Part shown: positions 1-64,000 of the stretch, in pieces | Position numbering within the stretch: position 1 is the stretch's first letter | Layout of the letters: the number at the start of each line of letters is the position of its first letter | NCBI GenBank assembly: GCA_944322145.1 | Contig: CALUNW010000003.1 | Location: 1 to 64,000, forward strand | Source: an uncultured Atopobiaceae bacterium | Lineage (GTDB): Bacteria; Actinomycetota; Coriobacteriia; Coriobacteriales; Atopobiaceae | Direction of reading: 5' to 3' | Length of the DNA stretch: 64,000 nt | Notes under the pieces: generated by a model | Seen by the model: the letters and a program-made list of their open reading frames with translations, nothing else | Told to the model about the DNA's origin: nothing | Databases searched by the model: none | Made by a program: the position numbers and the translations under genes

Positions 1-539
1 TCCTTGAGGCGGTCGTAGTCGCGCTTGAGCTCCCAGGCCCAGCTGCCGAACTTCATGCCAAAGGTCATGGGCTCGGCATGGATGCCGTGGGTGCGGCCCA
101 CGCAGAGGGTGTCGCGCTCCTCGAAGGCGCGGCGCTTGCAGATCTCGCCGAGCTTCTTGCAGTCCTCGATGAGGATGTCGGTTGCCTGGACGAGCTGGTA
201 GCACAGGGCCGTGTCGCCGAGGTCGGAGGAGGTCATGCCAAAGTGGACCCAGCGGGACGGCTTGGGCTCGCCCTCGGGCACGTCACGATCGATGTACTCG
301 CCCATGTTGGTGAGGAAGGCGATGACGTCGTGGTTGGTCACGGCCTCGATGGCGTCGACCTCGTCCTTGTTGAAGTCGGCGTGCTCGCGGATCCAGGCAG
401 CCTCCTCGCGCGTGATGCCGATCTTGCCCATCTCGGCGTGCGCCTCGCAGGCCAGGACCTCGATCTCCTGCCAGATGCGGTACTTGTTCTCGAGCGAGAA
501 GATGTGTCCCATCTCCGGACGGGTGTAGCGATCGATCAT
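1..539 (-). CDS. purB: Adenylosuccinate lyase, N-terminal part (cut by window edge)
   Basis: Adenylosuccinate lyase acts twice in purine synthesis: it splits SAICAR, and it splits adenylosuccinate to AMP, releasing fumarate each time. About 180 residues are visible, starting MIDRYTRPEM, followed by a stretch typical of PurB (residues about 75-95, with HFGMTSSDLGDT) and the TH-G-H-EP element near residue 145. This separates it from argininosuccinate lyase, which is also in the window. The ATG is preceded by a GAGGAGGCC-like ribosome binding site. The gene continues leftward out of the window. It is one of seven purine genes here, but separated from the others by argGH. Confidence 0.93.
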   Translation of the reverse strand, partial: MIDRYTRPEMGHIFSLENKYRIWQEIEVLACEAHAEMGKIGITREEAAWIREHADFNKDEVDAIEAVTNHDVIAFLTNMGEYIDRDVPEGEPKPSRWVHFGMTSSDLGDTALCYQLVQATDILIEDCKKLGEICKRRAFEERDTLCVGRTHGIHAEPMTFGMKFGSWAWELKRDYDRLK

Positions 540-709
540 GGAGGCCTCCTCGGCGTGAGCGCTCTGCTTCTTCCGTCCCTGATTCTACCTCAGGCGCACC
601 GCCGGGCGAGAAGAACGCGACGCCTCATGCTCTCACCACGAGCGGGGCCCCGCTTGTGCGAGGCCCCGAAGGCGCCGCCCGTCGGGCGACGTTTGGTTTT
701 CGCCTGCGT

Positions 710-2302
710 CTACGCGACGCGCCGGCGCACGACGACCGTTCCGGCGAGGGCCGCGGCCCCCATCACCGCGAGGCCGGCGGGAGCGGCGAGGTCAGCCTGG
801 TCCCCCGTCTCGGGGAGCCGCTCGGGAAGCTCGGACCAGAGCGCGTAGAGGGTGATGTTCGTCGTCACGGGCGCGGAGAAGTCGTAGGCGCAGCGCGCCC
901 ATCCGTCGTCGTAGAGGTACCAGCCCTCGAACTTCCAGCCCTTGAGCGTGGGGTCGGTCGGGCGGGCGACCGCCGTGCCACCCACGACCTCGACGGTCGC
1001 GTTCTTGGTGCTCTTGATGCAGTCGTCAAAGGTCACCGTGTAGACCGGGAGCTTGGGGATGACGAGTTCGGCAGCGGAGACCTCCTTGGTCAGAGCCTCG
1101 TCGGAGAAGAGCCTGCCGCAGGTGGCGCAGCCCCAGTGGGCGCGCGTCCCCTCGGCCTTGGCGGTAGCCGCCGCGGCCTCGTGGAAGACGGGGCTGTGCC
1201 CCAGCGCGGGCGTCGTCAGGGACGCGGCGTCCGTCGGCGTGGCCGCCGCCTCGGCGGCGAAGAGCGCGCCGCAGACGGCGCAGCGCCAGTGGGCCTTCGC
1301 GCCCGTCTCGGTGCACGTGGCAGCCTTCTCCGCCACGGCCTCGAGCTGATGGGCGGCCGGGATGGCCAGGTCCTCGGGCGCGACCTCCTGCGTCCCCTCG
1401 GCGTCGGCGAAGAGCGCGTCGCAGCCGGAGCACGCCCAGTGAGCCCGCGTGCCGTCGGCCGTGCACGTTGCGGGGATCTCCTCGACCGGTGCAAGGTCGT
1501 GGACGTGCTCGGGCTCGTCGGCGGGATCGGGGTCGGTGCTGGGCTCCGGGTCGGTGCCCGGTTCCGGGTCGGTGCCCGGTTCCGGGTCGGTGCCCGGCTC
1601 GGGCTCGTCGCCGCCCCGCGGGTCGGGATCGGCGCCCGGCTCGGGGTCGATGCCCGGGTCATCCGGGTCGACCTGCGTCGCCGGGTCAGGCTCGGACTCC
1701 TCCTCGGGAACCACGGACCAGACGCCGTCCTCCTCGACCGCAACGAACCCCTCGGCAAGGCAGTCCTCGGGCGGCTGCGCGGAGAAGCGGCCGCCCTCGA
1801 TGGCGCACGTGCCCTCGGCGATCACGGGGAACGACCCGTCGGGACCGTGGAGCGCGCCCGTCTGCGCCTCGCTGCCGTCACGCACCACGAGCATGCCGCC
1901 GCGCACCACGATCGACGCGGTGAGCTCGTGCCCGTTGAGATCGAGGGTCACCACCGTCGTGGTCACGAGCTGCCCGGACGCCTCAATGTCGGCGGCAAGA
2001 ACGACCTCCCCGCCGGAGTCGAGCTCGAGCGCCAGCTCATCGGCCGCCACGGCAACGCCGTCGGGGACAAACCCCGGACCGGGGTCGGGCGGCATGTCCT
2101 CCTCCGCCCCCTCGAAGACAAGCGCCTCCACCGTCGGCATCACGACGTCGTCAGACGTCTCGGTGACGACGGCCTCGGGAGAGCCGCCGGGGACATCACC
2201 CTCCATCGCATACGCGGCTGCGCCCTGGAGCGGCGCGAGGGCAAGCGCGGTGCCGAGAAGCACCGCGAAAGGCCATGCGGCCCATCTGCGATCCCGTCTC
2301 AT
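710..2302 (-). CDS. LPXTG-anchored surface protein with repeat modules
   Basis: A 530-residue secreted wall protein. The start chosen is the ATG before RRDRRWAAWP, giving a classic signal peptide (Arg-rich n-region, hydrophobic core, AYA-ME cleavage region); a longer upstream start would bury it. Then come a carbohydrate/adhesin-like region of unknown fold, an acidic Pro-rich linker of repeated (G/S)TDPEP units, three roughly 50-residue modules each with paired cysteines (HW-C--C--LF pattern), one InlB B-repeat-like domain (GWKFEGWYLYDDGWA), and a C-terminal sorting signal of LPETG, hydrophobic helix and RRR tail. A sortase would cleave after Thr and attach it to the wall. The class B-type sortase at 13.0-14.1 kb is the only candidate in the window. 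The ligand is unknown. Confidence 0.85.
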   Translation of the reverse strand: MRRDRRWAAWPFAVLLGTALALAPLQGAAAYAMEGDVPGGSPEAVVTETSDDVVMPTVEALVFEGAEEDMPPDPGPGFVPDGVAVAADELALELDSGGEVVLAADIEASGQLVTTTVVTLDLNGHELTASIVVRGGMLVVRDGSEAQTGALHGPDGSFPVIAEGTCAIEGGRFSAQPPEDCLAEGFVAVEEDGVWSVVPEEESEPDPATQVDPDDPGIDPEPGADPDPRGGDEPEPGTDPEPGTDPEPGTDPEPSTDPDPADEPEHVHDLAPVEEIPATCTADGTRAHWACSGCDALFADAEGTQEVAPEDLAIPAAHQLEAVAEKAATCTETGAKAHWRCAVCGALFAAEAAATPTDAASLTTPALGHSPVFHEAAAATAKAEGTRAHWGCATCGRLFSDEALTKEVSAAELVIPKLPVYTVTFDDCIKSTKNATVEVVGGTAVARPTDPTLKGWKFEGWYLYDDGWARCAYDFSAPVTTNITLYALWSELPERLPETGDQADLAAPAGLAVMGAAALAGTVVVRRRVA

Positions 2303-2423
2303 GATTCCCGCCCTTCTCGCGTAGGAAATGGGGATACCTACCAAGAAGATGCCCGGCTATTCAGGAATGCTTCAGCTGTTAAGCCCCTCGTCGGCAGGCG
2401 ATGCCAAGGAGTCGGCGGACGCG

Positions 2424-3815
2424 CTACGCGAGGCCGGCCTCGTCCTTATCAAGCGTGGTGCGCGCCTCCCCGAGCTGCACGACAACGGCATCGTGGCCAG
2501 TGCCGCCGTAGGTCACGCGGGCGTTGGCGATGCCGGCCGGGTCGAGGTCGCGGGCGATGTCCTCCTCGAACAGCGGGCTCGCGGCGGAAAACTCCTCCGC
2601 CGTGAGGTCCTCGAGGCCCTTCCCGTTTTTCTCGCAGTAGAGCACCAGCTCGCCCACCACGCGGTGCGCCTCGCGGAAGGGCATCCCCTTTTTGGCCAGG
2701 TAGTCGGCCACGTCCGTTGCTGCCGAGAAGCCCGTGCCCGCCTGCGCCAGCATGACGTCGGCGTTCACCGTCATGGTCTCGATCATGCCGGCCGCGATCT
2801 CCATGCAGTCGGAGAGCGTGCGCGCCGCGTCGAGCGGCCCCTCCTTGCATTCCTGAAGGTCCTTGTTGTAGGCGAGCGGCAGCGACTTCATGGTGGTGAG
2901 CAGAGCCATCAGGTCGCCGTAGACGCGTCCGGTCTTGCCGCGCGTGAGCTCGGCGAAGTCAGGGTTCTTCTTCTGCGGCATGATCGAGGAGCCGGTGGAG
3001 TAGGCGTCGGAGAGCGTGATGAAGCCGAACTCGGTGGAGCTCCACAGCACGATCTCCTCGCAGAGGCGCGAGAGGTGCATCATGGAGACGGCGCAGGCGT
3101 ACTCTAGGTCGAGCAGGTAGTCGCGGTCAGAGACGGCGTCGAGCGAGTTGGGGATCGCACGCGAGAAGCCCAGGAGCTCCGTGGTGCGCGCGCGGTCGAG
3201 CGGATAGGTCGTGCCGGCGAGCGCCGCGGCGCCGAGCGGGTTGGCGTCGGCGGCCGTGCGCGCCGAGACCAGGCGCGTGTGGTCGCGCGCGAACATCCAG
3301 AAGTACGCGAGCAGGTGGTGGGAGAGCAGCACCGGCTGGGCGTGCTGGAGGTGCGTGTAGCCGGGCATCACGACGTCAAGGTTCTTCTCGGCAGCATCAA
3401 GCAGGACGCGGCGCAGCGCCACGTTGCCGGCGATCAGGTGGTCGCAGAGGTCCTTGGCCAGCAGGCGAATGTCCGTGGCGACCTGGTCGTTGCGGGAGCG
3501 GCCCGTGTGGAGGCGCGCGCCGGGGGTGCCGATGTCGCGCGTGAGGGCACCCTCGACGGCCATGTGGACGTCCTCGTCGTTGACGTCCCAGACGAAGGTG
3601 CCGTCCGCGATCTGTCCGGCGATGCGCTCGAGGCCCGCGTCGATGGCTGCCTGGTCGTCGGCGGAGATGATGCCCTGCTCGGCGAGCATGCGCGCGTGGG
3701 CGCGGCTGCCGGCGATGTCCTGGGCGGCCATGGCCTTGTCGACCTCGAGACTCGCGCCAAACTCCTGCGTGAACGCGTCCACGCCCTTCTCGAACCTACC
3801 GCCCCACAGCGCCAT
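2424..3815 (-). CDS. argH: Argininosuccinate lyase
   Basis: Last step of arginine synthesis: argininosuccinate to arginine plus fumarate, in the cytoplasm. The protein has 463 residues, the usual length. It starts MALWGGRFEKG and carries the fumarase/aspartase superfamily signature GSSIMPQKKNP, with the catalytic serine loop, and the HTGRSRNDQ substrate motif. The ATG is chosen because an AGGAAGGAG ribosome binding site lies 6 nt upstream; a longer in-frame start exists but would add an atypical extension. argG lies upstream on the same strand but is separated by an unrelated gene flanked by palindromes, so an ancestral argGH pair looks split. Confidence 0.95.
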   Translation of the reverse strand: MALWGGRFEKGVDAFTQEFGASLEVDKAMAAQDIAGSRAHARMLAEQGIISADDQAAIDAGLERIAGQIADGTFVWDVNDEDVHMAVEGALTRDIGTPGARLHTGRSRNDQVATDIRLLAKDLCDHLIAGNVALRRVLLDAAEKNLDVVMPGYTHLQHAQPVLLSHHLLAYFWMFARDHTRLVSARTAADANPLGAAALAGTTYPLDRARTTELLGFSRAIPNSLDAVSDRDYLLDLEYACAVSMMHLSRLCEEIVLWSSTEFGFITLSDAYSTGSSIMPQKKNPDFAELTRGKTGRVYGDLMALLTTMKSLPLAYNKDLQECKEGPLDAARTLSDCMEIAAGMIETMTVNADVMLAQAGTGFSAATDVADYLAKKGMPFREAHRVVGELVLYCEKNGKGLEDLTAEEFSAASPLFEEDIARDLDPAGIANARVTYGGTGHDAVVVQLGEARTTLDKDEAGLA

Positions 3816-3904
3816 GCCGGCTCCTTCCTCGTGTTTTGTCGCGTCTAGCTTACCAAAGGGACGGCAAGGCTCCCCTCGGCGGAGCGCAGGGGGCAGCAGG
3901 CCCA

Positions 3905-3975
3905 TTCGTAACGCACACGTTTTCGAAATATGCTTGGTATTCGACGTCGAAATCGTCAAACGTGTACGTTACGAA
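3905..3975. repeat. Imperfect palindrome A flanking the AbiEi-like gene
   Basis: Arms at 3905-3922 and 3958-3975 pair over 17 of 18 positions (left core GTAACGCACACGTTT, right core AAACGTGTACGTTAC) around a 35-nt centre that itself contains TCGAAAT/ATTCGA repeats. A second element with the same arm sequences, the same orientation and the same single C/T mismatch lies at 5230-5296, on the other side of the gene at 4007-5164. It may be a mobile-element end, an operator pair or a terminator; the sequence alone does not decide. Confidence 0.75.
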
Positions 3976-4006
3976 ACCGTATGCGCCACATCTAAGCCAG
4001 CCGCCC

Positions 4007-5164
4007 TCAGAACGCGACCGCCGTCTCCTCGGCGTAAGCTTGGCCGAAGGCGCGCTCCTCGCGATCCTGCATAACGCGCGCATAGCGCGGAGCCTCGCTC
4101 CACGGAAGGATCGACCACAGCGTTTCTTGGCGCCGTTCGACAAGCGGCGCCGACTCCAAGGTCAGCCAAGAGCTCGCTGGCGCCCCGCGCCCCAACGCGC
4201 GCAGCAGCGAAAGGGCCTCGAACACCAGCGCGTCGCACCCGCCCTCGTGGAAGAGGTCCTCGCTCGTCACGGGAAGAACCACAAGGCCGGACGCAGCGAG
4301 CTCCCTGTTTCTCCGCAGGTCGTCGACGTATTTCTCGCGCACTAGGCGCAGGGCGCGCGCAAGCTCGCTCTCCGTCCGGGAGGCGGCGATCGACGCAAGG
4401 TCAAAGTGGGCTCGTCCGTCATAGTTGAAGCCGAGTGGCGACCCCACGAGCTCGATGTCGGGAACGCGCGAGGAGGGGCTCCCCCTCTCGACGAGGTAGG
4501 GAGCGTTCTCGCGCCGAACGTTAAGGGCCACAGGGCCCAGTCCATATCCGTACTCCTCGACAGGCAGGGCGAGCATCGTCGCCAAGACCGCCTCCATGGG
4601 GGACCACGCGTTGTCCGCCACGTACGCGAGGCGCTCCAGCGCGAGGCTGCGGGCATGACCGAAGTAGCGGCATTCCCGCACGAACCCCCGAATCCGGTCG
4701 ACATTCGTTGCGGGGGCAAGATCAAAGGTGACGTCGCCCGTTCGCGGGCGGCAAGGGTCACGGCCAAACGTCCCGCAGAGCTCATAGCCGAGCATCACGT
4801 GCGCCGGAGCGGGCATGACCGGAGCCATCTCCAGGAAGAGCAGCTCGGGACCAGCCACGGCAAGGCCGTTTCCCAGGTCAAGGAAGGCCTCGTGCGGCAG
4901 CCCCGCCCCATAGACGGTGCTCAAGAAGAACGATGCGCGCGGTCGAAAGGCTCGTCCCGGAACCGCTATCTCCAGCGGCTTGTGTTCGCTGGGAGGCCCG
5001 TCGAGCGCGAGCTCCCCCGTCGGGACGAGCTCGGCCCTCCAGCGCTGGCGCGGGCGAGGGTCGGGCACGAGGGGGTCACACCGGCGCAGCGCAGTGAGCG
5101 CCTGGCGACGGCGCAGGTCGCGCAGCAGCCGTAGCCCTGACGACTTGTTAACGGAGAGGCGCAT
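4007..5164 (-). CDS. AbiEi/DUF559-like hypothetical protein (possible nuclease or TA-related)
   Basis: A 385-residue protein I recognise only loosely. The N-terminal part (about residues 1-180) resembles the transcription-regulator-like fold of AbiEi-type antitoxins. The C-terminal part (about 215-340) resembles DUF559/Vsr-like endonuclease-fold domains: a PDIEL strand, a NYDGRAHFD motif with conserved acidic residues, then a long basic helix (REKYVDDLRRNREL) and a VLPVTSEDL strand. Catalytic activity is unproven. The start at 5164 is chosen for a GGGAGGT ribosome binding site; an in-frame start at 5260 would run through palindrome B. The gene sits alone between argG and argH, bracketed by palindromes A and B, which suggests an inserted defence or selfish module. 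Confidence 0.5.
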   Translation of the reverse strand: MRLSVNKSSGLRLLRDLRRRQALTALRRCDPLVPDPRPRQRWRAELVPTGELALDGPPSEHKPLEIAVPGRAFRPRASFFLSTVYGAGLPHEAFLDLGNGLAVAGPELLFLEMAPVMPAPAHVMLGYELCGTFGRDPCRPRTGDVTFDLAPATNVDRIRGFVRECRYFGHARSLALERLAYVADNAWSPMEAVLATMLALPVEEYGYGLGPVALNVRRENAPYLVERGSPSSRVPDIELVGSPLGFNYDGRAHFDLASIAASRTESELARALRLVREKYVDDLRRNRELAASGLVVLPVTSEDLFHEGGCDALVFEALSLLRALGRGAPASSWLTLESAPLVERRQETLWSILPWSEAPRYARVMQDREERAFGQAYAEETAVAF

Positions 5165-5229
5165 GGGCGGACCTCCCATGACGGCGCGGCAATCCGGAGC
5201 AGCAGCTTCACATGAAGGCTCTGAAACGA

Positions 5230-5296
5230 GAGTAACGCACACGTTTGGACGTTTTGCCAAAGATTCTCAGCTCGTTGCCCCAAACGTGTACGTTAT
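5230..5296. repeat. Imperfect palindrome B flanking the AbiEi-like gene
   Basis: Arms at about 5233-5248 and 5280-5295 match over 15 of 16 positions (TAACGCACACGTTTGG against CCAAACGTGTACGTTA), with a 31-nt centre. Arm sequence, orientation and mismatch position repeat those of element A at 3905-3975, while the centres differ. It lies upstream of the AbiEi-like gene and could act as its operator, or mark one end of an insertion. Confidence 0.75.
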
Positions 5297-5325
5297 CGCC
5301 GGACACGGTGGGGCGGCGCACACGA

Positions 5326-5355
5326 CGGCCGGCCGAGAGCATCCCCGGCCGGCCG
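5326..5355 (-). terminator. GC hairpin downstream of argG
   Basis: Perfect 10-bp arms (CGGCCGGCCG twice, itself self-complementary) with a 10-nt loop lie 30 nt past the argG stop. There is no U-tract on either strand, so it may pause or stabilise RNA rather than terminate on its own. Confidence 0.4.
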
Positions 5356-5384
5356 CAGCAGGCAACGTTGTCGGCGCCGACGCC

Positions 5385-6614
<1,230 letters not shown>

Positions 6615-6651
6615 GATGTTCCCTTTCGCTTCTGGGTATTGGATGCGTCTA

Positions 6652-6678
6652 CACAAGAATGCCCCGACGTCGCGGGGC
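6652..6678 (-). terminator. Candidate attenuator hairpin before argG
   Basis: On the minus strand the sequence GCCCCG-CGACGT-CGGGGC forms a 6-bp perfect GC stem, followed by AUUCUUGU, a weak U-rich tail. It lies between the stop codon of the Arg-rich leader open reading frame (6713) and the argG start (6614), where an attenuator would be expected. The loop is small and the tail poor, so strength is uncertain. Confidence 0.45.
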
Positions 6679-6712
6679 GCAGGAGCTCGATCTGTCGAGA
6701 AGAACCGTCAAG

Positions 6713-6811
6713 CTAGAGCGTCGCACGCGACATCGCGGGCGTGATTCGTCGCATCTGGCGTCGGGCGAGCTGGAAGGAGGCGGCACACGCGTGCGCGCTG
6801 TGAACGTTCAT
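6713..6811 (-). CDS. Candidate arginine leader peptide (32 aa) for argG
   Basis: The small frame starts at an ATG with a strong AGGAGG ribosome binding site 9 nt upstream and encodes 32 residues ending in TAG. Five residues are arginine, four of them in the run RRQMRR (residues 17-22), read by CGA, CGC, CGA, CGA; CGA is normally a rare codon in GC-rich genomes. A GC hairpin follows before argG. Established precedent: amino-acid leader peptides rich in the end-product residue couple ribosome stalling to termination. That this one controls argG is inference. It is too short for ordinary gene finders. Confidence 0.55.
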   Translation of the reverse strand: MNVHSAHACAASFQLARRQMRRITPAMSRATL

Positions 6812-6877
6812 CAACGTTGGCCTCCTCAGTAGTTGAGCGGGCGCGGGCTATTGGCCCGCGGCTGTCTGACGTGGCTG

Positions 6878-6883
6878 ACTATA
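6878..6883 (-). promoter_or_regulatory. Candidate -10 box for the argG leader transcript
   Basis: TATAGT on the minus strand, placing the transcript start near 6871, about 60 nt before the leader peptide. No convincing -35 box is seen. A short hairpin (CGCGGGC-CAATA-GCCCGCG) would form at the 5' end of the transcript. Confidence 0.35.
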
Positions 6884-6936
6884 GGACAGGCGCACGCACG
6901 CGGCGAGAAGTGACTCCTTATGGAAACAATTCGGGC

Positions 6937-7011
6937 CGCGTGACAATTAGGACAGGTTAAGTTGTCACACGAGTGCGGTGTGACAACTTAACCTGTCCTA
7001 ATTTTCACGCG
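6937..7011. repeat. Nested palindrome, GGACAG family copy 1
   Basis: Arms of 34 bp (6937-6970 and 6978-7011) pair with one mismatch around a 7-nt loop. Each arm is itself nearly palindromic (GTGACAA--TTGTCAC) around the core AGGACAGG. Its core and inner arm are shared with the copy at 26736-26844. The right arm contains the TAG stop codon (6998-7000) of the ribbon-helix-helix gene. Confidence 0.85.
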
Positions 7012-7186
7012 ACTCCTGGCCTTCGCCAGCCTTTCCGCGCGGCAGGCGGCCTGCGCGACGCAGGGCGTCGCGCAGGATCCACTCGACCTGGCCGTTGGCG
7101 CTACGCATCTCGTCCGCAGCCCAGCGCTCCACCGCGGCCCAGACCTCCGGGTCTATGCGGAGCGGATATTGCTTGCGGGCGGCCAC
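6998..7186 (-). CDS. Small ribbon-helix-helix (Arc-like) DNA-binding protein
   Basis: A 62-residue basic protein starting at GTG. The sequence [20 protein letters not shown] fits a beta-strand followed by helix A of the Arc/MetJ ribbon-helix-helix fold, then [17 protein letters not shown] as helix B. Such proteins bind DNA as dimers and often act as antitoxins or local repressors. It begins 12 nt after the stop of the SPFH gene and is surely cotranscribed with it, a pairing familiar from actinobacteria. Its stop codon lies inside a long palindrome, so the last few residues may have been replaced by that insertion. Confidence 0.7.
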
Positions 7187-7198
7187 GTTCTTCTCGCC

Positions 7199-8218
7199 TT
7201 ACTGGTAGAGGGAGCCGGTGTTGAGGACGGGCTGGGCCTCGGACTCGCCACAGAGGACGACCATCAGGTTCGAGGCCATCACAGCCTTGCGGTCGTCGTC
7301 GAACTCCACCACGCCGCCGTCGGAGAGCTCCTTGAGCGCCATGTCCACCATGGAGACCGCGCCCTCGACGATCTTCTTGCGCGCGGCGATGATGGCTTCG
7401 GCCTGCTGGCGGCGCAGCATGGCCTGGGCGATCTCCGGCGCGTAGGCGAGGTGCGTGAGGCGGGCGTCGTCCACCGAGACGCCGGCCGGGGCCAGGCGAC
7501 GGTCGAGCTCCTCCTTGAGGGACTCGGAGACCTCCTCGATGTTGGAGCGCAGCGTGATGGAGCTGTTGGAGGCATCGTCGTCCTCCATGTGGTCATAGGC
7601 GTAGATGCTCGCCACGTGGCGCAGCGCGGTCTCGGTCTGCATGGACACGTAGCTCGGGTAGTGGTCCACGTCGAAGAGGGCCTTGGCGGTGTCGGCCACG
7701 TGCCAGACCACGACGGTCGCGATCTCGATGGGGTTGCCCATCTTGTCGTTGACCTTGAGACGGTCGCCGTTGAGGGTACGGGCGCGCAGGGAGACCTTGG
7801 TGGAGAGCGCCTTTGCGGCCGCGGCTGCCTTCACGGACGGGGTGCCCTCCTCCAGGCTCACGTCGATGGAGGCGCCGGTGCCGTCCGAGCCAAGGCTGTG
7901 GCTATAGAAGGGGTTGACCCAGTAGAAGCCGGACTCGCGTACGGTGCCCACGTAGTTGCCAAAGAGCACGAGCACGCGGGCCTGCCCCGGCTGCAGCGAG
8001 AAGAAGCCGCAGGAGACGACGATGGCCACGACGAGCAGCACGATGCCGCCAGTGAGCAGCGCGGGCCCCGTGACGGGCGCGGGCACACCGGCCTCCTCGG
8101 CGGTGGCGAGGATGATGATGCCCTGGACCATGCCCCAGATGGCGGCGGCGTACGCGACGAGGGTGACGAAGAGCATGGGCCAGCCGGACGCGGCGCGGGC
8201 CTGCTTCTCTACGGTCAT
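7199..8218 (-). CDS. SPFH/Band-7 domain membrane protein
   Basis: A 339-residue protein with two N-terminal membrane helices (about residues 14-38 and 52-72), followed by an SPFH/prohibitin domain. Evidence includes the PGQARVLVLFGNYVGTVRESGFYWVNPFY region, the later DKMGNPIEIATVVVWHV strand, and a C-terminal coiled segment with AYAPEIAQAMLRRQQAEAIIAAR. Family members assemble into membrane rings or microdomains and may scaffold proteases. The ATG follows an AAAGGAAC site. A ribbon-helix-helix gene follows 12 nt downstream. No specific partner can be named. Confidence 0.88.
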   Translation of the reverse strand: MTVEKQARAASGWPMLFVTLVAYAAAIWGMVQGIIILATAEEAGVPAPVTGPALLTGGIVLLVVAIVVSCGFFSLQPGQARVLVLFGNYVGTVRESGFYWVNPFYSHSLGSDGTGASIDVSLEEGTPSVKAAAAAKALSTKVSLRARTLNGDRLKVNDKMGNPIEIATVVVWHVADTAKALFDVDHYPSYVSMQTETALRHVASIYAYDHMEDDDASNSSITLRSNIEEVSESLKEELDRRLAPAGVSVDDARLTHLAYAPEIAQAMLRRQQAEAIIAARKKIVEGAVSMVDMALKELSDGGVVEFDDDRKAVMASNLMVVLCGESEAQPVLNTGSLYQ

Positions 8219-8381
8219 TGCAGTTCCTTTCCTGGTGTCGGGTGCGCCCCGGGGTGGGCGTCCTCGACTGATGCCATTGTGATATCACATTGGTTTCTTC
8301 TTCACAAGCGTCAGGCGAGAGGGGGCTCATGGTCGGCGAGCGGCGAGGCGAGGGCGACGGGGAGTGGGCCCGATTGAGAAA

Positions 8382-8463
8382 TGTACGACCTTTCGAACTG
8401 CTGTTTGTGTATTGGGATGTAGAATTAAACGATTAAGTTTGTATGCCTTACGGAGGTCGTACA
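8382..8463. repeat. Spaced inverted repeat upstream of rlmD
   Basis: Perfect 10-bp arms TGTACGACCT (8382-8391) and AGGTCGTACA (8454-8463) are separated by 62 nt of unusually AT-rich sequence. This lies in the 310-bp gap between the SPFH gene and rlmD; nothing else is evident there apart from the promoter noted next. It could be a regulator binding pair. Confidence 0.4.
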
Positions 8464-8515
8464 AAAGTCGGGACAGCCCGCGCTGCCGAGGACTTCCGGG
8501 CCTCCGGGAGGCAGG

Positions 8516-8521
8516 TATACT
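8516..8521 (+). promoter_or_regulatory. -10 box for a probably leaderless rlmD transcript
   Basis: TATACT ends 7 nt before the rlmD ATG at 8529, which puts the predicted transcript start at or next to the start codon. No ribosome binding site lies at normal distance; a GGGAGG is 17 nt away. Leaderless mRNAs are common in actinobacteria. Confidence 0.5.
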
Positions 8522-8528
8522 GGGCCGT

Positions 8529-9695
8529 ATGGGATACAAGACCTACACCTGTCCGATTGCGCGTGACTGCGGAGGCTGCGAGTGGCTCGCGGTCCCCTAC
8601 CCCATTCAGCTGCGCCGCAAGCAGGAACAGGTCGAGGGGCTGCTCGGCGCCATGGCCGAGAAGGACGGCGCCGCCATTGAGCCCATCCGTGGGATGGGAG
8701 AGCCCCTGCGCTACCGCCACAAGGCTGCCACGCCGTTCGCGCACGGGCCGCGCGGCAGCGTCCGCTGCGGCTTCTACGCCGCCGGGACGCACCGCATCGT
8801 GCCGTGCCGGGACTGCCTCGTCGAGGACGGGCGGGCGCGGCGCATCCTCAATGCGGTGGCACGCGTAGCGGAGCGCCTGCACATCCCTCCCTATGACGAG
8901 GACCGCGGCGTGGGCGTGCTGCGCCACGCCGTCGTGCGCTGCGGTCACGCGACCGACGACGTGCTGCTCACGCTCGTCACCCGCGTGGACGAGCTGCGCG
9001 GCACCGAGCGCCTGGTCTCCGAGCTGCGCGCCGCGTGCCCCGAGGTCACGAGCATCGTCCAGAACGTTAACGACCGCCGCACCAACGCGATCCTGGGCCG
9101 CCGCTGCAAGACGCTCTACGGGCCGGGCCACATGCACGACAAGCTGCTCGGGTGCACCTTCGAGATCGGACCCACGAGCTTCTACCAGACCAACCCGGCC
9201 CAGACCGAGGTGCTCTACCGGCTCGCGCTCGAGGGCGCCGCGGGCGCGAGGCACGTGCTCGACGCCTACTGCGGCACGGGCACCATAGGCATCTGCGCCG
9301 CGGCGACGGAGCCGGGCGCGCAGGTCGTGGGCGTGGAGCAGGTGTCGGGCGCCGTCGCCTGCGCTCGGCGCAACGCCCAGGCGAACGGCGTCGCCGAGCG
9401 CTGCGACTTCGTCGCGGCCGACGCCACGAAGTGGATGGCGGGCACGGGCCGAGAAGAACGCTTCGACGTCGTCATCATGGACCCGCCTCGGGCCGGGAGC
9501 ACGCCGGAGTTCCTCGCGGGCGTGGCGACGCTCTCGCCCGAGCGCGTGGTATATGTGAGCTGCAACGTCATGACGCAGGTTCGCGACCTCGAGCTGCTGC
9601 GCGAGCGCGGGTATCGCCTCACGCGCGTGACCCCGGTGGACATGTTCCCGCACACAAAGCACGTGGAGAGCGTGGTCACGCTCGATCGTCGGTAG
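8529..9695 (+). CDS. rlmD: 23S rRNA (uracil-5)-methyltransferase, RlmD/TrmA family
   Basis: Transfers a methyl group from SAM to C5 of a uridine in 23S rRNA or tRNA. The 388 residues include an N-terminal iron-sulfur cysteine cluster (Cys8, Cys14, Cys17 in CPIARDCGGC, with a later Cys in PCRDC), the SAM motif VLDAYCGTGTIGI, the DPPRAG motif and the catalytic cysteine in VYVSCNVMT. Family members without a TRAM domain are usual in Gram-positives; none is seen here. The exact uridine cannot be told from sequence. The ATG is chosen because the reading frame upstream lacks family similarity and a -10 box sits just before it. Confidence 0.88.
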   Translation: MGYKTYTCPIARDCGGCEWLAVPYPIQLRRKQEQVEGLLGAMAEKDGAAIEPIRGMGEPLRYRHKAATPFAHGPRGSVRCGFYAAGTHRIVPCRDCLVEDGRARRILNAVARVAERLHIPPYDEDRGVGVLRHAVVRCGHATDDVLLTLVTRVDELRGTERLVSELRAACPEVTSIVQNVNDRRTNAILGRRCKTLYGPGHMHDKLLGCTFEIGPTSFYQTNPAQTEVLYRLALEGAAGARHVLDAYCGTGTIGICAAATEPGAQVVGVEQVSGAVACARRNAQANGVAERCDFVAADATKWMAGTGREERFDVVIMDPPRAGSTPEFLAGVATLSPERVVYVSCNVMTQVRDLELLRERGYRLTRVTPVDMFPHTKHVESVVTLDRR

Positions 9696-9721
9696 GCCGG
9701 CCAGGAGCGAAGCGCAAAGTG

Positions 9722-9754
9722 CGGCCGCCCGCGCTCGAGAGAGGCGGGCGGCCG
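9722..9754. terminator. Bidirectional hairpin between rlmD and purN
   Basis: CGGCCGCCCGC and GCGGGCGGCCG form an 11-bp GC stem with an 11-nt loop, between two convergent genes. There are no strong U-tracts. Confidence 0.55.
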
Positions 9755-9778
9755 TCGTCATGCCTATGTGGCGCGAGC

Positions 9779-10402
9779 CTACGCGGGGTCAATCGCAACG
9801 GTGAGGTCGGGGCGCACGTGGACGCGCCCGGCAGCGAGAAGCCCGACGACCTCGGGGTACAGCTCGTGCTCGATCTCGTGGATGTGCTCCTCGAGCTCGT
9901 CGACCGTCCAGCCCTCCTCCACCGGAAGCGCGCGCTGGGCGATGATGGGGCCCGCGTCGTAGTCGGCGTTGGCGAAGTGCACCGTAACGCCCGTGACCTT
10001 GACGCCGCGGTCGTAGGCGTCCTGGATGGCGTGGGCGCCCGGGAAGCTCGGCAGCAGGGCGGGGTGCAGGTTGACCACGCGGTTGGGAAACGTCGCGAGA
10101 ATCGGGTCGTGGACCTTGCGCATGTAGCCGGCCATGATGACGTAGTCCACGCCGTGACGCATGAGCTCCGCGGCGATGATCTCATCGGCCTGCTCGGGGT
10201 CGGCATAGACGTCCTTGGAGAGCGTGAGGGTCTGCAGGCCCGCCGCCTCGGCGCGCTTGAGGCCGAAGGCGCTCGGCCGCGAGCTCACCACGAGCTCGAT
10301 CGAAGCGTCGAGCGCGCCGTCGGCGATGCGGTCGATGATGGCCTGCAGGTTGGTCCCGCTGCCAGAGATGAGGACGCCGAGCTTGATGGCCTTATCGCTC
10401 AT
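9779..10402 (-). CDS. purN: Phosphoribosylglycinamide formyltransferase
   Basis: Third step of purine synthesis: formylation of GAR to FGAR using 10-formyl-tetrahydrofolate. The 207 residues show the SGSGTNLQ phosphate loop, the catalytic region NLHPALLPSFPGAHA (Asn, His) and TGVTVHFA--DAGPII with the catalytic Asp. The ATG at 10402 overlaps the end of purM by 11 bp, indicating translational coupling. Last gene of the purE-sortase-purF-purM-purN operon. Confidence 0.95.
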   Translation of the reverse strand: MSDKAIKLGVLISGSGTNLQAIIDRIADGALDASIELVVSSRPSAFGLKRAEAAGLQTLTLSKDVYADPEQADEIIAAELMRHGVDYVIMAGYMRKVHDPILATFPNRVVNLHPALLPSFPGAHAIQDAYDRGVKVTGVTVHFANADYDAGPIIAQRALPVEEGWTVDELEEHIHEIEHELYPEVVGLLAAGRVHVRPDLTVAIDPA

Positions 10403-11483
10403 CGTCGTACACCACCTTCCCCTTGGCGCCCGCCTCGCCAGCAACCACGCGGCCGACCTCGAACGGCTCGAGCCCCTGGGCGACCAGCGCCTCGCGCACC
10501 GCCGCCTCGTCCTCGGGGGCGCACACGATGGCCATGCCCACGCCCATGTTGAAGGTGCGATAGGCCTCGTCGAGCGTGAGGCCCGCGGCGTCGATCATGT
10601 ACGTGATGATGGGCGGGATGTCCCAGGCGGGACCCGCCTCGCCGCCGCGACACACCAGCGCGTCGAGCCCCTTGGGCATCGCGCGGTCGAGGTTCTCGGT
10701 GATGCCGCCGCCAGTGATGTGCGCCATCGCGTGAATCGGCGCGCCGGCGCGCAGGGCCGCCAGCAGCTGGCCCGCATAGATCGTCGTCGGGCGCATCACC
10801 GCGTCGGCGAGCGACTCGCCGCCCAGCTCGGTCAGGGGCGTCTCGAGCTCCTCGACGGTCTTGCCCTCGATGGCGACCTTGCGAACGAGGGAGTAGCCGT
10901 TGGAGTGGATGCCCGAGCTCGGCAGGCCGAGGATCACGTCGCCCTCGCGCACGTGGTCGGGGCCGATCATCTTGGGCCGGTCCACCACGCCCACGACAAA
11001 GCCGGCGAGGTCATAGTCGCCCTCGGCCATGACGCCGGGGTGCTCCGCCATCTCGCCGCCCACCAGGGCGCAGCCGGACTTGCGGCAGCCCTCCGCGATG
11101 CCGCCCACGATTTTGGCCACGTGCTCGGCGCGCAGCTTGCCGATGGCAACGTAGTCCAGGAAGAACAGGGGCTCGGCGCCCATCGGGACGATGTCGTCCA
11201 CGCACATGGCGACGAGGTCCTCGCCCACGGTCTCGTGGCGGTCGAGCAGCTGGGCGATGGCGAGCTTGGTGCCCACGCCGTCGGTGCCGGAAACGAGGAT
11301 GGGCTCCTCCATGTCCTTGAGCGCGGCGGCTGAGAAGCACGAGCCAAAGCCGCCGAGGCCGCCGATGACCTCGGGCCTGTTAGTGGCCGCGACGGCGGCC
11401 TTGATCGCGTCGACGGCGCGCGCGCCCTCGGCGGTGTCGACGCCGGCGTCCGCATAGCTCACGTGCTTGGTGTTCTCGGACAT
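10392..11483 (-). CDS. purM: Phosphoribosylformylglycinamidine cyclo-ligase (AIR synthetase)
   Basis: Closes the imidazole ring: FGAM plus ATP gives AIR. The 363 residues carry the family features SYADAGVD near the N-terminus, GGFGSCF, GTDGVGTKL, and the DIVPMGAEPLFFLDY and GGEMAEHPGVM segments. An AAAGGA site lies ahead of the ATG at 11483; a longer frame is not needed. It lies between purF and purN on the same strand with short gaps. Confidence 0.96.
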   Translation of the reverse strand: MSENTKHVSYADAGVDTAEGARAVDAIKAAVAATNRPEVIGGLGGFGSCFSAAALKDMEEPILVSGTDGVGTKLAIAQLLDRHETVGEDLVAMCVDDIVPMGAEPLFFLDYVAIGKLRAEHVAKIVGGIAEGCRKSGCALVGGEMAEHPGVMAEGDYDLAGFVVGVVDRPKMIGPDHVREGDVILGLPSSGIHSNGYSLVRKVAIEGKTVEELETPLTELGGESLADAVMRPTTIYAGQLLAALRAGAPIHAMAHITGGGITENLDRAMPKGLDALVCRGGEAGPAWDIPPIITYMIDAAGLTLDEAYRTFNMGVGMAIVCAPEDEAAVREALVAQGLEPFEVGRVVAGEAGAKGKVVYDDER

Positions 11484-11523
11484 CTTGGTCCTTTCTGTCG
11501 TTGGGGCGAGGGGCGGCCCCGCG

Positions 11524-13041
11524 TCACTTGTCCTCCGTGAGGATGGTCTGGGCCTCGTCAATCGTCATCCGCGAGGTCGCCGAGGCAGCCTCGAGGTTGT
11601 TGGGCTCGAACCCCGGAAGGAAGCGGTCCTCCCAGAACGAGCGCGGTATCTCGACGGGGTACTCCCCCGTGAAGCACGCCTTGCAGTAACCATGGGCCTC
11701 GCCTCCCGGCACGCAGGCGAGAAGTCCCTCGATGGAGAGGAAGCCCACGGAGTCCGCCTCGATATGGGCGCGAATCTCGTCGAGGCCCAGCCGGGCGGCA
11801 ACGAGCTGGTCCTGGCTGCCCGTGTCTATTCCGTAGAAGCAGGGCCACTTGACCATGGGCGAAGCCGAGCGCACGTGGACCTCGGTGGCGCCGGCGGCCT
11901 TGAGCATGCGCACGATCTGGCGCGAGGTGGTGCCGCGGACGATGGAGTCGTCCACCATCACGAGGCGCTTCCCGCGAACCACGTCGGGCAGGGCGTTGAG
12001 CTTGAGGCGCACGCCCATCTGGCGAAGCTCCTGCGTGGGCTGTATGAAGGTGCGTGCCACGTAGCGGTTCTTGATGAGGCCGGTGCCAAAGGGAATCCCC
12101 AGCTCCTGGGCAAAGCCCTCGGCAGCCGGCGTCCCGGAGTCGGGCACGGAGATCACGAGGTCGGCGTCGACGGGCGTCTCGCGGGCCAGCTGCCGGCCCA
12201 TGTTGTGGCGCATGAGGTAGAACGACGTCCCGCTCTGCACGGAGTCGGGTCGCGAGAAGTACACGTGCTCGAAGATGCAGTCTGCGCGACAGCCCGGCGC
12301 GCAGCCGCGCTCGGAGCGCAGGCCGTCATCGGAGATGCGCACGATCTCGCCGGGCTCGATCTCGCGCACGAAGGTCGCGCCCGAGATGTCGAGAGCGCAG
12401 GTCTCGCTCGCCACGACCCACCCGTCGTCGCCCAGCCTGCCCAGCACGAGCGGGCGGATGCCATGCGGGTCGCGGAAGGCGTAGAGGGCGTTCTCGCGGA
12501 CGAGGACCATGGCGTAGCCGCCCTCGAGCATGCGCATCATGTGAGCGATGCCCGTGCGCAGCCTGCCCGCGCGCTGCGTGAAGTAGCCGATGAGCTTGGC
12601 GGCAACCTCGGAGTCGGTGTTGGACCGGAAGGGTATTCCCATCTCGATGAGCTCCCGGCGGAGAGCGTCGAAGTTGACGAGCGTGCCGTTGTGCGCCAGG
12701 GCGATGATCACGTCGTTGATCGTGGAGAGGTGCGGCTGCGACGCCTCCCAGCCGCGCGCACCCGCCGTGCCGTAGCGGCAGTGGCCGCACGCCACCTTGC
12801 CGGGCATCGCGGAGAGGTCGGCGTCGGTGAAGACCTGGGTCACCAGGCCGAGGTCCTTGCGCACGAGCACCGTGCGCCCGTCGCCGACGGCAATTCCCGC
12901 AGACTCCTGGCCGCGATGCTGGAGCGCGCGGAGCGCGAAGTACGTCAGGCGCGCGACGTCGCGGTCAGGGGCCCACACGCCGAAGACGCCGCACTCCTCG
13001 TGGAGCCCGTCCGCGGCGGGGGCGCCGGAAAGGGTCGTCAT
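11524..13041 (-). CDS. purF: Amidophosphoribosyltransferase
   Basis: Committed step of purine synthesis: PRPP plus glutamine to phosphoribosylamine. The 505 residues begin with a 16-residue propeptide-like stretch before Cys17 (EE-CGVFGVW), the glutamine-amidotransferase nucleophile exposed by processing in this family. The PRPP loop is VMVDDSIVRGTT. Cysteines in CAPGCRADC and GYCKACFTGEYP fit the iron-sulfur cluster of the Bacillus-type enzyme. The ATG overlaps the TGA of the upstream sortase gene (ATGA), so translation is coupled. Confidence 0.96.
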   Translation of the reverse strand: MTTLSGAPAADGLHEECGVFGVWAPDRDVARLTYFALRALQHRGQESAGIAVGDGRTVLVRKDLGLVTQVFTDADLSAMPGKVACGHCRYGTAGARGWEASQPHLSTINDVIIALAHNGTLVNFDALRRELIEMGIPFRSNTDSEVAAKLIGYFTQRAGRLRTGIAHMMRMLEGGYAMVLVRENALYAFRDPHGIRPLVLGRLGDDGWVVASETCALDISGATFVREIEPGEIVRISDDGLRSERGCAPGCRADCIFEHVYFSRPDSVQSGTSFYLMRHNMGRQLARETPVDADLVISVPDSGTPAAEGFAQELGIPFGTGLIKNRYVARTFIQPTQELRQMGVRLKLNALPDVVRGKRLVMVDDSIVRGTTSRQIVRMLKAAGATEVHVRSASPMVKWPCFYGIDTGSQDQLVAARLGLDEIRAHIEADSVGFLSIEGLLACVPGGEAHGYCKACFTGEYPVEIPRSFWEDRFLPGFEPNNLEAASATSRMTIDEAQTILTEDK

Positions 13042-14093
13042 TGCGCTCCTCCCTTGGGGACGCACACGAGTATCGTGCGCCCGGAGTCCCCCTCGTCGTA
13101 GTTGCAGGTGCACAGGGACAGTATCTGGGTGACGGCGGGGATGCGCTCGGCGGCGTCCGCCCGGCTCGTGACCGCCTTGCCGAGAAGAGCCTGGAGGTAG
13201 GAGGTCAGCTCCTCCTGAGATGCGAAGCTGAACTGGCGCACGGAGGCGTCGTCGGCATCGGTGCGGTAGAGCAGCAGCGGCTCGAGCTCGTAGGTGGCCG
13301 ACTCCGTCACGTACCAGACCGTGGAGACGCTGTCGAACATCTCCTGGTTCTCCATGTCGGAGATGGGCTTGAACATGGCCCCGTTGCGCAGGTGATGGCC
13401 ATACACGATCGTCTGGGCGTCCACCATGCCTGGCGCCGCGTTCTCGTAGTCCATGAAGACCTGGCCCCCGAGCGCATACTCCCCCTCGGCGCTGGTGTGC
13501 AGGTACTTCTCGTTATCGGATGCCTGGTAGACGGGGAAGTTGACCGCGGTGCCCGGAATCTGGAGCCAGCCCACGACCTCGTCGTTCACCGCCTTGAGGC
13601 CCTCCCAGTCGACCTGAGGGGAGGTCGACGCGTTGGTGGAGACGTCTGCGAAGGTGGCGAGCTCCTCGTTGATGCGGTCCTGCTCGGCGTAGCGCCACTG
13701 GTCGCGGAGCCACATGCCGGCGGCGGCGGCGATAAGCCCGATGCCCACCACGAATAGGATCACGGAGAGCACGCGGGCGACGCGCTTCTTGGGGTCGCGG
13801 CTCCGGCGACCGGAGAGGTCATATGGGTCGGTCTCCCTGAAGTGCGGCTCGCGGCGACGCCGATCGCGGCCGCGAGCGTCCGCGGAGGGCTCGCTCACCA
13901 CCGAGACGAAGCCCTCTGCGCCGTGGGGGACGTCCGCGGCGTGCGGATTTCCCTCCGGGGCGTGGTAGGACTCCTCCCCGCCCCGCCTCGTGCGCAGCTC
14001 CTTGCGCGGGTTTCCCGAGAGCACTGGCCCGTCCTGCCTTCGGACGTGGGCACCCTTGGGGGGTTCGTCAGCTTGTCTGAAGTGGGAGCCCAT
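13038..14093 (-). CDS. Class B-type sortase
   Basis: A membrane-anchored transpeptidase that cuts wall-sorting signals and joins proteins to peptidoglycan. The 351 residues comprise a long charged cytoplasmic N-tail (about 1-105), one membrane helix (VLSVILFVVGIGLIAAAAGM) and an extracellular sortase domain of class B pattern: VGWLQIPGTAVNFPVYQ, VYGHHL with the catalytic His, LSLCTCNYD with the catalytic Cys, and GRTILVC with the Arg. It lies inside the purine operon, 12 nt after purE and overlapping purF. The LPETG protein at 0.7-2.3 kb is a plausible substrate, but that is inference. Confidence 0.88.
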   Translation of the reverse strand: MGSHFRQADEPPKGAHVRRQDGPVLSGNPRKELRTRRGGEESYHAPEGNPHAADVPHGAEGFVSVVSEPSADARGRDRRRREPHFRETDPYDLSGRRSRDPKKRVARVLSVILFVVGIGLIAAAAGMWLRDQWRYAEQDRINEELATFADVSTNASTSPQVDWEGLKAVNDEVVGWLQIPGTAVNFPVYQASDNEKYLHTSAEGEYALGGQVFMDYENAAPGMVDAQTIVYGHHLRNGAMFKPISDMENQEMFDSVSTVWYVTESATYELEPLLLYRTDADDASVRQFSFASQEELTSYLQALLGKAVTSRADAAERIPAVTQILSLCTCNYDEGDSGRTILVCVPKGGAQ

Positions 14094-14105
14094 GCGCGAC
14101 GGCCC

Positions 14106-14567
14106 CTACGCCTCGGCCATCTGGCGCTTGAACTCGACGATCTTCTCGCGATACTCGGGCATGGTGGCACCGAGGATCTGCGTGGCATAGATGGCGGCGT
14201 TCTTCGCGCCGTTGATGGCGACGCAGGCCACCGGCACGCCGGAGGGCATCTGCACCATGGAGAGCAGGGAGTCCATGCCGCCGAGGTCGGAGGTCTTCAT
14301 GGGGACGCCGATGATGGGCAGCGGGGTGAACGCCGCCACGACGCCTCCGAGGTGCGCCGCCTTGCCGGCCGCGGCGATGATGACCTTGAGGCCGCGCTCG
14401 GCCGCGGATCCCGCCCACTCGTGGACCTTGTCGGGGTTGCGGTGCGCGCTTGCGATGACCAGCTCGTACGGGACGCCGAGCTCCTCGAGCTGCTGAGTGC
14501 AGGCCTCCATCGTCGGCATGTCCGACTTGGAGCCCATGATGATTCCCACGAGCGGCTGCTCTGCCAT
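14106..14567 (-). CDS. purE: N5-carboxyaminoimidazole ribonucleotide mutase
   Basis: Converts N5-CAIR to CAIR in purine synthesis. The 153 residues include [13 protein letters not shown], which binds the phosphate, and [13 protein letters not shown] with the class I catalytic His and Ser, then [15 protein letters not shown]. The start MAEQPLV follows a GAGGGGATC site; a longer frame from 14600 exists but lacks such a site. First gene of the purE-sortase-purF-purM-purN operon. No purK lies in this window. Confidence 0.95.
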
Positions 14568-14601
14568 GATGATCCCCTCTCGTCGCTGCATATGCCTCAT
14601 C

Positions 14602-14607
14602 AGTATA
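14602..14607 (-). promoter_or_regulatory. -10 box for the purE operon
   Basis: TATACT on the minus strand, about 35 nt before the purE start codon. The -35 region is weak. No guanine riboswitch fold was recognised in the short leader. Confidence 0.5.
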
Positions 14608-14685
14608 GCGTGCCTGATGGCGGGTGGTGCGATTGCGGGCCTGTTAACCCCGCGCCGCCAGTCCGACCCGCCTCCGCCCGCGTGC

Positions 14686-14691
14686 TATGCT
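14686..14691 (+). promoter_or_regulatory. -10 box for the pyridoxal kinase gene
   Basis: TATGCT on the plus strand about 49 nt before the start codon, divergent from the purE promoter. No clear -35 box. Confidence 0.4.
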
Positions 14692-14739
14692 GTGCCCTTG
14701 TACGCTGGTCCATCAGTCCGCGGACAAAGGAGAATCCCC

Positions 14740-15615
14740 ATGAACAACGCCAGCAATCTGTACCTCTACCAGCGCAAGGGCGGCTACCTGCCGCGCGTGG
14801 CGGCCGTCCACGACCTGTGCGGCTACGGAAAGTGCTCGCTCGGCATCGCCATCCCGGTGCTGTCGGCGGCGGGCATCGACGTCTGCCCCGTTCCCACGTC
14901 GCTGTTCTCGGCGCACACGCGCTTCCCCAAGTTCTACATGCACGACACCACGCCCATGCTTGGTGACTACCTCGACGCCTGGCGCGAGGAGGGCATCGAG
15001 CTCGACGGCGTCTACTCGGGCTTTCTGGGGTCGGCCGAGCAGGTCGATGCCATCCTGCGCCTCTATCGCGAGTATCCCGACGCGCTGCGCATCGTGGACC
15101 CGGTCATGGGCGACGGCGGCGCCAAGTACCCCACCTACACCGACGAGATGTGCGAGGCCATGAAGGGACTGGTGGACGGCGCGGACCTGCTCACCCCCAA
15201 CCTCACCGAGGCCTCGATCCTCACGGGGATTCCCTACGAGGGGCAGGACGTCGACGAGGCCTACGTGCGCCGCGCGATGGACGCCCTCTTCGAGATGGGC
15301 GCCAAGGCGGTGGTGATCAAGGGCGTCGTCCACGAGGGCGAGCAGGTCATCCGAAACTACGTGGCCGTGAGCGGCGGTGAGATGGAGGAGGTCTCCGGCG
15401 AGCTGCTCCCCTACATGCTCCACGGCACGGGCGACCTGTTTGCCTCGGGCCTCACCGCGGCGGTCTACGCCGGCGAGAGTCTCTCCGCGAGCGTCGAGTT
15501 TGCGTGCGCGCTCGTGCGCCACGCCATGCAGATCACGCCCGATCAGCCCGACTACCAAGTGCGCGGCGTGAGCTTTGAGAGCGTGCTCGGAGACGTCACG
15601 GCACTGCTCTCGTAG
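14740..15615 (+). CDS. Pyridoxal/pyridoxamine kinase, PdxK/PdxY family
   Basis: Phosphorylates B6 vitamers to form the coenzyme. The 291 residues show a ribokinase-like fold: HDLCGYGKCSL and PVPTSLFSAHT in the substrate site, IVDPVMGDGGAKYPTY binding ATP/Mg, LTPNLTEASILTG, and the catalytic loop HGTGDLFASGL, where the Asp is the general base. The ATG follows AAAGGAG. It is transcribed divergently from purE and ends at a strong shared hairpin. PdxK and PdxY cannot be separated by eye. Confidence 0.88.
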   Translation: MNNASNLYLYQRKGGYLPRVAAVHDLCGYGKCSLGIAIPVLSAAGIDVCPVPTSLFSAHTRFPKFYMHDTTPMLGDYLDAWREEGIELDGVYSGFLGSAEQVDAILRLYREYPDALRIVDPVMGDGGAKYPTYTDEMCEAMKGLVDGADLLTPNLTEASILTGIPYEGQDVDEAYVRRAMDALFEMGAKAVVIKGVVHEGEQVIRNYVAVSGGEMEEVSGELLPYMLHGTGDLFASGLTAAVYAGESLSASVEFACALVRHAMQITPDQPDYQVRGVSFESVLGDVTALLS

Positions 15616-15648
15616 ACGGCAGGCAGCCAACCCGCAACGGCACAGAAA

Positions 15649-15707
15649 AGCGCCCCCATCCCGGGAGACTTCAGCCAGACATGGCGTGTCTTCGGGATGG
15701 GGGCGCT
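15649..15707. terminator. Bidirectional terminator between convergent genes
   Basis: A 14-bp perfect stem (AGCGCCCCCATCCC paired with GGGATGGGGGCGCT) encloses a 31-nt loop with its own GAGAC/GTCTT partial pairing. A-rich sequence precedes it and CTCTCTT follows, which serves both strands moderately. It lies between the kinase and the zinc-ribbon gene. Confidence 0.75.
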
Positions 15708-15725
15708 CTCTTGAGCGGCTGTGCG

Positions 15726-17630
15726 CTACAGGCAGAACCCGATCACCACGGCGTCGGGCGTGGCGGGACGATGGCCGTAGCCCATCTCGCCCTCGGGGGA
15801 GACGCACATGAACCACGCGGAGTTCGTCGGATCGGGGCTGCGCTCCCACCAATACTCGCCGGACGCGAGCGCGATCTGCGGCGCGGGCTCGGACCACGTC
15901 ACGCCGAGGTCGGCGAAGAGCCGGTACTGCCCGCCCTCGGAACGGTAGACGCCAAAGCGCCTGCTTCCCTGGCCGATCTCGCCCACGATCTCTGAGTAGG
16001 ACAGCAGCCAGACCCGATCGGACGTGACGGTCTGCTCCGTCAGGCCGGAGCCGGGGGCGGGGTTGGTGACCTTGTTCACGGCAACGAGGAGGTCGGCGAG
16101 ATCGGCGGGGAACTGCGCCAGCAACCCTTCGTTGACCCAGGCGCGCAGGGTCGACCCCTCCCAGCCGGGAGACGTCTGCGCGAGGGCGTTCATGGGCTCC
16201 GTGCCGACCGAGCCGCGGGCGACAAGGCTGATGCCAGCGGAGCCGGCGCCATCGGAGCGGGCGTCGTGCCTGAAGCCGGCGATCGCCATCGGCACGCTCA
16301 CGCCGTTGGCGAGGTCGAGACTCTTGGTGTTGTCGGTGTAGATCGTGCCGTCGGCGTCGCAGAGACCGTAGTAGTGGGCAATCTCGACCCCTTTCTCGTC
16401 GGTCTCTGCCGCGGAGATGAGCGCGGAGATCTGGGCGAGCTCAGGCCAAGAGTACTCTCCGAGCGTGCCGCGCACCTCGGGGCCTCCCTCGATGACGAGC
16501 GGAGCCTCCTCTTCCTCCGCCTCCTGCGGCTGGAGCGGCTCTATGCTCCCGTCCGACGGAGGCTGGACCTCGGGGGCAACGTAGCTACGATCGGCAAACG
16601 GGCCGAACCAGCCGAGGGACACGTAGACGAGAAACGCCACTGCAACCACGCCGACCAGGGCGCCGATGCCGATGAGGGCGCGCTGGTCGGTGCTCTGGGG
16701 GAGAGCGGCGCGGGCGCGCCCGGCGAGAGAGGCTAGGACCTCGCGGGCGCGGTCGACGAACGAGGAGGGGGGAGCGGCCGCAGGAGCGGGCTCCGGCTCG
16801 GTCGTCGCAGGCTCGGGGACGGGCTCGAGGGACATCGTCTGCGTCGCCTCGAAGAGCGCGTCCTCGGGGTCGGCGCACTCGGGCTCCGGCTCGGACGTAG
16901 CTATGGGGGCCGGCGCCGGCCTCCGCGCGTGCTTTGCCTCGGGCCCGATCTCCGGCTCCGGCTCCGTCTCCAGCTCGGGCTCCGTCTCCGGCTCGGGAGC
17001 AGCCTCAGATTCGTCGTCCATATCGGACTCGGGGGCGGGTTCGACGTTCGCATCGTCCTCGGATTCGAGCTCGGGCTCCGGCCCGGGCGCGTCGACGTCA
17101 ACATCGGCCTCGGGCGCGTCGTCCTTCTCGACGTCGGGCTTGTCGTTCTTCTCGTCCTCCGCCTCGGCTTCGGCGACCTGCTCGGCCGCGACCTCGACGG
17201 TCCCCTCCGCCTCCTCGGGCGCGTGGGCCGGCTCAACCTCAACCGTCTCCTCAGCCTCCGGGGCCTCCGTCGACACCTCGACGACCTCCTCGACGGTCTT
17301 CGCCGCACGAAGCTCGGGCTCGGGCTCGGGCGAGGCCTCCTTGGCGGGCTCCTCGCGCGCGTCGCTCCTGAAGGTGGGGCAGGCGGAGAGCGGAATGCGC
17401 AGGGACGAGTGGCCGGCGCGGGCGGCGCCGTAGGGGCGGGGCACCCGCGGCGTGACGCGCGTCGCGCGGGGCGGCGGCGCGATGGGCACAAGGGGAACCG
17501 CCCCAAAGCCCATGGGCTCGAGCGGCTTCTCGAGCTTTCTCGGGGCGGGGACCTCCTCGACCGGAGTTCCGCACGCGGGACAGAATCGCGCCCGCTCAGG
17601 CAGTTCCTCGCCGCACTTCTTGCACTTCAC
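15726..17630 (-). CDS. Zinc-ribbon membrane protein with DUF6273-like extracellular domain
   Basis: A 634-residue protein starting at GTG after a GAGGGG site. It has an N-terminal zinc ribbon (MKCKKCGEELPERARFCPACG, CxxC--CxxC), a very acidic low-complexity linker (about residues 85-290, rich in Glu-Pro), one membrane helix (LIGIGALVGVVAVAFLVYVSL, near 315-335) and a C-terminal domain of about 240 residues. That domain has WEGSTLRAWVN and WWERSP---WF-CVS motifs, the pattern I associate with DUF6273 in gut bacteria. Its role is unknown; the zinc ribbon inside and ligand-like domain outside suggest sensing or scaffolding. The gene at 17.7-18.5 kb lies just upstream. Confidence 0.7.
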   Translation of the reverse strand: MKCKKCGEELPERARFCPACGTPVEEVPAPRKLEKPLEPMGFGAVPLVPIAPPPRATRVTPRVPRPYGAARAGHSSLRIPLSACPTFRSDAREEPAKEASPEPEPELRAAKTVEEVVEVSTEAPEAEETVEVEPAHAPEEAEGTVEVAAEQVAEAEAEDEKNDKPDVEKDDAPEADVDVDAPGPEPELESEDDANVEPAPESDMDDESEAAPEPETEPELETEPEPEIGPEAKHARRPAPAPIATSEPEPECADPEDALFEATQTMSLEPVPEPATTEPEPAPAAAPPSSFVDRAREVLASLAGRARAALPQSTDQRALIGIGALVGVVAVAFLVYVSLGWFGPFADRSYVAPEVQPPSDGSIEPLQPQEAEEEEAPLVIEGGPEVRGTLGEYSWPELAQISALISAAETDEKGVEIAHYYGLCDADGTIYTDNTKSLDLANGVSVPMAIAGFRHDARSDGAGSAGISLVARGSVGTEPMNALAQTSPGWEGSTLRAWVNEGLLAQFPADLADLLVAVNKVTNPAPGSGLTEQTVTSDRVWLLSYSEIVGEIGQGSRRFGVYRSEGGQYRLFADLGVTWSEPAPQIALASGEYWWERSPDPTNSAWFMCVSPEGEMGYGHRPATPDAVVIGFCL

Positions 17631-17743
17631 GTGTTCCCCTCTCGTCTTGCCGTGCCCTTAAAGGTAGCACGGTGGGAGGAGCAATCCCACAAGGAAGGCC
17701 CCTGACCTCGACGGATGGACGAGAAGTTGAGGCGACGGGAGAC

Positions 17744-18544
17744 CTAGTCCTCGCTGCTCAGGATCTGGACCGGAGTGAACGAGGTGGTCACCTGGTCGCG
17801 CAGCTCCTCCTGAACGGTGTCGTCGATGCCGGTGATGCGGCAGGAGAAGTTGACGCCACTCTCCGACTGCGTCTTGGTCCACACAAAGGTCATGAAGGAG
17901 CTCACGTCGCCGGTAGGCTTGAGGAACCCGAAGAGCGTGGAACGCTGCATCTTGCCGTCCTCCCCCACGTGGACGTTCACGTGGTAGACGACCGTGTCGA
18001 TGTTGGGGTTGAGCAGCGCGTTGACGCCGAAGGCCGTGGCCTGCACCTGCGAGCCCGCAAAGCAGTCGAGCGCGTTTTGCGAGCTTGTGTCGATTACGGT
18101 GACCTCGATGCGGCCGGTGTTCTCGTCCGCCTCCTGGACGGAGAAGTCCTCCGGGAACTGCGTGAAGCCGTCGCCCCACTCGACGCCGCCGCGCAGGGCG
18201 GACGCCACGGTGCGCACGTTGGCGTCCTCGGCGAGGCTGGCGGTGTTGGAGCGGCGAATGACGCCGAAGGCGACCTGGCCCACCACTACGAGCACGAGGA
18301 AGATGGCGACGAAGGAGACCGCGGTCTTGGTGATGACCTTCCCGACGTTGGATCCCGAGGGGTCATCCTCGGAGAGGGGGTCGATGTCGAGCGAGACGCC
18401 CTTCTCCTTGCGGTGCGCTCGCTGGCGGCGTGCCCGCTCCTCGTCCGAGTGACCGGTGTGGTCGACTGTCGAGAACAGGGCCTCGGCCTCGTCAGCCGTG
18501 AGGGCACCCTTCTGAATGCGCGCGACCTCGCTGTTCCTAGCCAT
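17744..18544 (-). CDS. Hypothetical single-pass membrane protein
   Basis: 266 residues; I do not recognise the family. The start MARNSEV follows an AGAGAGAG site; the longer frame to 18655 lacks one. A charged N-terminal region (1-85, with RARRQRAHRKEK) is followed by one membrane helix (about 92-115: VSFVAIFLVLVVVGQVAFGVI) and an extracellular alpha/beta domain with two cysteines. It sits upstream of the zinc-ribbon gene on the same strand with a 113-bp gap, so the two could be cotranscribed envelope proteins. Confidence 0.65.
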   Translation of the reverse strand: MARNSEVARIQKGALTADEAEALFSTVDHTGHSDEERARRQRAHRKEKGVSLDIDPLSEDDPSGSNVGKVITKTAVSFVAIFLVLVVVGQVAFGVIRRSNTASLAEDANVRTVASALRGGVEWGDGFTQFPEDFSVQEADENTGRIEVTVIDTSSQNALDCFAGSQVQATAFGVNALLNPNIDTVVYHVNVHVGEDGKMQRSTLFGFLKPTGDVSSFMTFVWTKTQSESGVNFSCRITGIDDTVQEELRDQVTTSFTPVQILSSED

Positions 18545-18713
18545 CTCTCTCTTTTCGCCACCCACCCGCGGGCGCCTCACGCCGGGCGAGACACGTTCCA
18601 TGCAGTACAGGACAGTATACGCAATCAGCCTGGTGGCGTCGCCGCCAACGGGCACCCGACAGGAGCCCTACACGTCCCCGGCAAACGCCGTTCGGGCGAG
18701 AAGGACGCGCCCC

Positions 18714-20468
18714 TTACGCCCCCAGGCCGCCGTCGGTGAACTGCATCTCGTAGTAGCGGGCGTAGGTACCGCCGCGGGCGAGGAGCTCCTCGTGCGTGCC
18801 GCGCTCGGAGACGCGCCCGTGCTCCATGGTGACGATTTCGTCAGCATTCTTGATGGTGGAGAGCCTGTGTGCGATCACGAGCGTAGTGCGCCCGCGCGCG
18901 AGCTCGGAGAGGGACTCCTGGACGGCCTGCTCCGACTCGTTGTCCAGAGCCGAGGTGGCCTCGTCAAAGATCAGGATCGGCGGGTTCTTGAGAAAGACGC
19001 GGGCGATTGCGACGCGCTGCTTCTGGCCGCCGGAGAGGTGGCTTCCGCGCTCGCCCACCTCGGTGTCGTACCCCTCGGGGAGACCCTCGATGAACTCCGC
19101 GATGTTGGCGCGGCTGGCGGCGTCACGAACCTCGTCCATCGTGGCGTCCGGGCTGCCGTAGGCGATGTTCTCCGCGATGGTGCCGTCAAAGAGGTAGACG
19201 TCCTGCTGCACCAGGCCGATGGCCTCGCGCAGGCTTCGCTGCGTGACGGAGCGCACGTCCTGCCCGTCGATGGTGATTGAGCCGGAGTCCACGTCGTAGA
19301 AGCGGGGGAGCAGCGAGCACGTGGTCGACTTGCCGCCGCCGGAGGGCCCCACGAGCGCAATGGTCTCGCCTGGGGTGATGTCCAGCGTGAGGCCGCCGAT
19401 GACCTCGTCCTCCGCGGTGCCGTCCGCGTTCTTGTACGCAAAGTGGACGTCGTGATAGCTGATGCGACCATCGGTCACGCACAGCGGGCGGGCGTCGGGC
19501 GCGTCCTGAATGTCCGGCAGGGTGTCCAGCACCTCGCAGAAGCGCCGGAAGCCCGCGATGGCCTTCTGGAAGGTCTCGGTGAAGTCCAGGATGGACGTGA
19601 TGGGCGTGGTGAAGAGGGAGATGTAGAGCGCGTAGGTGGCCAGGTCGATCGCCTGCATCTGACCCTGCGCGATGAGCCAGCCGCCAAAGACCACCACGGC
19701 CGTGTTGAGCGCGCCCATCATGACGGCGATGGCCGCCTGGTAGCGGCCCATGGCGCGGTACATGCGCGTCTTTGAGTCGAGATAGGCGTCGTTGGAGCGG
19801 CGAAACTTCGCGCGCTCCACGTCCTCCGCCGCAAAGCTCTTGACCACGCGAACGCCGGCGAGCGAGTCCTCCAGGCGGCTGTTGACGCCGGAGATGCGCA
19901 CGCGGTTCTCGGTGTAGACCTCGCGCATCCGCATGTTGGCGTAGACGTTATAGAGGACGAGAAGTACCGCGATGAGGGCCAGCACGCCCGTGAGCGGCAA
20001 ATTAATCGTGGAGAGGATGATGAACGAACCCGTGACCTCCACTATGCCGATGAGGATGAACTCGGGGCCGTGGTGCGCGGCCTCAGAGATGTCAAAGAGG
20101 TCCGAGACCAGGCGGCTCATGAGGTCGCCGGACTTGTTGTGATCAAAGAAGTTGAAGCTCATGCGCTCGTAGGCGTCGAAGAGGTCCTCGCGCATGCGGC
20201 TCTCCATGCGCGCGCCCATCACGTGTCCCCAGAAGATCACGAAGTAGCGGCAGACAAAGCGCAGCGCGTACATGCAGACCAGCCCTGCGGCGAGGTATGC
20301 AAGCGCACCCATGATCGCGTCCGGGCCCTCGGTGAACAGGCCGCCCGTGAGGGAGCGAAGAATCTGGGGGAATGCGAGGTCGATGCCGGCCACCGAAATG
20401 GCGGCGATGATGTCGATGACGAAGAGGTGCATCTGGCCCTTGTAGTAACCGAGGAAGCGCTGGAACAT
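18714..20468 (-). CDS. ABC transporter, fused permease and ATPase (exporter type)
   Basis: A 584-residue half-transporter: six membrane helices (residues 1-310) fused to an ATP-binding domain. Motifs are Walker A GPSGGGKST, Q-loop LVQQDVYLFDG, signature LSGGQKQR, Walker B ILIFDEATSALD and the H-loop IAHRLST. This is the MsbA/lipid- or multidrug-exporter layout, working as a homodimer or with a partner not seen here. The ATG is preceded by GGAG at -10. The substrate cannot be inferred. It stands alone, followed by a 170-bp gap. Confidence 0.9.
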   Translation of the reverse strand: MFQRFLGYYKGQMHLFVIDIIAAISVAGIDLAFPQILRSLTGGLFTEGPDAIMGALAYLAAGLVCMYALRFVCRYFVIFWGHVMGARMESRMREDLFDAYERMSFNFFDHNKSGDLMSRLVSDLFDISEAAHHGPEFILIGIVEVTGSFIILSTINLPLTGVLALIAVLLVLYNVYANMRMREVYTENRVRISGVNSRLEDSLAGVRVVKSFAAEDVERAKFRRSNDAYLDSKTRMYRAMGRYQAAIAVMMGALNTAVVVFGGWLIAQGQMQAIDLATYALYISLFTTPITSILDFTETFQKAIAGFRRFCEVLDTLPDIQDAPDARPLCVTDGRISYHDVHFAYKNADGTAEDEVIGGLTLDITPGETIALVGPSGGGKSTTCSLLPRFYDVDSGSITIDGQDVRSVTQRSLREAIGLVQQDVYLFDGTIAENIAYGSPDATMDEVRDAASRANIAEFIEGLPEGYDTEVGERGSHLSGGQKQRVAIARVFLKNPPILIFDEATSALDNESEQAVQESLSELARGRTTLVIAHRLSTIKNADEIVTMEHGRVSERGTHEELLARGGTYARYYEMQFTDGGLGA

Positions 20469-20676
20469 GTGGCGGAACTCCGTGATTTGACGCTGACAGA
20501 GACATGCGGGCATTAGGGTAGCACCACGCAGGCCGCCTCTGCACACAGTGCCGCGCTGTTCGCTCGAAGACCTGACGATACGGGCGACCAAGCGCCTAAA
20601 GCACCTTTGACAAAAGCTATTTGGTTGTGTTCAGTCACATAACAGCTGTTCAGTTAAGCAGTGTACGAACAAAGAA

Positions 20677-20709
20677 GTCGACCGCACACAGTGTAGGTGT
20701 GCGGTCGAC
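20677..20709 (-). terminator. Hairpin downstream of the Nudix gene
   Basis: Perfect 13-bp arms (GTCGACCGCACAC and GTGTGCGGTCGAC) with a 7-nt loop. On the minus strand it is followed by UUCUUUGUU, fitting a terminator for the Nudix gene. The 7-nt loop is also seen in the long palindromes elsewhere, but the GGACAG core is absent. Confidence 0.65.
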
Positions 20710-20737
20710 GAACTAGTCGTTTAGCCGACGAAATCGA

Positions 20738-21502
20738 CTACTCGGCATCTTCCTCTGTCTCGGAGGAGGCATCAGCAAGACGCCGTGAGATGGCATCGCA
20801 CAAGAGCGCGCCCACGACGGTCTTTGCGTCCTCGATGCGGCCGTCAAGGACGGCGTCCACGAGTTCGCCCACCTCGACCAAGTCAACGTTGATGAACTCG
20901 TCGGCGTCCGGGCTGGACTTGGAGAAGCTGAGTCCCGTGGCCATATAGATGTGTATGAGCTCGTCGCAGAAACCTGCCGAGCTGGCGATGGTCGTCAGAT
21001 AGGCTATCTTCTCGGCCTCCATGCCGGTCTCTTCCAGCAACTCTCGGCTTGCGCACTCGAGCGGGTCCTCGCCAGCGGCCAGCTTTCCCGCGGGAATCTC
21101 GACGGTCACTCGCCCAAGCGCCGTGCGGTACTGGCGCACCAGGCATATGCGGCCCTCGTCCGTGAGTGCTACGACGGCCACGGCGCCGGGGTGACGAACG
21201 ACGTCGCGAATCGCATTGCGACCGTCGGGCAGCTGGACGCGCAGGCGGTCGACGTTGAAGATGCGGCCGGTCCAGGCCACATCCTCGGTGAGCGGGCGCT
21301 CCGCAAGAGCAGCGTCGCGCGGATCGTCGTCTCCAAGCACGAGCTCGCGCTCCTCCGGAGCTCCCGAAAGATGGTCCTGGCTCGCACGGTCACCGTCATA
21401 GGTGAAGGCGGCAACGGAATCACGAATGTCATCTACGGCATAGTCAAGGTCGGCTCGTGTTGGTTCGACCACGTCTTGTGCGGTGAGCTGTTCGTCGGAC
21501 AT
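20738..21502 (-). CDS. Nudix hydrolase, probable ADP-ribose pyrophosphatase
   Basis: Hydrolyses ADP-ribose or a similar nucleotide sugar to AMP plus sugar phosphate. The 254 residues contain a full Nudix box, G-x5-E-x7-REL-x-EE-x-G (from GKLAAGED to ELLEETGM), preceded by VEIPAGK as in ADP-ribose pyrophosphatases. The N-terminal 75 residues are an unusual acidic extension. The ATG chosen has a perfect AGGAGGG site; a longer frame begins further upstream, through a palindrome. Monocistronic. Confidence 0.85.
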   Translation of the reverse strand: MSDEQLTAQDVVEPTRADLDYAVDDIRDSVAAFTYDGDRASQDHLSGAPEERELVLGDDDPRDAALAERPLTEDVAWTGRIFNVDRLRVQLPDGRNAIRDVVRHPGAVAVVALTDEGRICLVRQYRTALGRVTVEIPAGKLAAGEDPLECASRELLEETGMEAEKIAYLTTIASSAGFCDELIHIYMATGLSFSKSSPDADEFINVDLVEVGELVDAVLDGRIEDAKTVVGALLCDAISRRLADASSETEEDAE

Positions 21503-21590
21503 GGACCCTCCTGTGTTGCGGTTACGCGTGCCTGTCATTGTACCTTCGCAAGGACAACAACTGCCAATGAGACGGTTCTTCTCGTCATTT

Positions 21591-21632
21591 GAGCTCAATT
21601 CTTGTCCTGAGCAGGGGACAAGAATTGAGCTC
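21591..21632. repeat. Short perfect palindrome, GGACA-core
   Basis: Arms of 17 bp (GAGCTCAATTCTTGTCC, 21591-21607, and its complement 21616-21632) around an 8-nt loop. The right arm is preceded by GGG, giving GGGGACAAG, close to the GGACAG core of the longer palindromes. It lies upstream of the Nudix gene. Confidence 0.65.
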
Positions 21633-21710
21633 CTGCTAACGTCCCGACGTGGTGAGAAGGTCCGCGTATCGACCAAGAAGACCGTTGTTTAGTCGAACAA
21701 ACCAAGGGAT

Positions 21711-21880
21711 TTAGTGTTCGATGCTAGCCGTCATCAGCCGCTTAGCTGCATTCTCGTCATACACGTGGGCAGTGTTGTTGCGATTGCGCGGCATGGCCAG
21801 CCAAGTCTCCTCGACCATGAAGTCATAGTAGGAGTTTGATGCCTTGATGATGTCACGGGGGGCCTGCCGCTGCGGTCCTG
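21711..21880 (-). pseudogene. Remnant of HEPN-type (HI0074-like) nucleotidyltransferase substrate-binding protein
   Basis: Only the C-terminal half of the family is present: APRDIIKASNSYYDF, EETWLAMPRNRNNTAHVYDE. It includes the R-N-x-x-x-H motif that defines HEPN RNases (here RNNTAH). The N-terminal helices are missing, and the segment abuts the nucleotidyltransferase remnant in another frame, so a deletion has fused the two. Confidence 0.65.
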
Positions 21881-22153
21881 TCTGCATCGTAGGCTCTGGA
21901 TATCTCATGACGAAGGCTTTCGGAGAGCGGCCCATCGAGATTCACTACGTCTATCTTTAACAGAGACCAAAGCTGTTCCTGCAAACGGTCTTCAAGAGAA
22001 GCAAAGTTAGGGCAGCCCTCTATGGCGATATCAATGTCGCTCTTTGGTAGGTTGGTGCCACGGGCGCGCGACCCAAAATGCACGACGCGCCGCGCGCCCG
22101 ACTCGCGTGCAAATGATTTGCTCGTACACCAGCTCGACAGGCACTGACCCCAT
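21853..22153 (-). pseudogene. Frameshifted MNT-domain nucleotidyltransferase (antitoxin) remnant
   Basis: The minimal nucleotidyltransferase motif is clear: VVHFGSRARGTNLPKSDIDIAI (GSRARG and D-x-D), then LSLLK-like DVVNLD. An ATG with a good AAGGAG site lies at 22153, but its frame (MGSVPVELVYEQ) loses register near 22118; one base must be added or removed to join KSFARES-GARRVVHFG. The 3' end runs out of frame at 21853. MNT proteins AMPylate and silence HEPN toxins; both partners here look dead. Confidence 0.65.
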
Positions 22154-22261
22154 GACGCTTCTCCTTATATTAATCATCACCGAGCATGGTTGCGTGTTTG
22201 TAGCCATGGGCAATGTGGTCGACTATGTAGTTGTTTGTCTGTGTTGACCGCGTCAATCAAC

Positions 22262-22286
22262 AACCCTCATGTGTAGCTTGAGGGTT
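22262..22286. terminator. Small hairpin in the 22154-22500 gap
   Basis: AACCCTCA and TGAGGGTT pair over 8 bp with a 9-nt loop; weak U-rich sequence follows on the plus strand. Nothing else is evident in this 347-bp gap apart from the promoter of the next gene. Base composition is visibly lower in GC than in the flanking genes. Confidence 0.35.
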
Positions 22287-22425
22287 CTATCTCCTGGCTC
22301 TTTTCGTCCGACAACACCGACGTGCCCCTCGCTGTTTGGTCGGTCGACCACACGTTGAAAGTTTGTCCGAGCACCCAAGTATCCGACTACATTGCAAACG
22401 CCACGCTGACAAAGTAGGTTGACGG

Positions 22426-22454
22426 TCGAACAGTCCCTGCTTTGCCCGTATAAT
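22426..22454 (+). promoter_or_regulatory. Sigma-70-type promoter of the HTH gene
   Basis: -35 TCGAAC (22426-22431), 17-nt spacer, -10 TATAAT (22449-22454). The start would be near 22461, 40 nt before the ATG. A better-looking TTGACG at 22419 is 24 nt from the -10 box and too far. Confidence 0.6.
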
Positions 22455-22500
22455 ACAAACGGTTAACCAAACACATCTTGTTTCTTGCACGGGAGATAAC

Positions 22501-23001
22501 ATGGGAGTCACCAAACGCGAAGTTGCCGATCAGCTGGGCGTTGCCAAGCAGACGGTGGTCAACTACATCGACAAGCTGGGCCTGGCACCCGAACACGTGA
22601 CGCGCATCGGCAAGACGGACGTGCTCGATGACTTTGCAGTATCAGCCCTTGCAGACGCCCTGGGCAAGAACATCCCCCTGCGGACGTCCTCAACGATGCT
22701 GCAGGAGGAGGCTGTCGTCGATACAAGCGCCCAGGACTCCGTGATTGCCGCCCTCAACGGTCGCATCGCCGACCTCAAGGAACAGAACGACCGACTCGTG
22801 TCCGAGCTCGCCGAACTGCGAGCCTCGCGCGAGCGTGAGCTCAACGACCTGCGCAGCCAGCTCGACGCAGCCAACGACCGCGCGGCGCGCCTCGCAGACC
22901 GCGTCGCCGGCATCGCTGAGCGCCAGCAGGCCATGGCGGCGCTGCCGTGGTGGAAGCGCGGGACCTTTGCCACGCGCCTCTTGGGCGCCGGGTCCGAGTA
23001 G
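22501..23001 (+). CDS. HTH plus coiled-coil protein (DUF536/plasmid-type)
   Basis: 166 residues. The N-terminal 25 residues form a helix-turn-helix (TKREVADQLGVAKQTVVNYIDK); residues about 85-145 are a strong coiled coil (DLKEQNDRLVSELAELRA onward); a short tail PWWKRGTFATRLLG follows. This layout is typical of DUF536 proteins found near plasmid replication genes in Gram-positives. No replication gene is adjacent, so it may be a chromosomal relic of a mobile element or a nucleoid/partition-like factor. It has its own strong promoter, and a GAGATAAC-type site precedes the ATG. Confidence 0.65.
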   Translation: MGVTKREVADQLGVAKQTVVNYIDKLGLAPEHVTRIGKTDVLDDFAVSALADALGKNIPLRTSSTMLQEEAVVDTSAQDSVIAALNGRIADLKEQNDRLVSELAELRASRERELNDLRSQLDAANDRAARLADRVAGIAERQQAMAALPWWKRGTFATRLLGAGSE

Positions 23002-23010
23002 CTTTTCCCT

Positions 23011-23069
23011 GGTGCCGAAACAGCCCCATCTGCGCGAGCATGGCACGCAGATGGGGCTGTTTCGGCACC
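23011..23069. repeat. Long perfect palindrome after the HTH gene
   Basis: Perfect 24-bp arms (23011-23034 and 23046-23069; GGTGCCGAAACAGCCCC--) with an 11-nt loop, 9 nt past the stop codon. No U-tract follows. It resembles the GGACAG palindromes in size and position but has ACAGCCCC instead of the core. Confidence 0.75.
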
Positions 23070-23150
23070 GCACATACGCAATTCTCGGCAGTTTGGCGCA
23101 TGGACGCGCCTTTGACGTCTTTTAGACACCTGGGCGACGTCGACAAAAGA

Positions 23151-23186
23151 AACCGCAGGTAAACTTTTCACTGCCTACCTGCGGTT
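23151..23186. terminator. Hairpin upstream of the purD 3' end
   Basis: AACCGCAGGT and ACCTGCGGTT (10 bp) with a 16-nt loop, flanked by A-rich and T-rich sequence. It lies between the convergent HTH gene and purD and could terminate both. The motif CGCAGGTAAA recurs near 28960 and 29069. Confidence 0.6.
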
Positions 23187-23213
23187 ATTCAATTGTCGAA
23201 CATCGACCAAACA

Positions 23214-24500
23214 CTAACGAACGGCGCGAAGACCAATGTCGCTGCGATAGGTCTTGCCCTCGAAGTCAATGAGGGCGCAGGCCTCGTAGGCACGAGCGCG
23301 GGCCTCCTCAAAGGTCGGCGCGACGGCAGTGACGTCGAGCACGCGACCGCCCGCGGTGACGAGCTCGCTATCGGCAACTGCGGTGCCTGCGTGATAGACC
23401 GTCACGCCCTCGAGCGCCTCGGCCTTCTCGATGCCCGTGATGACCTTGCCCTTCTCATAGCTTCCGGGATACCCGGCAGAGGTCAGGACCACCGAGACGG
23501 CCCAGTCGTCGTCCCAGGAGACCATGTCAGGCGTGAGGGTGCCGTTGTCGCAGGCCAGGAACACGTCCACGAGGTCCGCCTTCATGCGCGGCAGGACGAC
23601 CTGCGTCTCAGGATCGCCGAAGCGAGCGTTGAACTCGAGGACCTTGGGCCCCTCCGCCGTGAGCATGAAGCCGCCGTAGAGGCAGCCGGAGTAGGTGATG
23701 CCCTCGGAGGCGAGCTCGGCGACCACGCGCTGCTCGATGTCGACCATCGCGGCCAGAGCCTCAGCGGAGACGAGGTGCTCGGGAACGGGGGAGTAGACGC
23801 CCATACCGCCGGTGTTGGGGCCCTTGTCCCCGTCGAGGGCGCGCTTGTGGTCCTGCGCGGTGGCCAGCGGCACCACGGTCCTGCCGTCCGTGAGGGCCAG
23901 CAGCGAGCACTCAGGGCCCTCGAGAGTCTCCTCGACCACTACGGTGGCACCCGCATCCCCAAAGACGCCCGAGAAGCACTCCTGGACGCCCTCGAGGGCC
24001 TCCTCGAGGGTCTTTGCGACGATGACGCCCTTGCCGGCGGCCAGGCCGTCAGCCTTGATCACGATGGGCGCGCCGACCTGTCGAACGTAGGCCTCGCAGG
24101 ACTCCTGATCGGTGAAGCTGCGGTAGGCGGCGGTGGGGACGCCTGCGCGGGCCATGACCTGCTTGGCAAACTTCTTGGAGCCCTCCATCTGGGCAGCGTC
24201 GCCGTTGGGGCCGAAGCAGGGGATGCCGGCCGAGCGGACCGCGTCGGCAACGCCCGCCACCAGAGGGGCCTCGGGACCGATCACCACGAGCCCGATGTTG
24301 TGCTCGCGCGCCCAGTCGGCCACGGCGACCGGGGACTCGACGTCGAGCCCCTCGACCTTCTTGGCCATGACGTCCATGCCGCCGTTTCCGGGGGCGACAT
24401 AGAGCTTACCGGCGCGCGGGGACTCCGCGAGCTTCACGAGCAGCGCGTGCTCGCGTCCGCCCGAGCCAAGAAGCAGGATGTCGACCTTGGTGTTGCTCAT
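23214..24500 (-). CDS. purD: Phosphoribosylamine-glycine ligase (GAR synthetase)
   Basis: Second purine step: phosphoribosylamine plus glycine plus ATP gives GAR. The 428 residues are of normal length; LLLGSGGREHAL at the N-terminus, IKADGLAAGKGVIVA in the ATP-grasp domain, and NARFGDPETQVVLPR binding metal are diagnostic. The ATG has an AGGAGG site 7 nt upstream. It follows degV and purA on the same strand with a 37-nt gap, forming a purA-degV-purD operon. Confidence 0.96.
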   Translation of the reverse strand: MSNTKVDILLLGSGGREHALLVKLAESPRAGKLYVAPGNGGMDVMAKKVEGLDVESPVAVADWAREHNIGLVVIGPEAPLVAGVADAVRSAGIPCFGPNGDAAQMEGSKKFAKQVMARAGVPTAAYRSFTDQESCEAYVRQVGAPIVIKADGLAAGKGVIVAKTLEEALEGVQECFSGVFGDAGATVVVEETLEGPECSLLALTDGRTVVPLATAQDHKRALDGDKGPNTGGMGVYSPVPEHLVSAEALAAMVDIEQRVVAELASEGITYSGCLYGGFMLTAEGPKVLEFNARFGDPETQVVLPRMKADLVDVFLACDNGTLTPDMVSWDDDWAVSVVLTSAGYPGSYEKGKVITGIEKAEALEGVTVYHAGTAVADSELVTAGGRVLDVTAVAPTFEEARARAYEACALIDFEGKTYRSDIGLRAVR

Positions 24501-24537
24501 GTTGAACCTCCTAGAACGGGCGGCTGAGCCGCAAGAT

Positions 24538-25389
24538 TTACGATTCCTCAGACACCGAGCCGCGCCAGTAGGCCTGGGACGGCGCAAAGGCCACGCCCAC
24601 CGCCCCCGAGCCGATGATCTTCTCGACCTGCGGGCATGCGCTGACGGTGCCGAGTGCGCGCGCCTCGAACTCGTTGGTGTCGAGCGGCTTCTCGAGCGCC
24701 CTGAGCGCCCTCGCGTCGCCGGTCTCGAGCGTCGCGTAGACGAGAGGGCCCTCGCTCGCCGAGACGGCGCTCATCGCGTGCGCGAGACGGCCGGTGAGGT
24801 CGGGGAGCTCCGCCGACCGGGCGAGCTGGGTTATCTCTCCGCGCGAGATGAGGTAGAGGCCGCGCTCGCCCGAGAGACGAATGCGCAGGGTCGACGTGGC
24901 GCGGCCCAGCAGGCCGGCGCGCGGCTTGCGGGAGCGCCGCCGCGCGAAGCGGGCGGACGCGGTGGGGATGACGAGCAGGCGCACGCTGCTGGCGAGCTGC
25001 TCGGCGGCTGCCACGGCGTCCTCGAAGGGCATGCCGTCCGCCCAGTGGCACGTCAGACGAAAGAAGACCATGCCTGTCGCCACGGACGCCGACCCGGAGT
25101 CGATCACGCGGATGTCGGCGACGCCGGAGCAGGCGGCGGCCGCCTCGCGAGCGCACGCCACCTCGGGCGAGAAGGACGCGGACGAGTGCACCGAGGCAAT
25201 CTTGGTGTGCCCCTGCGCGGCGAGCTTGCGATACAGGCGGATGAACTCCTGCTTCAGCGCGACCTCGTCAGCATGGCCGAGCGCGTCGTGCGGAACGCTC
25301 TCGAGGACCGTCGCCTGGGCCCTCTCGAGATAGACCGGGGGCAGGTCGCACCCCCGGTCGCATACGATTGTGAAATCCCTCTCGAGCAC
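24538..25389 (-). CDS. DegV-family fatty-acid-binding protein
   Basis: 283 residues with the DegV fold: the N-terminal strand FTIVCDRGCDLP, the conserved IASVHSSASFSPEVACAREAA, which matches the family's SS(L)SGTY-type fatty-acid loop, and RVIDSGSASVATGM. Family members bind fatty acids; in Firmicutes the FakB subunits present them to the kinase FakA. No fakA is nearby. GTG start with a GGAG site; 15 nt downstream of purA. The middle of the protein (RRRSRKPR) is unusually basic for the family. Confidence 0.75.
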   Translation of the reverse strand: MLERDFTIVCDRGCDLPPVYLERAQATVLESVPHDALGHADEVALKQEFIRLYRKLAAQGHTKIASVHSSASFSPEVACAREAAAACSGVADIRVIDSGSASVATGMVFFRLTCHWADGMPFEDAVAAAEQLASSVRLLVIPTASARFARRRSRKPRAGLLGRATSTLRIRLSGERGLYLISRGEITQLARSAELPDLTGRLAHAMSAVSASEGPLVYATLETGDARALRALEKPLDTNEFEARALGTVSACPQVEKIIGSGAVGVAFAPSQAYWRGSVSEES

Positions 25390-25404
25390 GTGCGCGAGCT
25401 CCGC

Positions 25405-26685
25405 CTAGTGCCAGTAGCGGTCGATGGTCTGCTCGCGGTCCGGACCCACCGTGATGATGGACACGCGCACGCCCGCGAGCTGCTCGAGGAAGTCGATGTA
25501 GTCCTTGGCCTCGCGCGGGAGCTGGTAGAAGTTGCGGACGCCGGAGATGTCGCACTTCCAGCCGGGCAGGGTCTCGTAGACCGGCTTGGCGTGATAGAAG
25601 ACGCTCTGGTGCTCGGGGACGGTGTGATACTCCACGCCGTCGCACTCGTAGGCCACACAGACCTTGATCTCGTCGAGGCAGCCGAGGACGTCCAGCTTGG
25701 TGATGGCAAGGTCGGTGAGGCCGTTGACGCGCGCGGCGTAGTTGACGACCACAGCGTCATACCAGCCGCAGCGGCGCTTGCGCCCGGTGGTCACGCCGTA
25801 CTCGTGGCCGACCTCGCCGAGCTTCTCGCCGATCTCGTCGAAGAGCTCGGTGGGGAAGGGGCCGGAGCCCACGCGCGTGAGATAGGCCTTGGCCACGCCC
25901 AGGACGCGATCGATGTTGGTGGGGCCCACGCCCGAGCCGGTGACGGCGCCGCCTGCGGTGCAGTTGGAGCTGGTCACGAACGGGTAGGTGCCGTGGTCGA
26001 TATCGAGCATCGTGGCCTGGGCGCCCTCAAAGAGCACGCTCTTGCCGCTCTCGAGCTGCTCATTCAGGAACAGGCTGCTCTCGACGATGTAGGGGCGGAT
26101 GCGCTCGGCGTAGGGGAGGTAGGTCTCGCAGATCTGCTCGACGGTGTAGGTCGGCAGCTCGTAGACCTTGCTCAGGATGGGGTTGGTGTAGGCCAGGGCG
26201 CTCTCGAGCTTCTCGCGGAAGATCTTCTCGTCCAGCATGTCCTGGATGCGCAGGCCCGTGCGGTTCATCTTGTCCATGTAGCAGGGGCCGACGCCGCGCT
26301 TGGTGGTGCCGATGAGGTTCTTGCCGAGCTTCTTCTCGTGCGCGCCGTCGAGGTCCTTGTGGTAGGGCATGACGATGTGGGCATTGCCGGAGATCTTGAG
26401 GCGCTCGGCGGAGATGCCCTGCTCGGCGAGCATGTCGATCTCCTGGAGCAGGATCTCGGGGTCGACGATGCAGCCGTTTCCGATCACGGGGAAGGTGCCC
26501 TCGTACATGACGCCGGAGGGAACCTGGTGCAGGGCGAGCTTCTTGCCGTTGGCGATGACGGTGTGACCGGCGTTTGCGCCGCCCGCATAACGGCAGACCA
26601 CGTCAAAGTCGCCGGAGATGAGGTCGGTGACCTTGCCCTTGCCCTCGTCGCCCCACTGAGTACCCACGAGCACTGATGCCGACAT
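25405..26685 (-). CDS. purA: Adenylosuccinate synthetase
   Basis: First step from IMP to AMP: IMP plus aspartate plus GTP gives adenylosuccinate, the substrate of PurB. The 426 residues show QWGDEGKGK (GTP loop), GGANAGHT (catalytic His), GTTKRGVGPCY binding IMP, and TTGRKRRCGWYD. An AAAGGG site precedes the ATG. Head of the purA-degV-purD operon, immediately downstream of a 109-nt perfect palindrome that separates it from dnaB. Confidence 0.96.
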   Translation of the reverse strand: MSASVLVGTQWGDEGKGKVTDLISGDFDVVCRYAGGANAGHTVIANGKKLALHQVPSGVMYEGTFPVIGNGCIVDPEILLQEIDMLAEQGISAERLKISGNAHIVMPYHKDLDGAHEKKLGKNLIGTTKRGVGPCYMDKMNRTGLRIQDMLDEKIFREKLESALAYTNPILSKVYELPTYTVEQICETYLPYAERIRPYIVESSLFLNEQLESGKSVLFEGAQATMLDIDHGTYPFVTSSNCTAGGAVTGSGVGPTNIDRVLGVAKAYLTRVGSGPFPTELFDEIGEKLGEVGHEYGVTTGRKRRCGWYDAVVVNYAARVNGLTDLAITKLDVLGCLDEIKVCVAYECDGVEYHTVPEHQSVFYHAKPVYETLPGWKCDISGVRNFYQLPREAKDYIDFLEQLAGVRVSIITVGPDREQTIDRYWH

Positions 26686-26735
26686 GTGCGCCCTTTCGTC
26701 GCGTTTCACATACGGGTCTATTATACGGCAGGCAT

Positions 26736-26844
26736 GAGACAGCGGGGGCAGGTGCGTGACAATTAGGACAGGTTGAATTGTCACATGCCCTCTATGTGAC
26801 AATTCAACCTGTCCTAATTGTCACGCACCTGCCCCCGCTGTCTC
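26736..26844. repeat. 51-bp-arm perfect nested palindrome, GGACAG family copy 2
   Basis: Two arms of 51 bp (26736-26786 and 26794-26844) are exact complements around a 7-nt loop. The inner part of each arm, GTGACAATT--AATTGTCAC around AGGACAGG, is itself palindromic and matches the copy at 6937-7011. It ends one base from the dnaB stop codon and lies upstream of purA. Confidence 0.92.
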
Positions 26845-26845
26845 G

Positions 26846-28234
26846 CTACTCGTGGAAACTGTCGATCTCGACGAACTTGGTGGATCCGGGCAGGAACGTC
26901 AGCGGGATGTCCGCGAGCGCGCCGGAGCGATTCTTGGCGATGATGAAGGTTGTCTCGTTCATCGCGGGCCGGTCCTCGCGCGCCGCCTCGTCCTCGTTCA
27001 TCGAGCGGTCGAGCAGGGCAACGATGTCCGCGTCCTGCTCGATGGAACCGGACTCTCGCAGGTCCGAGAGCTGCGGGCGCTTGCCGGTGCGGTTCTCGAC
27101 GGTTCGGTTGAGCTGCGAGAGCGCCACGACGGGCACGCCGAGGTCCTTGGCCATGATCTTGATGCCGCGGCTCATCTCCGAGACCTCGGTGGCGCGGCTG
27201 TCGGCGCGGCGCTGGCCGGCGGGAGGAGAGATGAGCTGCAGATAGTCGATGATGACGAGACCGAGCTTCTTGCCGTGCAGTATGCGGCGCGCCTTGGCGC
27301 GGATCTCGGTCACGGTGGTGCCCGGCGTGTCGTCGATCATGATGTCGAGCTGAGAGAGCTCGTTGGTGGCCTGCAGGATCTGCGGCCACTGCTCGTTCCT
27401 GATGCGGGCGGAGCGAATCTCCTGCAGGCCCACGCGAGCGTTTGCCGCCAGCAGGCGCTGCGCAATCTCGACCTTGGACATCTCGAGCGAGAAGAACGCC
27501 ACGCTCGCGCCCTCGAAGGCGGCGTTGGTCATGAGGTTGAGCGCGAAGGAGGTCTTGCCCACGCCGGGGCGCGCGCCGATGACGACCATCTGGCCGGGCC
27601 GCAGGCCGAGCAGACAGTCGTCGATGCGCTTGAAGCCCGTGAGGACGCCGAGCGGGCGGTCGTGGTTGGCGGCGTTGACGCCCAGCTCCTCGTAGAGGTC
27701 GGCCATGATCTCCTCGAGTGACTGCTCGCTGGCGTGGACGTCGCGGTTGGTGACGTCGAGCAGCATCCGCTCAGCGCGGTCCACGACCTCCTTGGTGTCC
27801 TCGGGGGCGTCGTAGGCGAGCGCGGTGATCTGCGCGGAGGCGCTGATCATCTTGCGCAGCGTCGTGTCGCGGTGCAGCATCTCGATGTGGCGACGCCAGC
27901 CGACGAGCGCGAGCGAGTTGTTGCCCAGTCCCAGAAGGAAGCTACGGCCGCCTACGCGCTCGAGCTCGCCCGAGCTCTTGAGGTAGTCTGCGAGTGAGAT
28001 GGTGTCGATCGGCATGTTCTTGTCGAACATCTCGCGCATGGCCGTGAAGACCGTGCGGTTGGAGGGGAAGTAGAAGTCGTCTGGCTCGAGGTCAATGAGG
28101 CACTCCTGCAAGGCCTCGGCAGAGACCATCATCGCCGAGAGGACGGAGGCCTCGGCCTCGGGGTCCTGCGGCATGACTGCGCTCTCGTTCACAGTCATTC
28201 TGGTAGGGTTCACGTCATAGTTGCTCTGCGCCAC
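26846..28234 (-). CDS. dnaB: Replicative DNA helicase
   Basis: Hexameric helicase that unwinds DNA ahead of the fork. The 462 residues comprise an N-terminal DnaB domain (PQDPEAEASVLSAMM), a linker, and a RecA-like domain with Walker A ARPGVGKTS, Walker B VIIDYLQLI, and the SRATEVSEMSRGIK and ALSQLNRTVE motifs. GTG start with a GAGGAGA site. No intein is seen. It lies alone, upstream of a long non-coding repeat region and about 18 kb from dnaA. Confidence 0.95.
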   Translation of the reverse strand: MAQSNYDVNPTRMTVNESAVMPQDPEAEASVLSAMMVSAEALQECLIDLEPDDFYFPSNRTVFTAMREMFDKNMPIDTISLADYLKSSGELERVGGRSFLLGLGNNSLALVGWRRHIEMLHRDTTLRKMISASAQITALAYDAPEDTKEVVDRAERMLLDVTNRDVHASEQSLEEIMADLYEELGVNAANHDRPLGVLTGFKRIDDCLLGLRPGQMVVIGARPGVGKTSFALNLMTNAAFEGASVAFFSLEMSKVEIAQRLLAANARVGLQEIRSARIRNEQWPQILQATNELSQLDIMIDDTPGTTVTEIRAKARRILHGKKLGLVIIDYLQLISPPAGQRRADSRATEVSEMSRGIKIMAKDLGVPVVALSQLNRTVENRTGKRPQLSDLRESGSIEQDADIVALLDRSMNEDEAAREDRPAMNETTFIIAKNRSGALADIPLTFLPGSTKFVEIDSFHE

Positions 28235-28311
28235 GGTCTCTCCTCGGCCTCTCGTTCTTCTCGTCCAATTATGGCATGACCGTCGGGTCCTCAGCTGGTC
28301 TCCACGCGGGG

Positions 28312-28740
28312 CTTAGGAATGTCGCTTCATCCGAGCTGTAGGGGAGTCGATGCTTAAGATTTAGCGCTCGTCCTGAAAAAACTCAGGTGAGCGCTTACGA
28401 ATCCCGCTTTGTCCGCGGCGCAGCGGATGCGCTGCTTAAAAATTCGCTCCTATCCTGAAATAGCAGCAGGCGAGAAGGACGAGGCCTTTCGGACGAAGAA
28501 GCATTCTTAAGCAGCGGCAAGCCCTCGGCCCGAACGGAGCGAGATTCTTAAGCGCGACAATGCCCTGATTCCGGACGAAAGCGAAAACTTAACCGCCTCG
28601 CCGCCCATAGCTCAGACGAAGCGCCTATCCTAAGCACGGCCTAGCGTTTTTCTTGGACGAAGCACATTTCCTAAGCGCCGCAGTGCTCGTGCGCCGGACG
28701 AAGCTGGGTTCCTAAGCGTCGACCGCGCACAAAGTGCCTT
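28312..28740. repeat. Degenerate tandem array with exact 41-bp period
   Basis: The motif CTTAAGC/CCTAAGC begins at 28312, 28353, 28394, 28435, then 28506, 28547, 28588, 28629, 28670 and 28711; every step is 41 bp except 28435 to 28506 (71). In the last six units GGACGAAG (or a close variant) starts exactly 15 bp before it. Consensus of the best units: GGACGAAGC-N5-TTCCTAAGCGC. Between motifs the sequence varies freely. There is no open reading frame; 41 is not a multiple of three. Function unknown. Confidence 0.8.
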
Positions 28741-28821
28741 TGTCAAGGGGTGAAATTCTCTCAGGTAACTCTCAACTATGTCATGTCGAGAAGAACCCCT
28801 GTCTGAGCGGCGCTTTCTCTC

Positions 28822-28883
28822 TTTTCAACGTTTTCAACAACTTTTTCTGCGGTGTCAACGAGGGGTTTTCAACATTATTCCAC
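28822..28883 (+). other. Cluster of DnaA-box-like TTTTCAAC repeats
   Basis: TTTTCAACG (28822), TTTTCAACA (28831), TGTCAACG (28853), TTTTCAACA (28866) and TTATTCCAC (28875) lie in an AT-rich patch. Matching words (TTTTCAACA, TTATCAACA, TTTTCGACA, TTATCTACA) occur around dnaA. It may titrate or respond to DnaA; this is inference. Confidence 0.4.
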
Positions 28884-28990
28884 GTTCCCCGGCGCAGCCA
28901 AACGCTCGTACGGATAACGTTTTTTACGGTCCGAAAAATGTCACAGGGTGCACAAACGCGCAGGTAAATTACCTAATTTCGTGCGAGCTA

Positions 28991-29029
28991 AAAAAGCGGG
29001 CCCCAGCTGCTGCGCACTGCTGGGGCCCG
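28991..29029 (-). terminator. Rho-independent terminator of the rpsF-rplI operon
   Basis: CGGGCCCCAGC and GCTGGGGCCCG pair over 11 bp; on the minus strand the stem is followed by CUUUUUUAG. It lies 80 nt past the rplI stop. Confidence 0.85.
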
Positions 29030-29108
29030 TTCCTTACGCTTTCCTGACCTGCGGTTATTGTAGAAACACGCAGGTAAAGCAAGGGAGCGTTGAAAAGTGC
29101 CTTAAGCC

Positions 29109-29636
29109 TTACTCGGCGACCTCGGCGGTCTCGGCCTCGACGGCCTCCTCGGTCTCGACGGCCTCGGCCTCCTCCTCGACGATCTCCTCCTCGGTCACGC
29201 CGACGAGGACGTTGACCGTAGCGGAGATCTCGCGATAGAGGTTGACCTCGACGGCGTGCTTGCCGGAGGTCTTGATGTTGTTGCCACGTCCGACGCGCTT
29301 GCGGTCGACCTCGACGCCGAGCTGGGCCTGGATGGCCTCGGCGATCTGGGCGGGGGTGACGGAGCCGAAGAGCTGGCCCTCCTCGCCGATCTTGGCGTCA
29401 ACGGTCACAGACTTGCCGTCGAGAGCGGCCTTGGTGGCCTCGGCGGAGGCGATGCGCTCGGCCTCGCGCTTCTCGATGTTGTGACGACGCTCCTCGAGCT
29501 GCTTGATGTTGCCCGGGGTGGCAGGCTGGGCGATCTTGTTGGGGAACAGGAAGTTCTCCGCAAAGCCCTGAGCGACGTCGACGATGTCGCCCTCGCCGCC
29601 CTTGCCCCGAAGCTCACCCAAGAGGATGACTTTCAT
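29109..29636 (-). CDS. rplI: 50S ribosomal protein L9
   Basis: Binds 23S rRNA domain V and restrains translational slippage. The 175 residues begin MKVILLGELRGKGGEGDIVDVAQGFAENFL, the L9 signature (residues 1-45), then a long central helix and the C-terminal domain (about 75-148). It ends in an unusual Glu-rich tail of about 25 residues (EEEIVEEEAEAVETEEAVE), longer than the usual 150. GAAGGAG site before the ATG. Last gene of rpsF-ssb-rpsR-DUF2232-rplI. Confidence 0.96.
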   Translation of the reverse strand: MKVILLGELRGKGGEGDIVDVAQGFAENFLFPNKIAQPATPGNIKQLEERRHNIEKREAERIASAEATKAALDGKSVTVDAKIGEEGQLFGSVTPAQIAEAIQAQLGVEVDRKRVGRGNNIKTSGKHAVEVNLYREISATVNVLVGVTEEEIVEEEAEAVETEEAVEAETAEVAE

Positions 29637-29651
29637 GGGATACTCCTTCGG

Positions 29652-30719
29652 TCAGCCGGCCTGAACCGGCTCCTTGCCTTGGTTCGCGGGATTCTCCTCG
29701 TCAGAGCCGCCCCTGCCCAGATGGCGGAAGTTGGCCCAGACGTCAAAGACGCCCGCGACGGTCAAAACGACGAACTGCACTTCGAGATAGAGCGCGAGCG
29801 CCCCCAGAAGGACCTTGGGGAGCGGCCCCATGCCCTTGCTGCGCATGAGCCACGCGAGAACCGCGAGGCCCTGCACCGCAAACGCAAACCTCAGCGTCAT
29901 GGCCATGTTGGCCGAGACCACGAGCAGCGCCTGCGGGGCCGCCGGGACGGTGAGCGCCACGGCGAGCGCGGCGGCCGTCGCCACGAGGAACGCGACGACC
30001 CAGAGGGGCACGTCGTAGGCGTCCAGGGACGGCACCTGTCGTCCCCGCTCCCCGAGGGGAGCCTTGGCGAGCCTCAGGCCAACGTGCGCGCTCGCGCCCT
30101 CGGCGAAGCCGACGGCGACGTACGTGACGGGCCAAAAGAGCTCGATGAGCGACGCCACCGACTCGATCTGAACGGCCGCTGCGGGCGAGGCCTCGAGAAA
30201 TGCCTGCTTGTAGGCATCTATGAGAGACATCATCGTCGCGCTGAGCGTAGTGCCGTTCAGGGCGGAGAAGACTGCGTCCGCCCCGAGGTGCGCGGCCGAG
30301 ATCGCCGCCACCGCGAGGATGCTGCCGCCTGTCGTGAGGCGACCCGCCCAGAAGGCGCCCGCCACCACGAGCCCGGAGAGGCCCGTTATGACGGCGCTCG
30401 CAAGGGAGGCCATCCCCAGAGGGATGCTCACCGCCGCCGCTGCCGCTGCGACCAGTGCCGCTCCGGGCACGAGGCCGCGCATCCCCCCGCATGCCGCGGA
30501 CAGAGCGAGTCCGTAGGCGACGAGCGCAGGGGCCAGGACGGAGGTCGACGTGGCGGACAGCGCTCCGCCGATCGCGCAGACGATGAGGGCCTTGGGAAGC
30601 GCGCGGGCCAGACGCCCGTCGTCCCCGTCGCCCGTCGGGACGATGCCCCGTCGGTCGGCGTCCTCGAAGCGACCGTTGCCTGTCGCAGGCCGGTCGTTGT
30701 TGGACCATGCACCCATCAT
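29652..30719 (-). CDS. DUF2232/YybS-like multi-pass membrane protein
   Basis: 355 residues with a hydrophilic N-tail of about 40 residues and roughly eight membrane helices. In Firmicutes a YybS (DUF2232) gene sits at this same place between rpsR and rplI, and the hydrophobic profile agrees; function is unknown even there. The start is uncertain: two adjacent ATGs (30719 and 30716) with only a weak AGAAGAGC site, so coupling to rpsR is likely. The stop lies 16 nt before rplI. Confidence 0.7.
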   Translation of the reverse strand: MMGAWSNNDRPATGNGRFEDADRRGIVPTGDGDDGRLARALPKALIVCAIGGALSATSTSVLAPALVAYGLALSAACGGMRGLVPGAALVAAAAAAVSIPLGMASLASAVITGLSGLVVAGAFWAGRLTTGGSILAVAAISAAHLGADAVFSALNGTTLSATMMSLIDAYKQAFLEASPAAAVQIESVASLIELFWPVTYVAVGFAEGASAHVGLRLAKAPLGERGRQVPSLDAYDVPLWVVAFLVATAAALAVALTVPAAPQALLVVSANMAMTLRFAFAVQGLAVLAWLMRSKGMGPLPKVLLGALALYLEVQFVVLTVAGVFDVWANFRHLGRGGSDEENPANQGKEPVQAG

Positions 30720-30748
30720 GCGCGCGCTCTTCTCACGTGCTCGGTGCC

Positions 30749-31021
30749 CTAACCGCGGTTACGGCCGCCGCGGCTGGAGACCACGGGGACGGTGTAGGGC
30801 AAAAGCGCCATCTCACGGGCGCGCTTGATGGCAAGCGCGATGTCGTGCTGGTGCTGCGTGCAGGCGCCAGTGACGCGGCGCGGCTTGATCTTGCCGCGGT
30901 CGGTCATGTACTTGCGGAGGAGCTGCACATCCTTGTAGTCGATGTACTCGGTCTCCTCCTTGCAGAACTGGCAGTACTTGCGACGCGGCTGGCGCTGAAA
31001 ATCCTGCTTCTGCTGAGCCAT
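30749..31021 (-). CDS. rpsR: 30S ribosomal protein S18
   Basis: Small-subunit protein that pairs with S6 on the platform. The 90 residues show KYCQFCKEE (a zinc-type CxxC form of S18), the [24 protein letters not shown] core and [26 protein letters not shown] site before the ATG. Lies after ssb in the classical rpsF-ssb-rpsR order. Confidence 0.97.
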
Positions 31022-31062
31022 GTCTTGTTGCCTTTCTGTGGGCGGCCGAAAGCCGCCGATGA

Positions 31063-31602
31063 TTAGAACGGGATGTCCTCGTCGTAGACGTCAGCCGACG
31101 GCGGGGCCTGGACGGGCGCGGGCGCCGGAGCGGCAAAGCCACCCTGGGGCGCAGCTGCCATCGGCGCCGCGGCGACGGGGGCGGAGTAGGCCGGGGCCTG
31201 CTGGAAGGCGGCTCCGCCGGTCTGCTGGAAGGCGCCGGCGTCCTGCTGGAACGCGCCGCCTCCCTGCTGATTCCTCGAGCTGAGGAACTCCACCTCGTCG
31301 ACGACGACCTCAAGCTTGCTGCGACGCCCGCCGTCCTTGCTCTCCCAGGAGCTGTAGCGAAGCTTGCCCTCGAGGGCGACCTTCGCTCCCTTGGAGAGGA
31401 AGCGGGACAGGGGTTCGGCGCGCGCGCCGAACACCACGCAGTCAACGTAGTTGGGGTAGTCCTCCCACTCGCCCGACTGCGGGTTGCGACGACGGTCGTT
31501 CACGGCCACGCCGAACGAGAGGATCTGCGTCCCGCTGCCGGTGACCCTGAGCTCGGGGTCCCTGGTGAGGTTGCCCGAGATGTTGACCCTGTTGATGCTC
31601 AT
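31063..31602 (-). CDS. ssb: Single-stranded DNA-binding protein
   Basis: Coats single-stranded DNA in replication and repair. 179 residues: an OB-fold (1-105, starting [19 protein letters not shown]), a Gln/Ala/Pro-rich flexible linker (about 115-165, with repeated QQ-AFQQ), and the acidic tip DEDIPF that recruits partner proteins. Located between rpsF and rpsR as in many bacteria. Confidence 0.97.
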
Positions 31603-31650
31603 GTCCTCACTCCCTCTCTCCTGCGGGCAGCGCTGCCCGCACGTCCATGC

Positions 31651-31941
31651 CTAGTCCTTGTCGACGCGGCGCACGACCATGTGGCGCTTGACGGCGTCGT
31701 TGATGCGCAGAACTCGGTCGAGCTCGGCGATCGTCGTGGGATCTGCATGGAAGTTGATGAGGGTGTAATCGCCCTCCGTGAGGTCGTCGATCTCAAAGGC
31801 GAGCTTGCGCTTGCCCCAGTCCTCGACGCTGTCGACCGTGCCGTTCTCGCCGAGAGCGACTTCGATGCGCTTCATGACAGCAGCGCGCGTCTCCTCGTTG
31901 CAAGTGGGGTCGACAAAGTACAGCAGTTCATAGGCCTTCAT
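31651..31941 (-). CDS. rpsF: 30S ribosomal protein S6
   Basis: 96 residues starting MKAYELLYFVDPTCNEETRA and ending in HMVVRRVDKD; the RNA-binding and S18-binding faces are typical. A strong GAGGAGGTGACC site precedes the ATG. First gene of the rpsF-ssb-rpsR-DUF2232-rplI operon; a hairpin in the leader may serve S6:S18 feedback. Confidence 0.97.
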   Translation of the reverse strand: MKAYELLYFVDPTCNEETRAAVMKRIEVALGENGTVDSVEDWGKRKLAFEIDDLTEGDYTLINFHADPTTIAELDRVLRINDAVKRHMVVRRVDKD

Positions 31942-31965
31942 GTGGTCACCTCCTCTGGGCTAGTG

Positions 31966-31996
31966 GCCCCGAGTCGTGAAGGTTTGCGCCCGGGGC
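31966..31996 (-). promoter_or_regulatory. Leader hairpin of rpsF (possible S6:S18 control element)
   Basis: GCCCCG and CGGGGC pair around a 19-nt loop in the RNA leader, 10-15 nt before the rpsF ribosome binding site. S6:S18 feedback through a leader hairpin is established in other bacteria; whether this stem carries the required CCG bulge was not resolved. Confidence 0.35.
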
Positions 31997-32015
31997 AGGA
32001 AAGGTTCGGCGAAGC

Positions 32016-32021
32016 ATCATA
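32016..32021 (-). promoter_or_regulatory. -10 box of the rpsF operon
   Basis: TATGAT on the minus strand, 75 nt before the rpsF start. The -35 region is poor. The rest of the 317-bp gap 31942-32258 holds no gene I can support. Confidence 0.45.
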
Positions 32022-32194
32022 CCACAGAATTGCTCCTACCTGCGAAAATCTTCCATGAGCCCACAGCAAGCGTAGCCCACGCAGCGCGCGCGGAGCCGCA
32101 TCGGAGCTTGCGGGGAGCTTTCACCTGCAGGAAGTCCCATTGGACTCCCACACAAAGCGCCCGCTAAGAAGAGCGCGTAGGCCGCACGCCCTCA

Positions 32195-32218
32195 CGGGAC
32201 CTTCATAGAAAGGTCCCG
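32195..32218 (-). terminator. Hairpin after the 32.3-33.3 kb membrane gene
   Basis: CGGGACCTT and AAGGTCCCG form a 9-bp stem with a 6-nt loop, 41 nt past the stop codon. No U-tract is present. Confidence 0.45.
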
Positions 32219-32258
32219 GAACCACATCATCTCTCCACGAGAGGGTCGCCCGGACGAC

Positions 32259-33251
32259 CTAGCGGCTCTCGTCGATCACCGGGCCGTCATCTGCCGTACC
32301 GGGGTGAGCGGGGGAGCCCTGGGGGTCGTCGTTCTTCTCGGCATCTTGGTCCGCCGGGACCGAGGAGGACGCGAGCTGAGGCATCTCCTGCGCGCCACCC
32401 TGGTCGCGCGGATCGGAGACCGGCGTTGGAAGCGGGTCCTCGTCGCGACCCCACGAGGGGACGTCGAACTGACGCATCCACAGCCCGACGGCGGTATGGC
32501 CGAGGAGCGTCAGGACGGTGGCGAGGAAGAAGTCGACCAGCAGGAGCACCACCAGCGCGGGGCCGAGCGAGGACAGCAGCGACGCGATGAGCTGCAAAAC
32601 GAGCAGCACCCCCATGTCGCCGGACAGCACCGAGCCGAACTCGTAGACGTAGCTCATGAACCAGACGAGGTGGGGGACGGCCGAGGCCAGGCACACCATG
32701 CCGACCAGCGTGGTCGCGATGCCCATGACCGCGCCGCCCGCGAGCATGAGGCCCGTCACGCGCAGCAGGCCCATCGGGTCATGACGCACCATCTGCCAGA
32801 TGGTGCGGACGCGCAGGCCGGCGCCAATCTTCTGGTAGATCGTGGCGCGCAGCGACGCCACCATCATGACCACCGCGTAGACGAACGACGCGAAGACCCA
32901 TATGAGAGACACCAGGGCTCCGATGAGAGGCAGCGCCTCGGCGAGCGCGATGACCACGCCGGAGACGATGCCCCACACAAGCATCACCACAAAGCCGCGC
33001 CAGCCGCTCTTGATGCAGGCGCCCACGTCGACGCCCCGCTGCTTGGGGGCGGCGTTGACGTTCCACGCCGTGAGGCGCGCCCACTCGAGCGCGTAGCCCA
33101 GGACGCCGAGCGCGCCGACTATGGGCACGAGAAGGGAGACCGTCATGAGCAGCACGGGCTTCACCCAGCCGCGGTCGCGCGTGAGCAGCGCCCATGAGCG
33201 GGCGAAGTAGCGGTCGCGGCGGAATCCCTCGAGTTCGTCGTCAGAAAGCAT
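32259..33251 (-). CDS. Multi-pass membrane protein (DUF4013-like)
   Basis: 330 residues. The N-terminus MLSDDELEGFRRDRYFARSW is cytoplasmic, followed by about six hydrophobic segments (35-60, 90-115, 120-145, 185-210, 235-260 among them) and a charged, Pro-rich C-tail of about 70 residues. The pattern and the GVDVGACIKSGWRGFVV segment resemble DUF4013 proteins of unknown function. The start is the ATG with AAGGGA upstream; the 14-residue extension to 33293 is less likely. Downstream of two tRNA-Ser genes. Confidence 0.65.
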   Translation of the reverse strand: MLSDDELEGFRRDRYFARSWALLTRDRGWVKPVLLMTVSLLVPIVGALGVLGYALEWARLTAWNVNAAPKQRGVDVGACIKSGWRGFVVMLVWGIVSGVVIALAEALPLIGALVSLIWVFASFVYAVVMMVASLRATIYQKIGAGLRVRTIWQMVRHDPMGLLRVTGLMLAGGAVMGIATTLVGMVCLASAVPHLVWFMSYVYEFGSVLSGDMGVLLVLQLIASLLSSLGPALVVLLLVDFFLATVLTLLGHTAVGLWMRQFDVPSWGRDEDPLPTPVSDPRDQGGAQEMPQLASSSVPADQDAEKNDDPQGSPAHPGTADDGPVIDESR

Positions 33252-33327
33252 GAGAGTCCCTTCTTGCGCTTGGCGTGACGCCCACGATAACAAAAAACCG
33301 GCCCGAGAGGACCGGTCTTGGCTTCAA

Positions 33328-33417
33328 TGGCGGAGGAGGAGGGATTCGAACCCTCGTACCCCCGAAGGGGTAAACGGTTTTCGAGACCGCCGCATTCAAC
33401 CACTCTGCCACCCCTCC
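33328..33417 (-). tRNA. tRNA-Ser (CGA anticodon)
   Basis: 90 nt including encoded CCA. The acceptor stem GGAGGGG pairs with CTCCTCC-type 3' end, the anticodon loop reads CTCGAAA, a long variable arm (ACCCCTTCGGGGGT) marks the serine type, and the T arm GGGTTCGAATCCC is canonical. Reads UCG codons. Confidence 0.92.
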
Positions 33418-33427
33418 GTAAGGGTGA

Positions 33428-33449
33428 CGTGGCGCCCGAAGGCGCCACG
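33428..33449. other. UUCG-type hairpin between the two tRNA-Ser genes
   Basis: CGTGGCGCC and GGCGCCACG pair perfectly over 9 bp with a 4-nt loop (UUCG on the minus strand). Without a U-tract it is more likely a processing or stability hairpin than a terminator. Confidence 0.5.
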
Positions 33450-33458
33450 AGTAAGTTC

Positions 33459-33549
33459 TGGCGGAGAGTCAGGGATTTGAACCCTGGAGACGCTTTAGGC
33501 GCCTACACGATTTCCAATCGTGCTCCTTCGGCCACTCGGACAACTCTCC
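33459..33549 (-). tRNA. tRNA-Ser (GGA anticodon)
   Basis: 91 nt including CCA. The acceptor GGAGAGT pairs with ACTCTCC; the anticodon loop is TTGGAAA; a long variable arm and T arm GGGTTCAAATCCC follow. Reads UCC/UCU codons. Confidence 0.92.
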
Positions 33550-33674
33550 ATGTGAAGGTGCAGCGGTCAGTATAGCGTATTCCTCTTCGATGGGAAAGAC
33601 TTTTTCTTTGCGACTACTGCGGCGCCCTAAACTGTCACAATGAACCACGGTGTCGAGAAGAACGAGGAGCGCGC

Positions 33675-34406
33675 GTGTTAGACATCTTTGCCACCTACAG
33701 CCCGGAAATCGCTGCCGTCTCGCTTCCCACATGGGTCGACTTGGCGTCGGTGGTGGTGGGCTCGGCGGGCGGCGTCATGGTCGCGCGGTCGCGACACCTC
33801 GATGCCGTCGGCTTCGTGGGGCTGGCTCTCCTGTGCGGCCTCGGCGGGGGCCTCATTCGCGACGTCATGATGCAGGTCGGTCGCATCTATATGCTGACCT
33901 CGCCGTTTGCCATTCCTGTGAGCGTGGCCACGGGTCTTGTCGCCTTCCTGTTTCCCCAGCCGCTCGACCGCGCGAGCAACCTGCTCGAGTGGCTCGACAT
34001 CATGGCGGTGGCCCTCTTTGCGCTGGTGGGCACCGACAAGGCCATCGTCCACGGGTTCTACCCGGCGTCGTGTGTGCTCATGGGCATCATGACCGGCGTC
34101 GGGGGCGGCATGCTGCGCGACGTCTTTCTCGGCGAGGTGCCGCGCATCTTCCAGAAGTCCAACCTCTACGCCGTGTGCGCCCTGGCGGGCGGCGTCGTGT
34201 ACTACCTCGCGGTGGTGTGCTGCTCGGTCAACAAGCTCTGGGGCTCGGTCCTGTGCCTCGCGGTCACCATCGGGCTGCGCCGCTGGTCGCTGCGCTACAA
34301 CGTGCAGACCCCGGCCGACGTTGACCTGGGACCGCGCGTGGTCGCCCCCGTGCGCCGCGCCGCCCGCCACGTCCGCGTGACCCGCTGGCGCGCCGGCAAG
34401 AAGTGA
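33675..34406 (+). CDS. TRIC-type cation channel / UPF0126 membrane protein
   Basis: 243 residues with seven membrane helices built as two repeats of the UPF0126 unit: GLALLCGLGGGLIRDVMM near residue 55 and GIMTGVGGGMLRDVFLGEVP near residue 145. The paired GxGGGxxRD motifs are the hallmark of the trimeric intracellular cation channel family. GTG start chosen for a GAGGAG site 6 nt upstream. It is a lone plus-strand gene; a long palindrome begins 3 nt after the stop codon. Confidence 0.88.
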   Translation: MLDIFATYSPEIAAVSLPTWVDLASVVVGSAGGVMVARSRHLDAVGFVGLALLCGLGGGLIRDVMMQVGRIYMLTSPFAIPVSVATGLVAFLFPQPLDRASNLLEWLDIMAVALFALVGTDKAIVHGFYPASCVLMGIMTGVGGGMLRDVFLGEVPRIFQKSNLYAVCALAGGVVYYLAVVCCSVNKLWGSVLCLAVTIGLRRWSLRYNVQTPADVDLGPRVVAPVRRAARHVRVTRWRAGKK

Positions 34407-34409
34407 CCC

Positions 34410-34492
34410 GCAGTGGCCCAAATAGGGACAGGATACTTTTGGGTCATAAAGAACATGACCCAAAAGTATCCTGTCCCTATTTGGGCCACTGC
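34410..34492. repeat. Nested palindrome, GGACAG family copy 3
   Basis: Perfect 38-bp arms (34410-34447 and 34455-34492) with a 7-nt loop. Each arm holds CCCAAAT--GGGACAGG--TTTTGGG, so the arm is itself partly palindromic. Nearly the same element lies at 59500-59594. Confidence 0.9.
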
Positions 34493-34504
34493 CCCCATCC
34501 GGGT

Positions 34505-34539
34505 CAAAAAGCGCGCCGAGAAGATCTTTCTTCTCGGCG
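34505..34539 (-). terminator. Rho-independent terminator of typA
   Basis: CGCCGAGAAG and CTTCTCGGCG pair over 10 bp with a 6-nt loop; on the minus strand CGCUUUUUGAC follows. It lies 17 nt past the typA stop. Confidence 0.85.
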
Positions 34540-34555
34540 TGCCTCTTTGATGTGG

Positions 34556-36394
<1,839 letters not shown>

Positions 36395-36504
36395 ATGTCC
36401 CTCTCGCTCTGTTGCAGCCGAATTATTCGGTGACCGGTGCATTATACAGCGCAGACGGGAGTTGATGGGGAACTTTGCGCAGCTCACTGCATCTACAGGA
36501 GGCG

Positions 36505-36609
36505 TCTGTGAATTGGGGTCGTGTTTTTTCGTGCAGACCGTTTGGGACAGGTTTCTATAAAACCTGTCCCAAACGGTCTGCACGAAAAAACACGACCCCA
36601 ATTCACAGA
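36505..36609. repeat. Long palindrome, GGACAG family copy 4
   Basis: Perfect 50-bp arms (36505-36554 and 36560-36609) with a 5-nt loop; GGGACAGG sits next to the loop. The right arm contains the TGA stop codon (36603-36605) of the neighbouring gene. Its arms are not clearly self-palindromic, unlike the other copies. Confidence 0.9.
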
Positions 36610-37025
36610 AGGGGCTCCATCTCGCCGGCGGGCGCCGGGTCGGTCCACGTGAAGCCGTCGCCCGTGCCCTTGCCATCAATGAGGGAGTAGGCAGAGTAGG
36701 CGCGATACCCTCGCTCCCCAAACTCCAGGAGCAGGGCGTCGGCATAGGAGCCGTCCTCGTCCTCGACGGCGCCCTCGTAGGCGATGGCGTAACGAACGGC
36801 GTCATCGAGGGTGCTCACGCGGTTACGCGCGCCCTCGAGGCAGGCCTCTGGGCCGTCGTCCTCAAACTCGTAGCTCGAAACGGCACCGTCGGTACCTTCC
36901 ACGACGAGAAGGACCTCAAACGGCTCACCAGCGGCGAGCAGGTCGAAGGCACTGCCCATGAGCTCGCTTGCGAGCTCGTCGGTCTCCGGGGAGACCCCGT
37001 CGCGAAGGTCATCTCTCTCTGCCAT
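36603..37025 (-). CDS. Hypothetical small acidic protein
   Basis: 140 residues, strongly acidic, no membrane segment. I do not recognise the family. Visible features: an N-terminal acidic helix, a beta-rich middle (FEVLLVVEGTDGAVSSYEFED), a helical stretch (ARNRVSTLDDAVRYAIAYEGAVE) and a conserved-looking GYRAYSAYSLIDGKGTGDGF. The ATG follows GGGAGGCACA. The stop codon lies within a long palindrome, so its last residues (EPLL) could come from the insertion. Confidence 0.6.
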   Translation of the reverse strand: MAERDDLRDGVSPETDELASELMGSAFDLLAAGEPFEVLLVVEGTDGAVSSYEFEDDGPEACLEGARNRVSTLDDAVRYAIAYEGAVEDEDGSYADALLLEFGERGYRAYSAYSLIDGKGTGDGFTWTDPAPAGEMEPLL

Positions 37026-37089
37026 TGTGCCTCCCGTGTCTTCTTTCCTGCAGCGATGATACCGCAAGGCTCGCGACCGATCCCTCATG

Positions 37090-37307
37090 TGCAAAATCGA
37101 GTTTCAGTCCATATTTCGGCCAGCCGAAATGCAAAATCGCGCTTCAGTCCATAGGTTTTATGGCCTTGCGGCTACCTTCCCTGAGAAAAGCCCAGTTGGA
37201 GAATCTGGCACGAGTCGTGAATCCACCCTGAAGCGTTGTTTTCTGTGGACTGAAGCGTGTTTTTGCATTCGACGACGGCCCAATATGGATTGAAGGCCGA
37301 TTTTGCA
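37090..37307. repeat. Inverted block of 40-bp-period repeats
   Basis: The word TGCAAAATCG-N-GNTTCAGTCCATA occurs forward at 37090 and 37130 and in reverse ending at 37267 and 37307; both pairs are spaced exactly 40 bp. A partial reverse copy (CTGAAGCG) begins at 37228. Together they make a large inverted arrangement inside the 337-bp gap 37026-37362. No gene is seen there. Confidence 0.75.
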
Positions 37308-37324
37308 GCCTGTAGGACTCAGAG

Positions 37325-37352
37325 AAAAGCCGAGGGCCCTGCGGCCCCCGGC
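37325..37352 (-). terminator. Terminator of the tRNA-Ala gene
   Basis: GCCGGGGGCC and GGCCCUCGGC pair (one G-U) on the minus strand, followed by UUUUCUCU. Confidence 0.8.
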
Positions 37353-37362
37353 ATGACTGTCA

Positions 37363-37438
37363 TGGTGGAGACGATGGGGCTCGAACCCACGGCCTCAGGC
37401 TTGCAAAGCCCGCGCTCTCCCAGCTGAGCTACGTCCCC
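37363..37438 (-). tRNA. tRNA-Ala (TGC anticodon)
   Basis: 76 nt including CCA: acceptor GGGGACG/CGTCTCC, D arm AGCTCAGCTGGGAGAGC, anticodon loop TTTGCAA, T arm GTGGGTTCGAGCCCCAT. Neighbour of tRNA-Ile on the same strand. Confidence 0.94.
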
Positions 37439-37445
37439 GTACCTG

Positions 37446-37491
37446 AAAAATAATAATCGCCCCAGCGGCGACTCGGCAAACGCTGGGGCGA
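37446..37491 (-). terminator. Terminator of the tRNA-Ile gene
   Basis: CGCCCCAGCG and CGCTGGGGCG (10 bp, 13-nt loop); on the minus strand followed by AUUAUUAUUUUUC. Confidence 0.85.
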
Positions 37492-37505
37492 CTATTGTCA
37501 GGAAG

Positions 37506-37582
37506 TGGTGGGCCTGACAAGGTTCGAACTTGTGACCTCCCGGTTATCAGCCGGACGCTCTGACCAACTGAGCTACAGGCCC
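37506..37582 (-). tRNA. tRNA-Ile (GAT anticodon)
   Basis: 77 nt including CCA: acceptor GGGCCTG/CAGGCCC, D arm AGCTCAGTTGGTCAGAGC, anticodon loop CTGATAA, T arm AAGTTCGAACCTT. tRNA-Ile and tRNA-Ala commonly sit in rRNA operons; no rRNA is present here. Confidence 0.94.
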
Positions 37583-37663
37583 AACGCAAGGAGATACTTT
37601 ACACGCCACCCGCCGTGGCGTCAACAACTTTTTCCGATTTCTCTCCAAATGCTGTGAAGGGCG

Positions 37664-37691
37664 TTGCTCGGGCCCCTCATTTGGGTAGGAT
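37664..37691 (+). promoter_or_regulatory. Promoter of the bifunctional-nuclease-family gene
   Basis: -35 TTGCTC (37664-37669), 16-nt spacer, -10 TAGGAT (37686-37691), 26 nt before the GTG start. Confidence 0.45.
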
Positions 37692-37716
37692 ATGCGTTCA
37701 GAGAACAGGAGGGAAC

Positions 37717-38247
37717 GTGCCGCTGAAAGAGATGAACATAGAGAGCATCGTCGTTGGTGGGGGCCCGGTGGCCTCTCTCGTCGTGTTGCGCACGATAGAC
37801 GACAGCGGCCCTGCGCTGCAACTTCCCATCCGCATCGGCTCGGTGGAGGCCACGGCCATATCCATGGGCGTCACCCCGCGCCAGGGCGCGCGGCCAATGA
37901 CGCACGACCTTCTCGCCTCGACCATCAAGGCGCTGGGCGGTCGCTGCGTTGCCGTGCGCGTGATGGCCGTCCAAGGAACCACCTTCTTTGCCCAGCTCGA
38001 CCTCGAGCGCGAGGACGGGGAGCACGCCTTCGTCGACGCCCGCCCCTCGGATGCGCTCGCGATTGCCGTGCGCGAGGGCGTGCCCATCTATGCGGACGAG
38101 CAGGTCCTCGCAACGGCAGCGCTGCCGGACTTCCGCGGCGTGGAGAAGGACGAGGAGGCCCACGAGCTCGAGGAGTTCCACAACTTCGTCGAGAGCCTCT
38201 CTCCCGAGGACTTCAACGTCGCGCCCGGCAACAAGGACGTCGAGTAG
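37717..38247 (+). CDS. Bifunctional nuclease family protein (DUF151/BFN)
   Basis: 176 residues. The DUF151 core is recognisable: VVLRTIDDSGPALQLPIRIGSVEATAI, then RPMTHDLLASTIKALGG, and VDARPSDALAIAVREGVPIYA. Plant members degrade DNA and RNA; the role in bacteria is unclear. It starts at GTG with AGGAGG 6 nt upstream; an ATG five codons later lacks a site. The C-terminal 40 residues are acidic. Lone plus-strand gene between tRNA-Ile and the gyrA terminator. Confidence 0.85.
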   Translation: MPLKEMNIESIVVGGGPVASLVVLRTIDDSGPALQLPIRIGSVEATAISMGVTPRQGARPMTHDLLASTIKALGGRCVAVRVMAVQGTTFFAQLDLEREDGEHAFVDARPSDALAIAVREGVPIYADEQVLATAALPDFRGVEKDEEAHELEEFHNFVESLSPEDFNVAPGNKDVE

Positions 38248-38350
38248 CTGCGCGCTGCTGCAAAAATAACGCGCACAGCGTGCTTTCACTTCATATATCC
38301 GCAGGTCAATATTTCTCGAATGTCATACCATGCGCGTTAATTCGACGCCG

Positions 38351-38385
38351 CAGAAAACGGGGGACGCGTCGAAACGCGTCCCCCG
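38351..38385 (-). terminator. Rho-independent terminator of gyrA
   Basis: A 12-bp perfect stem (CGGGGGACGCGT with its complement), UUCG loop on the minus strand, then UUUUCUG. Six nt past the gyrA stop. Confidence 0.9.
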
Positions 38386-38390
38386 CTCGC

Positions 38391-41141
<2,751 letters not shown>

Positions 41142-41156
41142 GTATGGCCTTTCTCT

Positions 41157-41237
41157 GGGTGATTCAAAAGGGGACAGACCCCTTTTGAATCATGGGTTTG
41201 ATGATTCAAAAGGGGTCTGTCCCCTTTTGAATCACCC
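41157..41237. repeat. Nested palindrome, GGACAG family copy 5, between gyrB and gyrA
   Basis: Perfect 37-bp arms (41157-41193 and 41201-41237) with a 7-nt loop. Each arm contains a complete inner hairpin: GATTCAAAAGGGG-ACAGA-CCCCTTTTGAATC (13 bp). It lies between the gyrB stop (41248) and the gyrA start (41141). Confidence 0.92.
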
Positions 41238-41247
41238 CGTCAGGTGG

Positions 41248-43290
<2,043 letters not shown>

Positions 43291-43428
43291 GCGCTCTTCC
43301 TCCCTCGGCGCCCGGACAGGCGCCCAACATGGCCGTTCATCATCGAGCCGAGACATAAATCGACCCAACTTGCATGATGATACCTGTTGTGAGCCACTGA
43401 GAAGGCTTCTGAGACGGGCTTCACGAAT

Positions 43429-43989
43429 TTAGCTATTACGTCCCGACCGACGTTGCCAAGACTCTCTCATGGCACGAGAGACGCTGTCCCTCAGTGACTC
43501 GGGAACCTGCGCGCAGAGCTCGTCTATCTCAGCGGCCTCGTCGGGCGTGAGCGATGCGGACGCGGCGGGCGAGAAGGACCTCCTCTCGCGGGCGGGGCCG
43601 GGGCGGGCGCCGCCCCGCTTGGACTCGCGGAACTGGACCTCCTCGAAGCGGCACCCCACGCGCTCGAGACGAGCCTGGTAGATCTCGCGGTTTGCCGTGA
43701 AGTCCGTCACGCGCGAGCGGGAATCGACATAGACGACCAGCGTGGGCAGCACCTGCCTCCCGGAGGGCTCGCGCACGAAGACTCCCGTCGTGTGGGCCCT
43801 CTCGATGTCTCCGTTGACGGCGTACCATGCGCGGCCGGCGCTCCACGTGGAACGTGCGGACCCCCGTGCGTCGAGGCCGCCGATGACGGCGGAGAATACG
43901 TCTGCGACGGGCGTAGGGGTGGCCTCGCGCCGGAGGAGCTCGGCCTCGAGCTCACTTTGCGCGGCTCGCCGCGGCGCGTCATGACCCAA
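43429..43989 (-). CDS. DUF721 (DciA-like) protein
   Basis: 186 residues. The N-terminal alpha/beta part (ARSTWSAGRAWYAVNGDIERAHTTGVFV through TANREIYQARLERVG) fits DUF721, a KH-like domain; DciA members load or assist replicative helicase in many bacteria. The C-terminal half is basic then helical. It starts at TTG with a perfect GGAGGTGAT site 5 nt upstream, overlapping the end of recF, so translation is coupled. This is the standard recF-DUF721-gyrB position in actinobacteria. Confidence 0.75.
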   Translation of the reverse strand: MGHDAPRRAAQSELEAELLRREATPTPVADVFSAVIGGLDARGSARSTWSAGRAWYAVNGDIERAHTTGVFVREPSGRQVLPTLVVYVDSRSRVTDFTANREIYQARLERVGCRFEEVQFRESKRGGARPGPARERRSFSPAASASLTPDEAAEIDELCAQVPESLRDSVSRAMRESWQRRSGRNS

Positions 43990-45067
43990 AGCGAATCACC
44001 TCCGCCGCGTCGAGGAGCTCTGTCGAGAAGTACCCCAGGTTGGTCGTCGTGACCACCGTCTGGATGCCCTCGCGGACGTAGGACATGACGGCCTCGCGCC
44101 TTGCCTCGTCGAGCTCGCTCATCACGTCGTCGAGCAGGAGCAGCGGGCGTGAGCCCAGCAGCTCCTCGGCGAGGCCTACCTCGGCCATCTTGACCGCGAG
44201 GGCCACGGTGCGCTGCTGCCCCTGGGACCCGAAGGAGCGCGCGTCGCGTCCCTCGATGGAAAAGGCAACATCATCGCGATGGGGGCCGACGCAGGTCTGC
44301 CTCCTGCGCAGGTCGTCGGGGCGTCCTGCGCGCAGGCGCTCGTAGAAGAGGTCGCGCAGCTCGTCTCTCGTGAGCCCCTCGACCCCCTCGCCGAGCGTGC
44401 AGGAGTAGGAGCAGACAAGCTCCTCTCCCCCCGAGACGCGACCATAGACCTCTCTCACGCGGTCGGCGAGGCGGGAGAACAGGCGCAGGCGCGCGTGGAG
44501 CAGCGTCGCGCCGCCGAGGGAGACCGACGAGTCCCATGCCTCAATCAGGCCCTCGTCGGGAAACTCGTCCTTGAGCAGGCGATTTCTCTGCTCGACGGAG
44601 CGCAGGTAGGCAGCGAGGACGTTGGCGTAGCCGCGGTTTGCCTGCCGGCCGAAGTCATCGATCTCGTCGCGGCGCACGGAGGCCCCTCGTTTGACCAGGG
44701 CCAGGTCGTCGGGCGAGAAGAGCACCGACATCAGCTCCCCGGGCATGTCCGCGGCCTGGCAGCGCTTGCCGTTGCGCGAGAACTGCCTCCTTCCCGCCAC
44801 CACGTCCAGGCGCGCGTCGAGCACGCGGCCGTCGCCCTCGAGGCGTGCGTCGATCCGCGCGCTCTCCGCCCCGTCCCGCACGAGCTGGGACGGGGCCGGG
44901 CGGCGAAAGGACTGGCCGGAGGTGAGCAGCTGCAGCGCCTCGACGGTGTTGGTCTTTCCCGCGGCGTTGGGGCCGACGAAGACGGTGACCCCGGGCGACA
45001 GCGCTACCCCCAGGCGCTCGAAGCTCCTGAAGTCCGCGAGCGCGAGCTCTGTGACGAGAAGGCCCAT
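43979..45067 (-). CDS. recF: DNA replication and repair protein RecF
   Basis: SMC-like ATPase that helps load RecA at gaps. 362 residues: Walker A GPNAAGKTNTVEAL, signature region SFGSQGQQRTVALAVKMAE, Walker B LLLLDDVMSELD. Starts 6 nt after the dnaN stop with TAGGGATAC ahead. Typical dnaN-recF pair. Confidence 0.95.
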   Translation of the reverse strand: MGLLVTELALADFRSFERLGVALSPGVTVFVGPNAAGKTNTVEALQLLTSGQSFRRPAPSQLVRDGAESARIDARLEGDGRVLDARLDVVAGRRQFSRNGKRCQAADMPGELMSVLFSPDDLALVKRGASVRRDEIDDFGRQANRGYANVLAAYLRSVEQRNRLLKDEFPDEGLIEAWDSSVSLGGATLLHARLRLFSRLADRVREVYGRVSGGEELVCSYSCTLGEGVEGLTRDELRDLFYERLRAGRPDDLRRRQTCVGPHRDDVAFSIEGRDARSFGSQGQQRTVALAVKMAEVGLAEELLGSRPLLLLDDVMSELDEARREAVMSYVREGIQTVVTTTNLGYFSTELLDAAEVIRFGS

Positions 45068-45073
45068 GTATCC

Positions 45074-46174
45074 CTACAGCCTCACCGGCATGAGGAGGTA
45101 GAGGTAGTTGACCTTGCCGTTGCACTTGAAGATGCCCGGCTGGACGGAGCCCTGGAGCTCGAGGCGCATCTGCCTGCTCTCGGAGACGGCGTTGACGCAG
45201 TCGAAGACGTAGTGGTAGTTGAGCGCGATGGACAGGCTCTGCCCCTCGACGTCGCAGGGAAGGGTCTCCGAGGACTCCCCCTGCTCGGGAGAGCGCGCGG
45301 AGAGGCGCATCAGGCCCGCGTCGGCGTCGATGTCAAAGCGCACGGAGGCGTTCTGCAGGGCGATGACCGAGACGCGCTTGAGGGCGGAGGAGAACTCGGC
45401 GACGTCGAGTCCGACCGCAGTGGCGCAGGTGGGCGGGAGAAGCTGCTTGTAGTCGGGGAAGTTGCCCTCGATGCGGCGGGACACGAAGGTCGTGTTGCCG
45501 AAGGTGAACACGATCTGGCTCTCGGTGGTGCCGATGGAGAGCGTGTCCGTCATGGTGGGCATCGAAAGGACGTCATGGAAGACGGTTCCTGGCACGATGG
45601 CGCGGAAGGCCTCGCCGGCGGGGGCCTCCACCGAAGAGTCGCAGACGGCCAGGCGGAACGAGTCGGTCGCCACGAGGCGAATGGTGTTGTCCTCGACGGT
45701 GAGCAGGATTCCCTGGAGGATCGGCCGCGAGGTCTCCTTGGAGGTCACGCGATAGATCTTGTCGACCATCTTCGAGAGGAGCTCGCTCGGGAGCTCCATC
45801 GTCCTCTCGGGACGGACCTCGGGAAAGCCGGCCCAGTCGGCAGGGTTCAGCGTGTTCAGGCGGAAGGTCGACTTCTCGCAGGAGATGACGAGCGTGCGGT
45901 CGGACCCCTCGAAGGTCACCGCGGCGTCGGAGAGGTTCTTCACGATGCTCGTGAGCACCTTGCCGGAGACGACGGCCTCTCCCGGCTCCTCGACGTTGGC
46001 GGGAATGAGGTGGCGGATGGAGATGGTGAGGTTGTTCGTCTGGAACTCAAGCGTGCCGTCGGCCGCGCGGACGTAGATTCCCGAGAGGATGGGGAGGGTG
46101 GAGTTTGCCCCCATGCCCTTGGCCACGACGGTGAGGGCCTTCATGAGAGAAGATTGGCTGACGGTGAATTTCAT
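45074..46174 (-). CDS. dnaN: DNA polymerase III beta subunit (sliding clamp)
   Basis: Ring-shaped clamp that tethers polymerases. 366 residues, normal length; MKFTVSQSSLMKALTVVAKGMGAN start, three repeated clamp domains, LPILSGI and the C-terminal hydrophobic pocket with the YLLMPVRL end. An AAAGGG site before the ATG. Separated from dnaA by the unwinding region at 46190-46411. Confidence 0.97.
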   Translation of the reverse strand: MKFTVSQSSLMKALTVVAKGMGANSTLPILSGIYVRAADGTLEFQTNNLTISIRHLIPANVEEPGEAVVSGKVLTSIVKNLSDAAVTFEGSDRTLVISCEKSTFRLNTLNPADWAGFPEVRPERTMELPSELLSKMVDKIYRVTSKETSRPILQGILLTVEDNTIRLVATDSFRLAVCDSSVEAPAGEAFRAIVPGTVFHDVLSMPTMTDTLSIGTTESQIVFTFGNTTFVSRRIEGNFPDYKQLLPPTCATAVGLDVAEFSSALKRVSVIALQNASVRFDIDADAGLMRLSARSPEQGESSETLPCDVEGQSLSIALNYHYVFDCVNAVSESRQMRLELQGSVQPGIFKCNGKVNYLYLLMPVRL

Positions 46175-46189
46175 GCGCGACCCTTTCTC

Positions 46190-46411
46190 TTATCTTTAAA
46201 TACATACTTAAGAACAGTAGTAGTAATAGGGTGTGTCAAAAAGCTGATAACTCAAGATTTTCCCAGATGGGAGACCTTGTCTAACGTCATTTCCAAGCGG
46301 CCTCTTCTTCTACTCCCTCAACATCTGCCGGCTCTGTCTAAAACCATTCAACACGCAGCTCCGACTTATCTTCCCGTCTCGACACCTTGTCTACAGTCTT
46401 GTCTACATGAC
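46190..46411. other. Origin unwinding region with DnaA-trio and DnaA boxes (dnaA-dnaN gap)
   Basis: In the 237-bp gap, TAGTAGTAATAG at 46218-46229 is four in-register TAG/TAA triplets, the DnaA-trio pattern (3'-GAT-AAT-GAT-GAT on the strand read from dnaA to dnaN). On one side is AT-rich DNA (46190-46214), on the other a short GGG and DnaA-box-like TTTTTGACA. Two TTGTCTACA words (46387, 46399) and TTGTCTAAC (46277) lie nearer dnaA. This matches the basal unwinding system described for Bacillus-type origins. Confidence 0.6.
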
Positions 46412-47968
46412 CTAGTGGTTGCCGACGATGGACTCGCGAATCGTCATGAGGCGGTCGTAGAAGGCCTTGCTGTTGCGCTTTGCCTCGTCCACGAAGCCGA
46501 TGCTGTGCATGACGGTCGCGTGGCTGCGCCCGCCGAAGTGCTTGCCGATGTCGGCGAAGGTCTTCTCGCAGAGGTCGCGCGAGAGCCAGATCGCTATGTG
46601 ACGGGCCTCCATGATCCCCTTGTTGCGCTTGTTCCCGACGAGGCTCGTGTGGTCGATGTCGTAGTACTTCTCGACCGCCCTCTGCACGTCCTCGATCGAG
46701 ACGGTCCGCTGGGAGGAGGGCCAGCACTCCTTGGCGATGCCCTCGATCTCCTCCCGGGCGATCTGGCCCCCGCGTCCCTCGGCGGCGGTGGCGGCGAACA
46801 GGCAGCGCTGGCAGAATCCCTCGATGACGCGGATGTTGGTGCCCGCGAGCTCGGCCATGTAGCTCATGGCCTCGTGCGGCACGGTGCCCGAGAGGGCGGG
46901 GACGTTCTCCCGCTCCGCGTCCTCGCGCATCCGCTCGCAGAAGGTCTCGATGAGGCGCAGCTTGAGCTCATAGCTCGGAATCTGGATGGGTGCCGTGAAA
47001 CCCGAGCTCAGACGGCTCGTCACGCGCTCGTCGAAGCTGTCCTTCCCCATGCCGAGCTGGGCGGGGGTGCGGTCGGCGGCGAGCACGATCTGCTTCCCGT
47101 TGCCGATGAGCTCGTTGAAGGTGTCGAAGAAGAAGCTTACGGTGCCCGCCTTGCCGGCCATCTTCTGGATGTCGTCGATGATGAGGACGTCGATGTCGGC
47201 GTAGTTCTGGCGCAGGACCGACGCGGCAGAGCGCTCGGAGTGGCGCATGGCCTCGGTGTAGTCCGTGATGAAGCTCGACGCGTCGCGATACACGCACAGG
47301 CGCGACGGGTCGTTGCGGGCCACGTAGTTCTGGATGGCGCGCAGCAGGTGAGTCTTGCCCAGACCGCTCTTCCCATAGATGAACAGGGGGTTGTACGTGC
47401 TGTTCATCCCGTTTGCGACCTGGAGGGCCGCCTGGTAGGGGATGTCGTTCTCGTCGCCGCGGACGAAGCGGTCAAAGGTGAGCTTGGAGGTCGCCTGAGA
47501 GATGTCCTCGACGAGGGGGTTGCGCTCGCGCCGGCGGCGGTTCTCCTCCTGGCGCGCGGACAGGGCCCTGCCCTCGTCCCAGGTGTCCCCCATGATGGTG
47601 CGGGGCGTGACGGGAGCGACCGCGCCGCCGGTCTCCGCGGCCCACGCGTCCGCCTCCGCACGCGACATGCTCGAGCGGGCCTGGGGGGCCTCCTGGGTCG
47701 TCGTCACCGGGGCAAAGGAGATGTCGAGGCTCATGGGCTCGAAGGCGGCCTGGGTCAGGCACTCCTCGACCACGGGGGCGTTCTTGGAGACGGTCTTGAG
47801 GACGAGCCTCATCGGGGTGGTGAGCCTTAGGGTCCCGTTCTCCATGCTGACGGGCGTGCAGTTGCGCAGCATGGCGAGCACCGACTCGGGAAGGCGCTGC
47901 TGCTGGGAAAGAAGGTCGAGGGCGTCCTGCCACAGGGCCTCGGCGTCTGATTCCAGGGAGAGTTCCAT
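46412..47968 (-). CDS. dnaA: Chromosomal replication initiator DnaA
   Basis: AAA+ protein that binds DnaA boxes and melts the origin. 518 residues: domain I (1-90), short linker, AAA+ domain with Walker A YGKSGLGKTH, Walker B VLIIDDIQ, sensor regions, and domain IV with a DNA-binding helix-turn-helix. The base-reading motif is GGRSHATVMHS (from about residue 479) instead of the usual GGRDHTTV-HA, so the Asp and first Thr that read the box in E. coli are Ser and Ala. The ATG MELSLES is chosen; no strong ribosome site is seen and a start 13 codons upstream cannot be excluded. Confidence 0.93.
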   Translation of the reverse strand: MELSLESDAEALWQDALDLLSQQQRLPESVLAMLRNCTPVSMENGTLRLTTPMRLVLKTVSKNAPVVEECLTQAAFEPMSLDISFAPVTTTQEAPQARSSMSRAEADAWAAETGGAVAPVTPRTIMGDTWDEGRALSARQEENRRRRERNPLVEDISQATSKLTFDRFVRGDENDIPYQAALQVANGMNSTYNPLFIYGKSGLGKTHLLRAIQNYVARNDPSRLCVYRDASSFITDYTEAMRHSERSAASVLRQNYADIDVLIIDDIQKMAGKAGTVSFFFDTFNELIGNGKQIVLAADRTPAQLGMGKDSFDERVTSRLSSGFTAPIQIPSYELKLRLIETFCERMREDAERENVPALSGTVPHEAMSYMAELAGTNIRVIEGFCQRCLFAATAAEGRGGQIAREEIEGIAKECWPSSQRTVSIEDVQRAVEKYYDIDHTSLVGNKRNKGIMEARHIAIWLSRDLCEKTFADIGKHFGGRSHATVMHSIGFVDEAKRNSKAFYDRLMTIRESIVGNH

Positions 47969-48017
47969 CACGCTCACAATCTCGAATGTTGAAAAGAGCG
48001 CTCTCAAGTATAGCTAT

Positions 48018-48026
48018 TGTTGATAA
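48018..48026 (-). other. DnaA-box-like site upstream of dnaA
   Basis: TTATCAACA on the minus strand, 50 nt before the dnaA start, with one mismatch to TTATCCACA. Its position would allow dnaA autoregulation. Confidence 0.45.
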
Positions 48027-48124
48027 CTTGGAACTCTCCGCGTCGGCCGGCGGATGGAGCGACGTCGGTGCTCTCCCAAAACTCCACACGCGGTGTTCTG
48101 GGAGGCGAGAAGGACGCGGGTCCG

Positions 48125-49090
48125 TCAGAGCGTCCCGCCCAGCGAGCGCCCGAACTCGGTCGGCTGGTATTTCTGGCCGCGCTTGATGACGGCGCCCTGG
48201 GCAGCGAGCGACGAGAGGGCGCGCGACCACGTGGCGGCAGAGGAGCCGAAGGCCTGAACGAGGTCGGTCGGCCCTGCCGCGCCGCGCTCGAGGACGAGTG
48301 CGAGCGCCTGTCGCCCGCGCTCGTCCAACCCTATGGCAGTGGGAGGCACCGGCGCGGGCTGCGGCGTCGCGGCGGCATAGGGCTGCTGGTAGGGCTGCTG
48401 ATAGGGCTGATATGCGGGTTGGTAGGGGTTGGGCGACCCGCCGGGCCAGGGCGCCTGCGGCTGCCATCCCCAGCTTGCCTGCTGCGGCCACGTCGCCGGC
48501 GCCCGCGGCGCGGGAGCGGGGAGCTCCTCGGCGTCGCTTGCCTCCGCCCCCGTGAGGGCGCGCGCGTCTGCCGCCGGGTGCGTCGATATGGTGACTACGG
48601 TGCCGCCCGAGATGTTGTCCTCGATCTCGAGGCTCCCGCCCTTGTCGATCATGTACTGCTGGGCGTAGGGCAGGCCCGACCCCACGCCGCGGATGTAGTG
48701 GCGCATCTCCTCGGTCGCCGACGTCGTGCCGTACTCGAGCGCGCGCGACTTCTCCTTGATGCCGGGGCCCTGGTCGGAGAAGCGGATGGTGTTGCCGCCG
48801 TCCAGTATCGTGATCGTGGGGGCCTCGAAGTAGGCGTGGACGAAGTTCTCGACGATCTCTCGTATGACCATGAACGGGATCGTGCCGCCCTGCTCGCGCG
48901 AGAGCCTGCTCACCTCGGAGGTGATTTCCTCGAGATAGCCGCGCACGTCGCGGGGCTCCACCACCACGACGCGCGGCGCGGCCGCGGTGTCGTCATAGAC
49001 GGCGATGCGCGCGGGGTGGGTCACCCTGAGGGCTCCCTGCTCGCCGTTCGCCCCCTCCCCCTCCACGAAGGGGTAGAAGTCTCGCGCCAT
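48125..49090 (-). CDS. GHKL-ATPase-like protein with winged-helix tail, next to oriC
   Basis: 321 residues. Residues about 65-180 form a HATPase_c (GHKL) domain: N-box REIVENFVHAYF, G1 FSDQGPGI, G2-like GVGSGLPYAQQYM, GGTVVTIS. There is no histidine phosphorylation domain and no membrane helix, so it is not a normal sensor kinase. A flexible linker with YQPYQQ repeats (about 220-245) leads to a C-terminal winged-helix-like domain (GLDERGRQALALVLERGAAGPTDLVQAFG). It sits between dnaA and the upstream DnaA-box region, cotranscription with dnaA being possible. Function unknown; a DNA-binding, ATP-dependent regulator is inferred. Confidence 0.65.
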   Translation of the reverse strand: MARDFYPFVEGEGANGEQGALRVTHPARIAVYDDTAAAPRVVVVEPRDVRGYLEEITSEVSRLSREQGGTIPFMVIREIVENFVHAYFEAPTITILDGGNTIRFSDQGPGIKEKSRALEYGTTSATEEMRHYIRGVGSGLPYAQQYMIDKGGSLEIEDNISGGTVVTISTHPAADARALTGAEASDAEELPAPAPRAPATWPQQASWGWQPQAPWPGGSPNPYQPAYQPYQQPYQQPYAAATPQPAPVPPTAIGLDERGRQALALVLERGAAGPTDLVQAFGSSAATWSRALSSLAAQGAVIKRGQKYQPTEFGRSLGGTL

Positions 49091-49348
49091 CGCCGCACAC
49101 CACCTTTCGACACTCGTTCGACGTCTGTAGATAACTTTTCACTGAGAATTCAATGTGGGTGAAAGTTTTCAACAAACGATAAAAACATGTCGAAAACTGG
49201 GAATACTCAGGTGAGAAGAACGTGAAAAGAATAGCATGCATACGGAACATTTCGTTTGTATAGAAAGATGAATCCACCGCGCATGAAAGCTTTCCTCGCG
49301 CCGCGGGGCCTCAAAAGTGGCTTCCAAAAAGATTCTTTTGAGGATAAA
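49091..49348. other. Upstream origin region with DnaA-box-like cluster
   Basis: The 339-bp divergent gap between the ATPase gene and rpmH is AT-rich for this genome. It holds TTATCTACA (minus, 49126-49134), TTTTCAACA (plus, 49166-49174), TTTTCGACA (minus, 49188-49196) and a related TTTCGACA (plus, near 49106). With the dnaA-dnaN gap it suggests a two-part origin. The coding strand changes here. Confidence 0.6.
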
Positions 49349-49378
49349 TTGACAGGTCAGGGGCAAGACCCTTACAAT
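49349..49378 (+). promoter_or_regulatory. Promoter of rpmH
   Basis: -35 TTGACA (49349-49354), 18-nt spacer, -10 TACAAT (49373-49378), 52 nt before the rpmH ATG. The best-matching sigma-70 promoter in the window. Confidence 0.8.
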
Positions 49379-49429
49379 CTCTGGGCTTATTCAGAAGGAT
49401 GTCTATACCCACAACCGGGAGGAATAGCT

Positions 49430-49564
49430 ATGAAGCGCACCTACCAGCCGAACAAGCGCAAGCGCGCCACCACCCACGGGTTCCGTGCCCGCATGGCCAC
49501 CAAGGGCGGCCGCGCCGTCCTGGCCCGTCGTCGCGCCAAGGGCCGCAAGCGTCTCACCGTCTAG
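49430..49564 (+). CDS. rpmH: 50S ribosomal protein L34
   Basis: 44 residues, [20 protein letters not shown] onward, the full L34 signature. GGGAGGAAT site. First gene right of the origin; heads the rpmH-rnpA-yidD-yidC-jag operon. Confidence 0.98.
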
Positions 49565-49573
49565 CAAACAGCG

Positions 49574-49894
49574 TTGAAGACCATCAAGTCCAAGAGAGAT
49601 TTTGAGAAGGTCTTCTCGCGCGGGAGGCGCTACAACGATGCGCTCCTGCGAATTCGAGTTGCCAGCTGCGACGAGGGCGTCCCGGGAAGGGTCGCCTTCG
49701 TCGCTGCTAAGCGGCTTGGGAACGCCGTCTTCAGGAACAGGTGCAAGCGGGTCCTCAGAGAGGCCGCCCGTGACTGCGCCCTTCCGCGGGACGGCTTTGA
49801 CGTAATTCTCTTCTCGACGTCGCAGACGCATGACAGCTCCCCTGAGCAGGTCGCGGTGGCGTTGAGGAGGCTCCTCGGCAGGGCGGGGGTCTGA
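49574..49894 (+). CDS. rnpA: Ribonuclease P protein component
   Basis: Protein cofactor that helps the RNase P RNA cut the 5' leader from tRNA precursors. 106 residues; [11 protein letters not shown] near the start and the RNR motif region [19 protein letters not shown] are diagnostic. TTG start 9 nt after rpmH with no clear ribosome site, so probably coupled to rpmH. The TGA overlaps the yidD ATG. Confidence 0.95.
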
Positions 49895-50112
49895 TGGCCG
49901 TTGGTGCCCGCGCGGCGCAGGCGGCCATTCGCTTCTATCAGAGACGCCTCTCGCCCCTCATGGGCGCGCGGTGCATCTACACGCCCACCTGCTCGGAGTA
50001 CGCCTTCCAGGCCATCGGACGTCACGGTCTTCTCCGCGGCGGGCTGCTCGCGCTTCGCAGGATCTTGCGGTGTCACCCCCTGCACGCAGGTGGATACGAT
50101 CCCGTCCCCTGA
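49894..50112 (+). CDS. yidD: Membrane protein insertion efficiency factor YidD
   Basis: 72 residues with the family pattern: [30 protein letters not shown] with paired cysteines, and [14 protein letters not shown] at the C-terminus. Peripheral membrane protein assisting YidC. Overlaps rnpA (TGATG). Confidence 0.95.
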
Positions 50113-50132
50113 CGGGACGGAGCGGAGGAAGC

Positions 50133-50891
50133 ATGTGGGACTGGTTCATTAACTTTCTGACTTGGGTGCTCGCGAGCATTCAGGGCCTCGTCGGTGACTG
50201 GGGCCTCGCCGTCATCATCCTGACGGTGATCATTCGTCTGCTGCTCACCCCCCTCATGGCGCACTCGACCAAGTCGACGGCGCGCATGCAGGTCATGCAG
50301 CCCAAACTCCAGGAGATTCAGGAGCGCTACGCCGACGACCCCGAGCGCCAGGCTGAGGAGCTGCGCAAGATCTACGCCGATATGAAGTTCAACCCCCTCG
50401 GCGGCTGCCTGCCCATCTTCCTGCAGATGCCGGTCTTCTTCGGACTGTTCACCGTCGCGCGCCAGGTCCCTGCCGACGCGTGCTTCTTCAACATCCTGCC
50501 GTCCATCGCCCAGTCCGCTCAGGGTGTCCTCGACGCGAGCGGCCTGCAGGCGGCGATTCCCTACATCCTCTTTGACGTGCTCTTCGGCGTCCTCACGTTC
50601 ATCCCCATGATCATGAACGTCACGACGCAGTCCGAGCAGCAGCGCAGCCAGACGATGATTATGGGCGGCGTCATGGCCCTCATGATGCTTTGGTTTGGCT
50701 GGGGCGTTCCCGCCGCCGTCCTTCTCTACTACGTGACGTCCTCCCTGTGGCAGGTCGTGCAGCAGAAGGTCATCACCCAGCGCGTCATGGAGAAGGCCAA
50801 GGCGGAGGCGGAGGCCGAGGCTGCGAGCAAGCCCATCGAGGTTGATGTCGTGCGCAAGGAGAAGAAGGCTCGCCCGCACAAGAAGAACTAG
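50133..50891 (+). CDS. yidC: Membrane protein insertase YidC (Gram-positive type)
   Basis: Inserts and folds membrane proteins. 252 residues, short form without the large periplasmic domain of Proteobacteria. Five membrane segments; the cytoplasmic hairpin MAHSTKSTARMQVMQPKLQEIQ, PLGGCLPIFLQMPVFFGLF and a basic C-tail (KKARPHKKN) that binds ribosomes. AGCGGAGGAAGC before the ATG. No lipobox cysteine is seen. Confidence 0.94.
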   Translation: MWDWFINFLTWVLASIQGLVGDWGLAVIILTVIIRLLLTPLMAHSTKSTARMQVMQPKLQEIQERYADDPERQAEELRKIYADMKFNPLGGCLPIFLQMPVFFGLFTVARQVPADACFFNILPSIAQSAQGVLDASGLQAAIPYILFDVLFGVLTFIPMIMNVTTQSEQQRSQTMIMGGVMALMMLWFGWGVPAAVLLYYVTSSLWQVVQQKVITQRVMEKAKAEAEAEAASKPIEVDVVRKEKKARPHKKN

Positions 50892-50939
50892 TTTGATTAG
50901 TATTAATTACTTCTATATTTAAAGTATTTGGAGGTTGGC

Positions 50940-51512
50940 ATGGAGGACGAGATTCTCGAGGGCTCGGGGGCCGAGGGAGCGGACGCTGTTTCCCAGGACG
51001 AGTTCTCCTCCATCCGCGAGCACTACGAGTCTGGTCAGCCTCTGACCGATGACGAGATGGACAGCATCGCGGACCTTGCCGTCGGCTATCTCAAGGAGAT
51101 TCTCGCCCTCTTTGGGGAGACCTCTTCCTCGATTGACGAGTATGACGGCGAGGAGGGCGAGCTGATTCTCGATGTCAACGGCGGCGACCTCGCCGTCCTC
51201 ATCGGCCGTCACGGCCGTACCCTCGATGCACTCCAGATGGTGCTCACCTCGCTTCTGAGCAGCAAGATCAAGTTCTACTATCCCGTGGTCGTCGACATCG
51301 AGGGATATAAGAACCGTCGCAAGAAAAAGATTCAGGATCTTGCGCGCTCGTCAGCGGCACGTGCCAAGAAGCGTCACGGCAAGGTCACGCTTGCCCCCAT
51401 GAACGCCTACGAGCGTCGTCTCGTCCACCTCGCGCTCATCAATGACGATGGAGTGGTGACTCACTCCGAGGGTGAGGATCCCGAGCGCCGCGTGGTCATC
51501 ACTGCGGTCTAG
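50940..51512 (+). CDS. jag: Jag/KhpB RNA-binding protein (KH and R3H domains)
   Basis: 190 residues: an acidic N-terminal region, a KH domain (about 60-125) with LIGRHGRTLDALQMVLTSLLS as the GxxG loop, and an R3H domain (about 125-190) with APMNAYERRLVHLAL. Family members (KhpB/EloR) bind RNA and affect cell elongation. Follows yidC across an AT-rich 48-bp gap; the ATG has GGAGGTTGGC. A strong terminator follows. Confidence 0.92.
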   Translation: MEDEILEGSGAEGADAVSQDEFSSIREHYESGQPLTDDEMDSIADLAVGYLKEILALFGETSSSIDEYDGEEGELILDVNGGDLAVLIGRHGRTLDALQMVLTSLLSSKIKFYYPVVVDIEGYKNRRKKKIQDLARSSAARAKKRHGKVTLAPMNAYERRLVHLALINDDGVVTHSEGEDPERRVVITAV

Positions 51513-51536
51513 CTTCTCCGTTACATGGTATCTTCG

Positions 51537-51564
51537 AGGGAGGGCTTCGATGCCCTCCCTTTTT
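51537..51564 (+). terminator. Rho-independent terminator of the rpmH-jag operon
   Basis: AGGGAGGGC and GCCCTCCCT (9 bp, 6-nt loop), followed by TTTTTC. Lies between jag and rsmG. Confidence 0.88.
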
Positions 51565-51608
51565 CGTGCCAAAACTCCCTGTGTCATGATTTCTTGTCAG
51601 GAGGACTT

Positions 51609-52346
51609 GTGGTCGACGTCGACGTTCTGTCTTTGGAAGCCCGTGTCAGAGAGGAGCTCGCCGGGTTTGGCATCTCGTGTTCAGATGGTCAGGCGCGTCT
51701 TCTCGTGAGGCACCTCCTCCTTGTCATAGAGAAGAACAGGACCGTTAACCTCACGCGCATCGTCGACCCCCAGGAGGCAGTCACGCTCCACGTCGTCGAC
51801 TCTCTGCTGCCGTTGGCCTGCAAGGGCATCGCGCTCGATCGTTCTTCTCGCTTTCTCGACCTTGGCACGGGCGCGGGGTTTCCCGGCATTCCCCTCGGCA
51901 TCATGACCGGTGCCCACGGACTTCTCGTCGACTCCGTCAACAAGAAGGTCCAGGCGGTGAGCGAGTTTGCCACGAGACTCGGTCTGAGCGCGCTCCATGC
52001 GCTCCACGCGCGCGTCGAGGACTGTGCGCTGCGTCATCCCAAGAGCCAGGACTACGTCTTTGCTCGCGCAGTGGCCCAGTCCAACGTCCTGATAGAGTAT
52101 GCATCCCCGCTCCTCAAGGTCGGAGGACTGCTCGTCCTGGAAAAGGCGCGTCCCACGGACGAGGAGCTCGCTCGTGCGACCGAGGCGGCTAAGATCTGCG
52201 GCATGAGAGACGTTTCACGTGAAACCTTCGAGCTTCCCCACGAGCTCGGCCATCGTGAGATCCTCATCTATAGGAAGGTGTCCGAGCCTTCCATTCGTCT
52301 TCCCCGCAAGGCCGGCGAGGCAAAGAGGAGCCCTCTGGGAGAGTAG
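51609..52346 (+). CDS. rsmG: 16S rRNA (guanine-527-N7)-methyltransferase
   Basis: Methylates G527 of 16S rRNA with SAM. 245 residues; NLTRIVDPQEAVTLHVVDSL, FLDLGTGAGFPGIPL (SAM loop) and the DYVFARAVAQ motif are typical. GTG start chosen for AGGAGG 4-5 nt upstream. A perfect parS site lies inside the coding region. Upstream of parA, the common gidB-parAB order. Confidence 0.93.
   Translation: MVDVDVLSLEARVREELAGFGISCSDGQARLLVRHLLLVIEKNRTVNLTRIVDPQEAVTLHVVDSLLPLACKGIALDRSSRFLDLGTGAGFPGIPLGIMTGAHGLLVDSVNKKVQAVSEFATRLGLSALHALHARVEDCALRHPKSQDYVFARAVAQSNVLIEYASPLLKVGGLLVLEKARPTDEELARATEAAKICGMRDVSRETFELPHELGHREILIYRKVSEPSIRLPRKAGEAKRSPLGE
52212..52225. other. parS centromere site inside rsmG
   Basis: GTTTCACGTGAAAC, an exact match to the 14-bp palindromic core of bacterial parS, 230 bp upstream of parA and about 3 kb from the presumed origin. 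Confidence 0.93.
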
Positions 52347-52371
52347 CGGCGGCGCGCGGAGGTTCCACGTG

Positions 52372-52385
52372 AAACAGGTCGAGAA
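52372..52385. other. Degenerate parS site upstream of parA
   Basis: GTTCCACGTGAAAC, one mismatch from the parS core, in the rsmG-parA gap 65 nt before the parA start. It may also regulate parA. Confidence 0.7.
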
Positions 52386-52449
52386 GCACGAGCGCCGTCC
52401 GGGAGCCTCTACAATGATGAGCGGACAACCACTCTGATTCGGAGGCTGC

Positions 52450-53250
52450 ATGAGCTATAAGGACACCAAGCGGGGCCTGCCACAGCGAGACAGCAAGGTG
52501 ATTGCCGTCATCAACCAAAAGGGAGGGGTCGGAAAGTCGACCACGGTCGTCAATCTTGCGGCCTGCCTCGGCGAGGGCAAGAAGAAGGTGCTCGTCATAG
52601 ACTTTGACCCGCAGGGCAACGCGACAAGTGGCTATGGCGTCGAGAAGGAGGAGCTGGAGCACGACATCTACGACGTGATCCTTCATGACGTTCCCATCGA
52701 GGACGTTATCCGGGAGACCTGCGCTCACAACGTGTACATCGCTCCCGCGACGATTCAGCTCGCGACCGCCGAGATCGAGCTCGTTGCCGAGATGTCACGC
52801 GAGTCCATCCTCAAGGAGACGATAGGGCAGGTCAAAGACGAGTTCGACTACGTCTTCATTGACTGCCCCCCGTCGCTCGGCCTGCTGACCATCAACGCCC
52901 TGGTTGCCGCCGACTCGCTCATCATCCCGATTCAGTGTGAGTACTACGCTCTCGAGGGGGTCGCAAAGCTCCTCGAGTCGATGCAGATGGTCAAGAGGCG
53001 CATGAACCGCGACCTTGAGATCTTCGGCATCGTCATGACCATGTACGACAGCAGGACGACCCTCTCCAAGCAGGTCGTCGACGAGGTCCAGGAGTACTTC
53101 GGCAAGAAGATGTTCAAGACCATCATCCCGAGGAACGTGAAGCTCTCGGAGGCCCCCAGCCACGGCCTGCCCATCTCCCAGTACGCCCGCATGAGCAAGG
53201 GCGCGCTCGCATACCAGAAGCTCGCGCGGGAGGTGGTCTCCCGTGGCTAA
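52450..53250 (+). CDS. parA: Chromosome partitioning ATPase ParA (Soj)
   Basis: 266 residues, deviant Walker A KGGVGKST near residue 25, DFDPQGNAT, IDCPPSLGLLT, and C-terminal LSEAPSHGLPI. Moves ParB-parS complexes along the nucleoid. GGAGGCTGC before the ATG. Overlaps parB. Confidence 0.96.
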   Translation: MSYKDTKRGLPQRDSKVIAVINQKGGVGKSTTVVNLAACLGEGKKKVLVIDFDPQGNATSGYGVEKEELEHDIYDVILHDVPIEDVIRETCAHNVYIAPATIQLATAEIELVAEMSRESILKETIGQVKDEFDYVFIDCPPSLGLLTINALVAADSLIIPIQCEYYALEGVAKLLESMQMVKRRMNRDLEIFGIVMTMYDSRTTLSKQVVDEVQEYFGKKMFKTIIPRNVKLSEAPSHGLPISQYARMSKGALAYQKLAREVVSRG

Positions 53251-54106
53251 GAAGGCGGGGCTGGGCAGGGGTCTGGGGCTCCTCGTCGGCGAGGCCGACG
53301 CGGAGACCGCCGGCATGCGGGCCGACTCGACCCTTCCGCTGGACCGCATCCGTCCTAACAAAGACCAGCCGAGAAGGACGTTCGACGACGTCGAGCTCGC
53401 TGAGCTCGCGGATTCCATCAGGCAGAACGGTGTCTTGCAGCCGCTGCTCGTGCGCGACAGGGGCGACTACTACGAGATAGTCGCCGGGGAGCGGAGATAT
53501 CAGGCGGCTCGGGCCGCGGGGCTCGACGAGGTGCCGGTCATCATCCGCGACATCTCCGACGACGACGTCTTCAAGCTGGCCCTCATTGAGAACCTTCAGC
53601 GCTCTGACCTCAGTCCCCTCGAGGAGGCGAACGGCTATCGCCAGCTCATCAAGGAGAAGGGCCTGACTCAGGAGGAGCTTGCCAAGATCCTCTCCAAGTC
53701 CCGCTCCACGATCACCAACACCCTTCGCCTCCTCGACCTTCCCGAGGAGGTTCAGGAGCTCGTCGAGACGGGGCAGCTGACGGCGGGACATGCCCGGGCG
53801 ATTCTCGCAGTGCCGGACGAGGAGGGCAGGATTGCGCTCGCAAAGAGGGTTGTCAGCGAGCGTCTTTCCGTGCGGCAGACAGAAAGTCTCGCCTCGACGT
53901 TTTCTGTCAATCAGGAGGACGGGCCGCGCCGAGCTCCCCTGCCGCAGTCGTTCAAGCGCGCGGCGCGCCAGATGCGCCTCGCGCTCGACACCAACGTGAG
54001 GGTGAAGAACGTGCGAGGAAAGAACAAGATCGAGATCGAGTTTGCCTCTGAGGACGAGCTCGCTCACATCGTCGATCTTCTCGCCGGACCGGGGACGTGG
54101 TCATAG
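53243..54106 (+). CDS. parB: Chromosome partitioning protein ParB (Spo0J)
   Basis: 287 residues: N-terminal ParA-activating start (AKKAGLGRGLGLL), CTP-binding ParB/Srx fold with GERRYQAARAAGL and IENLQRSDLSPLEEA, a helix-turn-helix (TQEELAKILSKSRSTITNTLRLL), and a dimerisation C-terminus. GTG start inside the parA 3' end with GGGAGGTGG upstream. Confidence 0.96.
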   Translation: MAKKAGLGRGLGLLVGEADAETAGMRADSTLPLDRIRPNKDQPRRTFDDVELAELADSIRQNGVLQPLLVRDRGDYYEIVAGERRYQAARAAGLDEVPVIIRDISDDDVFKLALIENLQRSDLSPLEEANGYRQLIKEKGLTQEELAKILSKSRSTITNTLRLLDLPEEVQELVETGQLTAGHARAILAVPDEEGRIALAKRVVSERLSVRQTESLASTFSVNQEDGPRRAPLPQSFKRAARQMRLALDTNVRVKNVRGKNKIEIEFASEDELAHIVDLLAGPGTWS

Positions 54107-54349
54107 ATGAAGAGATTCGTGGGATATGCGGTTGCCCTGGGGACGCTCGTGGGGGCAGGGGCCCTTCTCTATAGGTTTGGCCTGAGCGATGAGGCAAAAG
54201 ACGGGGTGAGGCGCGCCGCGCAAAGCGTCAGGGACGCGTATGAGAGCGTCTCGCAGCACGTGAGTGACCTCTACGGAGGGGGAGCCGCTGAGGACATGGC
54301 CTCTCGCCAGCGGGATGTGGCACATCAGTGGGAGGCTCTCGGATTCTAA
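54107..54349 (+). CDS. Small membrane-anchored protein (YtxH-like)
   Basis: 80 residues immediately after the parB stop. One N-terminal membrane helix (GYAVALGTLVGAGALLYRFG) followed by an amphipathic helix (DEAKDGVRRAAQSVRDAYESV). This resembles YtxH-type small proteins but the match is loose. Cotranscribed with parAB, which suggests an envelope link; this is inference. Confidence 0.6.
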   Translation: MKRFVGYAVALGTLVGAGALLYRFGLSDEAKDGVRRAAQSVRDAYESVSQHVSDLYGGGAAEDMASRQRDVAHQWEALGF

Positions 54350-54384
54350 GCAGAGCGGGCCGGCATGCATCCGGCCCGCTCTGC
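54350..54384. terminator. Bidirectional terminator between parAB and rlmN
   Basis: Perfect 14-bp arms (GCAGAGCGGGCCGG and complement) with a 7-nt loop; convergent genes on both sides. Confidence 0.75.
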
Positions 54385-54414
54385 TAAAGGGCGGGAAGAG
54401 GCGTTGCCCTATGG

Positions 54415-55488
54415 CTAAGAGTTGCGCATCCTCTGTTTGAGCTGGCCGCAGGCGGCGTCAATGTCCGCCCCGCGGGAGTTTCTCACCGTGGCCTCGACGC
54501 CGACGGCGGAGAGGGCGCGGACGAAGTCTTGCGCGCGCAGGTCGGTGGACGGTCGCAGCTTGGAGCCCTCGACCTCATTGAGCTGGATGAGATTGACGTG
54601 GGCGAGGGTCCCCTCGCAGAAGTCGCAGAGCGCCTGGAGCTCGCTGTCCGTGTCGTTGACCCCGCCTATGAGCGCGTACTCGTAGGTCGGCCTGCGCCCC
54701 GTCTTGTTGACGTACTCTCCCATGACGTTGTAGAGGTTGATGAGGGAGTACTTCCTCACGCCGGGCATGAGGGCGTTTCTCGTCCTCTGGACGGCGGAGT
54801 GGAGCGAGATCGCCAGGGTGAACTGCTCGGGCTCGTTGGCAAACCTCATGATCTGGGGGATGACCCCGCAGGTGGAGACCGTGAGGTGCCGCGCGCCGAT
54901 GCCCGCGCCCTCGGGGTCGTTGAGCCTCCGCAGGGCGCCGAGCGTGGCGTCGTAGTTGAGGAAGGGCTCTCCCTGCCCCATGAAAACCACGCTGGTCACG
55001 CGCGTGTTGAAGTCGTCTCGAACGTGCATGACCTGCTCGTAGATCTCCGCCGAGGAGAGGGAGCGCGTGAGGCCGGCTGCGCCGGTGGCGCAGAAGGAGC
55101 ATCCCATCGGGCAGCCCGCCTGGGTGGAGACGCAGACGGAGAGCTTTCCTCGCGAGGGCATGCCGACGCACTCGACGCTCACCCCGTCGGGGAAGCGCAG
55201 CAGGTACTTTCTGCTCCCGTCGGCCGATACCTGGCGCGCGATCTCCTCGACGCCACCGAGCGTGAGCCTCTTTGCGAGCTCCTCGCGCAGGGTCTTGGGA
55301 AGGTTGGTCATCTCGTCGAACGACTGGGCGTTCTTCGACCACACCCATTCTTCGATCTGCTTGACCCTGAAGGAGGGCTGGCCGAGCTCGGAGAGGAGCT
55401 CGGCGATCTCACCGTGGGTGAGGGTGTGGAGGTCCCTCTGCGCAGCGCCTGCGTCAGGGGACGGCGTCTGGTTGGTTCCTGTTGGCAT
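54415..55488 (-). CDS. rlmN: Dual-specificity RNA methyltransferase RlmN
   Basis: Radical-SAM enzyme methylating C2 of A2503 in 23S rRNA and A37 in tRNA. 357 residues: CPMGCSFCATG binds the iron-sulfur cluster, FMGQGEPFLNYD, the catalytic Cys region DIDAACGQL near the C-terminus. The start MPTGTNQ follows GAGGGGTC. The only minus-strand housekeeping gene among plus-strand genes here. Confidence 0.94.
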   Translation of the reverse strand: MPTGTNQTPSPDAGAAQRDLHTLTHGEIAELLSELGQPSFRVKQIEEWVWSKNAQSFDEMTNLPKTLREELAKRLTLGGVEEIARQVSADGSRKYLLRFPDGVSVECVGMPSRGKLSVCVSTQAGCPMGCSFCATGAAGLTRSLSSAEIYEQVMHVRDDFNTRVTSVVFMGQGEPFLNYDATLGALRRLNDPEGAGIGARHLTVSTCGVIPQIMRFANEPEQFTLAISLHSAVQRTRNALMPGVRKYSLINLYNVMGEYVNKTGRRPTYEYALIGGVNDTDSELQALCDFCEGTLAHVNLIQLNEVEGSKLRPSTDLRAQDFVRALSAVGVEATVRNSRGADIDAACGQLKQRMRNS

Positions 55489-55593
55489 TTCTGACCCCTC
55501 TGTCTGCCGTCGCACGTCTGGAGTATGCTTCATGTGGTGTTTTCTACACTCAAGAGTCTAGCGTATGGGCGCCAGCCCGCCGGAGGAGCTTTG

Positions 55594-56553
55594 ATGGACA
55601 GAGAAGAGCTGCTGAGCAAGAAGGTCGTCGTCATCTGCGGCGGTTGGTCTGACGAGAGGGAGATCTCGCGGTCGTCTGCGGGAGAGTGCCGCCAGGCTCT
55701 TCTCGACGCGGGGTTTGGAAGCGTCGACCTGCTCGACCTCGCCGATGGGGATTTCCTCTCCCGCCTCGTCGCAGGTGGATACGACGTGGCATTCGTTGCC
55801 ATGCACGGACGCTACGGGGAGGACGGCTGCGTCCAGGGTCTTCTCGAGATTCTGCACATGCCCTACACCTTCTCGGGCGTCGCCGCCTCGGCCGCGGCGA
55901 CGGAGAAGGAGGTCGCCAAGGCGGTCTACGCCGCCGCGGGAATCAGGGCGCCGCGGGGATTTGACGTGGCGGCGGGCACGGCCCTCACCGACGAGCAGGT
56001 CGACAAGGTCGTCGAGTCGATGGGTCTTCCGCTCTTCGTCAAGCCGGCGGCGAACGGCTCGTCCTACGGCATCTCCCGCGTGACGGAGCGCTCCGGCATC
56101 AACGAGGCCATTCGCGTCGCCGGTTCCCAGGGCGGTCGCGTCCTGGTGGAGGAGTGCGTCCAGGGAACCGAGATCACCGTCCCCGTGATCGGCAACGACG
56201 ACCCGCGCGCCCTGCCGGTCGTCGAGATCGTGACGGGCGCCGAGTTCTATGACCTCAAGGTCAAGTACGAGCCCTCTGCGATGCATCATGTCATCCCCGC
56301 CCGCCTTGAGCCCGGGGTCTACACCAAGGCGCAGGAGCTCGCCGTGCGCGCGCACCGCGCGCTCGGGTGCCGCGGATGCTCGCGCAGCGACTTCATCGTC
56401 ACTCCCGCCGGCGAGCCTATCATCCTGGAGACCAACACCATTCCCGGTATGACGGCGGAGAGCCTCCTGCCGGATTCCGCCCGCCACGGCGGCATCGAGT
56501 TCCCCGAGCTCTGCACGCTCTTCGTGGAGCTCGCCCTCGAGGGCCGGGCGTGA
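55594..56553 (+). CDS. ddl: D-alanine-D-alanine ligase
   Basis: Makes D-Ala-D-Ala for peptidoglycan. 319 residues: GGWSDEREISRSSA near the start, MHGRYGEDG, the ATP-grasp VKPAANGSSYGISRV and the NTIPGMTAESLLP end. The active-site position in the K-YEPSAMHH segment is a Tyr-type (KY), consistent with D-Ala rather than D-Lac activity, by family knowledge. GGAGGAG before the ATG. Confidence 0.93.
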   Translation: MDREELLSKKVVVICGGWSDEREISRSSAGECRQALLDAGFGSVDLLDLADGDFLSRLVAGGYDVAFVAMHGRYGEDGCVQGLLEILHMPYTFSGVAASAAATEKEVAKAVYAAAGIRAPRGFDVAAGTALTDEQVDKVVESMGLPLFVKPAANGSSYGISRVTERSGINEAIRVAGSQGGRVLVEECVQGTEITVPVIGNDDPRALPVVEIVTGAEFYDLKVKYEPSAMHHVIPARLEPGVYTKAQELAVRAHRALGCRGCSRSDFIVTPAGEPIILETNTIPGMTAESLLPDSARHGGIEFPELCTLFVELALEGRA

Positions 56554-59495
56554 GCATGGCGGGAGAGGCGACCACCGGCCTTTCAGAGCTGATCGCCCCG
56601 GGCACGCCCGAAGAGGTCAGGGACCGCTATCTCAGCCTGGCCGCCCGTGCCGAGGGCAGGGGGTTCGGCCCTCTCGAGGAGGACGTCGTCGTCCTGGACA
56701 CCGAGACGACGGGGCTCTCCTTCAAGGACTGCGACCTCATCGAGATATCCGCGGCGCGTATGTCGGGTCGCGAGGTGGTGGGTCGCTTCGAGACCTTCGT
56801 GCATCCCGGGGGACCCATACCCGCGGAGATAACCAGGCTCACGGGCATCTCCAACCGCGACGTGGCGGACGCCCCCTCCCCGCGCGACGCCGTCGCGGCG
56901 CTGGCGGAGTTCGTCGCCGGCTCCCCCGTGCTCGCACACAACGCGACCTTCGACCGCACGTTCATCGAGGCGGTCCCCGGCGGGTCTGCGGTCTCGGACG
57001 TCTGGATCGACACGCTCTCGCTCTCGCGCATCGCACTGCCGTGCCTGACCACGCACCGTCTCGCGGACATGGCCGCCGCCTTCGGATGTGCCTCGGTGAC
57101 GCACCGCGCGGGAGACGACGTGGACGCGCTCTGCGGGATGTGGCGCATCCTGCTGCTGGCCCTCTCCGACCTGCCGGCGGGCCTCGCAGCCCTTCTCGCT
57201 GACATGCACCCCGACGTTTCCTGGCCGCTCAGGACGATCTTCTCGTACCTCGCGGATGCCGGCGTCGCCCCCGCCCGTCCCTTCTCCCTCAAGGAGGCCC
57301 GCTCGGCGCTCGTCCGCGGGACCCAGGGCTCTCCTCGCCTCGACGCCGCCGAGCTCGACCACATCGCCGCCGTGAGCGGCGACGAGGTCGAGCGCGAGTT
57401 TGGCGCGAACGGCGCGGTGGCGCGCATGTACGAGCACATGGAGCTCCGTCCCGAGCAGGTGGCGATGGCGCGCGAGGTCGCGGAGGCGCTCTCGACCTCC
57501 ACGCACCGCGCGATCGAGGCGGGGACGGGCGTGGGGAAGTCCGTCGCCTACCTTCTTCCCGAGGTCCTCTTCGCGAAGAGGAACAACGTCACGGTGGGCG
57601 TGTCCACGAAGACCAACGCCCTTACCGACCAGCTCGTCTCCCAGGAGCTGCCCGCCCTCTCGGCGGCGCTTCCCGGAGGGGTCAGCTTCGTGAGCCTCAA
57701 GGGGTATGACCACTACCCCTGCCTGCACCGGCTCGACCGTGCCGTCGTCGACGACCTGCCGCTTGCGACGGTCTCGCACGACGGAAGGTCGGACAACGCC
57801 GTGGCCTGCGACATGCTCACTGCGATTGCGGTCACCTACGCGTTCGCGTGCCAATCTCCGGACGGCGACGTCGACGCGCTGGGCATCCGCTGGCGATATG
57901 TCCCGCGTCCCCTGCTCACGACGACGCCGGGAGAGTGCCTGCGCGGGCGCTGCCCCTACTTTCCCAACGAGTGCCCTCTCCACGGCGCGCGCCGCCGCGC
58001 GACCTGCTCCGACGTGGTGGTGACGAACCACTCGCTTCTGCTGAGAAACGTCGCCGCCGACGGCAAGATCCTGCCCCCGATCAGGCACTGGGTGGTCGAC
58101 GAGGCCCACGGCCTCGAGGCGGAGGCGCGCCGCCAGTGGGCCGTCGAGGTCTCGGGGGAGGAGGCGCGCGCAGCCTTCGAGCTGCTCGGGGGAACGACGA
58201 CCGGCACCATCCACAACCTCATGGTGCGGGCGATGTCGCTCGAGGGGTCGACGCTGGTGGTGGGCATGCTCGCAAAGGCCGCAGCGACGCTCTCCCGGGC
58301 GTCGGTCTCGGTGGCCGACCTCTTCGTCGCCGTGCACGAGCTCGGCTCCGTTGCACGCGGGGACGGGGGATATGACTCCGTGACCCTGTGGCTCGGAGAC
58401 GAGGTCCGCTCGACGCCCGAGTGGGCCGCCGTCGCCGACGCCGGTGGAGTCGCGGCCGAGGTCGTCAGGGAGGCGGTGCGACAGCTTGCCGAGGCGGCCG
58501 AGGCAATGGCACCAGAGGCCCCCTCGCTTGCGGCCGACCTCGGGGAGTCCACGAGGTTCCTCCGGGACCTGTGCGCGGGCATCGAGCTCATCTGCGCCGG
58601 GACCGACCGAAGCTACGTATATTCGGCGCAGCTCAGCAGGTCGAGAAGGAAGATGTCCTCCGAGAAGCTCGTGGCGGAGAAGATCGACATCGGGTCCGAC
58701 CTCGCCGCGCGCTGGCTGCCCGAGATGCGAAGCGTCATCTTCACCTCCGCCACGATTGCGGTGGGGGACGACTTTGCCCACTTCGACCACGCGGTCGGCC
58801 TCGACCTGCTCGACAAGGGGTCCCATCGCGCCCTTCGCCTGGACTCGAGCTTTGACTTCGACTCCCACATGTCCGTCGTGGTGGCCCGCGACCTTCCCGC
58901 CCCAAATGACAGGGCATATCTTCCCGCGCTCGAGGACCTTCTCTTTGACGTGCACGTCTCGATGGGCGGCTCGGTGCTGACGCTGTTCACCAACCGCCGA
59001 GACATGGAGCGAGCCTTCGAGGCGCTGCAGCCTCGCCTCGCCGCCGCGGGGCTCGAGGTCGCGTGCCAGAGCCGCGGGACCTCCCCGCGCCGCCTCCGCC
59101 AGCGCTTCATGGAGGAGCGGTCTCTCTCCCTCATGGCCCTGCGCTCCTTCTGGGAGGGGTTTGACGCGGCCGGCGACACCCTGCGCTGCGTGGTCATACC
59201 TAAGCTGCCCTTTGCGAGCCCCAACGACCCGCTCGTGCGCGAGCGTGACGCCCGCGAGGACCGCGCATGGTGGAAGTACTCCCTTCCCGACGCGGTCATA
59301 TCGGTGAAGCAGGCCGCAGGTCGCCTCATCCGCTCGTCGACCGACACCGGCGTGCTCGTGCTCGCGGACTCGCGGCTCGTGTCAAAGGGGTACGGTCGCC
59401 TGTTCGTGGGCTCCCTGCCCTCGAGGAGCGTCACCCGCCTCGAGAGCGCAAACGTCGGTCGCTACCTCAACCTCTGGCGCGCGAGCCACGAGTGA
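56550..59495 (+). CDS. dinG: DnaQ-like exonuclease / DinG-type helicase fusion
   Basis: About 981 residues. Residues 30-200 form a DEDDh exonuclease (VVLDTETTG, HNATFDRTF, H-x4-D); the rest is an XPD/DinG helicase: Walker A AGTGVGKS, Cys residues in GECLRGRCPYFPNECPL and RRATCSD fitting an iron-sulfur cluster, VVDEAHGLE box, FTSATIAVGDDF and QAAGRLIRSSTDTG. This fusion is usual in Gram-positives. The GTG at 56550 overlaps the ddl stop and is well spaced from GAGGG; the ATG at 56556 is possible. A PafBC-like pair lies convergent downstream. Confidence 0.9.
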   Translation: MSMAGEATTGLSELIAPGTPEEVRDRYLSLAARAEGRGFGPLEEDVVVLDTETTGLSFKDCDLIEISAARMSGREVVGRFETFVHPGGPIPAEITRLTGISNRDVADAPSPRDAVAALAEFVAGSPVLAHNATFDRTFIEAVPGGSAVSDVWIDTLSLSRIALPCLTTHRLADMAAAFGCASVTHRAGDDVDALCGMWRILLLALSDLPAGLAALLADMHPDVSWPLRTIFSYLADAGVAPARPFSLKEARSALVRGTQGSPRLDAAELDHIAAVSGDEVEREFGANGAVARMYEHMELRPEQVAMAREVAEALSTSTHRAIEAGTGVGKSVAYLLPEVLFAKRNNVTVGVSTKTNALTDQLVSQELPALSAALPGGVSFVSLKGYDHYPCLHRLDRAVVDDLPLATVSHDGRSDNAVACDMLTAIAVTYAFACQSPDGDVDALGIRWRYVPRPLLTTTPGECLRGRCPYFPNECPLHGARRRATCSDVVVTNHSLLLRNVAADGKILPPIRHWVVDEAHGLEAEARRQWAVEVSGEEARAAFELLGGTTTGTIHNLMVRAMSLEGSTLVVGMLAKAAATLSRASVSVADLFVAVHELGSVARGDGGYDSVTLWLGDEVRSTPEWAAVADAGGVAAEVVREAVRQLAEAAEAMAPEAPSLAADLGESTRFLRDLCAGIELICAGTDRSYVYSAQLSRSRRKMSSEKLVAEKIDIGSDLAARWLPEMRSVIFTSATIAVGDDFAHFDHAVGLDLLDKGSHRALRLDSSFDFDSHMSVVVARDLPAPNDRAYLPALEDLLFDVHVSMGGSVLTLFTNRRDMERAFEALQPRLAAAGLEVACQSRGTSPRRLRQRFMEERSLSLMALRSFWEGFDAAGDTLRCVVIPKLPFASPNDPLVRERDAREDRAWWKYSLPDAVISVKQAAGRLIRSSTDTGVLVLADSRLVSKGYGRLFVGSLPSRSVTRLESANVGRYLNLWRASHE

Positions 59496-59499
59496 GCGC

Positions 59500-59594
59500 G
59501 CCCAAAAGGTGGCCCAAATGGGGACAGGATACTTTTGGGACATGCTCTCGATGTCCCAAAAGTATCCTGTCCCCATTTGGGCCACCTTTTGGGC
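59500..59594. repeat. Nested palindrome, GGACAG family copy 6
   Basis: Perfect 44-bp arms (59500-59543 and 59551-59594) with a 7-nt loop, between convergent dinG and the WYL gene, 5 and 3 nt from their stop codons. Its inner part (GTGGCCCAAAT-GGGACAGG-ATACTTTTGGG) nearly equals the copy at 34410-34492, 25 kb away. Confidence 0.92.
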
Positions 59595-59596
59595 AG

Positions 59597-60529
59597 TCAG
59601 GTACGCTGCAGCTGGCTGCGCGCGTAGCTCCTTGCCAGGGCGTTCACGTCCGCGTCGTCGGTGGTCACCGTGCCGCCGCATGCGGCGACCATGCGCGGCA
59701 GCCACATGCCGCCGTAATAGGGGGTCGTGGCCCGGGTGCATCCCAAGGTCCCCGCGTCCTTCTCGACGGTCAGGTCGTGCCAGGGGAGAAGGTCGAGGTA
59801 ACGCGCGTCCGAGAAGAGCAGCGTGACGCGCCGCGCCTCGCGCTGCCCTGAGGGCGCGTCCGTCGTCGTCCGCGGAGCGAGCTCGACGTCTCCCATGCGG
59901 TCGAGCCTAAACGTTCGCTCACTGTGACGACCCAGGTCATAGGCGTCGAGATACCAGCGGCCCTCCTCATAGCGAAGGCCCGTGGGCCTCACCTGGCGTC
60001 CCCGGCTTGACGCGGAGTCCGCCGCTTGGTACGTGAAGCGCAGGTCAGATCCCTCGCGCAAGGCCTTGGCACAGGTCAGCAGCGGGCTCGTCCGGGAGGA
60101 CAGCTCGCCGAGCATCCGGTGGACGAGCGCCTCGTCGGGCGCATCGTGTTGGAGCGAGCTCTCGATCTTGGCCCTCAGGGGGTCGTCGCCGGACACCCCC
60201 ATGCGGTCGAGGGCGGCGAGAAGGGCCGTGGTCTCGGCGAGGTTGAGCTTGAGGCGCCGTCCGCGGACGCCGTCGCCCAGCAGGAGGGTGAGCTGGCCGT
60301 CGCCGTCCTGCACCAGGGGAAGGCCCACCCCGTCTGCCGTGGTCGACGTTGCGAGGAGCTCGATGAGCTTCTCGGCCTCTGCACCGTCGATGCCCAGTCG
60401 GGCGGCCACCGCCTCGGCGGAGAGGGAGTCCCCGGCCTCGCTCAGGCTGGCCGCGAGCGCGATGAGGTCGCGAGCCAGCGGGAGCGTCCTCGGACGGCCG
60501 CCGCCCTGTCCAGGGGTCCTACGACTCAT
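59597..60529 (-). CDS. WYL-domain transcription regulator, PafC-like
   Basis: 310 residues: N-terminal winged-helix-like region (residues 15-75), then a WYL domain with GLRYEEGRWYLDAYDLGRHSERTFRLDRM, and a C-terminal WCX-like extension. In mycobacteria PafB and PafC are adjacent WYL proteins forming a DNA-damage activator that senses single-stranded DNA. Here the start overlaps the 3' end of a second WYL gene by 11 bp, the same pairing. Confidence 0.75.
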   Translation of the reverse strand: MSRRTPGQGGGRPRTLPLARDLIALAASLSEAGDSLSAEAVAARLGIDGAEAEKLIELLATSTTADGVGLPLVQDGDGQLTLLLGDGVRGRRLKLNLAETTALLAALDRMGVSGDDPLRAKIESSLQHDAPDEALVHRMLGELSSRTSPLLTCAKALREGSDLRFTYQAADSASSRGRQVRPTGLRYEEGRWYLDAYDLGRHSERTFRLDRMGDVELAPRTTTDAPSGQREARRVTLLFSDARYLDLLPWHDLTVEKDAGTLGCTRATTPYYGGMWLPRMVAACGGTVTTDDADVNALARSYARSQLQRT

Positions 60530-61469
60530 CTCCGATCGCCCCCTTCAGGATGTGCTCCCATGCCCCTACGAGCTCCGCTGGCGCAACGGGGACGATTCCC
60601 TGGGAGATCGCCCAGCTCGCCGCGGCGTCGAGGTCGCATGCTCCCACAGTCCAGAGTACGGCGCCCCCTTCCCGCGCAAAGGACCCCTGTCCCTGCGCCG
60701 CCTCGCATACGGCGTCGCAGCGTCCCTCGGGGACCTCGAAGACCGCCTCCTGCAGCGAGGGGCCAAGCTGGAAGGGGAGCCTCTTCCAGTCGAGGACGGA
60801 GAAGCCCTCGGGAACTGCGCACGGGGCGTCCTCGACCACCTCCGCCTCGGCAAAGCGATCGAGACGGTACGTCCGCGGCGTCTTCTCTTCCGGCGCGCCC
60901 GCGACGAGGTAGAGCGACCCCCTCAGGCCGAAGAGCCCGTAGGGAGCGAGGCGCCTCCGCGAGACCGTCCCGCGGGCGTCGACGTATGCGACGTCGATGC
61001 AGAGACCTTCGACGAGAGCCCTTCTTATGGACGCGAGCGCAGGGGTCTCTCTGACCCCCGAGGGCGCAGAGAGCGCGGGAACGTCGGCGAACGTCCGCGC
61101 GACCTTGGCGAGAGCGAGCCTCAGGTCCTCGGCGAGAGGGAAGGTGGGGTCGGCGAGGAGCGCCTGACAGGATATCTCGAGCGCAGCAGCGTCGCGCGGC
61201 TCGAGCTCGATGCCCTCGGCATAGGAGCTCCTCTCGTCAATGCCCCAGGACGCCTCGCCGCCGCCTCGCGAGAGCTCGACGACGCGCAGCCCGCACGCGG
61301 CGAGCACGGCGCGGTCGCGCGAGAACGACTTGCGAAAGCTGTCGGGGGAGAGGTCCGGGTAGAAGCCGCGCGCCACCTCCGAGGAGGTCAGCGGCGTGCG
61401 GGAGTTCATGAACTCGAGGGCGAGCGAGCAGATTCGCCTCGCGCGCTCGTCGTCCTTCGTGACCCTCAT
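60519..61469 (-). CDS. WYL-domain transcription regulator, PafB-like
   Basis: 316 residues: helix-turn-helix (about 10-65, LALEFMNSRTPLTSSEVARGF), then a WYL domain (IRRALVEGLCIDVAYVDARG, LFGLRGSLYLVAGAPEEKTPRTYRLDRF) and a C-terminal extension. The ATG at 61469 has only a distant GGAGGGG; GTG at 61481 would have a closer one. Partner of the overlapping PafC-like gene. Proximity to dinG, a DNA-repair helicase, fits a damage-response role by inference. Confidence 0.75.
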   Translation of the reverse strand: MRVTKDDERARRICSLALEFMNSRTPLTSSEVARGFYPDLSPDSFRKSFSRDRAVLAACGLRVVELSRGGGEASWGIDERSSYAEGIELEPRDAAALEISCQALLADPTFPLAEDLRLALAKVARTFADVPALSAPSGVRETPALASIRRALVEGLCIDVAYVDARGTVSRRRLAPYGLFGLRGSLYLVAGAPEEKTPRTYRLDRFAEAEVVEDAPCAVPEGFSVLDWKRLPFQLGPSLQEAVFEVPEGRCDAVCEAAQGQGSFAREGGAVLWTVGACDLDAAASWAISQGIVPVAPAELVGAWEHILKGAIGDES

Positions 61470-61554
61470 GCGGCCAGCCACCACCCCTCCGAGCGCGCTC
61501 GGACGCGGAGGAAGCGTCCCGCTTGCGTTGAAGCTCGGTACGTCTGCATCTTTT

Positions 61555-61584
61555 TTAACGAACACCAAGGATAAGACGTATACT
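61555..61584 (+). promoter_or_regulatory. Promoter of the M28-like gene
   Basis: -35 TTAACG (61555-61560), 18-nt spacer, -10 TATACT (61579-61584), about 55 nt before the ATG. The gap is divergent, so it may also hold the WYL operon promoter. Confidence 0.55.
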
Positions 61585-61645
61585 CTTTGAATTGTATGCA
61601 CGTCGACGGATTTGTCTCGAGAGACTCTGCAAAAGGATTTCCAGT

Positions 61646-63991
61646 ATGGCCATGACACATGACTATCTCGACTATCTCAACCAGAGGGTCGGAATCGCTC
61701 CCGCCAACAGCCAGGAGGAGCTGCAGGCCGCCCAGACCATCGCGGGTCTGATGAGCCACCATGACGTGGAGCCGAGCATCGAGGAGTTTGACGCCCCGTC
61801 TCTCTCCGGCCTCGTTCCGGCGATTCTCTCGGCGCTCATGTTCCTGGGAGTCCTCGTCTCCGGGCTCGGCGTCGTCGTGCTTGCCATCGTCGGCCTCGTG
61901 CTCGCGCTGATCCCGACGGCTCTCGCCATCATGCGCCTGTTCGGCCGCGCGCCGTCCCTCTCCTTCGGGCCCGCCGCGCGCAGCCAGAACGTCGTGGCCG
62001 TCCACAGGGCGAGCGGTCCGCTCGTCGCGAAGGGCAACCGTCCCATCGTCGTGGTGGCCCACTACGACACCCCGCGGGAGAACTTCCTCTACTCGACCGC
62101 CCTCGCGCCGTACCTCCCCCTCGTCGTGAAGGCGTCGACGCTGTGCCGCTACGTCGTTGCCGTCTGCGCCTTCGTGCAGATCATGGGCTTCATTCCCGCG
62201 CCCGCGCGCCTGGCGCTGTGGATCGTCGGCATCGTCGCCGCCCTTCCCGGCGTCCTTCTCGCCGCGGGCAGCATCTACGAGCGCATCTCTCCCTGCACGC
62301 TCGGCGCCAACGATAACAAGTCCGCCGTCGCGTCCCTGCTTGGCGTGATGGAGAACGTTCGTCCGAGCGGCCTCGTCCCGACCCCCCGCGTGCCCGAGAC
62401 GCCTCAGGAGGTCGAGGAGCCTGACGGCCTTGAGGAGAACGATGGCGGGGAAGATGCAGGCGAGACCGTCGTAGTGTCTGAGGGCGTGCCCGTCGTGCAG
62501 GCCGCGCCCGTCAAGCCCCTTGGCATCCGTCGCGGAGCGGATGTCCTCCGCTCCCTCGAGATTCTGCCCGATACCTGCGACATCGAGTACGTGGAGTCTG
62601 CGGACGAGGTCGAGGACGCCCCTGCCCGCGCGCCGCGCGACGCGTCCGTCTCCCTCTTCGACATCGATCCTCTGCCCGAGCCCGAGCCCGATTTTGAGCC
62701 CGACTTTGCCGACGATATTGACGAGATCGATGACGGTGTCGTCGCGGAGGACGTTTCCGATGAGCCTGCGCCCGAGGAGCCCGTGGCCGAGGAGGCCCAC
62801 CAGGACGCCGCCGAGGACGTCTCTGACCCCGTGGGCGACACGGCGTCGCTCTCCCCCGTTCCTGACGATGCGGGGACCACGCGCGAGAACCTGCTGTCGA
62901 ACGGCCGCTTCTCCCTCGTCATGGACGAGGGCGACCGAGGCGTGGGCCCCAAGGACTCCTCCGGCTTGACGATGGTCGATGAGGGCTCCTTCGACTCCGA
63001 GACGCCGCAGGCCGCCGCTTCCCGTCCCGCCGCGCCTGACGACCCAGAGTGGGGCAAGTCCTCGTACCGCCCGCAGGTCTCCAACGTTGCCCGTCGGGCC
63101 TCCCTCTTCGACCTCCCCGATCCGTCCCTCGGCGAGTCCGACCCACTCGGAGATCCCGACGCCACACGCGTCTCCCCCTCCAAGTCGCGCTTCGGCCGCT
63201 CCAGCGCTCCTGCAGCCACGCCCGAGAAGCAGGGCTCTCCCGATGCGTCTGCCTCCTCCGAGGTCTCCGCGCCGGAGCCCATCGAGACGCTCGCCTCGAC
63301 CGCCTCGCGCGGCAAGGGCGCCCTCTCCGGCCTGCTTTCTCGCATCAAGGGCGCCTTTGCCAGCAAGGGCGCGGACTCCGATGAGGACAGCTCCGGTGAC
63401 TGGCTGGGCTCCTCCGACGGCTCCGACGACCCCGTCTGGCGCGGAGGCGCCGCAGTGAGGGGCGGCCTGCGCTTTGTCGAGGAGGGCGAGGTCGCTCCGA
63501 GCGAGGACGAGATGGTCGAGGAGGTACTCTCCGTCGGAGACGACGCCCTCATCTGCCACGACATCTGGTTCGTCGCCCTGGGAGGCTCCTCCCTCGACCA
63601 CGCCGGCATGCGCGCCTTCCTGAAGCAGCACCGCCAGGAGATTCGCGGCTCCTTCATCGTCAACCTCGACTGCGTGGGCGCCGGGGAGCTGAGCGTCCTC
63701 ACCCACGAGGGCGTCGAGGGCACTCGCCGCGCCGACCGGCGCCTCGGTCGCATCCTTACCAACGTCGCGCACGACCTCCACACCGAGCTGGCGCAGAAGA
63801 GCTTCGACTGGACGACGACCGACGCCTTCCCCGCCATGAAGGCCTCCATGCGCTCCGTCACGATCATGGGCGTCAACGAGCTCGGCCTGCCGGCCCTCTC
63901 CCACACCGCAGAGGACGTGCCCGAGAACGTGAGCGGCGACCAGGCCGCCCTCGTCACCGAGCTCGTCACGGAGGCCATCCGCCGCGCGTAG
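61646..63991 (+). CDS. M28-peptidase-like membrane protein with altered active site
   Basis: 781 residues. Membrane helices lie near 55-95 and 160-207. The M28 scaffold is recognisable: VVVAHYDTP (His139, Asp141), GANDNKSAVASLLG (Asp223), NLDCVGAG and the C-terminal LSHTAEDVP. Between residues about 235 and 620 an acidic, Ser/Pro-rich insertion interrupts the domain. Where M28 enzymes have two Glu (GAEE), this protein has LGGSSLDHAG, with Ser648-Ser649. The general base and a metal ligand thus appear lost. AAAAGGA before the ATG; ends 9 nt from the window end. Confidence 0.75.
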   Translation: MAMTHDYLDYLNQRVGIAPANSQEELQAAQTIAGLMSHHDVEPSIEEFDAPSLSGLVPAILSALMFLGVLVSGLGVVVLAIVGLVLALIPTALAIMRLFGRAPSLSFGPAARSQNVVAVHRASGPLVAKGNRPIVVVAHYDTPRENFLYSTALAPYLPLVVKASTLCRYVVAVCAFVQIMGFIPAPARLALWIVGIVAALPGVLLAAGSIYERISPCTLGANDNKSAVASLLGVMENVRPSGLVPTPRVPETPQEVEEPDGLEENDGGEDAGETVVVSEGVPVVQAAPVKPLGIRRGADVLRSLEILPDTCDIEYVESADEVEDAPARAPRDASVSLFDIDPLPEPEPDFEPDFADDIDEIDDGVVAEDVSDEPAPEEPVAEEAHQDAAEDVSDPVGDTASLSPVPDDAGTTRENLLSNGRFSLVMDEGDRGVGPKDSSGLTMVDEGSFDSETPQAAASRPAAPDDPEWGKSSYRPQVSNVARRASLFDLPDPSLGESDPLGDPDATRVSPSKSRFGRSSAPAATPEKQGSPDASASSEVSAPEPIETLASTASRGKGALSGLLSRIKGAFASKGADSDEDSSGDWLGSSDGSDDPVWRGGAAVRGGLRFVEEGEVAPSEDEMVEEVLSVGDDALICHDIWFVALGGSSLDHAGMRAFLKQHRQEIRGSFIVNLDCVGAGELSVLTHEGVEGTRRADRRLGRILTNVAHDLHTELAQKSFDWTTTDAFPAMKASMRSVTIMGVNELGLPALSHTAEDVPENVSGDQAALVTELVTEAIRRA

Positions 63992-64000
63992 CGGTCCTTC

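What the first reader, a model, noticed from the sequence alone, without database searches (positions are those of the whole stretch)
6937..59594. A dispersed family of nested palindromes with a GGACAG core and 7-nt loop
Six long copies (6937-7011, 26736-26844, 34410-34492, 36505-36609, 41157-41237, 59500-59594) have perfect or one-mismatch arms of 34-51 bp. Five of six loops are exactly 7 nt. All contain (A/G)GGACAG in one half and its complement in the other. In five, each arm is itself a small palindrome around the core, so the element can fold as one long hairpin or two short ones. Outer sequences form sub-families: GTGACAATT (two copies), GGCCCAAAT (two copies), GATTCAAAAG and a fourth. 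Such design recalls paired REP/BIME units moved by RAYT transposases (TnpA-REP), but the core and the interchangeable arms look unfamiliar. No transposase is in the window.
Basis: partly seen in the sequence, partly recalled or inferred. Interest (0 to 1): 0.85.

Follow-up and report, generated by a model that had tools for sequence, protein, structure and literature searches.

The report
Transposon-end hairpins sharing chromosomal slots
These near-perfect DNA hairpins look like gene-less miniature jumping elements, each made of the two ends of a small single-strand-DNA transposon still found elsewhere in this gut bacterium or its close relatives, and different families of them turn up at the same gaps between genes in sister species.

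Summary
The six hairpins are real and part of a large population: 43 hairpins with the core in a 1.25 Mb sample of this genome. They are not classical GTAG REPs. Each is a gene-less dimer of the terminal inverted repeats (TIRs) of a TIRYT, a RAYT-like Y1/HUH transposase flanked by TIRs with motif GGGGWSAS (Di Nocera 2013). The genome has three Y1 genes, none in the window. Two carry the repeats of window copies 41157 and 34410/59500; genes for the other two window families occur in congeners. Transposase and repeat similarity run together (Mantel r 0.73); hairpin number follows transposase number over 31 species (rho 0.69). Little described so far: (1) different families occupy the same intergenic slots in sister species (hairpins shared in 21 of 37 gap-genome pairs, controls 2 of 48; family different in 16 of 21); (2) most B and D elements sit inside mirrored shells; (3) arms stay perfect while diverging between species. 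At the gyrB-gyrA slot the stem often resembles the resident transposase's repeats. New variant of a known kind; movement itself is inferred.

The parts
6937..7011 (.). D-family hairpin (GTGACAATTAGGACAGGTTRARTTGTCAC units, 7-nt loop), one arm mismatch; between argG and an SPFH gene
   Evidence: cognate TIR at Y1 gene L258 of congener G018; genes; orthologous site not compared
26736..26844 (.). D-family hairpin, 51-bp perfect arms, one base from the dnaB stop codon
   Evidence: in congeners the same gap holds B, E, F, another or no hairpin
26736..26755 (.). outer mirrored shell GAGACAGCGGGGGCAGGTGC (mirror at 26825-26844), read as remnant of an older GAGACA-type element
   Evidence: 20-nt mirror beyond the D element; GAGACA-type units at the same gap in G003, G024, G027 and related forms in G004 and G016 (by reading)
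34410..34492 (.). B-family hairpin (TGGCCCAAATAGGGACAGGATACTTTTGGGTCAT), between convergent Gly-transporter and BipA/TypA genes
   Evidence: same element in G018 with changes on both arms; related Y1 gene L002 in own genome, flanked by B hairpins
36505..36609 (.). E-family hairpin, 50-bp perfect arms, 5-nt loop, upstream of BipA/TypA
   Evidence: same element in G012, C-type unit at the spot in G018; E-type TIRs at Y1 genes L286, L262, L260, L277
41157..41237 (.). A-family hairpin (two TGATTCAAAAGGGGACAGACCCCTTTTGAATCA units inverted) in the gyrB-gyrA intergenic gap
   Evidence: identical 33-nt unit flanks Y1 gene L001 of own genome on both sides; slot compared over congeners
59500..59594 (.). 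B-family hairpin, 44-bp arms, between two convergent stop codons (DinG-like helicase, WYL gene); no comparable hairpin at this gap in 26 congeners read

Best explanation
The hairpins are non-autonomous miniature elements (left TIR, short loop, right TIR) of TIRYT transposases, RAYT-like single-strand-DNA Y1/HUH enzymes. Every TIRYT lineage has its own stem sequence around a common GGGGACAG core and multiplies its cognate hairpins. New copies settle between genes, preferentially where an older hairpin already stands, sometimes inside it, so that families replace and nest in each other at fixed slots. Shown: cognate TIRs, copy number following transposase number, presence/absence and family differences at orthologous gaps, arms that stay perfect while they diverge. 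Inferred: that the TIRYT cuts at the TIRs of ssDNA and pastes copies in trans; that existing hairpins are the preferred target; and that replication template switching keeps the arms perfect.
For: Three PF01797 genes in the genome, flanked by A-, B- and C-type units. Over the genus 61 of 64 readable Y1 genes have flanking inverted repeats scoring 14 or more, against 27 of 292 cross-genome pairs; in 73 readable loci of Coriobacteriia it is 64, against 12 of 263. All four window families have a cognate gene in own genome or genus (by reading the TIRs). Protein similarity tracks TIR similarity, Mantel r 0.73, 0 of 5000 permutations. GGGGACAG-N24-54-CTGTCCCC: 0-50 per congener with the reversed control 0-1; the three genomes without a Y1 hit have 0, 0 and 1; rho 0.69. 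Hairpin 59500 has no counterpart in 26 congeners read. Slot sharing 21 of 37 against 2 of 48. At gyrB-gyrA the hairpin resembles resident TIRs (mean 25.1; permuted mean 15.3, highest 21.1 of 20000); better than the nearest kin's TIRs in 12 of 18, tied in 6, lower in none. By a lenient rule 0 of 43 core hairpins lie deep inside genes.
Against: No movement was observed. The D and E families have no transposase in this (94.9% complete) assembly. 19 of 62 genus TIRs lack GGACAG, so the core is common, not universal. G021 has one Y1 gene and no exact hairpin match. Slot sharing is not significant for G012 alone (p 0.22). The resident match fails at gyrB-gyrA for G009, G010, G020 and G026 (scores 9-11), is weak at the dnaB slot (16.7 against 13.5; 17 of 20000) and fails for G000's own D hairpin there; the kinship-controlled correlation at gyrB-gyrA is only 0.21 (102 of 5000). 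Slots could be hot spots rather than targeting of hairpins. Two-sided arm differences follow automatically once both hairpins compared are perfect, so they show that arms stay perfect, not how; whole-element replacement would give the same.
Confidence: 0.82

Rival explanations
1. Classical REP/REPIN elements of a GTAG-type RAYT.
For: Paired inverted palindromes, between genes, a cognate Y1 gene per family, divergent gaps avoided (3 of 43 hairpins against 126 of 712 gaps).
Against: GT[AG]G at the foot in 6 of 90 ends; NF047646 below cut-off in 3 of 3 proteins; genes flanked by TIRs with GGGGACAG.
Confidence: 0.06
2. Ordinary intrinsic terminators or RNA hairpins kept by selection at gene ends; the transposase link is secondary.
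For: Positions beside stop codons and between convergent genes; stems that stay paired while they change; same gap used in many species.
Against: No T-run after any of the six on either strand; stems match transposase TIRs; families swap between sister species; hairpin pattern nearly absent in the three congeners without a Y1 hit; same core in unrelated stems.
Confidence: 0.05
3. Slots are only insertion hot spots (gene ends tolerated by selection); no targeting of existing hairpins and no replacement.
For: Short distances to gene ends (crude gene calls); 9 of 12 A-family copies have 0 or 1 mirrored base outside the element.
Against: Control gaps of 40 bp or more hold a core hairpin in only 2 of 44 gap-genome pairs against 21 of 37; shells resembling older elements around B and D copies; D inside what look like F remnants at L055:12454 in G018 and G012.
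Confidence: 0.4
4. Arms are perfect because each copy is a fresh insertion from a perfect donor, not because arms are corrected in place.
For: Whole-family swaps at a slot are common; two-sided differences are forced when both hairpins are perfect.
Against: G011 and G020 share loop and stems at gyrB-gyrA yet differ at an outermost pair on both arms; G000 and G018 share an unusual inner sequence at 34410 and differ at two pairs on both arms. These are few cases.
Confidence: 0.4

Closest known systems
TIRYT / TIRtron and its TIR dimer families (Di Nocera et al. 2013, PMC3733652; passages and section 14 read)
   Same: RAYT-like Y1 transposase flanked by long TIRs, many with GGGGWSAS; TIRs dispersed as singles, dimers or groups; more than one family in a genome.
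   Different: Here a genus of Coriobacteriia with six or more families around one core, perfect arms up to 58 bp, hairpin number tied to the number of genes, families swapping at shared slots, mirrored shells.
TnpAY1 subclass 2.1 (Quentin et al. 2018, PMC6006769; named sections and passages read)
   Same: NHVH motif, Y---NP, about 250 aa (class median 238), C-terminal extension, TIRs; the authors think the class probably is TIRYT.
   Different: Subclass not settled here: Y motifs YIH[QN]NP seen in several of ours are those listed for subclass 2.6, which however has a median of 179 aa and atypical structures. No tree with their sequences was made. Their survey found no REP-like sequences near subclass 2.1 genes.
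REPINs / BIMEs of RAYT (TnpAREP), and the 'orthoswitch' of cognate REPs (Nunvar et al. 2013, PMC3686654; passages read)
   Same: Paired palindromes, a cognate transposase per family, repeats changing with the transposase between related strains.
   Different: No GTAG foot; in the passages read the orthoswitch is inferred from gene flanks and copy numbers, not from swaps at orthologous sites.
Quasipalindrome template switching (Monttinen and Loytynoja 2022, PMC8794818; abstract and opening read)
   Same: A known process that makes and mends perfect stems with two-sided changes.
   Different: Proposed here for mobile-element hairpins; not tested directly.

Membership tests
TIRYT / TIRtron miniature element | RAYT-like Y1 HUH transposase | tested here: met
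   PF01797 over cut-off in 3 of 3 own proteins; HUH and Y..NP motifs; NF047646 hit below its cut-off
TIRYT / TIRtron miniature element | Gene flanked by terminal inverted repeats | tested here: met
   61 of 64 readable genus genes, 64 of 73 wider loci
TIRYT / TIRtron miniature element | TIR motif GGGGWSAS | tested here: met
   GGGGACAG in the TIRs of all three own genes; over the genus 43 of 62 TIRs hold GGACAG and 3 more another GGGGWSAS form
TIRYT / TIRtron miniature element | C-terminal HTH (Bac_DnaA_C, HTH_23, HTH_28) | tested here: inconclusive
   only sub-threshold hits to other HTH-like models in 2 of 3 proteins; conserved C-terminal stretch with RLTG in eight aligned proteins
TIRYT / TIRtron miniature element | Enzyme binds and cleaves its TIRs | not testable with these tools
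   needs biochemistry
GTAG REP / REPIN of RAYT | GT[AG]G tetranucleotide 0-2 nt from the hairpin foot | tested here: not met
   6 of 90 ends of 45 elements; 1 of 12 feet of the window hairpins
GTAG REP / REPIN of RAYT | RAYT equivalog model NF047646 over cut-off | tested here: not met
   62.8, 65.4, 68.5 bits against 80
Intrinsic terminator | T-run after the hairpin | tested here: not met
   none at six hairpins, both strands

The most novel reading that the evidence does not exclude
Existing hairpins are themselves the landing pads: a TIRYT inserts new hairpins into, or swaps them for, older hairpins of any family sharing the GGGGACAG core, and template switching then copies changes onto both arms, so that a fixed chromosomal slot (such as the gyrB-gyrA gap) is rewritten again and again to match whichever transposase lives in that species.
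Probability: 0.3. Interest if true: 0.8.

Novelty: new variant of a known kind. Interest (0 to 1): 0.6.

Why it matters
How REP-like palindromes spread is an open question in the field (Corneloup 2021, PMC8266576, passages read). This genus offers 31 held species, three of them without a Y1 hit in the search, several cognate families side by side and the same slots carrying different families in sister species: a natural experiment for target choice, replacement and arm correction. TIRYTs are hardly studied; the word TIRYT occurs in 2 papers of the library.

Tried and rejected
Rfam gave only four tRNAs in the window. A literature search for the core with 'transposase' listed unrelated papers; one joining REP, Coriobacteri and transposase gave none. 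Idea that loss of the palindrome nuclease SbcCD allows the hairpins: the SbcD model is over cut-off in 0 of 31 congeners (8 of 14 controls over cut-off), but in genus g31 16 of 16 genomes have SbcD and 14 of 16 have the hairpin pattern, so absence is not required. Idea that every new copy joins exactly behind a GGGGACAG of an older element: it fits some shells (L055:14517, L058:8831) but others end before the core (59500, L073, L266, L275), so dropped. Idea that mirrored flanks are universal: no, A-family copies mostly have none. A first gene-calling attempt mis-stranded gyrB (there 7 of 43 hairpin midpoints fell in called genes) and was replaced; the distances to gene ends come from the first, crude one, and one search counts a hairpin as deep only if it is more than 130 bp from both gene ends.

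Rows dropped: 4 of 76 Y1 matches not fetched, 8 of 72 loci not readable by my HUH..Y rule; 7 of 80 loci with short flanks; one search compared only hairpins with arms of 22 bp or more that were at least 70% alike in register, which leaves out G026 and the decayed ones; G002 and G014 had no Y1; site 6937 not compared; one of the two control 'hits' (L075:13668) is a gap where G000 has a hairpin with a decayed core. The cross-genome controls contain pairs that share a family. The 44 elements include several species' copies of the gyrB-gyrA slot.

Full report
Observation. Eight first-order Markov resamplings of the window gave longest arms of 9-12 bp. In a 1.25 Mb sample of the 2.40 Mb assembly (window plus 60 stretches) there are 74 perfect inverted repeats with arms of 16 bp or more and loops of 3-15 nt; 43 of them hold GGACAG or CTGTCC, among them 30 of the 32 with arms of 31 bp or more, the longest 58 bp. 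Eleven of the 43 lie in eight stretches that I had picked because of known hits; the other 32 lie in about 1.10 Mb taken without that choice, so some 70 per genome is a fair guess.

Families. By eye: A (TGATTCAAAAGGGGACAGACCCC..), B (TGRCCCAAATGGGGACAGGATACTTTTGGGACAT), C (AATTGGGGACAGTCCCCAATT), D (GTGACAATTAGGACAGGTTGAATTGTCAC), E (GGGGACGTGTTTTTTCGTGCAGACCGTTTGGGACAGGTTT), F (GGGGACAGGTACAAAACCGCAGGTAAAACCTGTCAAAAGT). Window copies: 41157 A; 34410 and 59500 B; 6937 and 26736 D; 36505 E.

The transposase. The genome has three Y1 (PF01797) genes, on contigs C6 and C11, none in the window. L001 is flanked on both sides by single A units in inverted orientation, L002 on both sides by whole B hairpins, L003 by C units. 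In 31 congeneric genomes 28 have a Y1 match, 76 matches in all. I fetched 72 and could read 64; 61 of the 64 have flanking inverted repeats with an ungapped score of 14 or more, against 27 of 292 upstream/downstream pairs mixed across genomes, and 43 of the 62 repeats scoring 12 or more hold the core. This gives cognates for D (L258 in G018), E (L286, L262, L260, L277) and F (L263, L087). In 60 TIRs, protein similarity and TIR similarity go together (Mantel r 0.73, 0 of 5000 permutations); mean TIR similarity is 0.93 for nearly identical proteins and falls to 0.21 for distant ones. In the asymmetric families B, D, E and F the hairpin's arm reads outside-to-loop as the TIR reads outside-to-gene, so the hairpin is the transposon without its gene (my reading).

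Distribution. The pattern GGGGACAG-N24-54-CTGTCCCC occurs 0-50 times per congener, the reversed control 0-1. The three genomes without a Y1 hit have 0, 0 and 1; G021 has one Y1 gene and 0. Spearman rho of Y1 and hairpin numbers is 0.69, p 1.8e-5, not corrected for kinship. In the family it is found in 59 of 140 genomes and 9 of 35 genera. A scan of named genomes (80 best of 502 loci kept) found relatives of the transposase mainly in Coriobacteriia; 64 of 73 readable loci have TIRs scoring 14 or more, against 12 of 263 mixed pairs, 28 of the 64 with the core. Genera named there include Thermophilibacter, Olsenella, Collinsella, Enorma and Gordonibacter; contig lengths place the window's genus with Thermophilibacter provencensis and T. 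mediterraneus.

Place. With gene calls trained on nine window genes, 0 of 43 core hairpins lie more than 130 bp inside a called gene; 29 lie in tandem, 11 in convergent and 3 in divergent gaps, against 468, 118 and 126 for all gaps. None of the six has a T-run behind it, so they are not ordinary intrinsic terminators. 26736 stands one base from the dnaB stop, 59500 fills the space between two convergent stops, 41157 lies in the gap between gyrB and gyrA.

Slots. At 59500 none of 26 congeners whose gap could be read has a comparable hairpin (G022 has one short palindrome of another type); in the nearest three the gap is 20, 47 and 65 nt. Elsewhere the surprise is sharing with exchange. At the dnaB end: own D, B in G001 and G018, E in G009, F in G017, others or none elsewhere. 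At L055:12454: F here, B in G017, D lying inside what looks like an F remnant in G018 and G012. At L075:15151: F here, D in G018, with flanks 92-98% identical. At L059:17006: A here and in G017 (81 nt identical), a GCAAAAG unit in G018, C in G012. Of the 21 core-bearing hairpins of relatives listed, by eye 16 belong to another family than ours at that site and 5 to the same. The formal test, over 53 kb with orthologues in G012, G017 and G018: where this genome has a core hairpin the relative has one in 21 of 37 gap-genome pairs, elsewhere in 2 of 48 (2 of 44 for gaps of 40 bp or more); Fisher 4e-8 pooled, and 0.22, 4e-5 and 6e-4 apart. Pooled pairs are not independent.

Shells. Of 44 elements of six families, 18 have four or more further mirrored bases beyond their own ends, against 17 of 2000 mixed flank pairs; these are 12 of 14 B, 4 of 6 D, 1 of 8 H and 1 of 12 A elements. 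Several shells read as the outer half of another element (GTGAGACGGTGGGGACAG before B at L058:8831; GAGACAGCGGGGGCAG before D at 26736, where congeners hold GAGACA-type units). I read these as remnants of earlier occupants.

Arms. At gyrB-gyrA, 12 of the 20 hairpins or remnants examined have perfect arms of 31-37 bp, G023 has one mismatch and G026 two; G002, G009 and G010 carry decayed versions without the core, G003 is a chimera (left unit A, right unit of the G011/G020 type) and G014 and G028 have single units. Over the 21 genome pairs with arms at least 70% alike, differences fall on both arms 52 times and on one arm twice, both times in G023. This count says little more than that arms are perfect while they diverge: two perfect hairpins can only differ on both arms, and pairs share history. 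More telling are cases that are the same insertion by their loops: G011 and G020 differ at an outermost pair on both arms; at 34410 G000 and G018 share an unusual inner sequence and differ at two pairs on both arms; at 36505 G000 and G012 differ at one pair on both arms.

Resident match. The gyrB-gyrA hairpin of 18 genomes compared with the flanks of Y1 genes: own mean 25.1, permuted mean 15.3, highest of 20000 permutations 21.1; G009, G010, G020 and G026 show no match. Own beats the nearest kin (by flanks) in 12, ties in 6, is never lower; a kinship-controlled correlation is weak (0.21, 102 of 5000). At the dnaB slot the effect is small (16.7 against 13.5, 17 of 20000) and does not hold for G000 itself.

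Mechanism. Shown: cognate pairing, copy number following the gene, presence/absence, exchange at slots, perfect arms that diverge. From general knowledge of HUH Y1 enzymes: cleavage and rejoining of single-stranded hairpin ends. Inferred: movement in trans, preference for existing hairpins, and template switching as the arm corrector (a known process: Monttinen and Loytynoja 2022, abstract and opening read).

Known or new. The closest description is TIRYT/TIRtron (Di Nocera 2013, passages and one section read), including TIR dimers and GGGGWSAS; Quentin 2018 (sections read) equates TIRYT probably with subclass 2.1 and found no REP-like sequences there. Our proteins fit 2.1 by length and TIRs, but Y motifs YIH[QN]NP in several also fit subclass 2.6, so the subclass is open. 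Nunvar 2013 (passages read) describes the switch of cognate REPs along with the transposase. I found no paper on exchange of families at orthologous slots in seven library searches, but papers in journals not held could have it, and Bertels 2017 is known to me only through Quentin. Hence: new variant of a known kind.

Noticed in passing
window 23011-23069; L055:15189-15309: A second hairpin repeat without the core (GGTGCCG..CGGCACC); a related stretch in L055 has many partial copies on both strands in G017 and G018.
   Followed up: no
L199, L209, L213, L221, L223 (dnaB gap), L376 (L075:11826 gap): The same gaps hold in several congeners another kind of element of roughly 200 nt with repeated short ends (for example GAGTCTGTA/TACAGACTC, GGGTACTTT/AAAGTACCC).
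   Followed up: no
genus genomes G000-G030: SbcD (TIGR00619) over cut-off in 0 of 31 congeners, two having weak sub-threshold hits, while genus g31 of the family has it together with the hairpins.
   Followed up: partly
L244 (G003), gyrB-gyrA gap: Chimeric hairpin: left unit of the A family, loop and right unit of the GATACGA type of G011/G020.
   Followed up: partly
window 41157-41237 and G022 (L234): The whole 81-nt hairpin is identical in G000 and G022 although flanks are 87% and 95% identical; at L059:17006 G000 and G017 are also identical, there with flanks over 98%.
   Followed up: no
L079 (G015), L080 (G003): Two much stronger Y1 matches (116 and 112 bits, frames of about 200 aa), possibly ordinary IS200-type transposases.
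   Followed up: no
L026:19384, L035:12629, L021:14408; L025:11992, L036:18512; L069 and L070: Further dispersed perfect hairpins without the core (..CGCCATATGCGTG; GTTCCGGACGGT; GGCTCCC..GGGCTC).
   Followed up: no
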